From Limnomonas spitsbergensis (taxonomy: Eukaryota > Chlorophyta > Chlorophyceae > Chlamydomonadales): DNA of 64,000 nucleotides. Positions 1-64,000 of this stretch are shown here, one piece after another (within the stretch, counting starts at the first letter, position 1; each line of letters opens with the position of its first letter). Position numbers and translations under genes: made by a program. The stretch lies in contig JAYJMM010000009.1 in NCBI GenBank assembly GCA_037349105.1, forward strand, positions 3,265,001 to 3,329,000. The letters are read 5' to 3'. The notes beneath the pieces were generated by a model that made no database searches, was not told the origin of the DNA, and worked only from the letters and a program-made list of their open reading frames with translations.

Positions 1-288
1 CTGCTTGAAACCACCAACCTACCAGCAACCACTTGTACTGCCTGCAGCCACTCCCATATAGCTTAACCTGCAGCCATATGTACTGCCTCCCCACCCTCCC
101 ACCACCACCACCACCACAACACACACACACAAACGCCTGCAACCACTTGTACTGCTTCAGGCCTGCCTCAATCCAGCCAAACCTGTAACCATCCGTGCTG
201 CCTCCAACCCCTTGCAATCACTCGTACTGCCTGCAGCCGCCCTCCATCCACCCCAGCGTGCAACCAACCGGACTGCCTCCACTCCCAC
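1..288 (-). repeat. Start of phosphatase intron 9 with degenerate copies of the exon 9 donor end
   Basis: On the plus strand the motif cactcgtactgcctc and close variants recur about seven times (near 30, 70, 145, 205, 225, 270, 300). It is the reverse complement of the coding end of exon 9 (residues RQYEW). The intron therefore carries imperfect copies of the adjacent exon end. A short CA-rich stretch lies at about 105-130. The gene continues to the left of the window. Confidence 0.65.
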
Positions 289-701
289 CTGTAACCACTC
301 GTACTGCCTCGAGCCTGCCTCCAGATTGTGCTCCGACGACACCACCGTGAAGTGCACGATGCCGTAATCGAAAGAGTACCAGAATGGCGGGTTGTCCGAC
401 GGCCCGAAGTAGCCCACACCGCCATCCGCAGGCGCAGAGGCGGACGCATCATCAGAAGCGCCCAAAACGTCCCCGCTGCCATCAGACGAGGAGGATGTGG
501 AGAAGGAGATTGGGCCGTCGGAGTCACTGCCCGTGCGCAACACTTGCTCTTGTTGTTGTTGTTGTTGTTGCTGCACCTGTTGTTCTCCTTGTTGGTGTTG
601 TTGTTGCTGCGGTTCCTCCGAGACGGCGGAACGGCGATGCAAGCTTGTAGCCAAGGGGCCGTCATCGCCTCTACTGGTGGCACGTGGGGCATTGGACGCA
701 C
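289..701 (-). CDS. Phosphatase exon 9 (polyQ/S insertion plus FWYSFDYG block)
   Basis: The exon has 413 nt and encodes residues 339 (split codon) to 476. The acceptor is ccctcaatccccag before 701; the donor is cag|gtggga after 289. The first ~100 residues are low complexity: two Q runs, then S/D/A-rich sequence. Then come FWYSFDYGIVHF and SSEH..AGSRQYEWLQ, which in the family follow the GGECG block and precede the VxxH metal ligand. The entry phase (two nucleotides) matches the one nucleotide left by exon 8. An open frame continues past the exon end into the intron repeats, but the family homology stops at the donor. Confidence 0.88.
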
Positions 702-3700
702 CTGGGGATTGAGGGCAGAAGAAACATTATGGGTCATCAAGTGTTTAAGGAGGGTTGGGGGTTTAGGGCTAAGGGTGAAAGGAGCGTTATGGGTCATCAA
801 GTGTTCAAGGAGGGTTGGGGGTTTAGGGCTAAGGGTGAAAGAAGCGATGTGGGTCATCAAGTGTAAAAGGAGGGTTGGGGGTTTAGGGCTAAGGGTGAAA
901 GGAGCGTTATGGGCCATAAAGTGTTAAAGGAGGGTTGGGGGTTTAGGGCAAAGGGTGAAAGGGGCGTTGTGGGTCATCAAGTGTAAAAGGAGGGTTGGGG
1001 GTTTAGGGCTAAGGGTGAAAGGAGCGTTGTGGGTCATCAAGTGTTAAAGGAGGGTTGGGGGTTTAGGGCAAAGGGTGAAAGGAGCGTTGTGGGTCATCAA
1101 GTGTAAAATGAGGGTTGGGGGTTTGGGGCAAAGGGTGAATGGGGCGTTATGGGTCATCAAGTGTTAAAGGAGGGTTGGGGGTTTAGGGCTAAGGGTGAAA
1201 GGAGCGTTATGGGCCATAAAGTGTTTAAGGAGGGTAGGGGGTTTAGGGCAAAGGGTGAAAGGAGCGTTGTGGGTCATCAAGTGTTAAAGGAGGGTTGGGG
1301 GTTTGGGGCAAAGGGTGAAAGGGGCGTTATGGGTCGTCAAGTGTTAAAGGAGGGTTGGGGGTTTAGGGCTAAGGGTGAAAGGAGCGTTGTGGGTCATCAA
1401 GTGTTGAAGGAGGGTAGGGGGTTTGGGGCAAAGGGTGAATAGGGCGTTATGGGTCATCAAGTGTTTAAGGAGGGTTGGGGGTTTAGGGCAAAGGGTGAAA
1501 GGAGCGTTGTGGGTCATCAAGTGTTAAAGGAGGGTTATGGGTTTAGGGCTAAGGGTGAAAGGGGCGTTGTGGGTCATCAAGTGTTAAAGGAGGGTTGGGG
1601 GTTTAGGGCTAAGGGTGAATGGGGCGTTGTGGGTCATCAAGTGTTAAAGGAGGGTTGGGGGTTTAGGGCAAAGGGTGAAAGGAGCGTTGTGGGTCATCAA
1701 GTGTTTAAGGAGGGTTGGGGGTTTAGGGCAAAGGGTGAAAGGAGCGTTGTGGGTCATCAAGTGTAAAATGAGGGTTGGGGGTTTAGGGCAAAGGGTGAAA
1801 GGGGCGTTGTGGGTCATCAAGTGTAAAAGGAGGGTTGGGGGTTTAGGGCTAAGGGTGAAAGGAGCGTTGTGGGTCATCAAGTGTTAAAGGAGGGTTGGGG
1901 GTTTAGGGCAAAGGGTGAATGGAGCGTTGTGGGTCGTCAAGTGTTAAAGGAGGGTTGGGGGTTTAGGGCTAAGGGTGAAAGGAGCGTTATGGGTCATCAA
2001 GTGTTTAAGGAGGGTAGGGGGTTTAGGGCAAAGGGTGAAAGGAGCGTTGTGGGTCATCAAGTGTTGAAGGAGGGTTGGGGGTTTGGGGCAAAGGGTGAAA
2101 GGGGCGTTATGGGTCGTCAAGTGTTAAAGGAGGGTTGGGGGTTTAGGGCTAAGGGTGAAAGGAGCGTTGTGGGTCATCAAGTGTTGAAGGAGGGTAGGGG
2201 GTTTGGGGCAAAGGGTGAATAGGGCGTTATGGGTCATCAAGTGTTAAAGGAGGTTGGGGGTTTAGGGCTAAGGGTGAAAGGAGCGTTGTGGGTCATCAAG
2301 TGTTAAAGGAGGGTTATGGGTTTAGGGCTAAGGGTGAAAGGGGCGTTGTGGGTCATCAAGTGTTAAAGGAGGGTTGGGGGTTTAGGGCTAAGGGTGAATG
2401 GGGCGTTGTGGGTCATCAAGTGTTAAAGGAGGGTTGGGGGTTTAGGGCAAAGGGTGAAAGGAGCGTTGTGGGTCATCAAGTGTTTAAGGAGGGTTGGGGG
2501 TTTAGGGCAAAGGGTGAAAGGAGCGTTGTGGGTCATCAAGTGTTAAAGGAGGGTTGGGGGTTTAGGGCTAAGGGTGAAAGGGGCGTTGTGGGTCATCAAG
2601 TGTTAAAGGAGGGTTGGGGGTTTAGGGCTAAGGGTGAAAGGAGCGTTGTGGGTCGTCAAGTGTTAACGGAGGGTTGGGGGTTTGGGGCAAAGGGTGAATG
2701 GGGCGTTATGGGTCATCAAGTGTTTAAGGAGGGTTGGGGGTTTAGGGCAAAGGGTGAAAGGAGCGTTGTGGGTCATCAAGTGTTAAAGGAGGGTTGGGGG
2801 TTTAGGGCTAAGGGTGAATGGGGCGTTATGGGTCATCAAGTGTTAAAGGAGGGTTGGGGGTTTAGGGCAAAGGGTGAAAGGAGCGTTATGGGCCATAAAG
2901 TGTTTAAGGAGGGTAGGGGGTTTAGGGCAAAGGGTGAAAGGAGCGTTGTGGGTCATCAAGTGTTAAAGGAGGGTTGGGGGTTTAGGGCTAAGGGTGAAAG
3001 GGGCGTTGTGGGTCATCAAGTGTTAAAGGAGGGTTGGGGGTTTAGGGCTAAGGGTGAAAGGAGCGTTGTGGGTCATCAAGTGTTAAAGGAGGGTTGGGGG
3101 TTTGGGGCAAAGGGTGAATGGGGCGTTATGGGTCATCAAGTGTTAAAGGAGGGTTGGGGGTTTAGGGCTAAGGGTGAAAGGAGCGTTATGGGCCATAAAG
3201 TGTTTAAGGAGGGTAGGGGGTTTAGGGTAAAGGGTGAAAGGAGCGTTGTGGGTCATCAAGTGTTAAAGGAGGGTTGGGGGTTTGGGGCAAAGGGTGAAAG
3301 GGGCGTTATGGGTCGTCAAGTGTTAAAGGAGGGTTGGGGGTTTAGGGCTAAGGGTGAAAGGAGCGTTGTGGGTCATCAAGTGTTGAAGGAGGGTAGGGGG
3401 TTTGGGGCAAAGGGTGAATAGGGCGTTATGGGTCATCAAGTGTTAAAGGAGGGTTGGGGGTTTAGGGCTAAGGGTGAAAGGAGCGTTGTGGGTCATCAAG
3501 TGTTAAAGGAGGGTTATGGGTTTAGGGCTAAGGGTGAAAGGGGCGTTGTGGGTCATCAAGTGTTAAAGGAGGGTTGGGGGTTTAGGGCTAAGGGTGAATG
3601 GGGCGTTGTGGGTCATCAAGTGTTAAAGGAGGGTTGGGGGTTTAGGGCAAAGGGTGAAAGGAGCGTTGTGGGTCATCAAGTGTTAAAGGAGGGTTGGGGG

Positions 3701-6700
3701 TTTAGGGCAAAGGGTGAAAGGAGCGTTGTGGGTCATCAAGTGTAAAAGGAGGGTTGGGGGTTTGGGGCAAAGGGTGAATGGGGCGTTGTGGGTCATCAAG
3801 TGTTAAAGGAGGGTTGGGGGTTTAGGGCAAAGGGTGAAAGGAGCGTTGTGGGTCATCAAGTGTTTAAGGAGGGTTGGGGGTTTAGGGCAAAGGGTGAAAG
3901 GAGCGTTGTGGGTCATCAAGTGTTAAAGGAGGGTTGGGGGTTTAGGGCTAAGGGTGAAAGGAGCGTTGTGGGTCATCAAGTGTTAAAGGAGGGTTGGGGG
4001 TTTAGGGCTAAGGGTGAAAGGAGCGTTGTGGGTCGTCAAGTGTTAACGGAGGGTTGGGGGTTTGGGGCAAAGGGTGAATGGGGCGTTATGGGTCATCAAG
4101 TGTTTAAGGAGGGTTGGGGGTTTAGGGCAAAGGGTGAAAGGAGCGTTGTGGGTCATCAAGTGTTAAAGGAGGGTTGGGGGTTTAGGGCTAAGGGTGAATG
4201 GGGCGTTATGGGTCATCAAGTGTTAAAGGAGGGTTGGGGGTTTAGGGCAAAGGGTGAAAGGAGCGTTGTGGGTCATCAAGTGTTTAAGGAGGGTTGGGGG
4301 TTTAGGGCAAAGGGTGAAAGGAGCGTTGTGGGTCATCAAGTGTTAAAGGAGGGTTGGGGGTTTAGGGCTAAGGGTGAAAGGGGCGTTGTGGGTCATCAAG
4401 TGTAAAAGGAGGGTTGGGGGTTTAGGGCTAAGGGTGAAAGGAGCGTTGTGGGTCATCAAGTGTTAAAGGAGGGTTGGGGGTTTGGGGCAAAGGGTGAATG
4501 GGGCGTTATGGGTCATCAAGTGTTTAAGGAGGGTAGGGGGTTTAGGGCTAAGGGTGAAAGGAGCGTTATGGGTCATCAAGTGTTAAAGGAGGGTTGGGGG
4601 TTTAGGGCAAAGGGTGAAAGGAGCGTTGTGGGTCATCAAGTGTTAAAGGAGGGTTGGGGGTTTGGGGCAAAGGGTGAAAGGGGCGTTATGGGTCGTCAAG
4701 TGTTAAAGGAGGGTTGGGGGTTTAGGGCTAAGGGTGAAAGGAGCGTTGTGGGTCATCAAGTGTTGAAGGAGGGTAGGGGGTTTGGGGCAAAGGGTGAATA
4801 GGGCGTTATGGGTCATCAAGTGTTAACGGAGGGTTGGGGGTTTAGGGCTAAGGGTGAAAGGAGCGTTGTGGGTCATCAAGTGTTAAAGGAGGGTTATGGG
4901 TTTAGGGCTAAGGGTGAAAGGGGCGTTGTGGGTCATCAAGTGTTAAAGGAGGGTTGGGGGTTTAGGGCTAAGGGTGAATGGGGCGTTGTGGGTCATCAAG
5001 TGTTAAAGGAGGGTTGGGGGTTTAGGGCAAAGGGTGAAAGGAGCGTTGTGGGTCATCAAGTGTTTAAGGAGGGTTGGGGGTTTAGGGCAAAGGGTGAAAG
5101 GAGCGTTGTGGGTCATCAAGTGTAAAATGAGGGTTGGGGGTTTAGGGCAAAGGGTGAAAGGGGCGTTGTGGGTCATCAAGTGTAAAAGGAGGGTTGGGGG
5201 TTTAGGGCTAAGGGTGAAAGGAGCGTTGTGGGTCATCAAGTGTTAAAGGAGGGTTGGGGGTTTAGGGCAAAGGGTGAAAGAAGCGTTGTGGGTCATCAAG
5301 TGTTAAAGGAGGGTTGGGGGTTTGGGGCAAAGGGTGAATGGGGCGTTATGGGTCATCAAGTGTTAAAGGAGGGTTGGGGGTTTAGGGCTAAGGGTGAAAG
5401 GAGCGTTATGGGCCATAAAGTGTTTAAGGAGGGTAGGGGGTTTAGGGCAAAGGGTGAAAGGAGCGTTGTGGGTCATCAAGTGTTAAAGGAGGTTGGGGGT
5501 TTAGGGCTAAGGGTGAATGGGGCGTTGTGGGTCATCAAGTGTTAAAGGAGGGTTGGGGGTTTAGGGCAAAGGGTGAAAGGAGCGTTGTGGGTCATCAAGT
5601 GTTTAAGGAGGGTTGGGGGTTTAGGGCAAAGGGTGAAAGGAGCGTTGTGGGTCATCAAGTGTAAAATGAGGGTTGGGGGTTTAGGGCAAAGGGTGAAAGG
5701 GGCGTTGTGGGTCATCAAGTGTAAAAGGAGGGTTGGGGGTTTAGGGCTAAGGGTGAAAGGAGCGTTGTGGGTCATCAAGTGTTAAAGGAGGGTTGGGGGT
5801 TTAGGGCTAAGGGTGAAAGGAGCGTTGTGGGTCATCAAGTGTTGAAGGAGGGTTGGGGGTTTGGGGCAAAGGGTGAAAGGGGCGTTATGGGTCGTCAAGT
5901 GTTAAAGGAGGGTTGGGGGTTTAGGGCTAAGGGTGAAAGGAGCGTTGTGGGTCATCAAGTGTTGAAGGAGGGTAGGGGGTTTGGGGCAAAGGGTGAATAG
6001 GGCGTTATGGGTCATCAAGTGTTAAAGGAGGTTGGGGGTTTAGGGCTAAGGGTGAAAGGAGCGTTGTGGGTCATCAAGTGTTAAAGGAGGGTTATGGGTT
6101 TAGGGCTAAGGGTGAAAGGGGCGTTGTGGGTCATCAAGTGTTAAAGGAGGGTTGGGGGTTTAGGGCTAAGGGTGAATGGGGCGTTATGGGTCATCAAGTG
6201 TTAAAGGAGGGTTGGGGGTTTAGGGCAAAGGGTGAAAGGAGCGTTGTGGGTCATCAAGTGTTTAAGGAGGGTTGGGGGTTTAGGGCAAAGGGTGAAAGGA
6301 GCGTTGTGGGTCATCAAGTGTTAAAGGAGGGTTGGGGGTTTAGGGCTAAGGGTGAAAGGGGCGTTGTGGGTCATCAAGTGTAAAATGAGGGTTGGGGGTT
6401 TAGGGCTAAGGGTGAAAGGAGCGTTGTGGGTCATCAAGTGTTAACGGAGGGTTGGGGGTTTGGGGCAAAGGGTGAATGGGGCGTTATGGGTCATCAAGTG
6501 TTTAAGGAGGGTTGGGGGTTTAGGGCAAAGGGTGAAAGGAGCGTTGTGGGTCATCAAGTGTTAAAGGAGGGTTGGGGGTTTAGGGCTAAGGGTGAATAGG
6601 GCGTTATGGGTCATCAAGTGTTAAAGGAGGGTTGGGGGTTTAGGGCTAAGGGTGAATGGGGCGTTGTGGGTCATCAAGTGTTAAAGGAGGGTTGGGGGTT

Positions 6701-9700
6701 TAGGGCAAAGGGTGAAAGGAGCGTTGTGGGTCATCAAGTGTTTAAGGAGGGTTGGGGGTTTAGGGCAAAGGGTGAAAGGAGCGTTGTGGGTCATCAAGTG
6801 TTAAAGGAGGGTTGGGGGTTTAGGGCTAAGGGTGAAAGGGGCGTTGTGGGTCATCAAGTGTAAAAGGAGGGTTGGGGGTTTAGGGCTAAGGGTGAAAGGA
6901 GCGTTGTGGGTCGTCAAGTGTTAACGGAGGGTTGGGGGTTTGGGGCAAAGGGTGAATGGGGCGTTATGGGTCATCAAGTGTTTAAGGAGGGTTGGGGGTT
7001 TAGGGCAAAGGGTGAAAGGAGCGTTGTGGGTCATCAAGTGTTAAAGGAGGGTTGGGGGTTTATAGCAAAGGGTGAAAGGAGCGTTGTGGGTCATCAAGTG
7101 TTAAATGAGGGTTGGGGGTTTAGGGCTAAGGGTGAAAGGAGCGTTGTGGGTCATCAAGTGTTAAAGGAGGGTTGGGGGTATAGGGCTAAGGGTGAAAGGA
7201 GCGTTGTGGGTCATCAAGTGTTAAAGGAGGGTTGGGGGTTTAGGGCAAAGGGTGTAAGGGGCGTTGTGGGTCATCAAGTGTTAAATGAGGGTTGGGGGTT
7301 TATGGCTAAGGGTGAAAGGAGCGTTGTGGGTCATCAAGTGTTAAAGTAGGGTTGGGGGTTTAGGGCTAAGGGTGAAAGGAGCGTTGTGGGTCATCAAGTG
7401 TTTAAGGAGGGTTGGGGGTTTAGGGCAAAGGGTGAAAGGAGCGTTGTGGGTCATCAAGTGTTAAAGGAGGGTTGGGGGTTTAGGGCTAAGGTTGAAAGGG
7501 GCGTTATGGGTCATCAAGTGTTAAAGGAGGGTTGGGGGTTTAGGGCTAAGGGTGAAAGGAGCGTTGTGGGTCATCAAGTGTTCAAGGAGGGTTGGGGGTT
7601 TAGGGCAAAGGGTGGAAGGAGCGTTGTGGGTCATCAAGTGTTAAAGGAGGGTTGGGGGTTTAGGGCTAAGGGTGAAAGGGGCGTTGTGGGTCATCAAGTG
7701 TAAAAGGAGGGTTGGGGGTTTAGGGCTAAGGGTGAAAGGAGCGTTGTGGGTCATCAAGTGTTAAAGGAGGGTTGGGGGTTTGGGGCAAAGGGTGAATGGG
7801 GCGTTATGGGTCATCAAGTGTTAAAGGAGGGTTGGGGGTTTAGGGCTAAGGGTGAAAGGAGCGTTATGGGCCATCAAGTGTTTAAGGAGGGTAGGGGGTT
7901 TAGGGCAAAGGGTGAAAGGAGCGTTGTGGGTCATCAAGTGTTAAAGGAGGGTTGGGGGTTTGGGGCAAAGGGTGAAAGGGGCGTTATGGGTCGTCAAGTG
8001 TTAAAGGAGGGTTGGGGGTTTAGGGCTAAGGGTGAAAGGAGCGTTGTGGGTCATCAAGTGTTGAAGGAGGGTAGGGGGTTTGGGGCAAAGGGTGAATAGG
8101 GCGTTATGGGTCATCAAGTGTTAACGGAGGGTTGGGGGTTTAGGGCTAAGGGTGAAAGGAGCGTTGTGGGTCATCAAGTGTTAAAGGAGGGTTATGGGTT
8201 TAGGGCTAAGGGTGAAAGGGGCGTTGTGGGTCATCAAGTGTTAAAGGAGGGTTGGGGGTTTAGGGCTAAGGGTGAATGGGGCGTTGTGGGTCATCAAGTG
8301 TTAAAGGAGGGTTGGGGGTTTAGGGCAAAGGGTGAAAGGAGCGTTGTGGGTCATCAAGTGTTTAAGGAGGGTTGGGGGTTTAGGGCAAAGGGTGAAAGGA
8401 GCGTTGTGGGTCATCAAGTGTAAAATGAGGGTTGGGGGTTTAGGGCAAAGGGTGAAAGGGGCGTTGTGGGTCATCAAGTGTAAAAGGAGGGTTGGGGGTT
8501 TAGGGCTAAGGGTGAAAGGAGCGTTGTGGGTCATCAAGTGTTAAAGGAGGGTTGGGGGTTTAGGGCAAAGGGTGAAAGAAGCGTTGTGGGTCATCAAGTG
8601 TTAAAGGAGGGTTGGGGGTTTGGGGCAAAGGGTGAATGGGGCGTTATGGGTCATCAAGTGTTAAAGGAGGGTTGGGGGTTTAGGGCTAAGGGTGAAAGGA
8701 GCGTTATGGGCCATAAAGTGTTTAAGGAGGGTAGGGGGTTTAGGGCAAAGGGTGAAAGGAGCGTTGTGGGTCATCAAGTGTTAAAGGAGGTTGGGGGTTT
8801 AGGGCTAAGGGTGAATGGGGCGTTGTGGGTCATCAAGTGTTAAAGGAGGGTTGGGGGTTTAGGGCAAAGGGTGAAAGGAGCGTTGTGGGTCATCAAGTGT
8901 TTAAGGAGGGTTGGGGGTTAAGGGCAAAGGGTGAAAGGAGCGTTGTGGGTCATCAAGTGTAAAATGAGGGTTGGGGGTTTAGGGCAAAGGGTGAAAGGGG
9001 CGTTGTGGGTCATCAAGTGTTTAAGGAGGGTTGGGGGTTTAGGGCTAAGGGTGAAAGGAGCGTTGTGGGTCATCAAGTGTTAAAGGAGGGTTGGGGGTTT
9101 AGGGCTAAGGGTGAAAGGAGCGTTGTGGGTCATCAAGTGTTGAAGGAGGGTTGGGGGTTTGGGGCAAAGGGTGAAAGGGGCGTTATGGGTCGTCAAGTGT
9201 TAAAGGAGGGTTGGGGGTTAAGGGCTAAGGGTGAAAGGAGCGTTGTGGGTCATCAAGTGTTGAAGGAGGGTAGGGGGTTTGGGGCAAAGGGTGAATAGGG
9301 CGTTATGGGTCATCAAGTGTTAAAGGAGGTTGGGGGTTTAGGGCTAAGGGTGAAAGGAGCGTTGTGGGTCATCAAGTGTTAAAGGAGGGTTATGGGTTTA
9401 GGGCTAAGGGTGAAAGGGGCGTTGTGGGTCATCAAGTGTTAAAGGAGGGTTGGGGGTTTAGGGCTAAGGGTGAATGGGGCGTTGTGGGTCATCAAGTGTT
9501 AAAGGAGGGTTGGGGGTTTAGGGCAAAGGGTGAAAGGAGCGTTGTGGGTCATCAAGTGTTTAAGGAGGGTTGGGGGTTTAGGGCAAAGGGTGAAAGGAGC
9601 GTTGTGGGTCATCAAGTGTTAAAGGAGGGTTGGGGGTTTAGGGCTAAGGGTGAAAGGGGCGTTGTGGGTCATCAAGTGTTAAAGGAGGGTTGGGGGTTTA

Positions 9701-12700
9701 GGGCTAAGGGTGAAAGGAGCGTTGTGGGTCATCAAGTGTTAACGGAGGGTTGGGGGTTTGGGGCAAAGGGTGAATGGGGCGTTATGGGTCATCAAGTGTT
9801 TAAGGAGGGTTGGGGGTTTAGGGCAAAGGGTGAAAGGAGCGTTGTGGGTCATCAAGTGTTAAAGGAGGGTTGGGGGTTTAGGGCTAAGGGTGAATAGGGC
9901 GTTATGGGTCATCAAGTGTTAAAGGAGGGTTGGGGGTTTAGGGCAAAGGGTGAAAGGAGCGTTGTGGGTCATCAAGTGTTTAAGGAGGGTTGGGGGTTTA
10001 GGGCAAAGGGTGAAAGGAGCGTTGTGGGTCATCAAGTGTTAAAGGAGGGTTGGGGGTTTAGGGCTAAGGGTGAAAGGGGCGTTGTGGGTCATCAAGTGTT
10101 AAAGGAGGGTTGGGGGTTTAGGGCTAAGGGTGAAAGGAGCGTTGTGGGTCATCAAGTGTTAAAGGAGGGTTGGGGGTTTAGGGCAAAGGGTGAAAGGAGC
10201 GTTGTGGGTCATCAAGTGTTAAAGGAGGGTTGGGGGTTTGGGGCAAAGGGTGAATGGACCGTTATGGGTCATCAAGTGTTCAAGGAGGGTTGGGGGTTTA
10301 GGGCTAAGGGTGAAAGGAGCGTTGTGGGTCATCAAGTGTTAAAGGAGGGTTGGGGGTTTATAGCAAAGGGTGAAAGGAGCGTTGTGGGTCATCAAGTGTT
10401 AAATGAGGGTTGGGGGTTTAGGGCTAAGGGTGAAAGGAGCGTTGTGGGTCATCAAGTGTTAAAGGAGGGTTGGGGGTATAGGGCTAAGGGTGAAAGGAGC
10501 GTTGTGGGTCATCAAGTGTTAAAGGAGGGTTGGGGGTTTAGGGCAAAGGGTGTAAGGGGCGTTGTGGGTCATCAAGTGTTAAATGAGGGTTGGGGGTTTA
10601 TGGCTAAGGGTGAAAGGAGCGTTGTGGGTCATCAAGTGTTAAAGTAGGGTTGGGGGTTTAGGGCTAAGGGTGAAAGGAGCGTTGTGGGTCATCAAGTGTT
10701 TAAGGAGGGTTGGGGGTTTAGGGCAAAGGGTGAAAGGAGCGTTGTGGGTCATCAAGTGTTAAAGGAGGGTTGGGGGTTTAGGGCTAAGGTTGAAAGGGGC
10801 GTTATGGGTCATCAAGTGTTAAAGGAGGGTTGGGGGTTTAGGGCTAAGGGTGAAAGGAGCGTTGTGGGTCATCAAGTGTTCAAGGAGGGTTGGGGGTTTA
10901 GGGCAAAGGGTGGAAGGAGCGTTGTGGGTCATCAAGTGTTAAAGGAGGGTTGGGGGTTTAGGGCTAAGGGTGAAAGGGGCGTTGTGGGTCATCAAGTGTT
11001 AAAGGAGGGTTAAGGGTTTAGGGCTAAGGGTGAAAGGAGCGTTGTGGGTCATCAAGTGTTAAAGGAGGGTTGGGGGTTTAGGGCAAAGGGTGAATGGGGC
11101 GTTGTGGGTCATCAAGTGTTTAAGGAGGGTTGGGGGTTTAGGGCTAAGGGTGAAAGGAGCGTTGTGGGTCATCAAGTGTTAAATGAGGGTTGGGGGTTTA
11201 TGGCTAAGGGTGAAAGGAGCGTTGTGGGTCATCAAGTGTTAAAGGAGGGTTGGGGGTTTAGGGCTAAGGGTGAAAGGAGCGTTGTGGATCATCAAGTGTT
11301 CAAGGAGGGTTGGGGGTTTAGGGCAAAGGGTGAAAGGAGCGTTGTGGGTCATCAAGTGTTAAAGGAGGGTTGGGGGTTTAGGGCTAAGGTTGAAAGGGGC
11401 GTCATGGGTCATCAAGTGTTAAAGGAGGGTTGGGGGTTTAGGGCTAAGGGTGAAAGGAGCGTTGTGGGTCATCAAGTGTTATATGAGGGTTGGGGGTTTA
11501 GGGCAAAGGGTGAAAGGAGCGTTATGGGTCATCAAGTGTAAAAGGAGGGTTGGGGGTTTAGGGCTAAGGGTGAAAGGGGCGTTGTGGGTCATCAAGTGTT
11601 TAAGGAGGGTTGGGGGTTTAGGGCAAAGGGTGAAAGGAGCGTTGTGGGTCATCAAGTGTTAAAGGGGGGTTGGGGGTTTAGGGCTAAGGGTGAAAGGGGC
11701 GTTGTGGGTCATCAAGTGTTAAATGAGGGTTGGGGGTTTAGGGCTAAGGTTGAAAGGAGCGTTGTGGGTTGAGGGTTTAGAGGAGGTCGTGGGTGCGCAA
11801 TCTATAATTCGCACCCCTTTTCATTTGAAGAGACTCTTTTCATTTTAGTTGTCCCCTTTCTCTTTCCAGGCCATCATCTCCTCTGCTTGAGGTAGCATGT
11901 GGGGGCCTTGGAGGGTACAGGTTTCAGGGTTTGGGGTGCAGGGTTAAGGGTTTAGGGTTAATGATAAACAACCCATAATTCACACCCTTTTATGTTTTAG
12001 GAGTGCCCTTTCTGTTCCAGGGCCGTCATCCCCTCTACTGGAATAAGCATATGGGGCATATGAGGCACCTGCGGGTAGGGGTTCAGGGTTCAGGGTTCAA
12101 GGTAGAGGGTTGTAGGTTCTGGGTTGCGGGTTCAGGGTTGAAGGTTCAGGCCTTCAGGGTAGAGGGTTGCGGGTTGCGGGTTCAGGGGTTCAGGGTTCAG
12201 GGTTACTGATAAGCAATCCACAATTCACCTCCTTTCCTGTTCCAGAAGAGCACTTTCTGTTTCAAGAGTCCCCTTTCTGTTCCAGGGGCCTCTTCCTGTT
12301 CCAAGGAGTCCCCTTTCTGTTCCAAGGAGTCCCCTTTCTGTTCCAAGGAGTCCCCTTTCTGTTCCAAGGAGTCCCCTTTCTGTTCCAAGGAGTCCCCTTT
12401 CTGTTCCAGGGGCCTCTTCCTGTTCCAAGGAGTCCCCTTTCTGTTCCAAGGAGTCCCCTTTCTGCTCCAAGGAGTCCCCTTTCTGTTCCAAGGAGTCCAC
12501 TTTCTGTTCCAAGGAGTCCCCTTTCTGTTCCAAGGAGTCCCCTTTCTGTTCCAAGGAGTCCCCTTTCTGTTCCAAGGAGTCCCCTTTCTGTTCCAAGGAG
12601 TCCCCTTTCTGTTCCAAGGTGTCCCCTTTCTGTTCCAAGGAGTCCCCTTTCTGTTCCAAGGAGTCCCCTTTCTGTTCCAAGGAGTCCCCTTTCTGCTCCA

Positions 12701-15700
12701 AGGAGTCCCCTTTCTGTTCCAAGGAGTCCCCTTTCTGTTCCAAGGATTCCCCTCACTGTCTGTTCCAGGAGTTCCCGACCGACTCAGTCCAAAAGTTGCC
12801 CCATGCCGGATAGTAAGGCTCATTGACGCTGAACTCAGTCCAACTAAACTCGCCCCCCCCCCCCCCCCCCCCACACACACACACCTAACAACACTCTCTG
12901 TTACCCACCCAGCACTCTGTTACCCACCCAGCACTCGCCTGATGGCATCAGGAAGTGGTGAGCAGTGGCAGCCCCACACTCTCCACCCGACTCCGCACCG
13001 AAGTTCCCCCAAACTGGATGGTAAGGCTCCGAGACGCCCGAGGCGTCGTTGCGGCTGGATGCCGCGTCGAAGGTGTCCCCAGTGTAGTACGCGTATTCGT
13101 GGTTACCGATAGCAACCTGCTCGCAGAAGAGGAGCAAAAAGGGAAGAGACATAAAGCATCAATACCTGCTCGCAGAAGAGGAGCAAAAGGGGAAGAGACA
13201 TAAAGCATCAATACCTGCTCGCAGAAGAGGAGCAAAAGGGGAAGAGACATAAAGCATCAATACCTGCTCGCAGAAGAGGAGCAAAAGGGGAAGAGACATA
13301 AAGCATCAATACCTGCTCGCAGAAGAGGAGCAAAAGGGGAAGAGACATAAAGCATCAATACCTGCTCGCAGAAGAGGAGCAAAAGGGGAAGAGACATAAA
13401 GCATCAATACCTGCTCGCAGAAGAGGAGCAAAAAGGGAAGAGACATAAAGCATCAATACCTGCTCGCAGAAGAGGAGCAAAAGGGGAAGAGACATAAAGC
13501 ATCAATACCTGCTCGCAGAAGAGGAGCAAAGGGGGAAGAGACATAAAGCATCAATACCTGCTCGCAGAAGAGGAGCAAAAGGGGAAGAGACATAAAGCAT
13601 CAATACCTGCTCGCAGAAGAGGAGCAAAAGGGGAAGAGACATAAAGCATCAATACCTGCTCGCAGAAGAGGAGCAAAGGGGGAAGAGACGTAAAGCATCA
13701 ATACCTGCTCGCAGAAGAGGAGCAAAGGGGGAAGAGACATAAAGCATCAATACCTGCTCGCAGAAGAGGAGCAAAGGGGGAAGAGACATAAAGCATCAAT
13801 ACCTGCTCGCAGAAGAGGAGCAAAAGGGGAAGAGACATAAAGCATCAATACCTGCTCGCAGAAGAGGAGCAAAAAGGGAAGAGACATAAAGCATCAATAC
13901 CTGCTCGCAGAAGAGGAGCAAAGGGGGAAGAGACATAAAGCATCAATACCTGCTCGTAGAAGAGCAGCAAAAGGGGAGACAAGAATCGATACCTGCTCGC
14001 AGAAGAGCAGCAAAAGGGGAGACAAGAATCGATACCTGCTCGCAGAAGAGGAGCAAAGGGGGAAGAGACATAAAGCATCGATACCTGCTCGCAGAAGAGG
14101 AGCAAAAGGGGAAGAGACATAAAGCATTGGTACCTGCTCGCACAAGAGGAGCAAAGGGGGAATAGACATAAAGCATCGATACCTGCTCGCAGAAGAGGAG
14201 CAAAAGGGGGAATAGACATAAAGCATCGATACCTGCTCGCAGAAGAGGAGCAAAAGGGGAGACAATAATCGATACCTGCTCGCAGAAGAGAGAAGCAAAA
14301 GGGGAGACAATAATCGATACCTGCTCGCAGAAGAGGAGCAAAAGGGGAGACAAGAATCGATACCTGCTCGCAGAAGAGAGAAGCAAAAGGGGAGACAAGA
14401 ATCGATACCTGCTCGCAGAAGAGAGAAGCAAAAGGGGAGACAAGAATCGATACCTGCTCGAAGAAGAGAGAAGCAAAAGGGGAGACAAGAATCGATACCT
14501 GCTCGCAGAAGAGAGAAGCAAAAGGGGAGACAAGAATCGATACCTGCTCGCAGAAGAGGATCAAAAGGGGAGACAAGAATGGATACCTGCTCGCAGAAGA
14601 GAGAAGCAAAAGGGGAGACAAGAATCGATACCTGCTCGCAGAAGAGGAGCAGAAGGGAAGTCAAGAATGGATACCTCCTCGCAGAAGAGGAGCAAAAGGG
14701 GAGACAAGAATTGATACCAGCTCGCTGTTGCGGGGCAAAAGACGAGAACAAAATGTTCAACACAGATCATGCTTGAAGGAGAGATGCCCTGAAAATTCCC
14801 AATGCCCAATATGCCGTCCATGCTGCCCCCCCAGCCGCATAGCAGAAGTCCTGCCGGCCGAAAAAATTCCTCTTACCTCTTACCAAGGTGGTCATGTCTC
14901 ATGTTTCGACCAAAATGGGAGGCTTCGCTATTCTACAACCCTGATGGAGTGCATACTGAATTTCTTCAAAAACAGAGATATCAGCGACCACACGCTCGAA
15001 ACTGACGAATTAGAGGAAGCAGCCTGCTTGCAAAGGAATGGAGTAAGCTATGTGCTTGAGAAGGAAACCATACAGCGGCCTGTCCTTCTGGGAGGAGAGG
15101 ACTGCATCTTGCCAGGATAGGAAACGACCTTCCCTTCAAGACAGGAAACAACTCGATTGCAAATACCAGCGTTCAAATACTGAGCCTCATGATCGGAATC
15201 AGATCTGCAGCTTTAGATGTATTTTGTGATCTCTCCACCATGCATACACACAAATGATTTCTTCTGTCGGATCTAGCTTGATCCTGATCTATAGATCCCT
15301 CTCTCAATGTGCCCAGAACCTGTGGATCTGCTTTATAAGCAGCGTTGATCCTGATCCATAGATCCTGCCCAACCAGGTATAGATCTAGATCAGGCCTAGC
15401 ATGGTCGTGCCAGATAGGTACATCTCACCGTGTAGATATAGCTAGATCCAGATCCATGCACCTTGCCCACCACAAACACAAGAACGGGTTGTCTGGATCT
15501 ATATAAAATCGATGTCCGGATCTTTAATCTCACTCTCCATGCACGAAACCTCTGGATCTAGACAAAAAATATATCAGATCTAGCTTGATCCTATCATGTT
15601 CAACTTTCTCATCATGGAGGCACCCTCTAGATCTAGATCAGATCTGCCTTGATCCTGATCTAAAGATCCCGCTCACCATGTAGGGAACCTCTGCCGCCAA

Positions 15701-18700
15701 TGGCTCAATCATTATCATGAAGGCATCCCAGGAATCATGGCGTCCATCGCCTGTCACAATAATAGGTGGTGTGAGTGGAACAGTGAGAGGTGCAGTGGGT
15801 GTTGTAGTGAGTGGTACAGTGGGTGGTGTTGTGTGTGTGGGGGGGGGCAGTGAGAGGTGCAATGTGCGTTGTAGTTAGTGGAACAATAAGAGGTGCAGTG
15901 GGTGTTGTAGTGTATGGTACAATGGATGTTGTTGTGTGGGGGGTGGGGGTGGGGTGGGGTGGCAGTGAGAGTTGTAGTGTGCGTTGTAGTGAGTGGGGCA
16001 TTGAGAGATATAGTGAGTGGGACATATCGTGTTTACGATGCAGTGAGAGGTGAAGTGAGTGGTGTGCTGGGTGGTGCAGTGCAATGTGCAGTGATGGTGC
16101 AGTGAATGTAGTGAGTTGTGAAGTTAGTAGTGAAGTGAGTTCTGAAGTGAGTGGTGCAGTGAGTGGTGTAGTGAGTGGTTCACTGAGTGGTGCAGTGATT
16201 TGCCCCTCATAACGTGAAGGTCTGCATGACCCTGCTGGTACAGTGAGCGCTACACTGATTAGTACAATCAGTGGCGCATAGAGCGATGCAGTGAGTGGTA
16301 CAGTGAGTGGTGACATGCGTGAAGCGGTGGCGTGTAGCCAGTGGTGCAGTGTGAGGTGTAGTGAGTGGTACAGTGTGTTGTACAGTGGGATGTGTAGTGA
16401 GTGATGCAGTGGGAGTTGTAGTGAGTGGTACATTGCGTGATGTAGTGGGAGGTGCAGTGAGTGGTACAGTGGGAGGTTTGGTGAGTGGTGCACTCAGTGG
16501 TTTAGTGAGTAGCCCCTTCTATTGTGCCCTCTAAAGGACCATCAGAGTGCTGCACACATCACAAGTCATGCACAACGCTTGGCCCGCCCCACATTGAGCA
16601 ATTACCGTAAGAAAGGTCCCCGACGTGTAGTACCAGGTCCAGCGGACGCGCTCGATGGTGTCGGAGCACCGCATCCAGTGTCGCTTGGGCCCTGTAAGCG
16701 CGAGGGGCGAGCAGTTATAGGTTGCTTGGCAGTAACACGGCAGTGGAAACAGAATAGTCAAGACAGGCCCTGTGGGCACGAGGGGCAAGGAGTTACAAAT
16801 TGCTCGACAGTTACACGACAGTTACAAACACAGGCGTTCACACGATGGTGTCGGAGCACTGCATCCCGTGTTGCTTGGGCCCTGTGGTCATGAGGGGAAA
16901 AGAGTAATGTAGCTCGGCAGTTATAAAATGCCCCTTAATACTGGCCATGTAAGCATGGGGGCATGCAGTTACACAAGTGATTAGGCAGTTACATGACGGT
17001 AACACGCACACACATGAGCGCAGTGGTGTTGTAGCACCGCAGCCAGTCCCGCTTGGGCCCTGTTAGCACAAAGGGCAAAGAGTTACATTGCTTGGCATTT
17101 ATAAAATGCTAGTGAACATGGGCCCTCTTTTGATTGCATCACAGGCGAAGAAAAATCGTCAGAGAGGATAGGTTGTGCAGAGAGGATAGCCTGTGCTGGA
17201 TACTTAACATCTCCCTCCTTGTGCATCCAAAGCATTACCAATTTTTATTTCACACTGGGTGCTGCCCCACACATTACCGTTGTCACATTTGTGCTTCCAC
17301 CGGTTTCTGCATCCTACATTGGGTGCCACCACACGTTACTCCTTCAACCTTAAGTAAGTGCATCCACACATAACACTCATATCTCACACTGACTGCATCC
17401 ACGCATCACTCTCCTCTCACACTGACTGCATCCACACATCACTCTCCTCTCACATTGGGTTCTTCTTCTGTCTGAGCTCTGTCTCCCCCATGTCGCCGTA
17501 CATGACAAAAGACATGCGTTGCCTCACGCCCTTAGCGGGGTTCCCCTCGACACTGTAGGTGGCGTCGCCGCCCGCCACTCTGTACTGGTATGTCACCTCC
17601 GCTACCTGCAGGAGGGGGGGGGTAAGAAGGAAGGGGGGGGGGACGCGATGCTGTAGCTGATATCACCACCAGGGGGGAGGGATGTAGGTGACCACCCACC
17701 AGTCTGTACTGGTATGTAACCTCCGCCACCTGCAGGAAGGGGGGAGTAACAAGGAATGGGGGGGGGTAACGATCCTGTAGGGGGTCTCACCACCAGAGGG
17801 GGGGATGTAGGTGACCAACCAACACTCTGTACTGGTATGTAACCTCTGCCACCAGCAGAAGAGGGGGGGTAAGAAGGAAGGGGGGGGGGGTAATGATGCT
17901 GAAGTTGATATCACCATTCGGAAGGGGAGGGCTGTAGGTGACCACCCGCCAATCTGTGCTGGTATGCAACCTCCGCCTCCTGTTCACAAGGAGGGGGGGG
18001 GGGGGGGTAATGATGCTGTATTTGATATCACCATTCGGAAGGGGAGGGCTGTAGGTGACCACCCGCCACTCTGTGCTAGTATGCAACCTCCGCCTCCTGT
18101 TCACAAGTAGGGGGGGGGTAATGATGCTGTAGTTGATATCACCATTCGGAAGGGGAGAGCTGTAGGTGACCACCCGCCACTCTGTACTGGTATGCAACCT
18201 CCGCCACCTGCTGGGGGTGGGGGCAGCAAGGGGGGGCGTTGTCATGCTGTAGTTGATATCACCATGGTGGGGAAGGGGGGGCATGATGTATGTAACCTCG
18301 GCCACCTGCCAGGGAGAGGGGGGTAGCAAAGGGGGGAGAGGTAGCCGCTGGACACCACGTGCTGGGGCATAACTTAAAAATCTGTCAGCAGAAGGGGGGG
18401 GGGGGGCAAGAAGGGACGTTGTAGGGGATATCACCACCTGGTGGGAGGGGAGACACGACGCTGTAGGTGGTGTCTGTAGCATTCCTTCTGCTTCACTCTG
18501 CGTGAGTACGTACATTGTTTACTGCAACTATCTAAAGACTTCGTAAGCGGAGGACATCAGGGTCTCTTCACGGAGACGCGGGCATTACAGAGCGAGGCTC
18601 TACAATCGGGAATACAAATACCCTCTGCTTAGACGGAGTGTTGCACTATCACTAATCACTAATTATCACGAATTGGTAAAACCCGGGTGAAGCCGATTAC

Positions 18701-21700
18701 TTAAAAACAATCACAGCCATTCATTTGCAAGGCCTGGTGAACACCACGTTTTGCGGTAAGACAGCAGGTTTCGGGGTGGGCCCCAAATGGTCATGGACAC
18801 GCTGTACAGGTGAACACCATCATATGTTTTCTGTACGCACAGCATCAACCAGGCTACCCATCTTCCTACCAGCCTTTCAGTATCGACCAGGCTACCCATC
18901 TTCCTACCAGCCTTTCAGTATCGACCAAGCTACCCATCTTTCTACCAGCCTTTCAGTATCGACCAAGCTACCCATCTTTCTACCAGCCTTTCAGTATCGA
19001 CCAGGCTACCCATCTTCCTACCAGCCTTTCAGTATCGACCAGGCTACCCATCTTTCTACCAGCCTTTCAGCATCACCAGGCTACCCATCTTTCTACCAGC
19101 CTTTCAGCATCAACCAGGCTACCCATCTTTCTACCAGCCTTTCAGTATCGACCAGGCTACCCATCTTTCTACCAGCCTTTCAGTATCAACCAGGCTACCC
19201 ATCTTCCTACCAGCCTTTCAGTATTGACCAGGCTACCCATCTTCCCACCAGCCTTTCAGTATTGACCAGGCTACCCATGTTCCTAACAGCCTTTCAGCAT
19301 CGACCAGGCTACCCATCTTTCTACCAGCCTTTCAGTATCGACCAGGCTACCCATCTTTCTACCAGCCTTTCAACATCGACCAGGCTACCCATCTTTCTAC
19401 CAGCCTTTTAGCATCGCCCAGGCTACCTGCCAGGCGACCCAGCTTTCTTAGCTGTCTACCATTTCAGCATCCCAACAGGCTACTTTAAAGGCTACCCAAC
19501 TTTGTACCAGGCTACCTTACAGGCTACCAAGCTTTCTACCAGGCTACAAAGCAAAGGAATAGGGACTAAAGGGGGGGGGGAGATTTTGCAGGGGGGTGGG
19601 GGAGTACCAAGGACTTAACAGGCTACCCACCACCCCCACACCCACCACCTACCAGCCCTGTCAGGAGAGCAGTGTGCAGGATCTTAACGAAGGGGACCTC
19701 ACGGGCTCGGCCATTGCACATATCCCTCTCCTTCAGCAGAAGCAGCAGCGGGCCAAGGTTCAACAACAGCTGCAACAGGGACCCAATGACACAGCGGCAG
19801 CTGACAGCAAACATTCTCTTCTAGCCACAAGACGAAGGGAGCTTACTCCCCAGCTCCCGAAGAGAAGCGCCCTGCCTCTGCAAGGTGTGGCATGAGCATG
19901 AGGCGCTGGACATGGACATGGGCATGAGGTGTTGGACATGGGCATGAGGCATGAGGCATGAGGCATGAGGCATGAGGCATGGGCATGGGCATAGGCATGG
20001 GCATGGGCATGGGCATGGGATTGAGTGTGCTGTGACACCTCTGCCAAACATCACACAATTTGCACAGCACCCTCCTGATACATCATGCACCATGCATGAT
20101 GCGCCTTGCATAATGTGTCATGCACCATGCTCTGTGCAATGTTCATGCATCGCAGAACTTGTTCAGCAAGAGATAGAGCAAGGGCCCTTCGGCACAAGAG
20201 GCAGCTTGCAGCATACATTACACATAACTCACTGTGCCCTCCTGATACATCTTCAACCATGCGTCCATGAATCTTGCATCATGCACCACGCAACATGCAC
20301 AATCGATGCGCCATGCAACCTGCACCACATCCCATGCATCATGCATCACGCAACATGCACCATTGATGCGCCATGCAACCTGCACCACATCATGCAGTCA
20401 TGCACCACACAACATGCACCAATGATCCGCCATGCACACTGCACCACATCCCATGCATCATGGCACTCACCGTGAATGAGGTGCTGTCATGTGAACACTG
20501 ACCCATCACCCATGCACCATGCGTCCATGCATCATGCACAATTCATGCACAAGTGATAAACCAGCCAAGTACCATGCATCATGCTCCATGCAACATACAG
20601 CATGCATCATGCACCACAGCTTTCACCGTGAATGAGTTGGTGCTGCCGTGAGACCACTGACCCAGCTGACCTGCCATCAGGTACAACGCGGTACAATGCA
20701 GTACCATGCACCATGCACCACAGCTTTCACGCTCACCGTGAATGAGTAGGTGCTGCCGTGAGACCACTGATCCAGCTGACCTTCGCTCGAGTTCACTGAA
20801 GCACCAGATGTGCTGCCTTGAGCATTGATAGACCAGTAGTTGACTGCAGACCCGCATCTGAGGGGCAGGAGGACGGAGGGGGGAGGTGGATCACAAACAT
20901 CTGAGGGGCAGGAGGGCGGAGGGGGGGAGGTGGATCACAAACATCTGAGGGGCAGGAGGGCGGAGGCAGGCGGGCGGAGGGGGGAGGTGGATCACAAACA
21001 TCTGAGGGGCAGGAGGGCGGAGGGGGGAGGTGGATCACAAACATCTGAGGGGCGGGAGGACGGAGAAGGGAGGTGGATCACAAACATCTGAGGGGCAAGA
21101 GGGCGGAGGGGGGAGGTGGATCACAAACATCTGAGGGGCAGGAGGGCGGAGGGGGGAGGTGGATCACAAACATCTGAGGGGCAGGAGGGCGGAGGGGGGG
21201 AGGTGGATCACAAACATCTGAGGGGCAGGAGGGCGGAGGGGGGGAGGTGGATCACAAACATCTGAGGGGCAGGAGTGCGAAGGGGGGGAGGTGGATCATA
21301 AACATTTGAGGGGCAGGAGGGCGGAGGGGGGGAGGTGGATCACAAACATCTGAGGAGCAGGAGGGCGGAGGGGGGAGGTGGATCACAAACATTTGAGGGG
21401 CAGGAGGGCGGAGGGGGGGAGGTGGATCACAAACATCTGAGGGGCCTGAACTGCTGCTCACTGACTAGCAGCTGGAATCGAGCCTAGTCATTCCCTACCA
21501 GCCCCACGCGGCCGAGCGTTCAGCAGGGCCCAGCGGGTATGCAACGTTCTTAACCCATTGGCAGTGGAGTTCCCCTTTGGCCCAATTGCGAATAGCCACC
21601 ATAAAGACAGCCTGGAGCATATTACAAATTATCACTCCTGTTGATGTTGGTGACACCTGACAGGATACCTAATAACTAAATAATTTAGCGCTTATCTTAT

Positions 21701-24692
21701 CCTGCCAAAGGTTACCGAAGATTTGCTTTGCTTTCCCTCATTAGTAACATTGTTTGGGGCTGAGGGATCCATGCATTTACTAATTGTCAATTGTCAACGC
21801 CAGATTTCAGTCGTGAGTTCAAAGTTCTTGTCGACAATGTGCCCTGAGGGCAGCATTGAAAGAAATCACTTTCTGATGCTTGAGAGAAGGCAAATCAAAT
21901 GTATGGTCTCTAGAGACACTGAAAGAAACTCTGCTGCTCACCCATTGGCGGTGGTGGTCCAAACGAGGCGCAGCTCATCGGTTGACTCGGACAAAGCCAG
22001 GTGCACCTACGTCAACCGCAGTTGTGACAGGCAGACTCGAGACATTGTCAGCACTGGTTGAGAAATTCAAATCCAGTGCATACATCCCCTAATACCACTC
22101 CTCCTTTATCTCAGGTAGCGCCAGGCGCACCTGCGAGCATCGCAGGTGCAATTAAGGCAGACACGAGACATTGTTAGCACTGGCTGAGAAATTCAAATCC
22201 AGTGCACAAACCTCCCTTCCTCCTTCATCTCAGACAGCAGCAGGCAAACCTGCGAGTACCGCATAAACAATTAAGGCAGACTCGAAACATTGTTAGCACT
22301 GGCTGAGAAATTCGAATCCAGTGCATGAACCTCCATTCATCCTTGATCTCAGACAGCAACATGCAAACCTGGGAGTACCGCAGGTGCAATTACGCGGACA
22401 TGAGACACTGTTAGAACTGACAGGTTGAGAAATTCAAATCCAGTAATTGAATCTCCCGACCCCCCTCCTCCTTGACCTCAGACGGCGCCAGGTGCACCTG
22501 CAAGTAACGCAGTTGCAATTTAGGCAGAGACACTGTTTGCGCTGACGACTCAAGAAATTCAAATCCAGCCAGGTGCACCTGCCAGCGCCACAGTCTAAAA
22601 GGCAGTGATTGTAAGCGGCAGCCCGGCACGAGAAATTCAAGTCCAGTGCATGATTCTCCAGACCACCTCTTGTCCATGGACTCAAAAGCGTCAGGCAGTT
22701 AACAGACATGAGACATCTTCAGCACTGGTTAGGAATTCCTCAAAATCCTGCACCTGGCAGGTTTCGAAATTCGAAACCTGTCAGGTGCACCTGCGAGCGC
22801 CGCAGTCCGAAAAGCAGGAATCGTCAGCAGCTGCCCTGCATGAGAAATTCAAATCCAGTGCATAGAGTACCTGCCTACTGCTTATCAGTTGAATCAGAAA
22901 GCAACAGGTGTACCTGCAATACAGCAGGCAGGCATCGTCAGCAGCACAGGTTGAGAAATTAAATCCAGCCAGTAAGCATTCCCCTAACTCTGACAGCATC
23001 AGGTGTACCTGCGAGCGCTGCAGTTGCAAAAGGCAGCCATTGTCAGCAGCAGCGCTGATTGTGAAATTCAAATCCAGCGCACGAATCCCCACCCCATTCT
23101 CGTCCATGGGCTCTGACAGTGCCAGGTGATCCAGCATGCACCGCAGATGCAAAAGGCAGTCATGGTCAGCAGCAGCGCTGAATTGAGAAATTCAAAATCA
23201 GTGTACAAATCATCCGCCCTACTCTAGTCCATGGGCTCTAACAGTGCCAGGTGATCCAGTGTGCACCGCAGATGCAAAAGGCAGGCAAGGTCAGCAGCAG
23301 CACCGGTTCAGAAATTCAAATGCAGTCCAAGAAGCAAGCGTCCCCTCCAAGGAAAATATACAAGAGTACCAGTACTGTTATTTTAAAGGTGGAATCAAAG
23401 GTAAACTGTGTCAGTGCCAAATGCACCTGTGTCATAGCCGCAAAAGGCAAACATCATCAGCAGCAGCAGCAGCAGCAATCCAATATACAGAGCTGTCTGG
23501 ATGTAAAATTCAAATCCATTCCTGATAATCCCCTCCCTTCTTTCCTCCTTAGCAAGGCGACATCCCATGTGGGTCACCCCCACCCGCAACATTGGACCCA
23601 AACTCGATTTTAGGCATCTTTGCGCAGAGTCTGTTTCCATAGGCAGAAACGTAGAAATGCAAGTCCAATCCAAGGGACCCCCGCCCTCCCCTCTTTGTCT
23701 CTCTGTATCTCTTACAGTCTATCTTCACATCTGTTTGGGCAGCATCCCATGTGGGCTGCCCCCAGCGGCACGATGGGTCCAAGCAGGGTCCTGGGACCAG
23801 GGTCCAAGCAGGGGCCAGGGACCAGGGTCCAAGTGTAGGTCGGAGACGTTTCGCAGCTGTTAACAACAGCAGTCTAAATAGGGCAGTGCAAATCCAATCT
23901 CGGTGCTTGCCCCGCCCCACTCCACCCCAAACATCCATAGGAGGCATTTATCATAGTTGTTCGAAATGGCAGAGACAGGTGAATTCAAATCCTGTTCAAG
24001 AAACTCCCCTCCTCCATGTCTCGTTTCAGCTGCAACAGTCCGCATGGAGTCACCCCTTTCTGAAGCCATGCCCAACAGTTGGCAGGAGGCCTTTCAGCGC
24101 GTCATGGTAGGCAGTCATCGTCAGCATCGCTGTTCAGGAAATTCAGATCCAGTCATTACCATCATGGCCGCCCTCACTCCTCTCTCGCTCATACCTTACG
24201 GCAGCAACCCACATGGGTCACCCCACATGGGTCACGCCTCAGGTATGCAGCATTGGTCCTACCGCCGACATGAAGAGTTTCACGCAGCTGTTTTGTTACG
24301 GCGGAAATTGGCCAATGCAGTGCAGACGATGTCAATACTGCCGACTAGCAGGGAAAGCAAGACGAAAGTCCTGAGGTAAGACATGCCGGCTGCATGAAAC
24401 GCTCGAGGCACCGCCCTGCCACTTGACCCACCCAACAAAATGTTACCTCTCTCGGTACACAGTCGTGATTTCGATCCTCGCTCAAGACAGCGCCGGCCAT
24501 GCCAGCGACTGCGCCGCTACTGCTTCTGAAGCCGCTCAGGGTGGTCATGCTGATCCTGCGACTGCTGGCAATTTGGATGTCTGGCAGATGATGACGCTGC
24601 GCGGGGAGCCATCGGCCGCTGCTTACAACCGTCAAAAGGGTTGCTGTAAACACGGAGGTAAAGGCCGTCGCCATCATATACCCCGTAGTCAT
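289..24692 (-). CDS. Purple acid phosphatase (metallophosphoesterase), nine exons, 3' end beyond the left edge
   Basis: Joined minus-strand exons: 24692-24447, 22006-21942, 20857-20737, 19730-19653, 17605-17454, 16691-16606, 15750-15677, 13116-12924, 701-289. All junctions are GT-AG and the phases agree, giving 1428 nt (476 residues) without a stop. Residues 1-26 resemble a signal peptide. VHLALSES..ELRLVWTT (from 83), a DMC box (about 147-149) and ILHTALLTGL (about 161-170) match the N-terminal domain of plant-type purple acid phosphatases. GDMG (207-210), VGDLSY (244-249) and IGNHEY (277-282) are metal-ligand blocks I-III, followed by SGGECG, FWYSFDYG (445-452) and SSEH (460-463). The family hydrolyses phosphomonoesters at a dinuclear Fe-metal centre and is usually secreted or vacuolar. 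The VxxH and GHxH ligands are not in the window. About 100 Q/S/D-rich residues (340-440) are inserted before FWYSFDYG. Exon joining is my inference from phase and family order; no transcript was available. Confidence 0.9.
720..11765. repeat. 60-bp tandem array, about 184 copies, in phosphatase intron 8
   Basis: The unit is 60 bp and includes gtgggtcatcaagtgt, ggagggttgggggttt and agggctaagggtgaaa. Because 60 is divisible by 3 and one plus-strand frame of the unit lacks stops, open frames of up to 377 codons appear; they are repeat artefacts. A few units are 59 bp through loss of one G in the GGGTT run. Variants form higher-order blocks: about 4448-7700 recurs at about 7746-11000 with an offset of 3298 bp. 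The unit carries telomere-like GGGTTTAGGG. Confidence 0.97.
11766..12225. repeat. Degenerate telomere-like tract (GGGTTTAGGG / GGGTTCAGGG)
   Basis: Within phosphatase intron 8, the plus strand carries recurrent ggtttagggtt, ggttcagggttcaggg and gggttgcgggttcaggg, with two related ~100-bp passages containing ctgataaacaa/ctgataagcaa and cctttctgttccaggg. No gene is seen. It joins the 60-bp array to the 21-bp array. Confidence 0.6.
12262..12765. repeat. 21-bp tandem array in phosphatase intron 8
   Basis: The unit is tccaaggagtcccctttctg plus t, about 21 copies, with a few substituted units (ctgctcc, gtccac). It is preceded by looser copies from about 12235. With period 21, all frames stay open for the array length; those translations are artefacts. 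Confidence 0.95.
12852..12892. repeat. Poly-C / CA low-complexity tract
   Basis: A run of about 20 C residues followed by (CA)n lies inside phosphatase intron 8 near the exon 8 donor. Length may be unstable or mis-sequenced. Confidence 0.85.
12896..12934 (-). promoter_or_regulatory. Tandemly duplicated splice donor of phosphatase exon 8
   Basis: On the minus strand gtgctgggtgggtaacag occurs twice, 19 bp apart. The upstream copy (exon end 12924) leaves phase 1 and fits the exon 9 acceptor. The second copy would add 19 nt and shift the frame. Confidence 0.6.
12924..13116 (-). CDS. Phosphatase exon 8 (GNHE metal-binding block)
   Basis: The exon has 193 nt and encodes residues 275-338 plus one nucleotide. 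It opens with VAIGNHEY, metal-ligand block III, and continues with SEPYHPVWGNF and SGGECG, both typical of the family after GNHE. The acceptor cctcttctgcgagcag directly precedes GTTGCTATCGG, and the same acceptor is the core of the repeat array on the intron side. Phase 0 in, phase 1 out. Confidence 0.92.
13117..14725 (-). repeat. 49-bp (and 43-48-bp variant) array of acceptor-junction copies with AG|GT
   Basis: The array lies in phosphatase intron 7, directly against the exon 8 acceptor. Read on the sense (minus) strand each unit has a pyrimidine tract, then cctcttctgcgagcag, then gtattgatgc or gtatcgattc. From 13117 to about 13965 the units are 49 bp; to 14725 they are shorter variants. The pyrimidine tract and CAG match the true exon 8 acceptor, so the array is a series of duplicated acceptors, each followed at once by a donor-like GTAT. 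Long minus frames rich in SSASRYRFLSP are artefacts. Confidence 0.95.
14726..15150. other. Intronic stretch, no gene recognised
   Basis: Part of phosphatase intron 7. A plus-strand open frame of 130 codons (14728-15120) crosses it, but it begins inside the repeat array, has no recognisable domain and is antisense to the phosphatase; I regard it as chance. Confidence 0.5.
15180..15676. repeat. GATCTAGAT-rich degenerate repeat
   Basis: Phosphatase intron 7 near exon 7. Short palindromic words such as gatctagatc, agatctagc, tgatcctgatc and ggatct recur dozens of times in loosely repeated ~60-bp passages. No coding signal. Confidence 0.7.
15677..15750 (-). CDS. Phosphatase exon 7 (WDAF..IEPLAAEVPYM block)
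   Basis: The exon has 74 nt and encodes the end of the split Gly 250 and residues 251-274. It reads DGRHDSWDAFMIMIEPLA then AEVPYM, matching the WD.F...IEP.A..VPYM segment between metal blocks II and III of the family. The acceptor is attattgtgacag; the donor is tacatg|gtgagc. Confidence 0.92.
15770..16515. repeat. Degenerate GTGAGTGGTGCA repeat in phosphatase intron 6
   Basis: Words such as gtgagtggtacagtg and gtgcagtgagtggtg repeat with a loose ~10-20 bp period. Antisense translations rich in H, T and L (minus 15735-16493) come only from this repeat. Confidence 0.85.
16606..16691 (-). CDS. Phosphatase exon 6 (LHVGDLSYG metal-binding block)
   Basis: The exon has 86 nt. The correct frame reads AQATLDAVLRHH, then LDLVLHVGDLSY, metal-ligand block II (GDxxY). 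A longer open frame on the same strand (16531-16788) is a different, non-coding frame. The acceptor is gcgcttacag; the donor is tacg|gtaatt. The split Met and Gly codons join exons 5 and 7 exactly. Confidence 0.92.
16692..17120 (-). repeat. About 190-bp degenerate repeats carrying copies of the exon 6 acceptor
   Basis: Phosphatase intron 5. The plus-strand passage around gcttgggccctgt recurs at about 16873 and 17052. On the sense strand both copies reproduce the exon 6 acceptor plus about 45 nt of exon 6, with substitutions. They read as decayed duplicate exons. Confidence 0.75.
17355..17455 (-). repeat. Short repeats around the exon 5 donor
   Basis: On the plus strand cactgactgcatccac and catcactctcctctcac recur three to four times and end at the exon 5 donor (ctctcac followed by attggg). 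The intron side of the donor has been locally duplicated. Confidence 0.7.
17454..17605 (-). CDS. Phosphatase exon 5 (YGDMG metal-binding block)
   Basis: The exon has 152 nt and encodes residues 171-220 plus two nucleotides of Met 221. It reads VAEVTYQYRVAGG, then RQRMSFVMYGDMGE; GDMG is metal-ligand block I, and VTYQYRV is the end of the N-terminal domain (family Y.Y.VG). The acceptor is cccctcctgcag; the donor is cccaat|gtgaga. Confidence 0.92.
17606..18485 (-). repeat. About 130-bp repeats copying the start of exon 5
   Basis: Phosphatase intron 4. Roughly seven degenerate units contain, on the sense strand, a pyrimidine tract with CAG or a C-rich equivalent, a copy of the first ~45 nt of exon 5 (VAEVTYQYR- or RRRLHTSTE-like in shifted frames), and a ggtgatatc segment. 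They are duplicated acceptor/exon starts interrupted by poly-G tracts on the plus strand. Confidence 0.85.
18486..18840. other. Intronic stretch without a recognised feature
   Basis: Part of phosphatase intron 4 between two repeat arrays. I see no conserved frame or repeat. Confidence 0.4.
18845..19435. repeat. 38-bp minisatellite (same family as 47590-48660)
   Basis: About 15 copies of a 38-bp unit containing aggctacccatctttctacc and agcctttcagtatcgacc. The family recurs inverted at 47590-48660 in the other gene. Because the genes are on opposite strands, both arrays have the same orientation relative to transcription. Confidence 0.95.
19653..19730 (-). CDS. Phosphatase exon 4 (DMC / ILHTALLTGL)
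   Basis: The exon has 78 nt (26 residues): ERDMCNGRARE, then VPFVKILHTALLTGL. In plant-type purple acid phosphatases the N-terminal domain has a DMC..PA motif followed by G..H.AV...L, so this fills the gap between exons 3 and 5. The donor ctg|gtaggt is clear and phase 0. The acceptor cttctgctgaag is my choice; an upstream gttgcag would add an L-rich stretch and also keep frame. Confidence 0.78.
19815..20047 (+). pseudogene. Duplicated fragment of the neighbouring gene's exon 1 and intron 1 start
   Basis: Plus strand 19815-20047 is almost identical to 31479-31846, from ctcttctagccacaagacga through the exon 1 donor and GGCATG/GGACAT repeats to gattgagtgtgctgtgaca. It lies antisense in phosphatase intron 3. 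The internal hexamer tract is shorter here. Only the last ~22 codons of exon 1 are included, so it is a non-functional copy. Confidence 0.88.
20060..20736. repeat. ATGCACCATGCA repeats with degenerate copies of the exon 3 end
   Basis: Phosphatase intron 3. The words catgcaccatgca and catgcatcatgca recur throughout. Passages at about 20463-20510 and 20622-20682 resemble the reverse complement of the end of exon 3 (caccgtgaatgag, then tgctgccgtgagaccactga), so the exon end and donor have been copied into the intron. Confidence 0.75.
20737..20857 (-). CDS. Phosphatase exon 3 (N-terminal domain)
   Basis: The exon has 121 nt and encodes residues 105-144 after the split Gly. It reads CGSAVNYWSINAQGSTSG, then LDQWSHGSTYSFT. 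This corresponds to the V.YG.....A.GS..TYT part of the N-terminal fibronectin-like domain. The acceptor is ctgcccctcag; the donor is ttcacg|gtgagc. Confidence 0.82.
20858..21445 (-). repeat. 43-bp array of copies of the exon 3 acceptor
   Basis: Phosphatase intron 2. About 14 copies; read on the sense strand each has a long pyrimidine tract, cctgcccctcag, then atgtttgtgatcc. The pyrimidine tract and CAG|AT match the true exon 3 acceptor that ends the array, so the array is a set of decoy acceptors. Confidence 0.93.
21446..21941. other. Intron 2 remainder with a dispersed motif copy
   Basis: No coding signal. At about 21497-21550 is one copy of a dispersed motif (gcggccgagcgttcagcagg) also seen near 25230, 25500 and 27055. 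At about 21555-21580 cccattggcagtgg resembles the exon 2 end. Confidence 0.45.
21942..22006 (-). CDS. Phosphatase exon 2 (VHLALSES..LRLVWTT)
   Basis: The exon has 65 nt. It reads VHLALSESTDELRL, then VWTTTANG, matching the family's (P.Q)VH.AL.....M.V.W.T start of the N-terminal domain. The acceptor is ggttgacgtag; the donor aatgg|gtgagc leaves two nucleotides that complete Gly with the first base of exon 3. Confidence 0.85.
22007..24150 (-). repeat. About 110-170-bp degenerate repeats copying the exon 2 acceptor
   Basis: Phosphatase intron 1. Roughly 12-14 diverged units contain, on the sense strand, a ctcgcag-like acceptor, a gtgcacctggcgctgtctga-like copy of the exon 2 start, and an invariant tggatttgaatttctca block. 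Several copies still translate as QVHLALSE or similar but then diverge, so they are dead copies. The last units (after about 23400) are very diverged. Confidence 0.82.
24447..24692 (-). CDS. Phosphatase exon 1 (start and signal peptide)
   Basis: The exon has 246 nt from the ATG at 24692 (MTTGYMMATAFTSVF...) or 231 nt from 24677 (MMATAF...). The segment MATAFTSVFTATLLTVVSSG is a hydrophobic signal-peptide-like start, consistent with the family's usual secretion. An earlier in-frame ATG at 24770 would bury it. The exon ends CVPRE and is joined in phase 0 (gag|gtaaca) to VHLALSE, where the family usually has PEQVH. The region between the signal and CVPRE is not conserved. Confidence 0.7.
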
Positions 24693-25784
24693 TGCGTGCA
24701 CTGTGACTGCACAGTGACGGTGGCGGTGGCGAATGCTGGGAGCGCCGCACGGATTGTCACTGCGACCCACGCAGGCTAAAGCGTGCTAGCCAGAGGTGCA
24801 AGGAGCAGGCGCGACTTGGTGTGAAGCGCTTGGCGTATTTGCTTTATTTTGTGTGTATTTTTGACAAGGCAAGGTTGTTTAGGGTTGTTTAGTGGTCGCC
24901 GGAAAAAAAGATGCCATGGGGCGAGTTTATATTCGGTGGGGCACGTACATCATCCACGTTTATGAAAGGTGCCGACAGGGACAGACGGACAAAGAAAGAA
25001 TAGGAAGAATGGCGGGGGGGACAACAACAGCTTAAGACACGTGGGAGACACAGGGTGCATGTCTATCGAGCGAGTCCGTATGGCAAGCTAACAAATGCCC
25101 TCTCACACAGTCACACTCGCTACCCGATACGCTCTTTCCTTCTCCTGTGTGTTCATTTTTCTTTCCTTCACCCTCTAAACTTAACTATCTTTAATCCCCT
25201 GGTCATCCTAACTTACAACTGTTGATCGCCCACGCGACCGAGCCTTTTCAGCAGGGCCCTGAGGTGCAACGTCATTGCCCGCGCCTCTCTATCCACCTGT
25301 ACTGCTGTACACGACACCGGGCTCCAAGTTCCTGTCTCATCTCATAAGATGTGGTATGGCTGCACCTTGGATCGGTTTGCTGGGCTCCATGTTCCTCTGT
25401 CCACCTCGCGCAGGAGGGTGGCACTATGGCCTCACCATCGTCCAAGCTGTGCATGAGTGCATGGTAGCTGAAATTGAGAATGCTCAAGCATCCCCTACCA
25501 GCCCCTCGCGGCCAAGCGCTCAGCAGATCCCAGAGGACCTGCATCTTTCTAAACTCGCTGCCCGGTGCGGAAGTGCCCTCGCAAATTTTGCCTGTAGGTA
25601 TGTTTTCCCAGTAGATCTGGGTGTGTAGGGGGCGAGTACTGTGATGAGAGGTGCCTTCGTTTACCCAGCTCTGCAGGACACCCCATGTTTTTGTGACCCT
25701 GCTAAACTGGCCCTAATCAGAAGTGTGGATTTTCAGGGTCCTGATCCGCCTCAGAAAGGAGTAACCTCTTCTCTTGATTGTAAA
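24693..25784. other. Intergenic DNA upstream of the phosphatase
   Basis: This should contain the phosphatase promoter and 5' UTR, but I can name no specific site. Copies of the dispersed cagcagggccc-type motif lie at about 25226-25275 and 25497-25535. Short open frames show no recognisable domain. Confidence 0.45.
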
Positions 25785-26772
25785 TGTCACAGTATATTAC
25801 CGTATATGTGACAGAACCGTTTGAGCCGCCACTAGCGGCCACAGAGCCTCCGCAGCTTCTCTGCGGAGTCTCCTGATCTGATCTGGAACCCAGAATCCCG
25901 CTTAAGTGTGAAGTGTAGCAGATTCTACCGTACTCAGTAATTAGGGCATGCCGGGACCTTTGAATCCCGGCGTGCCAGCTTGCTACTTACTTTTGTCCCT
26001 CTTGAAGGACAGGCCTCTGGTGTAAAAGAGTATAGGCCTAGCTCTCACGGATACTAGCCCTTGCTCGCCACTAAGTCAGTACCTTACACTTCAGTCAAGT
26101 CTAGCACCACGGAAAGTGGTGATAGCATAAGCAAGTGACAAGCGAGCCCCATCCAGATCACTGGTCATCCCCAGCCGACGCGATCTGCAGAGCTCGCCCT
26201 GAAGAGCACGCGACCTACGGTGCCGATCCCTGACTACTCGTCCATCGGAGACGACTAATCAGGCAAGCAGTCCCAAGCAGATATTCACCTAAATAGACCA
26301 GGAGGCGCAAAGCCGACCAGGAGCTCTCGGCGTACCAGCTTCCAGCTGAGTCCGCCCGGCGACAAAACCCACGGACAAAGTCACCTCCGTCGCCGTTCCT
26401 TCGCAACCCCGAGCATCCCCGCTCTCAGTGAGTGAAGTAGTAGGGGCGGTACCCACGAGACAGGGACACCCAGACTTACCCCTAGGCAGAGAGACTTCCT
26501 GCTAGGGCTGAACCTTACAGTAGCCAGTTAACAGCTCTTGTCTGAAGTACAAGGAGCCTGTGTGTACGGTGATGTACCGTGTTTGTGAGTAGAGGACGCC
26601 TCTCTAAGGCGTCCTGACCGGAGTTCACGGTATTTACCATAGTATTGCAGTTACTGCTTTATGGTGCGACATAAAGGGATCTGACCCTAGGTTTTCTAGT
26701 GCCGCAGTCGTTGTGGTAGATAGGGGGGCATGCCCCTATCCTTCACCACGTCCAAAAAATCACAACGTGACA
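25785..26772. mobile_element. Possible solo LTR
   Basis: A ~988-bp block starts TGTCAC and ends GTGACA, the short inverted TG..CA termini expected of an LTR, and carries no gene. I see no target-site duplication (flanks gtaaa and tggcc). An inner hairpin is at 25945-25976. The assignment is tentative. Confidence 0.3.
25945..25976. other. Strong stem-loop
   Basis: Arms ggcatgccggga and tcccggcgtgcc pair over 12 positions with one G-T type mismatch around an 8-nt loop. Role unknown; it lies inside the possible LTR. Confidence 0.6.
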
Positions 26773-27655
26773 TGGCCAGTGAACTGTACCCCCGTGCCCT
26801 CCTAGTGTCAATCCGTTTGCTAGGCTTCCTGTCTTGCACTTGTTTTCAGCTTGGCAGGTTTGAGGGCGCTATTTTTCAACTTATAAGGAGGCATTATCGA
26901 GCCTCTGGCAGTACTGCCCTTTTTCCGCCTGTACCGTATGTGATAGTGTAGATCTCAGTGCAGACTTCAAAGTGCTCTAGGTACTAGGTGCTTTTGTCTG
27001 TCCCTTCACTTCATTTACCCCTTTTCTCTTTCGTTCTGCCCCTTTTAGGTAGGCGCCCAAGCGGCCAAGCCTTTTTGAGCAAGGCCCAGAGGTGTAACAT
27101 CATTGACTGGGTGCATAGGTGTGCAGTTCTTGTACCGGTACCTTATTCACGATTTATTTGCACCAGTTTTTGTGGCCGTGGTGGCCGTGTGCCCTTTCTG
27201 TTCCTGTCCGTTTTTTCTCAGCTGCCGAAGAGGGCCACATGCAGGGGCCACAAGCACACCCATGCTGTTTTTTGTGTTATTATCTCAGGTTTGAAAGGTT
27301 CGGCGGCCAGCATCACACTTTGAGTCTTTTAAGCGCGCAGGAAAACGTGGACACTGAGCACAGACATAGGCAAGTGCACCAGCCAATGATGTTACACTTA
27401 AGGGCCCTACAAAAAAGGGTGAGCCACATGGAAGTATGGAACTGTCATGAAAAAAACGAGAGTAAGACAAGGGAGAAGGAAATACCCCCCCCCAAAGTAA
27501 AGGCACTCTGAAGATTGCCCAGCCCCTCTAGAGTCTGGCCGTCAACGAGTCAAAACTGAAGGAAAGAAAGAGAATGCAAAGCAGACAAACAGAAAACCCT
27601 CATCTCAAAAATAGGGGGAAAACAAATTACCCAGCCCCTCTGGAAACTAGCCCTC
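26773..27655. other. Intergenic DNA, no gene recognised
   Basis: Holds one more copy of the dispersed motif (about 27048-27105). Open frames of 60-130 codons here lack recognisable domains. Confidence 0.45.
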
Positions 27656-27659
27656 AACG

Positions 27660-29860
27660 ATGTCGACCACACCCTCCATAAAAGCCAGGGCCTCCCACCT
27701 ATGCCTGCCCTGGAACAACCGGTGAAAGACCGTGGCGCCTGCCCAAATCGTCTTCCTTAGTATCTCGTTGACACTAGGGAATCGAAAGGAAACATGTAGA
27801 GCTTTCTCCACATGCTCGCCATCTCCCGTTGCCTATCACCCCTGGCAGCAGCATATCTGACGCAGTTGCTCGTTGCGCCAGCCTCTGGTGTCAGCCGTGC
27901 TAACCGCACGAAGCCGCAGCCTTAAGTTTGTGCGCACACGAGCACATGCCCTGTTGCTGGTGCAGCCCCCGGCATCCGCTGTGGGCTGAAACCAGGTGTG
28001 GTAGGCGGCCGCAGACCTGTACTCGGTGGTGGATCCCTGGGGAGAACTCCTCTGCCAGTCGCCTTCAGCTGCTACTGCTCGCAGGCTGCGCCCACTACCT
28101 GTAGTACCTGTAGTACCTAGAGCCGGGTAGCAGCTGTAGGTAAGAGACTGCCTGACACAGTTTGGGGACAGCTGCTTCCCGCTCCAACTCCTCCAGTGCC
28201 CCCATCAGCTCACTGCACCATGAGCGCCCTCCGGTGTTCTGTCGAACCGCGAGCTGCGTGTCAGCTGCCATGGCCGCCGCCATGAGTGGGCAGTCTTGCT
28301 GGGATGCCGGTGCCACCCATGCATTCTACAAGTGGAGCGCATGCTACCTCCAGTCTCGTTGTAACGGCTCTCTCATGCCTCCCCAGCCGGCAGCAGACGC
28401 AGGTAGCCCCGCAGCTTGGCGCATGTGCTGAAGTACTGCAGCCTGCTCTCTAAGCAGCGCCGCAACCGGAGGTGACCAGTGGCCCACACCAACCCTCCGT
28501 AGCTCTCCACATGCGCCACGGTAGCACGATACGGCATGATACAGCGCAATACGGCACAGGTTAAGCCGGATTGTACTACCAAAGTGCCACGATACAGCAC
28601 GATACAGCTCGATACGGCACAGGTTCAGCCGGATTGTGCTATCATGACATGCGCTGCGTATACAGCTGCTAGCCGGATGCGTGTATGCAGATGATGCCTC
28701 GGACGCACTTTGGCAGCCATGCGGCAAACACGCTGCAGTATGGCAGCGATACCAGCCTTCCTCATGCCGCCTCTTTCCTGCTGAATGATGCCAAAATGTT
28801 GAATCCTTGGACGAGCTTCAGCATAGTCCTACCTGGATCGTACACGCAGGCCTGGATTGGCTGCCGGCACTTCTCTGCAGAGTGGCAGCCATCTTCAAGA
28901 TCCCTGAAGTTGACCTGAACGCTGTTTATCTGCGGCGTGCTCATGAAGGGCTTCTAGCATATGCTGGCTAGAAGGGACAGGTCATCCGCGTCAAGCAGGC
29001 AGCATAGTCGGCGCCCCACCTCAAACACAACGCCCTCTGCAGGGCAATTAACTGGCATCTTGCCCAGAAGGTCGCTGATGTAGAGGCTGAGGAGCAGAGG
29101 GCTCAGTGTGCAGCTGCCTCTGGTGCAAGGCGTAGGGCCAGTGCATTTATGGCCGTCTGTAAGCATATAGCAGCATATTAAATCTATATTATAGACTACA
29201 CCTTTATAGAGCGCTTGCACAGCACGTAGCAGGCCTGATATAGCATGTGCAGTTGCTCAGACAGATGCCGCCCCAGTGGCACACAGTCATAGGCCTTGGT
29301 GAAGTCCACAAAGGCCACATGCAACGCGATGGCGTAATGGCAGTGAACTGCGGCCGCAAGTGTGACTCCCAACTCGAGGAGGAGACAGCCATGGTGGAGC
29401 TGTGGAGCAGACTCGCCGCCTCTCTGGCAGCTGCTCCCGATATAGATGCTGCAGTCGAGATGCAACAGCCTGCCCACTAAAGCCGCGGCCACAAGGCGCG
29501 TCATATGCCGGTGGCGGCGCTGCGGTGACTTGCACCTCTGCCTTGTTGATTGACACTCCGGCCCCAAGGCAATGCTCAGTGACATCAATCGCAGCTCAGC
29601 ATGCGCTTTCTGAACCTCCTCATCCCACCATGGGGGGACGCTGTCAGCGCTGGGCATGTGGCCTGGTTCCGCGCATCACGCCAGCATCTTCAGCCGCAGT
29701 CCAAACTGCGGCCGTTGGCGCCCCTGCAGCTTTTTCATCGTCGCCCGCCGCGATGGCCGCTCTGAAGCGCTGAAGGCCCTGCTTATCGCCGGCGAGCGCG
29801 CTGATGCAGAATCCGCTTTGTCTGCTTTTCAGGTCAGAGTAGTCCTGTTCTTTCCCGCTA
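27660..29860 (-). mobile_element. Decayed LINE-type (non-LTR) retrotransposon
   Basis: Minus-strand fragments in several frames follow LINE order. WWDEEVQKAHAEL (about 29620) fits the linker between endonuclease and reverse transcriptase; VAFVDFTKAYDCVPL (about 29300) is an RT core motif; CTLSPLLLSLYISDLL (about 29080) is the next RT motif; CCLLDADDLSLLA (about 28970) is the catalytic YADD box with Asp in place of Tyr. Downstream YGGLVWATG and RLQYFSTCAKLRGYL (28400-28500) resemble the C-terminal region of such proteins. Frameshifts, stops and the altered YADD box show it is inactive. The ends are approximate. Confidence 0.72.
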
Positions 29861-30982
29861 GCTCACTAGCTGTAGGCTGACGTCCCCCCACATCGCTTGC
29901 AGCAGTGCAATATAGCTGTGCCATGCGCCATAATGGTTCACAGATTTGCATCAGCTAGACGCAGGGGCGTGGACACAAAAAGCAAGGACATGAACATGGA
30001 CGTGGACACCGGCACGTGCGCCCATGCAAACATGTGTACCTCACGGTATGATGAAGGGCAATGTGGGCAGAGCTGATTGAGCTTCATGTGGAGTGTCGTT
30101 CCTAGCAATGTACAAGTGCATGCATGCAAACCAGTGTTAATTTTCTTGCACACGACAACATAGTTTGGTTTTGATTCAGGGTTTCCATGTGTCAAAGAGC
30201 AAAACAAGCACACCCCAGAGGACTGCTCTAGGATTTCAAGTTTCTTATGTCTCTTTCTGACCTCTTCATTTCAAGAAGACAGGTTGGGACTCGGAGGTGA
30301 CCGTTGGAACTTGGGACCAAACCTTGACCGACGACCCTAGGCTGCCAGCGGCAACCTCAAGTAATAGTTCGTGCTGATGCACGGAGCCCTGACGACCATA
30401 GGTAGGCTTTATGTCGGGTTTGAGAAAGAATGATAACGCGTAAGCGTAGTCGGGGGAGTTCGTTGACAAAGCACCCCCAAAACACTGGTATTGCAAATTG
30501 TGTGAATGAGTGTGGACACCGCTACATCTTAGAGAGACAAAATGACGAACACGTAGCCCGAATTCTCCTCGAACCGAATGCTTCAGGCACAGTCTTGAAG
30601 TTGTTCAGTGGCATGTTTGCGCACTGCTGACTCAGCTCTCACCTCCAACCGACCCCGCCATATCCCACCCCAGTGGCGTGCGCACACCACCAACCGCATA
30701 TCAGCTGCATCGCGCTTCCTGAATCCCGACTAGTCGAGAGCAGCAGCGCCGCACGAGGTCCTGCTTCTATAATTATCTGTTGATTTCTTACCTGAGCGTA
30801 CTTGCCGGACATTCAGGCCCAGCTTCTGTCGCTCATCACGCCCATCGCAAGCCAAGCCATCGTGCGCCCCTGCTTTGCGCCATCATACGAATTAACTATC
30901 CTGGTATCGATAATAGACCGTGCCACCCAGTCCTCGCACATCTAAATATCGGCAAGTGGTATCGCCTCCAATCCAGGACAAG
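29861..30982. other. Intergenic DNA upstream of the coiled-coil gene
   Basis: Presumably holds the promoter and 5' UTR of the plus-strand gene. I see no defined element. A 76-codon minus frame at 30266-30496 has no recognisable domain. Confidence 0.45.
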
Positions 30983-31379
30983 ATGTCAAAGCAACACGAC
31001 TGGCACGCGATGCATGACGAGCGCTTCCTGCTCTCTGGGGCCGACTACCCGACGGTCTACATCGGGGACCAACAGCCCTCGTCTCCAGATCACACTTACG
31101 GTCCCAGGTCTCCCTCCACTGTCGCCTACTCCACTGGCAGTACACGGGGCGGCATGAGGAGCGTTCAGCACCTGCAAGACATGGACGACGTGGAGGCTGC
31201 AGCATCGTATGAGCAGCTCAGACGAACACGGCTCGATACGCCACAGCAAAAGCAGCACCAACAGCTGTATCAGCAACAACAGCAACAACAGCAGCATCAG
31301 GAGGAGCAGACCTACCTCAGCTCAGGGTCAGCTTTCGAGCAACCTGCAAGATTCCCACAACAGACCCAGCAACAGCCAC

Positions 31380-31416
<37 letters not shown>

Positions 31417-31545
31417 GCCGGTATCTGCCCCGCGGCCGACCGCTCCAGCCTCTCAGGGCATGATGGCTGCAACAGTCTCTTCTAGCCACAAGACGAAGGG
31501 AGCTTACTCCCCAGCCCCCAAAGAGAAGCGCCCTGCCTCTGCAAG
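30983..31545 (+). CDS. Coiled-coil gene exon 1 (polyQ N-terminus)
   Basis: The ATG at 30983 opens MSKQHDWHAMHDERFLLSGA; in-frame sequence upstream has no better start. The exon has two glutamine runs and ends KEKRPASA plus AG before the donor gcaag|gtgtgg. Read-through would enter the GGACAT repeat and encode RRWTWTWA, then stop. The final part is duplicated at 19815-20047. Confidence 0.78.
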
Positions 31546-34500
31546 GTGTGGCATGAGCATGAGGCGCTGGACATGGACATGGGCATGAGGTGTTGGACTT
31601 GGACATGGACATGGACATGGACATGGACATGGGCATGAGGTGTTGGACATGGAATTGGACATGGACATGGACATGGACATGGACATGGACATGGACATGG
31701 ACATGGACATGGACATGGACATGGACATGGACATGGACATGGACATGGACATGGACATGGACATGGACATGGACATGGACATGGGCATGAGGCATGAGGC
31801 ATGGGCATGGGCATGGGATTGAGTGTGCTGTGACACCTCTGCCAAAGTGCCCCTGTGACCCTCCAGTACTCACCCTTTCTTATGATTGTACACGGCATGT
31901 GTTCCCTCTGCCGTATTACCGTTTTCCCCCCTTGTGCCCCTCCAGCCCTCTAACCCTCTGTTTTGATTGATTAGAACAAGACAAACATGATTGTGAGTAA
32001 CATCTGCCACATTGCCCCTGTGCCCCTCCAGCACTCCCCCTCTGTTATGATGACATGAGACAAGGCTGTAATTTCTTGAAACTGGACATGTCTATCACAC
32101 CTACCAATGTGCCCCGGTGCCTCTCCAGCACTCCCCCTTAATTCCTGTTGTGCACGACTCAGCGTAGGACAAGACGTGTGACTATATGTGACCTCTGATG
32201 AGTCGCCCCTGTGCCCCTCCAGCACTCCCCCTCTGACATGATTGCTTGGAGCCAGACAAGTGTGATTATGTGTAACCTCTGCCGATGTGCCCCTGTGCGC
32301 GTTCATCCCTCGCCCTCTCTCACACTTGCACGAAACATGTGACCCCATCCGTCCCACCCCCCTCTGCTTCCCCAGCTCTCGCCAGGCGCCCATTCATACC
32401 CCGCCCTCTCTGACACTCACATGGAACATGTGACCCCACCCCCCTCTGCTTCCCCAGCTCTCGCCAGGCGCCCGTTCAAACCTCGCCCTCTCTGACACTC
32501 ACATGGAACATGTGACCCCACCCCCCTCTGCTTCCCCAGCTCTCGCCAGGCGCCCGTTCATACCTCGCCCTCTCTCACACTTGCACGAAACATGTGACCC
32601 CATCCGTCCCACCCCCCTCTGCTTCCCCAGCTCTCGCCAGGCGCCCATTCATACCCCGCCCTCTCTGACACTCACATGGAACATGTGACCCCACCCCCCT
32701 CTGCTTCCCCAGCTCTCGCCAGGCGCCCGTTCAAACCTCGCCCTCTCTGACACTCACATGGAACATGTGACCCCACCCCCCTCTGCTTCCCCAGCTCTCG
32801 CCAGGCGCCCGTTCATACCTCGCCCTCTCTGACACTTGCACGAAACATGTGACCCCATCCGCCCCACCCCCCTCTGCTTCCCCAGCTCTCGCCAGGCGCC
32901 CGTTCATACCTCGCCCTCTCTGACACTCACATGGAACATGTGACCCCACCCCCCTCTGCTTCCCCAGCTCTCGCCAGGCGCCCGTTCATACCTAGCCCTC
33001 TCTGACACTTGCACGAAACATGTGACCCCACCCCCCTCTGCTTCCCCAGCTCTCGCCAGGCGCCCGTTCATACCCCGCCCTCTCTCACACTCACATGGAA
33101 CATGTGACCCCACCCCCATCTACTTCCCCAGCTCTCGCCAGGCGCCCGTTCATACCTCGCCCTCTCTGACACTCACATGGAACATGTGACCCCACCCCCC
33201 TCTGCTTCCCCAGCTCTCGCCAGGCGCCCGTTCATACCTCGCCCTCTCTCACACTTGCAAGAAACATGTGACCCCATCCGTCCCACCCCCCTCTGCTTCC
33301 CCAGCTCTCGCCAGGTGCCCGTTCATACCTCGCCCTCTCTGACACTCACATGGAACATGTGACCCCACCCCCCTCTGCTTCCCCAGCTCTCGCCAGGCGC
33401 CCGTTCATACCCCGCCCTCTCTGACACTCACATGGAACATGTGACCCCACCCCCCTCTGCTTCCCCAGCTCTCGCCAGGCGCCCGTTCATACCCCGCCCT
33501 CTCTGACACTCACATGGAACATGTGACCCCACCCCCATCTGCTTCCCCAGCTCTCGCCAGGCGCCCGTTCATACCCGCCCTCTCTGACACTCACATGGAA
33601 CATGTGACCCCACCCCCCTCTGCTTCCCCAGCTCTCGCCAGGCGCCCGTTCATACCTCGCCCTCTCTCACACTCACATGGAACATGTGACCCCACCCCCC
33701 TCTGTTTCCCCAGCTCTCGCCAGGCGCCCGTTCATACCCCGCCCTCTCTGACACTTGCACGAAACATGTGACCCCACCCCCCTCTGCTTCCCCAGCTCTC
33801 GCCAGGCGCCCGTTCATACCTCGCCCTCTCTGACACTCACATGGAACATGTGACCCCACCCCCCTCTGCTTCCCCAGCTCTCGCCAGGCGCCCGTTCATA
33901 ACTCGCCCTCTCTCACACTCACATGGAACATGTGACCCCACCCCCCTCTGCTTCCCCAGCTCTCGCCAGGCGCCCGTTCATAACTCGCCCTCTCTCACAC
34001 TCACATGGAACATGCGACCCCACCCCCATCTGCTTCCCCAGCTCTCGCCAGGCGCCCGTTCATAACTCGCCCTCTCTGACACTCACATGGAACATGTGAC
34101 CCCACCCCATCTGCTTCCCCAGCTCTCGCCAGGCGCCCGTTCATACCCCGCCCTCTCTTACCTTAACATGAAACATGTGACCCCATCCGTCCCATCCCCC
34201 TGTGCTCCCCCAGCTCTCACCAGGCGCCGGTGCCCGGGCTTGCCATTGACTACACCAGCAAGTACGTAGGGGACCCCCCAGTCTGCGAGCTAAACCCCTC
34301 CACGCCCTCGCAGCAAATCAGGTGCGGTGCAGCCTGATCAGGTGCGGTGCAGCCTGATCAGGTGCGGTGCAGCCTGATCAGGTGCGGTGCAGCCTGATCG
34401 GGTGCAGTGCAGCCTGATCGGGTGCGGTGCAGCCTGATCAGGTGCGGTGCAGCCTGATCGGGTGCGGTGCAGCCTGATCAGGTGCGGTGCAGCCCCCTTT

Positions 34501-37500
34501 ATTTTCATGCTTCAGCGACAGTTCAGCTTCATTTCAGCTGAAATCTAGCTACAGCAGCTACAGTTCAGCTACAGTTCAGCTGCATCATGGTTGCCTACCT
34601 ATTGCTACGGCCAAACGGGTGGCTTCCTAAATCTTCGCCACTGGGCGTACTATTTTTTCAGCTGCATCATTTCCTAGGGCCGTTGGGGCCGGGTCCGGCG
34701 AGAGCTGATGCTTTGGCCACCGAACAAAGGCCGGTGAGTTTTTCTTCCTATCGGCCTGCGGCGGCTGCCTTGTGGCCTGCCTTGCACCTGCCTTGTGGCC
34801 TGCCTTGTGGCCTGCCTTGCACCTGCCTTGTGGCCTGCCTTGCACCTGCCTTGTGGCCTGCCTTGCACCTGCCTTGTGGCCTGCCTTGCACCTGCCCTGT
34901 GGCCTGCCTTGCGCCTGCCTTGTGGCCTGCCTTGCACCTGCCTTGTGGCCTGCCTTGCACCTGCCCTGTGGCCTGCCTTGCGCCTGCCTTGTGGCCTGCC
35001 TTGCACCTGCCTTGTGGCCTGCCTTGCGCCTGCCCAAAGTGATGTAGTACACACTGAAATGAACACTGGCCTGAACCCCAAACCCCTACCCTGGAACCCC
35101 TATACCCTGGAAGTCAAATCCCGAACCTTAAAATCTGAACCCTTAACTTTGAATGCTTGACCTTGAACCCTATACCCTGAACCCTAAACCATCCCACGTC
35201 CTCTGGGGGATCTCAGGTAGAGCCTGAGCCCAGGACCTCAACCCCCAGTACGCAGAAATGCAGGACAAGTGGATGACCCACCATACTGCTGCACCCCCTG
35301 CTTCACTATTTGTAACGTTGTTTCTCTTGTGTGCGGCGGTTCGTTCTGTTTGTGGCGGTTCGTTCTGTTTGTGGCGGTACGTCCTGTTTGTGGCGGGACG
35401 TCCTGTTTGCGGCGGTACGTCCTGGTTCACCTCAGCCCCTTGTCTGAGTGCAGTTAATACAGTCCCACAGAGCATCACATGTCATGCATAGGACAGGTGC
35501 CCGCGATATGGTTCAAGCACTAAATACAATAGGACAGCAAGATTAAGTCTATGCTTTGGCTGTTGACTGTTTGGGTTTTGGCGTTTTTGTTAAACCGTAT
35601 TCACGTTCAGGGTTTTGGGTTGAGGGTTTTGGGTTTTCTATGCTTTTCTTGATAAGGGAATGGGGTTTTGGCTTTGGGGTTTTCGGAGTATTTTCTGTTC
35701 AGAGTTTGGGGCTTTTGTTTGCCATCTCTGTTTGCAATGCCTGTCCCTTTTAAAGGGCAGTTGGTTGGGTGGGTGGATTACGCTGTAGCAGCAAAATGTT
35801 GCACCTTGTACCTACAACAACCAACTGTTGCACCTTGCAGCAGTTGCACACTGAACCGCCCAAGCCACCCTGTGGCCCTGCTCTCCTGTCAGCAACGTAC
35901 CGCTGGATGCACTGTCTGTGCACCTAAGCATGTTTGCAGCTGTAGCTTTGATGTACTGTCAGTGCACTTAAGCCTGCTGCCAGCAGCTGCACTGAAGATG
36001 ATTGCCTCTGTCCGATTTTTATCAATGAACTGCTATGTTTCGATCCGATGGAATAGCGGAAGATCGGAAGATCGGATGCCATGCTCAAACTGGTCCTTTA
36101 AAATCAGGCCTGCCGAGGCCCAATACCAATGTCTGCATAGCTACCATTCTGCTTTCCTTCTGTACGTCTATCGCACTGGTCCGCTGTACTTTCAATTCAC
36201 TGCCACATTTTACTTTCATCGTACTGTTAAACTATACTTCCAATGTACCATGCACTATGCTCTCAATGTACCATGCACTATGCTCTCAATGTACCATGCA
36301 CTATGCTCTCAATGTACCATGCACTATGCTCTCAACGTACCATGCACTATGCTCTCAATGTACCATGCACTATGCTCTCAATGTACCATGCACTATGCTC
36401 TCAATGTACCATGCACTATGCTCTTAAGTACCATGCACTATGCTCTCAATGTACCATGCACTATGCTCTCAATGTACCATGCACTATGCTCTCAATGTAC
36501 CATGCACTATGCTCTCAATGTACCATGCACTGTACTTCATACGCATCGTACACTGTACTTTCAATGTACCGCCTGCTATGCATTCACTGCACCGCCATGT
36601 CCAGCCTCTGATCTGTACTGCCAATGTACTGCCTCAGGATGAAGCACCGCGCCTCTACGCTGATCCAGCGGTACGCCGGATCTAGGTGGCGGGAGGCACA
36701 GCGCACCGGGTGGATGGTTGACATCGTAGCACACATCGACAGGTCAGCATTGCTGCATCACACAATGCCAGATCAGCATGGCTGTAGCACACATTGACAG
36801 ATCAGCATGACTGTAGCACACATTGACAGGGCATCATGGCTGTAGCACACATTGACAGGTCAGCATTGCTGTAGCACACATTGTCAGGTAAGTACAGCTG
36901 CAGCACACATCGACAGGTCAGCATTGCTTCATCACACATTGACAGGTCAGCATGGCTGTAGCACACAATGATAGGTCATCATTGCTGCATCACACACTGA
37001 CAGGTCAGCATGGCTGTAGCACACACTGACAGGTCAACATATTTGTAGCACAAATTGACAGGTCAGCATGGCTGCAGCATGCATTGCCAGGACAACATGG
37101 CTGTAGCACACACTAATGGATCAGTATGCATGGCTACCGTGGATAGGCTTTATATAATTTGTGGCGGAAGGGCATGCAAGCAGGGTCGGATACTTGTGAC
37201 TGAAGCGCTCAGTGGCAGGTCGTTGTGGTTCAGCTCTACAATTGTTTAGGCTCTGCATTTCTGCGACCGTTCAGCTACATTTGAACTACCAATCGGCTTC
37301 TGGAAGGAATGGCCTGCCATGCTGCTTGTTCCTCCCACCCAGGGATCCCGTTTAGGGTTTTCACAATGCAGGGGTGGCCTGCCAACAATTTCCGAACAGA
37401 TCCAATCTGCTCTGGCTGAAGGCCTGGCTGGACCCGGACCAACATATTGTCTTCTTTACCCAGGCCCAGGGTTGTGACCGGGGTCAGCCAGACAACCTTT

Positions 37501-40500
37501 TTTGCCGGGCTGGGGTTTTTGGCCGGCTGCGCCGGCTGGGGGGTCTGAAAATGGCCGGCAGGTGTGGACGGAATTTATTTGCCCCCAGCAATGTGCTGGA
37601 CCTGGTCCATTAACCTCTCCTCATGCACAGGGACTACGGCGAGTACATTCTGGATCATGCTCACCACATTGTGTACAAAAACAACCTCCTGTCCTCCCAA
37701 CATCCCCTCTTCTCAACCTCTCCTCTTCTCAAGCCCCCCTTTTCTCAACCTCCCATCCTCCCATCCTCCCATCCTCCCGTCCTCTTGAGCAGGGACTACC
37801 GAGAGTACATTCTGGATCAGGCTCACCACATCAAACACCTTCAACTCCAAGTGGGACAGATACAGGAGAACACGAGTGCGGCCTCCGAAGGGGTTCAGGA
37901 AAAGGTGGGCAGGGGAGCGGAAGGGGGGGGGAGCAGGGTCCAAACAATGGAGTGCTGGAGGGGGAAATGTAGGCAGGGGGGGGGGGGGTCATTAGGTAAA
38001 TGTTGGGAAATATTGGGAGCATTCAGCATTTCGGCAGCAGCACACAAGCATTTCCTTGTAAGGGGGGGATAGGAAAAGGTAGGGAGGAGACTGGGGAGTC
38101 AGGGGCGGTAGGAGGGAGTGTGGGGGTCTGCTTTGGGTGGAGCGATAACTGTTGAGAGTGGATGGCGTTAGGAATGCATTGGAAACTATTGGAAGGATGT
38201 AGGGTTCAGTAGAGCACGAGGGCGTCCTCCGAAGGGGTACAGGAAATGTGGGCGTCAAAGGGGGGAGGAAGGGGGGGGTCTTCTTAGGGTGGAAAAGGTG
38301 GGTGGGAGAGGAAGAGAGGGGTGGAGGGTCTGGGTCTTCTTAAAGTGGAAAAAGTGGGTGGGAGCAGAAGGGGGGGTTCTTTGTAAAGTACACAGAAAAA
38401 GGTAGGGATAGGACCGGAAGCGGGGGAGGAGGGGCGGTCTCTTCTGAGGGTGGAAAAGGTGGGTGGGAGACTGGGAGCAGAGGGGGGGAGTTGGGGTCTT
38501 CTTAAGATGCACAGAAAAATGAAGGAGCATGGACCTCGACTATCAATACATAACTGATGCTGGCGTCAACGGTCCCTTCGTGATAGGGTTGAAAAGAAGG
38601 GCTTCGGCCCAGGCTGCGCTGTTTCCTAAACTCTCACGCCCCCCACGGGGCGTAGCTTTCTTTCTCTTTTGCAAAGAAGGAGCATAGACCTCGACTATCA
38701 ATACATAATTGATGCTGGCGTCAACGGTCCCTAATTACCGGTAGGGTCGAAATGAATGCCTGGCCCCCTGCATAAACAAGGTTCATTTTGGGGGGAAGGC
38801 AATTTTAGTGCTGTACAGGCAGTAGAAGACTTTTGATAAATTTGTACACTCTGATAGCAGATCGTCAAATGGGGGGAAGCTGCCAGCCTGAAGAATAATT
38901 TATGTGGGACCGGTTATGAATTGCCCGTACGGTACGGGTAGCACATGTAAAATGAATTCTAATTCTCCGATTGCACATTGTCGAATTGGGAGAAGCTGCC
39001 TGTCTGATGCATAGTTTATGTGGTACGGATTATGAATTGCCGGTACGGACATACAGTACGGGTAGTAAAATGTAAAATGTATTCTAATTCTCTGATTGCA
39101 GATCGTGCAATTGGGAGAGGCAGCGTGGCGCCTGGAGGCGCAGCTCAGGGACAGCAACCAGGTGTGAATAGTGTGGCTGCTGGATGGTGGGCTGAATGGT
39201 GGGCTGGGGTGCGGGGGAAATGTGGCTGCGACATGGTGGACTGGGTGGTGGGCTGAATTGGTGGGCCAGCAGGTCAGGAATGTTGAATGCTGGACGGTGG
39301 GCTGGATGGATCTTCCAGGAGCTTTGATTCAAGTTTGAATTTGAATGCAAGCACCTTGATTGGTTGATTCGGCATTAGGAGGGTCAAGAAATGCATGCTC
39401 GGTTGGCATCAATTTGAATTTGAATTTGAATTTGGTCACCATCTTTCCCTGCAGGTGGTGCTGGACCTGCAAACCCGCCTGTCGAGGGCCGAGACCGCGT
39501 TACGGCTCGCCGAGCAAGCAGCGAGCTCAGCGGCCAACGAGTGTGTGGATCTGGGGCAGGTGTGGACATGTGTGGACGTGTGAAATGAATGCATGGGTAA
39601 CACTCCTCAACGTCTCCTCCTTTTCAAGGCCGTCCTGATTAGGTGTCCATCGAATCCATCGATCAAGGCTCAGTTATTTATCGGTTGCATGGCTACCATT
39701 GGCAGGCCCCTGAGGCGGCCAATAGCCTGATTGGGACCAAGCCTGTTCCGACCTGCAGCCGGCAGCCTGAGCAGTATGGCTGGCCACACCTGGGGCCTCC
39801 AGCCGGAGGCTTGAGTGCGGCTGACATGTAGCTTAGTCACGCAAAACGCACTGAAGGCTCTCTAAACCCTAAACCCTAAAAGGAAATAGGTTAATATTCC
39901 TGCACTGGTTTTATTGGAAACCAAGGGACAAAGGTCCTGTTGTCAATCCTGATATAGGACACCAGACCACCTTTGGGGGGCTGTGGAGATGCCACCACTG
40001 GGCCGATGGAGACCAAGGTACCAAACCTGGAATGGCTTATGGCCAATGGCCCAAGCAACACAGGACACTTCTGCAGGCCACCCTGGTTGTGGGCCGTCAT
40101 GCTGCTGAATTGTGGCTGAATCACCCTGGCTGTAGGCGGTCATGCTGCCGAATTGTAGCTGAATCACCCTGGCTGTAGGCCGTCATGTACCTGAATTGCA
40201 GATGAACCACCCTGGTCGTAGGTCATGTAGCTGAATTGTGGCTGAATCACCCTGGCTGTAGGCGGTCATGCTGCTGAATTGTAGCTGAATCACCCTGGCT
40301 GTAGGCCGTCATGTACCTGAATTGCAGCTGAACCACCCTGGTCGTAGGTCATGTAGCTGAATTGTAGCTTAATCACCCTGGCTGTAGGCCGCCATGTAGC
40401 TAAATTGTAGCTGAATCACCCTGGCTGTGGGCCGTCATGCTGCTGAATTGTAACTGAATCACCCTGGCTGTGGGCCGTCATGCTGCTGACTTGTAGCTGA

Positions 40501-43500
40501 AACACCCTGGCTGTGGGCCGTCATGCTGCTGAAATGTAGCTGAATCATCCTGGCTGTGGGCCGTCATGTAGCTGAATTGTAGCTGAATCACCCCGGCTGT
40601 GGGCCGTTATGCTGCTGAATTGTAGCTGAATCACCCTGTCTGTAGGCCGTCGTGTAGCTGACTTGCAGCTGAATCACCTTGGGTGTAGGCCCTCGTGTAC
40701 CTGAATCACCCTGGCTGTGGGCCGTCATGCTGCTGAATTGTAGCTGAATCACCCTGGCTGTAGGCCGTCATGCCGCTGAATTGTAGCTGAATCACCCTGG
40801 CTGTGGGCCGTTATGCTGCTGGATTGTATCTGAATCACCCTGGCCGTGGGCCGTCATGCTGCTGAATTGTAGCTGAATCACCCTGGCTGTGGGCCGTCAT
40901 GCTGCTGAATTGTAGCTGAATCACCCTGGCTGTGGGCCGTCATGCTGCTGAATTGTACCTGAATCACCCTGGCTGTGGGCCGCCATGCTGCTGTATTGTA
41001 GCTTAATCACCCTGGCTGTGGGCCGTCATGCTGCTGAATTGCAGATGAATCACCCTGGCTGTGGGCCATCATGCTGCTGAATTGCAGCTTAATCACCCTG
41101 GCTGTAGGCCGTCATGCTGCTGAATTGTAGCTGAATCACCCTGGCTGTGGGCCGTCATGCTGCTGAATTGTAGCTGAATCACCCTGGCTGTGGGCCGTCA
41201 TGCTGCTGAATTGTAGCTGAATCACCCTGGCTGTGGGCCGTCATGCTGCTGAATTGTAGCTGAATCACCCTGGCTGTGGGCCGTCATGCTGCTGAAATGT
41301 AGCTTAATCACCCTGGCTGTGGGCCGTCATGCTGCTGAATTGCAGCTGCATCACCCTGGCTGTAGGCCGTCATGCTGCTGAAATGTAGCTGAATCACCCT
41401 GGCTGTGGGCCATCATGCTGCTGAATTGTAGCTGAATCACCCTGGCTGTAGGCCGTCATGCTGCTGAATTGTAGCTGAATCACCCTGGCTGTAGGCCGTC
41501 ATGCTGCTGAATTGTAGCTGAATCACCCTGGCTGTAGGCCGTCATGCTGCTGAATTGCAGCTTAATCACCCTGGCTGTGGGCCGTCATGCTGCTGAATTG
41601 TAGCTGAATCACCCTGGCTGTGGGCCGTCATGCTGCTGAATTGTAGCTGAATCACCCTGGCTGTGGGCCGTCATGCTGCTGAATTGTAGCTGAATCACCC
41701 TGGCTGTGGGCCGTCATGCTGCTGAATTGTAGCTGAATCACCCTGGCTGTGGGCCGTCATGCTGCTGAATTGTAGCTGAATCACCCTGGCTGTGGGCCGT
41801 CATGCTGCTGAATTGTAGCTGAATCACCCTGGCTGTGGGCCGTCATGCTGCTGAATTGTAGCCGAAACACCCTGGCTGTGGGCCGTTATGCTGCTGGATT
41901 GTAGCTGAATCACCCTGGCCGTGGGCCGTCATGCTGCTGAATTGTAGCTGAATCACCCTGGCTGTGGGCCGTCATGCTGCTGAATTGTAGCTGAATCACC
42001 CTGGCTGTGAGCCGTCATGTAGCTGAATTTTAGCTGAATCACCCTGGCTGTGGGCCGCCATGCTGCTGAAATGTAGCTTAATCACCCTGGCTGTGGGCCG
42101 TCATGCTGCTGAATTGCAGATGAATCACCCTGGCTGTGGGCCGTCATGCTGCTGAATTGCAGCTTAATCACCCTGGCTGTAGGCCGTCATGCTGCTGAAT
42201 TGTAGCTGAATCACCCTGGCTGTGGGCCGTCATGCTGCTGAATTGTAGCTGAATCACCCTGGCTGTGGGCTGTCATGCTGCTGAATTGTAGCTGAATCAC
42301 CCTGGCTGTGGGCCGTCATGCTGCTGAATTGTAGCTGAATCACCCTGGCTGTGGGCCGTCATGCTGCTGAAATGTAGCTTAATCACCCTGGCTGTGGGCC
42401 GTCATGCTGCTGAATTGCAGCTGCATCACCCTGGCTGTAGGCCGTCATGCTGCTGAATTGTAGCTGAATCACCCTGGCTGTGGGCCGTCATGCTGCTGAA
42501 TTGTAGCTGAATCACCCTGGCTGTAGGCTGTTATGCTGCTGAATTGTAGCTGAATCACCCTGGCTGTAGGCCGTCATGCTGCTGAATTGTAGCTGAATCA
42601 CCCTGGCTGTAGGCCGTCATGCTGCTGAATTGCAGCTTAATCACACTGGCTGTGGGCCGTCATGCTGCTGAATTGTAGCTGAATCACCCTGGCTGTGGGC
42701 TGTCATGCTGCTGAAATGTAGCTGAATCACCCTGGCTGTGGGCCGTCATGCTGCTGAATTGTAGCTGAATCACCCTGGCTGTGGGCCGTCATGCTGCTGA
42801 ATTGTAGCTGAATCACCCTGGCTGTGGGCCGTCATGCTGCTGAATTGTAGCTGAATCACCCTGGCTGTGGGCCGTCATGCTGCTGAATTGTAGCTGAAAC
42901 ACCCTGGCTGTGGGCCGTCATGCTGCTGAATTGTAGCTGAATCACCCTGGCTGTGGGCCGTCATGTAGCTGAATTGTAGCTGAATCACCCTGGCTGTGGG
43001 CCGTCATGCTGCTGAATTGTAGCTGAATCACCCTGGCTGTGGGCCGTCATGCTGCTGAATTGTAGCTGAATCACCCTGGCTGTGGGCCGTCATGCTGCTG
43101 AATTGTAGCTGAATCACCCTGGCTGTGGGCCGTCATGCTGCTGAATTGCAGCTTAATCACCCTGGCTGTGGGCCGTTATGCTGCTGAATTGTAGCTGAAT
43201 CACCCTGGCTGTGGGCCGTCATGCTTCTGAATTGTAGCTGAATCACCCTGGCTGTAGGCCGTCATGCTGCTGAATTGTAGCTTAATCACCCTGGCTGTGG
43301 GCCGTCATGCTGCTGAATTGTAGCTGAATCACCCTGGCTGTGGGCCGTCATGCTGCTGAATTGTAGCTGAATCACCCTGGCTGTAGGCCGTTATGCTGCT
43401 GAAGTGTAGCTGAATCACCCTGGCTGTAGGTTGCCGTGCTGCTAAATTGTAGCTGAATCACCCTGGCTGTAGGCCGTCTTGCTGCTGAATTGTAGCTGAA

Positions 43501-46500
43501 TCACCCTGACTGTAGGCCGTCATGCTGCTGAATTGCAGCTGAATCACCCTGACTGTAGGCCGTCTTGCTGCTGAATTGTAGCTGAATCACCCTGGCTGTA
43601 GGCTGTCGTGTAGCTGAATTGTAGCTGAATCACCCTGGCTGTAGGCTGCTGTGCTGCTAAATTGTAGCTGAATCATTCTGGCTGTAGGCCGTCTTGCTGC
43701 TGAATTGTAGCTGAATCACCCTGGCTGTGGGCCGTCATGCTGCTGAATTGTAGCTTAATCACCCTGGCTGTGGGCCGTCATGCTGCTGAATTGTAGCTGA
43801 ATCACCCTGGCTGTGGGCCGTCATGCTGCTGAATTGTAGCTGAATCACCCTGGCTGTAGGCCGTCATGCTGCTGAATTGTAGCTGAATCACCCTGGCTGT
43901 AGGCCGTCATGCTGCTGAATTGCAGCTTAATCACCCTGGCTGTGGGCCGTCATGCTGCTGAATTGTAGCTGAATCACCCTGGCTGTGGGCTGTCATGCTG
44001 CTGAAATGTAGCTGAATCACCCTGGCTGTGGGCCGTCATGCTGCTGAATTGCAGCTGAATCACCCTGGCTGTGGGCCGTCATGCTGCTGAATTGTAGCTG
44101 AATCACCCTGGCTGTGGGCTGTCATGCTGCTGAATTGTAGCTGAATCACCCTGGCTGTGGGCCGTCATGCTGCTGAATTGTAGCTGAATCACCCTGGCTG
44201 TGGGCCGTCATGCTGCTGAATTGTAGCTGAATCACCCTGGCTGTGGGCCGTCATGTAGCTGAATTGCAGCTGAATCACCCTGGCTGTGGGCCGTCATGCT
44301 GCTGAATTGTAGCTGAATCACCCTGGCTGTGGGCCGTCATGCTGCTGAATTGTAGCTGAAACACCCTGGCTGTGGGCCGTCATGCTGCTGAATTGTAGCT
44401 GAATCACCCTGGCTGTGGGCCGTCATGTAGCTGAATTGCAGCTGAATCACCCTGGCTGTGGGCCGTCATGCTGCTGAATTGTAGCTGAATCACCCTGGCT
44501 GTGGGCCGTCATGCTGCTGAATTGTAGCTGAATCACCCTGGCTGTGGGCCGTCATGCTGCTGAATTGTAGCTGAAACACCCTGGCTGTGGGCCGTCATGC
44601 TGCTGAATTGCAGCTTAATCACCCTGGCTGTGGGCCGTTATGCTGCTGAATTGTAGCTGAATCACCCTGGCTGTGGGCCGTCATGCTGCTGAATTGTAGC
44701 TGAATCACCCTGGCTGTAGGCCGTCATGCTGCTGAATTGTAGCTGAATCACCCTGGCTGTGGGCCGTCATGCTGCTGAATTGTAGCTGAATCACCCTGGC
44801 TGTGGGCCGTCATGCTGCTGAATTGTAGCTGAATCACCCTGGCTGTAGGCCGTTATGCTGCTGAAGTGTAGCTGAATCACCCTGGCTGTAGGTTGCCGTG
44901 CTGCTGAATTGTAGCTGAATCACCCTGGCTGTAGGCCGTCTTGCTGCTGAATTGTAGCTGAATCACCCTGACTGTAGGCCGTCATGCTGCTGAATTGCAG
45001 CTGAATCACCCTGACTGTAGGCCGTCTTGCTGCTGAATTGTAGCTGAATCACCCTGGCTGTAGGCTGTCGTGTAGCTGAATTGTAGCTGAATCACCCTGG
45101 CTGTAGGCTGCCGTGCTGCTAAATTGTAGCTGAATCATTCTGGCTGTAGGCCGTCTTGCTGCTGAATTGTAGCTGAATCACCCTGGCTGTGGGCCGTCGT
45201 GTAGCTGAATTGCAGCTGAATCACCCTGACTGTAGGCCGTCTTGCTGCTGAATTGTAGCTGAATCACCCTGGCTGTAGGCTGTTATGCTGCTGAATTGTA
45301 GCTGAATCACCCTGGCTGTAGGCCGTCGTGCTGCTGAATTGTAGCTGAATCACCCTGGCTGTAGGCCGTCATGCTGCTGAATTGCAGCTTAATCACACTG
45401 GCTGTGGGCCGTCATGCTGCTGAATTGTAGCTGAATCACCCTGGCTGTGGGCTGTCATGCTGCTGAAATGTAGCTGAATCTACCTGGCTGTGGGCCGTCA
45501 TGCTGCTGAATTGCAGCTGAATCACCCTGGCTGTGGGCCGTCATGCTGCTGAATTGTAGCTGAATCACCCTGGCTGTGGGCCGTCATGCTGCTGAATTGT
45601 AGCTGAATCACCCTGGCTGTGGGCCGTCATGCTGCTGAATTGTAGCTGAATCACCCTGGCTGTGGGCCGTCATGCTGCTGAATTGTAGCTGAATCACCCT
45701 GGCTGTAGGCTGTCGTGTAGCTGAATTGTAGCTGAATCACCCTGGCTGTAGGCTGCCGTGCTGCTAAATTGTAGCTGAATCATTCTGGCTGTAGGCCGTC
45801 TTGCTGCTGAATTGTAGCTGAATCACCCTGGCTGTGGGCCGTCGTGTAGCTGAATTGCAGCTGAATCACCCTGACTGTAGGCCGTCTTGCTGCTGAATTG
45901 TAGCTGAATCACCCTGGCTGTAGGCTGTTATGCTGCTGAATTGTAGCTGAATCACCCTGGCTGTAGGCCGTCGTGCTGCTGAATTGTAGCTGAATCACCC
46001 TGGCTGTAGGCCGTCATGCTGCTGAATTGCAGCTTAATCACACTGGCTGTGGGCCGTCATGCTGCTGAATTGTAGCTGAATCACCCTGGCTGTGGGCTGT
46101 CATGCTGCTGAAATGTAGCTGAATCTACCTGGCTGTGGGCCGTCATGCTGCTGAATTGCAGCTGAATCACCCTGGCTGTGGGCCGTCATGCTGCTGAATT
46201 GTAGCTGAATCACCCTGGCTGTGGGCCGTCATGCTGCTGAATTGTAGCTGAATCACCCTGGCTGTGGGCCGTCATGCTGCTGAATTGTAGCTGAAACACC
46301 CTGGCTGTGGGCCGTCATGCTGCTGAATTGTAGCTGAATCACCCTGGCTGTGGGCCGTCATGTAGCTGAATTGCAGCTGAATCACCCTGGCTGTGGGTCG
46401 TCATGCTGCTGAATTGTAGCTGAATCACCCTGGCTGTGGGCCGTCATGCTGCTGGATTGTAGCTGAAACACCCTGGCTGTGGGCCGTCATGCTGCTGAAT

Positions 46501-49500
46501 TGTAGCTGAATCACCCTGGCTGTGGGCCGTCATGCTGCTGAATTGTAGCTGAATCACCCTGGCTGTGGGCCGTCATGCTGCTGAATTGTAGCTGAATCAC
46601 CCTGGCTGTGGGCCGTCATGCTGCTGAATTGTAGCTGAATCACCCTGGCTGTGGGCCGTCATGCTGCTGAATTGTAGCTGAAACACCCTGGCTGTGGGCC
46701 GTCATGCTGCTGAATTGCAGCTTAATCACCCTGGCTGTGGGCCGTTATGCTGCTGAATTGTAGCTGAATCACCCTGGCTGTGGGCCGTCATGCTTCTGAA
46801 TTGTAGCTGAATCACCCTGGCTGTAGGCCGTCATGCTGCTGAATTGTAGCTTAATCACTCTGGCTGTGGGCCGTCATGCTGCTGAATTGTAGCTGAATCA
46901 CCCTGGCTGTGGGCCGTCATGCTGCTGAATTGTAGCTGAATCACCCTGGCTGTAGGCCGTTATGCTGCTGAAGTGTAGCTGAATCACCCTGGCTGTAGGT
47001 TGCCGTGCTGCTAAATTGTAGCTGAATCACCCTGGCTGTAGGCCGTCTTGCTGCTGAATTGTAGCTGAATCACCCTGACTGTAGGCCGTCATGCTGCTGA
47101 ATTGCAGCTGAATCACCCTGACTGTAGGCCGTCTTGCTGCTGAATTGTAGCTGAATCACCCTGGCTGTAGGCTGTCGTGTAGCTGAATTGTAGCTGAATC
47201 ACCCTGGCTGTAGGCTGCCGTGCTGCTAAATTGTAGCTGAATCATTCTGGCTGTAGGCCGTCTTGCTGCTGAATTGTAGCTGAATCACCCTGGCTGTGGG
47301 CCGTCGTGTAGCTGAATTGCAGCTGAATCACCCTGGAATTAACTGTGTCCGTCTTGATTATGAGTGCAGGCAGTACATCTGCTGGCCCAAGGGGAGGCGA
47401 CTACGCGCAAGGCCATGGCGCACAGGTGGGACTTAATGGATGGGGGACGCAGGGTTTAATGTTTAGGGTTGGAGGTAAGGGGTAAGGGTCGGGGTCAGGG
47501 TAAGAGCAAGGGGTTAGGGTCAGGGTCAGGGTCAGGGTCAGGGTTAGGGATGGAGTTGGGGTTGGGGTCAGGGTCAGTGTTGGGTAGCTTGGTCGATACT
47601 GAAAGGCTGGTAGAAAGATGGGTAGCCTGGTCGATGCTAAAAGGCTGGTAGAAAGATAGGTAGCTTGGTCGATGTTGAAAGGCTGGTAGAAAGATGGGTA
47701 GCCTGGTCGATGCTAAAAGGCTGGTAGAAAGATAGGTAGCTTGGTCGATGTTGAAAGGCTGGTAGAAAGATGGGTAGCCTGGTCGATGCTGAAAGGCTGG
47801 TAGAAAGATGGGTAGCTTGGTCAATGTTGAAAGGCTGGTAGAAAGATGTGTAGCCTGGTCGATCCTGAAAGGCTGGTAGAAAGATGGGTAGCCTGGTCGA
47901 TGCTGAAAGGCTGGTAGAAAGATGTGTAGCCTGGTCGATCCTGAAAGGCTGGTAGAAAGATGTGTAGCCTGGTCGATCCTGAAAGGCTGGTAGAAAGATG
48001 GGTAGGCTGGTCGATGCTGAAAGGCTGGTAGAAAGATGTGTAGCCTGGTCGATCCTGAAAGGCTGGTAGAAAGATGGGTAGGCTGGTCGATGCTGAAAGG
48101 CTGGTAGAAAGATGGGTAGCCTGGTCGATGCTAAAAGGCTGGTAGAATGATGGGTAGCCTGGTCGATGCTGAAAGGCTGGTAGGAAGATGGGTAGCCAGG
48201 TCGATGCTGAAAGGCTGGTAGGAACATGGGTAGCCAGGTCGATGCTGAAAGGCTGGTAGAAAGATGGGTAGCCAGGTCGATGCTGAAAGATTGGTAGAAA
48301 GATGGGTAGCCTGGTCGATGCTGAAAGGCTGGTAGAAAGATGGGTAGCCTGGTCGATCCTGAAAGGCTGGTAGAAAGATGGGTAGCTTGGTCGATACTGA
48401 AAGGCTGGTAGAAAGATGGGTAGCTTGGTCGATGCTGAAAGGCTGGTAGGAAGATGGGTAGCCTGGTCGATGCTGAAAGGCTGGTAGAAAGATGGGTAGC
48501 CTGGTTGATGCTGAAAGGCTGGTAAAAAGATGGGTAGCTTGGTCGATGCTGAAAGACTGGTAGCAAGACGGGTAGACTGGTACGATGCTGAAAGACTGGT
48601 AGAAAGATGGGTAGCCTGGTCGATGCTGAAAGACTGGTAGAAAGATGGGTAGCCTGGTTGGGGTCAGGGTCATAGTCTGGGTTATAGGTTGGGAATCGGG
48701 CTAGGGCTGGGGTAAGGGGTTGGGGTAGGGGTTAGGGGTTTGGGTTATTGGTTGGGATTAGGGGCTGGGGTTAGGAGGTAGGGTTAGGGGTTAGGGTTCA
48801 GAGTCTCAATATCACAGGTGTTATACAAGCATAGGGCATGATTAGGGCCTTGTTAAGGGTTGTGGTAGGGGTTAGGGTTTTAGGGTTTAGGGTTCAGAAT
48901 TGGGATTCAGGGTGATAAGATCACGGGGGTCGTAGACTAGAGCACGCTTAGGTTACCTTCGTTAAAGCAAGGGCGGTGTCTTGACTTCAAATTCGAATTG
49001 AAAAGCCGCCCCGAAAATTCAAAAGCTCGGAACCTCTCACAGGGCTTTTCAGCTTCGCGATGATCTACATCACATTGAGGGACAGGCCTCAAGTTGAATT
49101 TAAAAATCCTTCCCGCAGGGCTTTCAGCTTCGCAACGACCGTTGCTGAAGCAAGGGACGTGCCTTAATTTTAATTTCAAACTCGAATGCCCATCACAGGG
49201 TTTATCAGCTGCTCGACTGCCTACGTCACAGCAAGGGAATTCCTTCAACATTCAAAATCAAAATGCCCACCGTAGGGCTTTTCAGCGTCGGGTCGCCTTG
49301 AGTCACAGCGAGGGACCTGCTGTGATTTCAAATTCAAATTCAAAAATGCCCACCGCAGGGCTTTTCAGCTTCGTGATGGCCTGCGTCACAGCGAGGGTCG
49401 GGCCCGGGAGCTTGCAGAGGGTCAGCGGCGGCATCAGTTTGAGGTGGGGTCTGAATGGATCTGAATGGATCTGGATAACCACCGGATGAGGTCCTGGACA

Positions 49501-50359
49501 GATTTGTAAATAAATGCTAGGGTTCAGGGTTCAGGGTTTGGGGTCAAAACCCTGTAGTGTGAATTAAAGCAGGCACACTCGTGTCTGACATTTGCATTTG
49601 GGATCATGGCTGCATCCCTGCCAGATCATTAAATGAATGAACATGTACTGCAGCATCAATACCGAGACAAACAAACAAACAAACAAAACAGACAAACAAA
49701 CAAACAAACAAAACAAACAAGCATACAAGAAATGTACTCGTAAACACCTCCCATCGTCTATCTTAAGCTGCTGCAGACAGAGGCGATGGAGAACCTGCAC
49801 TAGCTACTGAGTTACATTTGCGTAACGCAATATTCACGCACTCCCATCCCCTATCCCATGCTGCTGCAGACAAACGGGCGATGGAGAAGCTGCACTTCCT
49901 TTTTGTGACAGGCACTAGTTTCACATTAGTCACAAACCCTCCCCTCCCCTCCCCTCCCCTCCCCTGCCCTGCCCTGCCCCGCCCTGCCCTGCCCTGCCCT
50001 GCCCTGCCCTGCCCTGCCCTGCCCTGCCCTGCCCTGCCCTGCCCTGCCCTGCCCTGCCCTGCCCTGCCCTGCCCTGCCCATGCTGCTGCAGAAACGGACC
50101 AGGGAGAAGCTGCACTAGCTATTCACTTACATTTACATACCGCAGTATTCACCCCCACCGCCCCCTCCCCTTACATACCGCAGTATTCACCCCCACCGCC
50201 CCCTCCCCTTACATACCGCAGTATTCACCCCCACCGCCCCCTCCCCTTTCCCCACTGCTGCAGACGCGAGCCAGGGAGAAGCTGCACTCTGAAAGGCTGG
50301 CATTTGAGAAGGCCGGGATGGAGCTGCACCACACCAGCCAGCTGCAGGCTGTACACGCA
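30983..50359 (+). CDS. Unrecognised polyQ / coiled-coil protein, eight exons, continues past the right edge
   Basis: Joined exons: 30983-31545, 34214-34321, 37793-37904, 39102-39161, 39455-39559, 47370-47425, 49359-49443, 50264-50359, totalling 1185 nt (395 residues) with no stop. All junctions are GT-AG and every phase matches. Residues 1-187 are disordered, with Q runs at about 97-104 and 134-144 and an S/P/K-rich tail. Then come IDYTSKYVGDPPVCEL and a long E/Q/A/L/R-rich body (REYILDQAHHIKHLQLQ, LGEAAWRLEAQLRD, LDLQTRLSRAETALRLAEQA, REKLHSERLAFEKAGMEL) that looks like coiled coil. I do not recognise the family; a cytoskeletal, centrosomal or flagellar structural role would be a guess. Intron 8 exceeds 13.6 kb. 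No stop codon or 3' end is in the window. The model rests on phase agreement and composition, not on homology. Confidence 0.75.
31560..31815. repeat. GGACAT / GGGCAT hexamer microsatellite
   Basis: Start of intron 1 of the coiled-coil gene. About 35-40 copies of ggacat with interspersed gggcatgaggtgttgg. Both strands are open across it (MDMDMD, WTWTWT, HVHVHV), which is an artefact. Confidence 0.97.
31850..34213 (+). repeat. About 60-120-bp repeats copying the exon 2 acceptor
   Basis: Intron 1 of the coiled-coil gene. From about 32300 some 24 units contain gaacatgtgaccccaccccc, ctctgcttccccag, ctctcgccaggcgcccgttc and a ccctctctgacactcac block. The last copy leads into the real acceptor (ctcccccag) and exon 2 (CTCTCACCAGGCGCCGGTGC). 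Each unit thus contains an acceptor plus ~20 nt of exon start. Units before 32300 are more diverged. Confidence 0.92.
34214..34321 (+). CDS. Coiled-coil gene exon 2
   Basis: The exon has 108 nt. After the split Ser it reads SHQAPVPGLAIDYTSKYVG, then DPPVCELNPSTPSQQI, and ends AG before gtgcgg. One nucleotide in and two out match exons 1 and 3. No domain recognised. Confidence 0.75.
34316..34495 (+). repeat. 20-bp array copying the exon 2 donor
   Basis: About nine copies of atcaggtgcggtgcagcctg start at the exon 2 donor (aaatcag|gtgcgg). Each copy repeats the donor and also offers a gtgcag acceptor-like site. Confidence 0.93.
34745..35037. repeat. 23-bp array (gccttgtggcctgccttgca)
   Basis: About 12 copies in intron 2 of the coiled-coil gene, with tgccctgtgg and ttgcgcc variants. 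Open frames on both strands are artefacts. Confidence 0.94.
35060..35195. repeat. Degenerate CCCTGAACCCTAAACC tract
   Basis: Plus-strand runs of aaccctataccctg, cctgaaccctaaacc and similar, telomere-like but imperfect. It lies in intron 2. Confidence 0.65.
35328..35425. repeat. 19-bp short array (gttcgttctgtttgtggcg)
   Basis: About five copies with tacgtcctgtttg variants in intron 2 of the coiled-coil gene. Around it (35200-36230) I see no gene. Confidence 0.85.
36236..36540. repeat. 23-bp array (aatgtaccatgcactatgct + ctc)
   Basis: About 13 copies in intron 2 of the coiled-coil gene, with one short unit (cttaagtacc). Looser relatives continue to about 36640. The 324-codon frame crossing it is an artefact. 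Confidence 0.95.
36715..37115. repeat. About 30-bp degenerate repeat (gtagcacacattgacaggtc)
   Basis: Around 13 diverged copies with cagcatggctgtagcac in intron 2 of the coiled-coil gene. From 37116 to 37630 nothing specific is seen. Confidence 0.85.
37636..37690 (+). pseudogene. Duplicate copy of the exon 3 start
   Basis: After the acceptor-like ctcatgcacag, GGACTACGGCGAGTACATTC and the following ~30 nt closely match the start of exon 3 at 37793 (DYGEYILDHAHHI versus DYREYILDQAHHI). It lacks the second half and a clear donor. It is a junction duplication or an abandoned alternative exon. Confidence 0.75.
37793..37904 (+). CDS. Coiled-coil gene exon 3
   Basis: The exon has 112 nt: DYREYILDQAHHIKHLQLQ, then VGQIQENTSAASEGVQEK. 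The acceptor is cctcttgagcag; the donor is gaaaag|gtgggc. One nucleotide in (Arg completed) and phase 0 out. The composition suits a helical coiled coil. Confidence 0.78.
37905..38540 (+). repeat. G-rich degenerate repeats with copies of the exon 3 end
   Basis: Intron 3. At about 38217-38252 cctccgaaggggtacagg copies the exon 3 end. Segments with cttcttaaagtggaaaa, gtgggtgggag and poly-G recur about four times to 38540. Confidence 0.7.
38526..38760. repeat. Pair of ~60-bp direct repeats
   Basis: Passages from about 38528 and 38675 share gacctcgactatcaatacat and gatgctggcgtcaacggtcc. The spacer has ccccacggggcgtagctttc. They could be short terminal repeats of a small non-autonomous element. 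Confidence 0.6.
38845..39100 (+). repeat. Two degenerate copies of the exon 4 acceptor
   Basis: At about 38850-38890 and 38955-39010, tctgatagcagatcgtcaaa and ccgattgcacattgtcgaat match the exon 4 boundary (tctgattgcag|atcgtgcaat), each followed by a gggagaagctgcc remnant. Confidence 0.78.
39102..39161 (+). CDS. Coiled-coil gene exon 4
   Basis: A 60-nt exon, phase 0 at both ends: IVQLGEAAWRLEAQLRDSNQ. The acceptor is tctctgattgcag; the donor is caaccag|gtgtga. Strong heptad-like pattern. Confidence 0.76.
39455..39559 (+). CDS. Coiled-coil gene exon 5
   Basis: A 105-nt exon, phase 0 at both ends: VVLDLQTRLSRAETALRLA, then EQAASSAANECVDLGQ. The acceptor is tctttccctgcag; the donor is gggcag|gtgtgg. 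Alanine- and leucine-rich helix. Confidence 0.78.
39560..40084. other. Start of intron 5, no gene recognised
   Basis: Includes a short CCCTAAACCCTAAA tract (39865-39880) and, just after, aggttaatattcctg, which resembles a conserved LSU rRNA segment but is too short to call. Confidence 0.4.
40085..47335 (+). repeat. 43-bp tandem array, about 168 copies, in intron 5
   Basis: The unit contains gaattgtagctgaatcaccc, tggctgtgggccgtcatg and ctgct. Variants (gtaggc, gtcttgctgctg, gtgtagctg, cttaatcac) recur in blocks; atgcttctgaattg recurs 3569 bp apart (43221 and 46790). The end of the intron (actgtgtccgtcttgatt, gagtgcag) resembles a diverged unit (gactgtaggccgtcttgctg, gaattgcag), so the array may derive from the exon 6 acceptor. 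Confidence 0.95.
47370..47425 (+). CDS. Coiled-coil gene exon 6
   Basis: A 56-nt exon: AVHLLAQGEATTRKAMAH plus AG. The acceptor is tgagtgcag; the donor is cacag|gtggga. Phase 0 in and two nucleotides out match exons 5 and 7. It is short and without homology, so it rests on phase and splice sites. Confidence 0.62.
47455..47590. repeat. GGGTCAGGGTTAGGG tract
   Basis: Start of intron 6. Six-base repeats (gggtca, ggggtt, gggtta) resemble degenerate telomere repeats. Confidence 0.7.
47590..48660. repeat. 38-bp minisatellite (inverse of 18845-19435)
   Basis: About 28 copies of a 38-bp unit with ggctggtagaaagatgggta and gcctggtcgatgctgaaa. It is the reverse complement of the array in phosphatase intron 4, yet has the same orientation relative to its own host gene. 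Confidence 0.95.
48661..48930. repeat. GGGTTAGGGGTTGGGG telomere-like tract
   Basis: Intron 6. Runs of ggggttaggg, gggtttaggg and gggttcag on the plus strand, degenerate. Confidence 0.65.
48955..49358 (+). repeat. About 100-bp repeats copying the exon 7 acceptor
   Basis: Four units contain an attcaaa block, aatgcccaccgcag-like acceptor, ggcttttcagcttcg (exon 7 start), a gcctacgtcacagcgaggga copy of the following exon sequence, and a T/A-rich part. They lead into the true exon 7. Confidence 0.87.
49359..49443 (+). CDS. Coiled-coil gene exon 7
   Basis: An 85-nt exon: after the split Arg, AFQLRDGLRHSEGRAREL, then AEGQRRHQFE. The acceptor is gcccaccgcag; the donor is tttgag|gtgggg. A second AG (cttttcag) ten bases downstream is out of phase with exon 6. 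Confidence 0.7.
49444..50263 (+). repeat. Intron 7: CAAA and CCCTG microsatellites and copies of the exon 8 acceptor
   Basis: A (CAAA)n tract lies at about 49670-49722, (CCCTG)n at about 49938-50080, and three ~38-bp units (ccgcagtattcacccccacc) at 50138-50245. The exon 8 acceptor plus first codons is copied at about 49770-49803, 49860-49897 and 50080-50118: gctgctgcagac or gctgctgcagaa, then gagaagctgcac. Confidence 0.87.
50264..50359 (+). CDS. Coiled-coil gene exon 8
   Basis: A 96-nt exon, phase 0 at both ends: TRAREKLHSERLAFEKAG, then MELHHTSQLQAVHA. The acceptor is cactgctgcag; the donor gca|gtaagt is near consensus. Strongly helical. The next exon is beyond the window. Confidence 0.78.
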
Positions 50360-50479
50360 GTAAGTATCGATCCAAGATTGCACCATTCTAACATAATGGC
50401 CAAAAAGGGGCACCATTTTTTTGTTCGTCCATACGTCCATACGTAGAAATTGTACCATTCATCCAGAACGGCGTAAATC

Positions 50480-51125
50480 ATGCGGTGGTGGGCATTGAGC
50501 AGCACCACTCCATCCAGCTGCATGCTGTGGTGGGGATTGAGCAGCACCACTCCATCCAGCTGCATGCTGTGGTGGGGATTGAGCAGCACCCCTCCATCCA
50601 GATGCAGGCTGTGGTGGGGATTGAGCAGCACCCCTCCATCCAGATGCAGGCTGTGGTGGGGATTGAGCAGCACCCCTCCATCCAGATGCAGGCTGTGGTG
50701 GGGATTGAGCAGCACCACTCCATCCAGATGCAGGCTGTGGTGGGGATTGAGCAGCACCACTCCATCCAGCTGCATCCTGTTGTGGGGATTGAGCAGCACC
50801 CCTCCATCCAGATGCAGGCTGTGGTGGGGATTGAGCAGCACCCCTCCATCCAGATGCAGGCTGTGGTGGGGATTGAGCAGCACCCCTCCATCCAGATGCA
50901 GGCTGTACACACAGGAAATGACAATCCTCGCAAGAAATGCCCCTTTGTCCATAAATCATGCTGTTGGGATGCGTACATCATGCTGTGGGGATGCGTACAT
51001 CATGCCGTGGGGTGGGTAGGATGTGGGGATGCGTCCATGAATCATAATGTTGGGATGCGTACATCATGCTGTGGGGATTGAGCAGCACCCCTCCAGTGAG
51101 CTGCAGGCTGTACACGCGGTGAGTG
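50480..51125 (+). repeat. 42-bp array copying the end of exon 8, with a final copy bearing a donor
   Basis: Ten units of 42 bp (14 codons) contain gggattgagcagcacccctc and catccagatgcaggctgtgg. They translate as GIEQHHSIQLHAVV, similar to the exon 8 end GMELHHTSQLQAVHA. One copy at about 50905 has a mutated donor (ggaaat); the last, at 51080-51120, has gtacacgcg|gtgagt. Confidence 0.92.
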
Positions 51126-51139
51126 ATGATCCCCGTCAA

Positions 51140-51220
51140 ATTAGCGACCCTGAACCCTAAACCCTTGACCCTTGACCCTAAACTCTTAAGCTTTCACCCT
51201 AAACCCTAAACCCTACTGGT
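51140..51220. repeat. CCCTAAACCC telomere-like tract
   Basis: Plus strand ccctgaaccctaaaccctt, then ctaaaccctaaaccctac, immediately before the 26-bp array. Confidence 0.75.
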
Positions 51221-51236
51221 GTGGACATGCAGCTTG

Positions 51237-54200
51237 TGCCCATACCCCTCTGCACTGTTTCCTGCCCATACCCCACTGCACTGTTTCCTGCCCATACACC
51301 ATTGCACTGTTTCCTGCCCATACCCCACTGCACTGTTTCCTGCCCATACACCATTGCACTGTTTCCTGCCCATACACCACTGCACTGTTTCCTGCCCATA
51401 CCCCACTGCACTGTTTCCTGCCCATACACCACTCCACTGTTTCCTGCCCATACACCACTGCACTGTTTCCTGCCCATACCCCACTGCACTGTTTCCTGCC
51501 CATACCCCACTGCACTGTTTCCTGCCCATACCCCACTGCACTGTTTCCTGCCCATACACCATTGCACTGTTTCCTGCCCATACACCACTGCACTGTTTCC
51601 TGCCCATACCCCACTGCACTGTTTCCTGCCCATACACCACTCCACTGTTTCCTGCCCATACACCACTGCACTGTTTCCTGCCCATACCCCTCTGCACTGT
51701 TTCCTGCCCATACACCATTGCACTGTTTCCTGCCCATACCCCATTGCACTGTTTCCTGCCCATACCCCACTGCACTGTTTCCTGCCCATACACCATTGCA
51801 CTGTTTCCTGCCCATACACCACTGCACTGTTTCCTGCCCATACCCCATTGCACTGTTTCCTGCCCATACCCCACTGCACTGTTTCCTGCCCATACACCAT
51901 TGCACTGTTTCCTGCCCATACCCCATTGCACTGTTTCCTGCCCATACACCATTGCACTGTTTCCTGCCCATACCCCACTGCACTGTTTCCTGCCCATACA
52001 CCATTGCACTGTTTCCTGCCCATACCCCACTGCACTGTTTCCTGCCCATACACCATTGCACTGTTTCCTGCCCATACACCACTGCACTGTTTCCTGCCCA
52101 TACCCCACTGCACTGTTTCCTGCCCATACCCCACTGCACTGTTTCCTGCCCATACCCCACTGCACTGTTTCCTGCCCATACCCCACTGCACTGTTTCCTG
52201 CCCATACCCCACTGCACTGTTTCCTGCCCATACCCCACTGCACTGTTTCCTGCCCATACCCCACTGCACTGTTTCCTGCCCATACACCACTGCACTGTTT
52301 CCTGCCCATACCCCACTGCACTGTTTCCTGCCCACACCCCACTGCACTGTTTCCTGCCCACACCCCACTGCACTGTTTCCTGCCCATACCCCACTGCACT
52401 GTTTCCTGCCCATACACCACTCCACTGTTTCCTGCCCATACACCACTGCACTGTTTCCTGCCCATACCCCACTGCACTGTTTCCTGCCCACCCCACTGCA
52501 CTGTTTCCTGCCCACACCCCACTGCACTGTTTCCTGCCCACACCCCACTGCACTGTTTCCTGCCCATACACCACTGCACTGTTTCCTGCCCATACCCCAC
52601 TGCACTGTTTCCTGCCCATACCCCACTGCACTGTTTCCTGCCCATACACCACTGCATTGTTTCCTGCCCATACACCACTGCACTGTTTCCTGCCCATACC
52701 CCACTACACTGTTTCCTGCCCATACCCCACTGCACTGTTTCCTGCCCATACCCCACTGCACTGTTTCCTGCCCATACCCCACTGCACTGTTTCCTGCCCA
52801 TACCCCACTGCACTGTTTCCTGCCCATACCCCACTGCACTGTTTCCTGCCCATACCCCACTGTACTGTTTCCTGCCCACACCCCACTGCACTGTTTCCTG
52901 CCCATACCCCACTGCACTGTTTCCTGCCCACACCCCACTGCACTGTTTCCTGCCCACACCCCACTGCACTGTTTCCTGCCCATACCCCACTGCACTGTTT
53001 CCTGCCCATACCCCACTGCACTGTTTCCTGCCCATACCCCACTGCACTGTTTCCTGCCCATACCCCACTGCACTGTTTCCTGCCCATACACCATTGCACT
53101 GTTTCCTGCCCATACCCCACTGCACTGTTTCCTGCCCATACCCCACTGCACTGTTTCCTGCCCATACCCCACTGCACTGTTTCCTGCCCATACACCATTG
53201 CACTGTTTCCTGCCCATACCCCACTGCACTGTTTCCTGCCCATACACCATTGCACTGTTTCCTGCCCATACACCATTGCACTGTTCCCTGCCCATACACC
53301 ATTGCACTGTTTCCTGCCCACCCCACTGCACTGTTTCCTGCCCATACACCATTGCACTGTTTCCTGCCCATACCCCACTGCACTGTTTCCTGCCCATACA
53401 CCATTGCACTGTTTCCTGCCCATACACCATTGCACTGTTTCCTGCCCATACACCACTCCACTGTTTCCTGCCCATACACCATTGCACTGTTTCCTGCCCA
53501 TACCCCACTGCACTGTTTCCTGCCCATACCCCACTGCACTGTTTCCTGCCCATACACCATTGCACTGTTTCCTGCCCATACCCCACTGCACTGTTTCCTG
53601 CCCATACACCATTGCACTGTTTCCTGCCCATACACCACTGCACTGTTTCCTGCCCATACCCCACTGCACTGTTTCCTGCCCATACCCCACTGCACTGTTT
53701 CCTGCCCATACACCATTGCACTGTTTCCTGCCCATACCCCATTGCACTGTTTCCTGCCCATACCCCACTGCACTGTTTCCTGCCCATACACCATTGCACT
53801 GTTTCCTGCCCATACCCCACTGCACTGTTTCCTGCCCATACACCATTGCACTGTTTCCTGCCCATACCCCAATGCACTGTTTCCTGCCCATACACCATTG
53901 CACTGTTTCCTGCCCATACCCCACTGCACTGTTTCCTGCCCATACCCCACTGCACTGTTTCCTGCCCATACACCATTGCACTGTTTCCTGCCCATACCCC
54001 ACTGCACTGTTTCCTGCCCATACACCATTGCACTGTTTCCTGCCCATACCCCACTGCACTGTTTCCTGCCCATACACCATTGCACTGTTTCCTGCCCATA
54101 CCCCACTGCACTGTTTCCTGCCCATACACCATTGCACTGTTTCCTGCCCATACCCCAATGCACTGTTTCCTGCCCATACACCATTGCACTGTTTCCTGCC

Positions 54201-57200
54201 CATACCCCACTGCACTGTTTCCTGCCCATACCCCACTGCACTGTTTCCTGCCCATACACCATTGCACTGTTTCCTGCCCATACCCCACTGCACTGTTTCC
54301 TGCCCATACACCATTGCACTGTTTCCTGCCCATACACCACTCCACTGTTTCCTGCCCATACACCATTGCACTGTTTCCTGCCCATACCCCACTGCACTGT
54401 TTCCTGCCCATACCCCACTGCACTGTTTCCTGCCCATACACCATTGCACTGTTTCCTGCCCATACCCCACTGCACTGTTTCCTGCCCATACACCACTCCA
54501 CTGTTTCCTGCCCATACCCCACTGCACTGTTTCCTGCCCATACCCCACTGCACTGTTTCCTGCCCATACACCATTGCACTGTTTCCTGCCCATACCCCAT
54601 TGCACTGTTTCCTGCCCATACACCACTGCACTGTTTCCTGCCCATACACCACTGCACTGTTTCCTGCCCATACACCACTCCACTGTTTCCTGCCCATACA
54701 CCATTGCACTGTTTCCTGCCCATACCCCACTGCACTGTTTCCTGCCCATACACCACTGCACTGTTTCCTGCCCATACACCACTGCACTGTTTCCTGCCCA
54801 TACACCACTGCACTGTTTCCTGCCCATACACCACTGCACTGTTTCCTGCCCATACACCACTCCACTGTTTCCTGCCCATACACCATTGCACTGTTTCCTG
54901 CCCATACCCCACTGCACTGTTTCCTGCCCATACCCCACTGCACTGTTTCCTGCCCATACCCCACTGCACTGTTTCCTGCCCATACCCCACTGCACTGTTT
55001 CCTGCCCATACCCCACTGCACTGTTTCCTGCCCATACACCACTGCATTGTTTCCTGCCCACACCCCACTGCACTGTTTCCTGCCCATACACCATTGCACT
55101 GTTTCCTGCCCATACACCATTGCACTGTTTCCTGCCCATACACCACTCCACTGTTTCCTGCCCATACCCCACTGCACTGTTTCCTGCCCATACCCCACTG
55201 CACTGTTTCCTGCCCATACACCATTGCACTGTTTCCTGCCCATACCCCATTGCACTGTTTCCTGCCCATACACCATTGCACTGTTTCCTGCCCATACACC
55301 ATTGCACTGTTTCCTGCCCATACCCCACTGCACTGTTTCCTGCCCATACACCATTGCACTGTTTCCTGCCCATACCCCACTGCACTGTTTCCTGCCCATA
55401 CACCACTCCACTGTTTCCTGCCCATACCCCACTGCACTGTTTCCTGCCCATACCCCACTGCACTGTTTCCTGCCCATACACCACTGCATTGTTTCCTGCC
55501 CATACACCACTGCACTGTTTCCTGCCCATACACCACTCCCCTGTTTCCTGCCCATACACCATTGCACTGTTTCCTGCCCACACCCCACTGCACTGTTTCC
55601 TGCCCATACCCCACTGCACTGTTTCCTGCCCACACCCCACTGCACTGTTTCCTGCCCATACCCCACTGCACTGTTTCCTGCCCATACCCCACTGCACTGT
55701 TTCCTGCCCATACCCCACTGCACTGTTTCCTGCCCATACCCCACTGCACTGTTTCCTGCCCACACCCCACTGCACTGTTTCCTGCCCATACCCCACTGCA
55801 CTGTTTCCTGCCCACACCCCACTGCACTGTTTCCTGCCCACACCCCACTGCACTGTTTCCTGCCCATACCCCACTGCACTGTTTCCTGCCCACCCCACTG
55901 CACTGTTTCCTGCCCATACCCCACTGCACTGTTTCCTGCCCATACACCACTGCACTGTTTCCTGCCCATACCCCACTGCACTGTTTCCTACCCATACCCC
56001 ACTGCACTGTTTCCTGCCCATACACCACTGCACTGTTTCCTGCCCATACCCCACTGCACTGTTTCCTGCCCATACACCACTGCACTGTTTCCTGCCCACA
56101 CCCCACTGCAATGTTTCCTGCCCATACCCCACTGCACTGTTTCCTGCCCATACCCCACTGCACTGTTTCCTGCCCATACCCCACTGCACTGTTTCCTGCC
56201 CATACACCACAGCTTTGTTTCCTGCCCATACCCCACTGCACTGTTTCCTACCCATACCCCACTGCACTGTTTCCTGCCCATACACCACTGCACTGTTTCC
56301 TGCCCATACCCCACTGCACTGTTTCCTGCCCATACACCGCTGCACTGTTTCTTGCCCACACCCCACTGCACTGTTTCCTGCCCATACCCCACTGCACTGT
56401 TTCCTGCCCATACACCACTGCATTGTTTCCTGCCCATACCCCACTGCACTGTTTCCTGCCCATACACCACTGCACTGTTTCCTGCCCACACCCCACTGCA
56501 CTGTTTCCTGCCCATACACCACTGCACTGTTTCCTGCCCATACCCCACTGCACTGTTTCCTGCCCATACCCCACTGCACTGTTTCCTGCCCATACACCAC
56601 TGCATTGTTTCCTGCCCATACACCACTGCACTGTTTCCTGCCCATACACCACTACACTGTTTCCTGCCCATACCCCACTGCACTGTTTCCTGCCCATACA
56701 CCACTGCACTGTTTCCTGCCCATACCCCAATGCACTGTTTCCTGCCCATACACCATTGCACTGTTTCCTGCCCATACCCCACTGCACTGTTTCCTGCCCA
56801 TACCCCACTGCACTGTTTCCTGCCCATACACCATTGCACTGTTTCCTGCCCATACCCCACTGCACTGTTTCCTGCCCATACACCATTGCACTGTTTCCTG
56901 CCCATACCCCACTGCACTGTTTCCTGCCCATACACCATTGCACTGTTTCCTGCCCATACCCCACTGCACTGTTTCCTGCCCATACACCATTGCACTGTTT
57001 CCTGCCCATACCCCAATGCACTGTTTCCTGCCCATACACCATTGCACTGTTTCCTGCCCATACCCCACTGCACTGTTTCCTGCCCATACCCCACTGCACT
57101 GTTTCCTGCCCATACACCATTGCACTGTTTCCTGCCCATACCCCACTGCACTGTTTCCTGCCCATACACCATTGCACTGTTTCCTGCCCATACACCACTC

Positions 57201-60200
57201 CACTGTTTCCTGCCCATACACCATTGCACTGTTTCCTGCCCATACCCCACTGCACTGTTTCCTGCCCATACCCCACTGCACTGTTTCCTGCCCATACACC
57301 ATTGCACTGTTTCCTGCCCATACCCCACTGCACTGTTTCCTGCCCATACACCACTCCACTGTTTCCTGCCCATACCCCACTGCACTGTTTCCTGCCCATA
57401 CCCCACTGCACTGTTTCCTGCCCATACACCATTGCACTGTTTCCTGCCCATACCCCATTGCACTGTTTCCTGCCCATACACCACTGCACTGTTTCCTGCC
57501 CATACACCACTGCACTGTTTCCTGCCCATACACCACTCCACTGTTTCCTGCCCATACACCATTGCACTGTTTCCTGCCCACACCCCACTGCACTGTTTCC
57601 TGCCCATACACCACTGCACTGTTTCCTGCCCATACACCACTCCACTGTTTCCTGCCCATACACCACTGCACTGTTTCCTGCCCATACACCACTGCACTGT
57701 TTCCTGCCCATACACCACTCCACTGTTTCCTGCCCATACACCATTGCACTGTTTCCTGCCCACACCCCACTGCACTGTTTCCTGCCCATACACCACTGCA
57801 CTGTTTCCTGCCCATACACCACTCCACTGTTTCCTGCCCATACACCACTGCACTGTTTCCTGCCCATACACCACTGCACTGTTTCCTGCCCATACACCAC
57901 TCCACTGTTTCCTGCCCATACACCATTGCACTGTTTCCTGCCCATACCCCACTGCACTGTTTCCTGCCCATACCCCACTGCACTGTTTCCTGCCCATACC
58001 CCACTGCACTGTTTCCTGCCCATACACCACTCCACTGTTTCCTGCCCATACCCCACTGCACTGTTTCCTGCCCATACCCCACTGCACTGTTTCCTGCCCA
58101 TACACCATTGCACTGTTTCCTGCCCATACCCCATTGCACTGTTTCCTGCCCATACACCATTGCACTGTTTCCTGCCCATACACCATTGCACTGTTTCCTG
58201 CCCATACCCCACTGCACTGTTTCCTGCCCATACACCATTGCACTGTTTCCTGCCCATACCCCACTGCACTGTTTCCTGCCCATACCCCACTGCACTGTTT
58301 CCTGCCCATACCCCACTGCACTGTTTCCTGCCCATACACCACTGCATTGTTTCCTGCCCATACACCACTGCACTGTTTCCTGCCCATACACCACTCCCCT
58401 GTTTCCTGCCCATACACCATTGCACTGTTTCCTGCCCACACCCCACTGCACTGTTTCCTGCCCATACCCCACTGCACTGTTTCCTGCCCACACCCCACTG
58501 CACTGTTTCCTGCCCATACCCCACTGCACTGTTTCCTGCCCATACCCCACTGCACTGTTTCCTGCCCATACCCCACTGCACTGTTTCCTGCCCATACCCC
58601 ACTGCACTGTTTCCTGCCCACACCCCACTGCACTGTTTCCTGCCCATACCCCACTGCACTGTTTCCTGCCCACACCCCACTGCACTGTTTCCTGCCCACA
58701 CCCCACTGCACTGTTTCCTGCCCATACCCCACTGCACTGTTTCCTGCCCACCCCACTGCACTGTTTCCTGCCCATACCCCACTGCACTGTTTCCTGCCCA
58801 TACACCACTGCACTGTTTCCTGCCCATACCCCACTGCACTGTTTCCTACCCATACCCCACTGCACTGTTTCCTGCCCATACACCACTGCACTGTTTCCTG
58901 CCCATACCCCACTGCACTGTTTCCTGCCCATACACCACTGCACTGTTTCCTGCCCACACCCCACTGCAATGTTTCCTGCCCATACCCCACTGCACTGTTT
59001 CCTGCCCATACCCCACTGCACTGTTTCCTGCCCATACCCCACTGCACTGTTTCCTGCCCATACACCACAGCTTTGTTTCCTGCCCATACCCCACTGCACT
59101 GTTTCCTACCCATACCCCACTGCACTGTTTCCTGCCCATACACCACTGCACTGTTTCCTGCCCATACCCCACTGCACTGTTTCCTGCCCATACACCGCTG
59201 CACTGTTTCTTGCCCACACCCCACTGCACTGTTTCCTGCCCATACCCCACTGCACTGTTTCCTGCCCATACACCACTGCATTGTTTCCTGCCCATACCCC
59301 ACTGCACTGTTTCCTGCCCATACACCACTGCACTGTTTCCTGCCCACACCCCACTGCACTGTTTCCTGCCCATACACCACTGCACTGTTTCCTGCCCATA
59401 CCCCACTGCACTGTTTCCTGCCCATACCCCACTGCACTGTTTCCTGCCCATACACCACTGCATTGTTTCCTGCCCATACACCACTGCACTGTTTCCTGCC
59501 CATACACCACTACACTGTTTCCTGCCCATACCCCACTGCACTGTTTCCTGCCCATACACCACTGCACTGTTTCCTGCCCATACCCCAATGCACTGTTTCC
59601 TGCCCATACACCATTGCACTGTTTCCTGCCCATACCCCACTGCACTGTTTCCTGCCCATACCCCACTGCACTGTTTCCTGCCCATACACCATTGCACTGT
59701 TTCCTGCCCATACCCCACTGCACTGTTTCCTGCCCATACACCATTGCACTGTTTCCTGCCCATACCCCACTGCACTGTTTCCTGCCCATACACCATTGCA
59801 CTGTTTCCTGCCCATACCCCACTGCACTGTTTCCTGCCCATACACCATTGCACTGTTTCCTGCCCATACCCCAATGCACTGTTTCCTGCCCATACACCAT
59901 TGCACTGTTTCCTGCCCATACCCCACTGCACTGTTTCCTGCCCATACCCCACTGCACTGTTTCCTGCCCATACACCATTGCACTGTTTCCTGCCCATACC
60001 CCACTGCACTGTTTCCTGCCCATACACCATTGCACTGTTTCCTGCCCATACACCACTCCACTGTTTCCTGCCCATACACCATTGCACTGTTTCCTGCCCA
60101 TACCCCACTGCACTGTTTCCTGCCCATACCCCACTGCACTGTTTCCTGCCCATACACCATTGCACTGTTTCCTGCCCATACCCCACTGCACTGTTTCCTG

Positions 60201-63200
60201 CCCATACACCACTCCACTGTTTCCTGCCCATACCCCACTGCACTGTTTCCTGCCCATACCCCACTGCACTGTTTCCTGCCCATACACCATTGCACTGTTT
60301 CCTGCCCATACCCCATTGCACTGTTTCCTGCCCATACACCACTGCACTGTTTCCTGCCCATACACCACTGCACTGTTTCCTGCCCATACACCACTCCACT
60401 GTTTCCTGCCCATACACCATTGCACTGTTTCCTGCCCACACCCCACTGCACTGTTTCCTGCCCATACACCACTGCACTGTTTCCTGCCCATACACCACTC
60501 CACTGTTTCCTGCCCATACACCACTGCACTGTTTCCTGCCCATACACCACTGCACTGTTTCCTGCCCATACACCACTCCACTGTTTCCTGCCCATACACC
60601 ATTGCACTGTTTCCTGCCCATACCCCACTGCACTGTTTCCTGCCCATACACCATTGCACTGTTTCCTGCCCATACCCCACTGCACTGTTTCCTGCCCATA
60701 CACCACTCCACTGTTTCCTGCCCATACCCCACTGCACTGTTTCCTGCCCATACCCCACTGCACTGTTTCCTGCCCATACACCATTGCACTGTTTCCTGCC
60801 CATACCCCATTGCACTGTTTCCTGCCCATACACCATTGCACTGTTTCCTGCCCATACACCATTGCACTGTTTCCTGCCCATACCCCACTGCACTGTTTCC
60901 TGCCCATACACCATTGCACTGTTTCCTGCCCATACCCCACTGCACTGTTTCCTGCCCATACCCCACTGCACTGTTTCCTGCCCATACACCACTGCACTGT
61001 TTCCTGCCCATACACCACTGCACTGTTTCCTGCCCATACACCACTGCACTGTTTCCTGCCCATACACCACTCCACTGTTTCCTGCCCATACACCATTGCA
61101 CTGTTTCCTGCCCACACCCCACTGCACTGTTTCCTGCCCATACCCCACTGCACTGTTTCCTGCCCATACCCCACTGCACTGTTTCCTGCCCATACCCCAC
61201 TGCACTGTTTCCTGCCCATACCCCACTGCACTGTTTCCTGCCCATACCCCACTGCACTGTTTCCTGCCCATACCCCACTGCACTGTTTCCTGCCCACACC
61301 CCACTGCACTGTTTCCTGCCCATACCCCACTGCACTGTTTCCTGCCCACACCCCACTGCACTGTTTCCTGCCCACACCCCACTGCACTGTTTCCTGCCCA
61401 TACCCCACTGCACTGTTTCCTGCCCACCCCACTGCACTGTTTCCTGCCCATACCCCACTGCACTGTTTCCTGCCCATACACCACTGCACTGTTTCCTGCC
61501 CATACCCCACTGCACTGTTTCCTACCCATACCCCACTGCACTGTTTCCTGCCCATACACCACTGCACTGTTTCCTGCCCATACCCCACTGCACTGTTTCC
61601 TGCCCATACACCACTGCACTGTTTCCTGCCCACACCCCACTGCAATGTTTCCTGCCCATACCCCACTGCACTGTTTCCTGCCCATACCCCACTGCACTGT
61701 TTCCTGCCCATACCCCACTGCACTGTTTCCTGCCCATACACCACAGCTTTGTTTCCTGCCCATACCCCACTGCACTGTTTCCTACCCATACCCCACTGCA
61801 CTGTTTCCTGCCCATACACCACTGCACTGTTTCCTGCCCATACCCCACTGCACTGTTTCCTGCCCATACACCGCTGCACTGTTTCTTGCCCACACCCCAC
61901 TGCACTGTTTCCTGCCCATACCCCACTGCACTGTTTCCTGCCCATACACCACTGCATTGTTTCCTGCCCATACCCCACTGCACTGTTTCCTGCCCATACA
62001 CCACTGCACTGTTTCCTGCCCATACCCCACTACACTGTTTCCTGCCCATACCCCACTGCACTGTTTCCTGCCCATACCCCACTGCACTGTTTCCTGCCCA
62101 TACCCCACTGCACTGTTTCCTGCCCATACCCCACTGCACTGTTTCCTGCCCATACCCCACTGCACTGTTTCCTGCCCATACCCCACTGCACTGTTTCCTG
62201 CCCACACCCCACTGCACTGTTTCCTGCCCATACCCCACTGCACTGTTTCCTGCCCACACCCCACTGCACTGTTTCCTGCCCACACCCCACTGCACTGTTT
62301 CCTGCCCATACCCCACTGCACTGTTTCCTGCCCATACCCCTAAGCACTGTTTCCTGCCCATACCCCACTGCACTGTTTCCTGCCCATACCCCACTGCACT
62401 GTTTCCTGCCCATACCCCACTGCACTGTTTCCTGCCCATACCCCACTGCACTGTTTCCTGCCCATACACCATTGCACTGTTTCCTGCCCATACACCATTG
62501 CACTGTTTCCTGCCCATACACCATTGCACTGTTTCCTGCCCACCCCACTGCACTGTTTCCTGCCCATACACCATTGCACTGTTTCCTGCCCATACCCCAC
62601 TGCACTGTTTCCTGCCCATACACCATTGCACTGTTTCCTGCCCATACACCATTGCACTGTTTCCTGCCCATACACCACTCCACTGTTTCCTGCCCATACA
62701 CCATTGCACTGTTTCCTGCCCATACCCCACTGCACTGTTTCCTGCCCATACCCCACTGCACTGTTTCCTGCCCATACACCATTGCACTGTTTCCTGCCCA
62801 TACCCCACTGCACTGTTTCCTGCCCATACACCATTGCACTGTTTCCTGCCCATACACCACTGCACTGTTTCCTGCCCATACCCCACTGCACTGTTTCCTG
62901 CCCATACCCCACTGCATTGTTTCCTGCCCATACACCATTGCACTGTTTCCTGCCCATACCCCATTGCACTGTTTCCTGCCCATACCCCACTGCACTGTTT
63001 CCTGCCCATACACCATTGCACTGTTTCCTGCCCATACCCCACTGCACTGTTTCCTGCCCATACACCATTGCACTGTTTCCTGCCCATACCCCAATGCACT
63101 GTTTCCTGCCCATACACCATTGCACTGTTTCCTGCCCATACCCCACTGCACTGTTTCCTGCCCATACCCCACTGCACTGTTTCCTGCCCATACACCATTG

Positions 63201-64000
63201 CACTGTTTCCTGCCCATACCCCACTGCACTGTTTCCTGCCCATACACCATTGCACTGTTTCCTGCCCATACCCCACTGCACTGTTTCCTGCCCATACACC
63301 ATTGCACTGTTTCCTGCCCATACCCCACTGCACTGTTTCCTGCCCATACACCATTGCACTGTTTCCTGCCCATACCCCAATGCACTGTTTCCTGCCCATA
63401 CACCATTGCACTGTTTCCTGCCCATACCCCACTGCACTGTTTCCTGCCCATACACCATTGCACTGTTTCCTGCCCATACCCCACTGCACTGTTTCCTGCC
63501 CATACCCCACTGCACTGTTTCCTGCCCATACCCCACTGCACTGTTTCCTGCCCATACACCACTGCACTGTTTCCTGCCCATACACCACTGCACTGTTTCC
63601 TGCCCATACACCACTCCACTGTTTCCTGCCCATACACCATTGCACTGTTTCCTGCCCACACCCCACTGCACTGTTTCCTGCCCATACCCCACTGCACTGT
63701 TTCCTGCCCACACCCCACTGCACTGTTTCCTGCCCATACCCCACTGCACTGTTTCCTGCCCATACCCCACTGCACTGTTTCCTGCCCATACCCCACTGCA
63801 CTGTTTCCTGCCCATACCCCACTGCACTGTTTCCTGCCCACACCCCACTGCACTGTTTCCTGCCCATACCCCACTGCACTGTTTCCTGCCCACACCCCAC
63901 TGCACTGTTTCCTGCCCACACCCCACTGCACTGTTTCCTGCCCATACCCCACTGCACTGTTTCCTGCCCACCCCACTGCACTGTTTCCTGCCCATACCCC
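51237..64000. repeat. 26-bp tandem array, about 490 copies, open at the right edge
   Basis: The unit is gcactgtttcctgcccatac plus ccccact, with frequent acaccatt, acaccactcc and cacaccc variants and occasional 22-bp units. It lies in intron 8 of the coiled-coil gene. Because 26 is not divisible by 3 and the unit has no stop in most frames, each strand has enormous open frames (3593 codons plus, up to 1680 minus) encoding one 26-residue cycle; these are artefacts. Larger blocks repeat with offsets of 2858 bp (for example 55981 to 58839) and 2676 bp (58839 to 61515). Confidence 0.97.

Follow-up and report, generated by a model that had tools for sequence, protein, structure and literature searches.

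The window, the 64,000-nucleotide stretch of the Limnomonas spitsbergensis contig analyzed here, contains two genes whose models were rebuilt before the copy analysis: a coiled-coil-like (CC) gene on the forward strand, for which exons 1-9 were placed, and a purple-acid-phosphatase-like (PAP) gene on the reverse strand, for which exons 2-8 were placed and exon 1 is tentative (Table 1). The joined reading frames of both genes are open and the splice sites are GT-AG throughout except for one GC donor, properties that are partly by construction because exon boundaries were picked with open-frame and GT-AG rules in view. Independent support came from tblastn matches to algal homologues, which cover six of the seven placed PAP exons and CC exons 2-9. 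These alignments argue against wrong exon boundaries as the cause of the patterns described below, except at PAP exon 3 and the tentative PAP exon 1, and the open frames together with the alignment of most exons to homologues predict that both proteins have been kept despite the duplications. One small exon may be missing from the model between PAP exons 3 and 4. The 19-bp repeat beside PAP exon 7 is intronic, since homologue P0001 puts the donor at the GC site 3 nt before it. The models yield 31 junctions and 17 introns, 3 of the latter being covered only in part by the window or the model. A Pfam search of the CC gene and an Rfam search at the gathering threshold gave no match, no relatives were found when genome-contig and viral-contig collections were searched by protein, one exact 36-base pattern was absent from viral contigs, and megablast of one 1,075-base stretch found nothing among plasmids.

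Table 1. Exons, tandem arrays and junction copies in the window (positions are those of the window)
Feature	Position	Strand	Support
CC exon 1, poly-Q rich	30983..31545	+	open frame, AAG|GTGTGG donor; weak tblastn match 31076-31135, E=0.16
CC exon 2	34214..34321	+	tblastn, Chlamydomonas eustigma P0019, 75% over 32 aa
CC exon 3	36638..36742	+	tblastn P0019, 78% over 41 aa
CC exon 4	37793..37904	+	tblastn P0019, P0020
CC exon 5 (60 nt)	39102..39161	+	tblastn P0019, 59% over 22 aa, weak, E=0.021
CC exon 6	39455..39559	+	tblastn P0019, 66% over 38 aa
CC exon 7	47370..47425	+	tblastn P0019, 55% over 29 aa, weak, E=0.029; frame
CC exon 8	49359..49443	+	tblastn P0019, 60% over 35 aa
CC exon 9	50264..50359	+	tblastn P0019, 48% over 33 aa
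Array, 82-bp unit with CC exon 2 acceptor and 15-18 exon nt, 22 copies	32300..34185	+	
Array, 20-bp unit with CC exon 2 donor, 5 exon nt	34317..34494	+	
Array, 29-bp unit, final 17 nt of CC exon 3 and donor	36726..37112	+	
Degenerate copy, CC exon 4 acceptor and 39 exon nt	37607..37669	+	
Degenerate copy, CC exon 4 end and donor	38207..38311	+	
Two degenerate copies, CC exon 5 acceptor, at most 26 exon nt	38848..39001	+	
Repeated CC exon 8 acceptor and ~39 exon nt, 83-bp period in part	48987..49397	+	
Copies, CC exon 9 acceptor and start	49767..50263	+	
Copies of CC exon 9 end, including 42-bp array	50485..51125	+	
Intergenic stretch almost without tandem copies	24385..30982	.	33/6598 bases in arrays of period at least 10
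PAP exon 1, tentative; signal-peptide-like ORF start	24302..24384	-	ORF listing, donor guessed by eye; no homologue match
PAP exon 2	21942..22006	-	tblastn P0006, 59% over 22 aa, weak, E=0.014
PAP exon 3	20737..20857	-	frame and splice sites only; no tblastn row
PAP exon 4	17454..17605	-	tblastn P0003, P0005 and others
PAP exon 5, HVGDLSYG block	16606..16691	-	tblastn
PAP exon 6	15677..15750	-	tblastn P0005, 72% over 25 aa
PAP exon 7, GC donor	12939..13116	-	tblastn P0001, 65% over 60 aa; donor set by P0001 MPSGASN
PAP exon 8	289..701	-	tblastn P0001, 82% over 45 aa
Degenerate 119-125 bp copies, some with PAP exon 2 acceptor and start	22029..23325	-	
Array, 44-bp unit reaching PAP exon 3 acceptor, 3 exon nt	20855..21445	-	
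Copies, PAP exon 3 end and donor	20470..20673	-	
Array, 124-bp unit with PAP exon 4 acceptor	17571..18264	-	TRF array overlaps exon by 35 nt
Copies, PAP exon 5 acceptor and start	16838..17120	-	
Array, 49-bp unit with AG|GT at PAP exon 7 acceptor (PAP intron 6), 33 decoy copies	13115..14702	-	
Copy, PAP exon 8 start and acceptor, 11.35 kb from the true one	11990..12080	-	
60-bp array, 184 copies, PAP intron 7	730..11769	-	
Array, 75-bp unit with PAP exon 8 end	136..323	-	TRF overlap 35 exon nt

Direct tandem copies crossing the exon-intron boundary were found at 16 of 31 junctions, distributed over 13 of 17 introns, which confirms the earlier note's claim that in at least ten introns the repeated unit is a copy of the neighboring boundary. 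When 40-nt probes containing exon sequence only were compared with the adjacent intron (200 shuffles each, p-values uncorrected), 12 of 31 junctions scored at p≤0.005 and 15 of 31 at p≤0.05, where ~1.6 were expected, and for none of these 15 did any of the 16 other introns score as high. The introns listed in the earlier note would match our models if its reader had placed one extra exon between PAP exons 3 and 4 (seven PAP introns) and had missed the 60-nt CC exon 5. The arrays detected by TRF consist of head-to-tail, slightly diverged copies of units of roughly 10-100 bp, as minisatellites do, and divergence is varied, a copy of two 49-bp units being identical at one extreme and degenerate copies being at 75-80% at the other. 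Three arrays, at the PAP exon 7 acceptor, the PAP exon 3 acceptor and the CC exon 2 donor, include only 2, 3 and 5 exon bases, respectively, and are therefore described as reaching the splice site rather than as copies of an exon edge. Junction-spanning copies were found in none of CC introns 2, 5 and 6 nor in PAP intron 5, and a copy of the PAP exon 6 donor is weak and has lost its GT.

Within the gene models, the site used is the outer one and the additional copies lie inside the intron as decoys, up to 33 per junction, consistent with the earlier note's description of a true site at one end followed by a decoy tail. The AG or GT is intact in 60 of 68 junction-spanning copies, a number that led us to reject selection on decoys to lose these dinucleotides. 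The same number speaks for a role of the copies as alternative or recursive splice sites. Some units, moreover, contain AG|GT, a dual-specific form reported to act as a 5' or 3' site (PMC10809524). Retention of AG or GT per junction (0.83), however, exceeds by only a modest margin the 0.71 that flank identity would predict, the exon parts of the decoys have decayed in the alignments, and several array periods (20, 29, 49, 82 and 124) are not multiples of three, making functional decoys very unlikely.

Arrays of period at least 10 occupy 42,974 of 54,940 intron bases (78%) and 194 of 2,462 exon bases, but only 33 of 6,598 intergenic bases (0.5%), and duplicated windows number 748 of 1177 in intron stretches (short internal exons included) versus 15 of 313 in intergenic DNA (24700-30950). 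Array position is thus tied to gene structure, at least as judged from one intergenic stretch, and departs from the position independence of ordinary minisatellites. Near the tentative PAP exon 1, duplication density has fallen to zero by 24.2 kb, and it goes up where CC exon 1 ends (31.4-31.6 kb). The intergenic stretch carries retroelement-like remains; of three intergenic ORFs searched separately against Pfam, two had no match and one had a sub-threshold match to a DUF. Telomere-like repeats were considered as a general seed for the arrays and rejected: the 7-mers are abundant in PAP intron 7 and seven of nine CC introns contain them, yet they total 1 in PAP introns 1-6 and 6 in the intergenic stretch.

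A 30-nt window has a copy in its own intron in 18 of 31 cases at the junction and in 348 of 502 in the interior, with shares of 0.52-0.74 between +10 and +160; across these 31 junctions the profile has no peak at the junction. Copy share stays at ~0.5-0.75 in the intron and as far as the junction, drops across the first 60 exon nt, and is near zero deeper (1/19 at -80, 1/17 at -90, 1/7 at -130 and 1/5 at -140). We modeled uniform breakpoints with loss of exon-internal events and no junction term, using unit lengths read by hand from array listings and alignments. At the raw interior rate, the model predicts shares of.58/.51/.42/.35/.28/.22/.17 from 0 to -60 nt, compared with.58/.52/.32/.29/.23/.11/0 observed, thus accounting for much of the profile, although it overpredicts copies in the exon from 60 nt onward (0/23 at -60, p=0.014; 0/23 at -70, p=0.041; neighboring windows are not independent and p-values are uncorrected).

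The earlier note had also proposed that introns grow by tandem duplication starting at junctions. Growth by tandem duplication, with units that often straddle the junction, is supported by the counts above; a start at junctions is not borne out by the profile, and the absence of a peak led us to reject junctions as strong duplication hot spots. The case for junction-started growth, in which something about splice junctions, acceptors above all, would set off tandem duplication (possible triggers being R-loops, slippage in polypyrimidine tracts or nicks at the splice site), depends on the interior rate, which is 0.69 raw and 0.46 (713/1546) when long arrays are no longer counted many times. Against the corrected rate, acceptor windows are in slight excess (11/15, p=0.03 uncorrected), whereas donors (7/16) are not and junctions overall show no clear excess (18/31, p=0.12). 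Among the 14 complete introns, acceptor ends are also more often duplicated than donor ends (0.80 vs 0.48, Wilcoxon p=0.051). Run at the corrected rate, the same model gives 0.37 for the junction and 0.31 for -10 nt, versus 0.58 and 0.52 observed (cumulative probabilities of the observed values, 0.996 and 0.995), so that under this rate a junction excess, led by acceptors, is possible. Part of any such excess would be expected, because one partner of each junction copy, the coding exon, is conserved and junction copies should therefore be easier to detect. With 31 junctions and no peak, initiation at junctions appears distinctly unlikely.

We consider it probable (roughly 0.7) that random-breakpoint tandem duplication across introns, combined with loss of exon-internal events, accounts for the junction arrays. 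Under this explanation, the CC and PAP introns would repeatedly take short tandem duplications, with units of ~12 to a few hundred bp and breakpoints roughly anywhere in the intron, and a surviving duplication could expand into an array and then decay. A duplication straddling a junction would spare the reading frame if the outermost site, the 3'-most acceptor or the 5'-most donor, were still used, with the surplus exon edge turning into intron, while duplications internal to an exon would add residues and be lost. Selection would presumably remove the exon events, and the outer site would be the one spliced. Arrays would thus look junction-built even though the junction would mainly be the edge of the tolerated zone. 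Replication slippage or end-joining repair would presumably give rise to the duplications themselves, which may be favored in transcribed DNA.

Random duplication everywhere leaves the clean intergenic stretch unexplained. Duplication coupled to transcription or splicing, and hence acting on transcribed DNA, would fill introns and not intergenic DNA, as the array and window counts and the positions at which density changes suggest; this coupling is compatible with random-breakpoint duplication and is possible, if on the unlikely side, given that the comparison involves a single intergenic stretch with retroelement-like remains and that density on the PAP side falls gradually (0.3, 0.2, 0) rather than stepwise. 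Tentatively, and with rather little confidence, the coupled process may be intron-limited, so that introns everywhere would become enlarged by decoy junctions while intergenic DNA is spared, leaving the spliceosome to select, each time, the outermost of many near-identical sites. Insertion in each intron of introner-like mobile elements that bring their own splice sites is extremely unlikely. Introners are families dispersed between genes, and, like the present arrays, they place repeated sequence bearing splice sites within introns. PAP intron 3 does share one 38-bp array family with CC intron 7, and it also contains a further occurrence of the CC exon 1 end together with the donor. The other junction copies, however, match their own intron best, and the units reproduce edges of host exons and are in most cases confined to a single intron. 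Blastn between the two genes, the only two compared, found one shared array family and one shared 215-bp stretch, rather than near-identical copies across many genes.

A literature search did not find this pattern described among the matches listed, most subscription journals lying outside its coverage. An exon-intron minisatellite in a human interferon-induced gene reportedly yields several donors. The closest precedent among those matches is the potato RdRp gene (PMC4974935), in which a single tandem duplication over an intron-exon boundary made a new intron, with most splice signals inherited from the parent junction; intron gain by tandem genomic duplication is attributed there to Rogers and to Hellsten 2011. 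In both cases the duplication crosses the boundary, but the potato case is one event creating an intron, whereas in the two genes of the present alga existing introns have been lengthened repeatedly (13/17 introns, up to 33 decoys per junction) and boundary-crossing duplication is the normal intron state. Human segmental duplications contain internal tandem repeats, minisatellites with a mean unit of ~30 bp, at exon-intron boundaries that may yield novel introns (PMC2812944); those are recent and comprise ~4 units totaling ~160 bp, while the present arrays have up to hundreds of units and affect most introns of both genes. The UBC gene (PMC10809524) likewise has tandem AG|GT arrays within a gene, but there the dual-specific splice site array marks off coding monomers and shows variable splicing, whereas the units described here are intronic and known from DNA alone. 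Long introns and abundant repeats are shared with the chlamydomonadalean genomes of Limnomonas, UWO241 and ICE-L: the excerpts available from PMC11228838 and PMC11247165 give mean intron lengths of 516-934 bp for CCCryo 101-99, Limnomonas and UWO241, repeat shares of 33% in Limnomonas, 49% in UWO and 64% in ICE-L, and a GC content of 54% in Limnomonas, and make no mention of junction copies or intron-limited arrays.

If the pattern is general in this genome, it would constitute an event-by-event record of intron lengthening, with junction copies preserved at differing stages of decay. It would also provide natural tests of spliceosomal choice where dozens of splice sites are nearly identical, and of whether tandem duplication follows transcription.

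Two genes lie back to back on opposite strands of the window. The purple-acid-phosphatase-like gene (PAP) carries a Metallophos domain (Pfam, E=1e-7) and has homologues in Trebouxia, Monoraphidium, Tetradesmus and Raphidocelis, among others; a Pfam search with the coiled-coil-like gene (CC) gave no match, and its relatives come from Chlamydomonas eustigma (59% identity), C. schloesseri and Pleodorina. These relatives suggest a chlamydomonadalean green alga as the source of the DNA. The joined exons of both genes give open frames throughout and GT-AG splice sites except for one apparent GC donor (exon end CAG, intron start GCGAGT), placed by an algal PAP homologue, P0001; boundaries were picked with frame and GT-AG in mind, so that both are partly by construction. 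Independent support comes from tblastn rows for six of the seven placed PAP exons and for CC exons 2-9, which are weak for PAP exon 2 (E=0.014) and CC exons 5 and 7 (E=0.02-0.03). PAP exon 3 was placed by frame and splice sites, and PAP exon 1 is a tentative model.

Features of the two genes, their introns and the DNA between them
Feature	Position	Strand	Description
PAP exons 2-8	22006 down to 289	-	placed; tblastn rows for all but exon 3
CC exons 1-9	30983 to 50359	+	placed; tblastn rows for exons 2-9
GC donor, PAP exon 7	12937-12939
PAP exon 7 copy	12774-12827		decayed copy of exon middle in next intron (tblastn, several homologues)
29-bp unit			CC exon 3 donor and final 17 exon bases
124-bp unit			PAP exon 4 acceptor and exon start
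CC exon 5 acceptor copies			two, degenerate; closer one 125 bp upstream
38-bp array	18840-19427		PAP intron 3
38-bp array	47581-48658		CC intron 7
215-bp copy	19810-20018		PAP intron 3, antisense to PAP; 86.5% copy of 31471-31682
26-bp array	51237-64000		CC intron 9, ~490 copies, reaching window end
Plant-type telomere repeat	39862, 48879, 51153, 51196		short perfect runs in CC introns
Broken ORFs	27800-29700	-	intergenic; reverse-transcriptase-like motifs, presumably retroelement-like

The earlier note held that the intron arrays contain copies of the adjoining exon-intron junction, and both exon-only probes and spanning copies (intron repeats holding both sides of a junction) show that they do. 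Among the 31 junctions of the two genes, 40-nt probes from exon ends matched the adjoining intron with p<=0.005 at 12 and p<=0.05 at 15, and at these 15 none of 16 other introns reached the own-intron score. With intron sequence added to the probes, spanning copies were found at 16/31 junctions and in 13/17 introns (none was found in CC introns 2, 5 and 6 or PAP intron 5), and AG or GT is intact in 60 of 68. The exon bases inside arrays can number just 2 (PAP exon 7), 3 (PAP exon 3) or 5 (CC exon 2 donor); the 19-bp repeat beside PAP exon 7 is intronic. The decayed PAP exon 7 copy comes from a deeper part of its exon than most copies.

The same note proposed that duplication starts at junctions. 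We scored each 30-nt window for a further copy in its own intron exceeding 40 shuffles (false-positive rate ~1/41). On the exon side, copies were found for 0/23 windows at -60, 3/27 at -50, 7/31 at -40 and 16/31 at -10, with single ones deeper (1/19 at -80, 1/17 at -90, 1/7 at -130, 1/5 at -140); the proportion was 18/31 at the junction, 0.52-0.74 up to +160 and 348/502 in intron interiors. The profile is an edge rather than a peak. A model with random breakpoints and loss of every exon-internal event, run at the raw interior rate, gives a curve much like that observed and overpredicts copies at -60 and -70. Because long arrays inflate the raw rate, we collapsed them, giving 713/1546 (0.46), against which acceptors (11/15) stand out and donors (7/16) do not; at this rate the model underpredicts the junction value (0.37 against 0.58 observed). 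Junction copies, however, should remain detectable longer, since they are compared with a conserved exon. As array inflation and exon conservation pull in opposite directions, a mild acceptor excess in duplication is possible; the duplicated share of intron ends was 0.80 for acceptors versus 0.48 for donors (14 introns, p=0.051).

Arrays with periods of at least 10 cover 42,974/54,940 intron bases, 194/2,462 exon bases and 33/6,598 intergenic bases, and duplicated windows number 15/313 in intergenic DNA versus 748/1,177 in three intron-rich stretches, including the short exons within them. Tandem duplication thus characterizes the introns of this window. Its density shifts near the first exons of PAP and CC, gradually on the PAP side. 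The nearly array-free intergenic DNA is a lead, not a law, because it is a single stretch with retroelement-like ORFs, which may be of any age and for which Pfam gave no confirmation. In Daphnia pulex too, introns have the highest overall repeat density, but they are much poorer than other regions in repeats with units >8 bp (PMC3152781), the reverse of the abundance of such repeats in the introns here.

Some sequences are shared between introns. The two 38-bp arrays are ~91% alike and inverted relative to each other in the window, hence in the same sense relative to each transcript. The 215-bp copy contains the end of CC exon 1, its donor and the intron start, and is dispersed rather than tandem. 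PAP intron 7 holds 612 plant-type telomere 7-mers, and the motif is present in the unit of its 60-bp array.

Earlier papers describe a single tandem duplication crossing an intron-exon boundary in a potato RdRp gene, with an older AGGT model and further single cases cited there (PMC4974935), and repeats at human exon-intron boundaries that may give rise to introns (PMC2812944). Internal duplication of genes is reported to be frequent (Gao and Lynch 2009, as cited elsewhere). Among the matches listed in the literature covered, we found no account of genes in which junction copying is the normal state of introns.

We propose, as the most likely course, that slippage or end joining would make short tandem duplications in intron DNA, many of which, from the pattern seen, appear to grow into arrays while others decay. 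PAP intron 7 is layered: a degenerate copy of the exon 8 start now lies 11.35 kb from the true one, with the 60-bp array (184 units) between them. Exon-internal events would be lost, as suggested by exon interiors nearly free of copies, and junction-crossing events would survive because the outermost splice site would be the one used; the spliceosome would pass over the decoys, despite the intact AG or GT that most of them keep.
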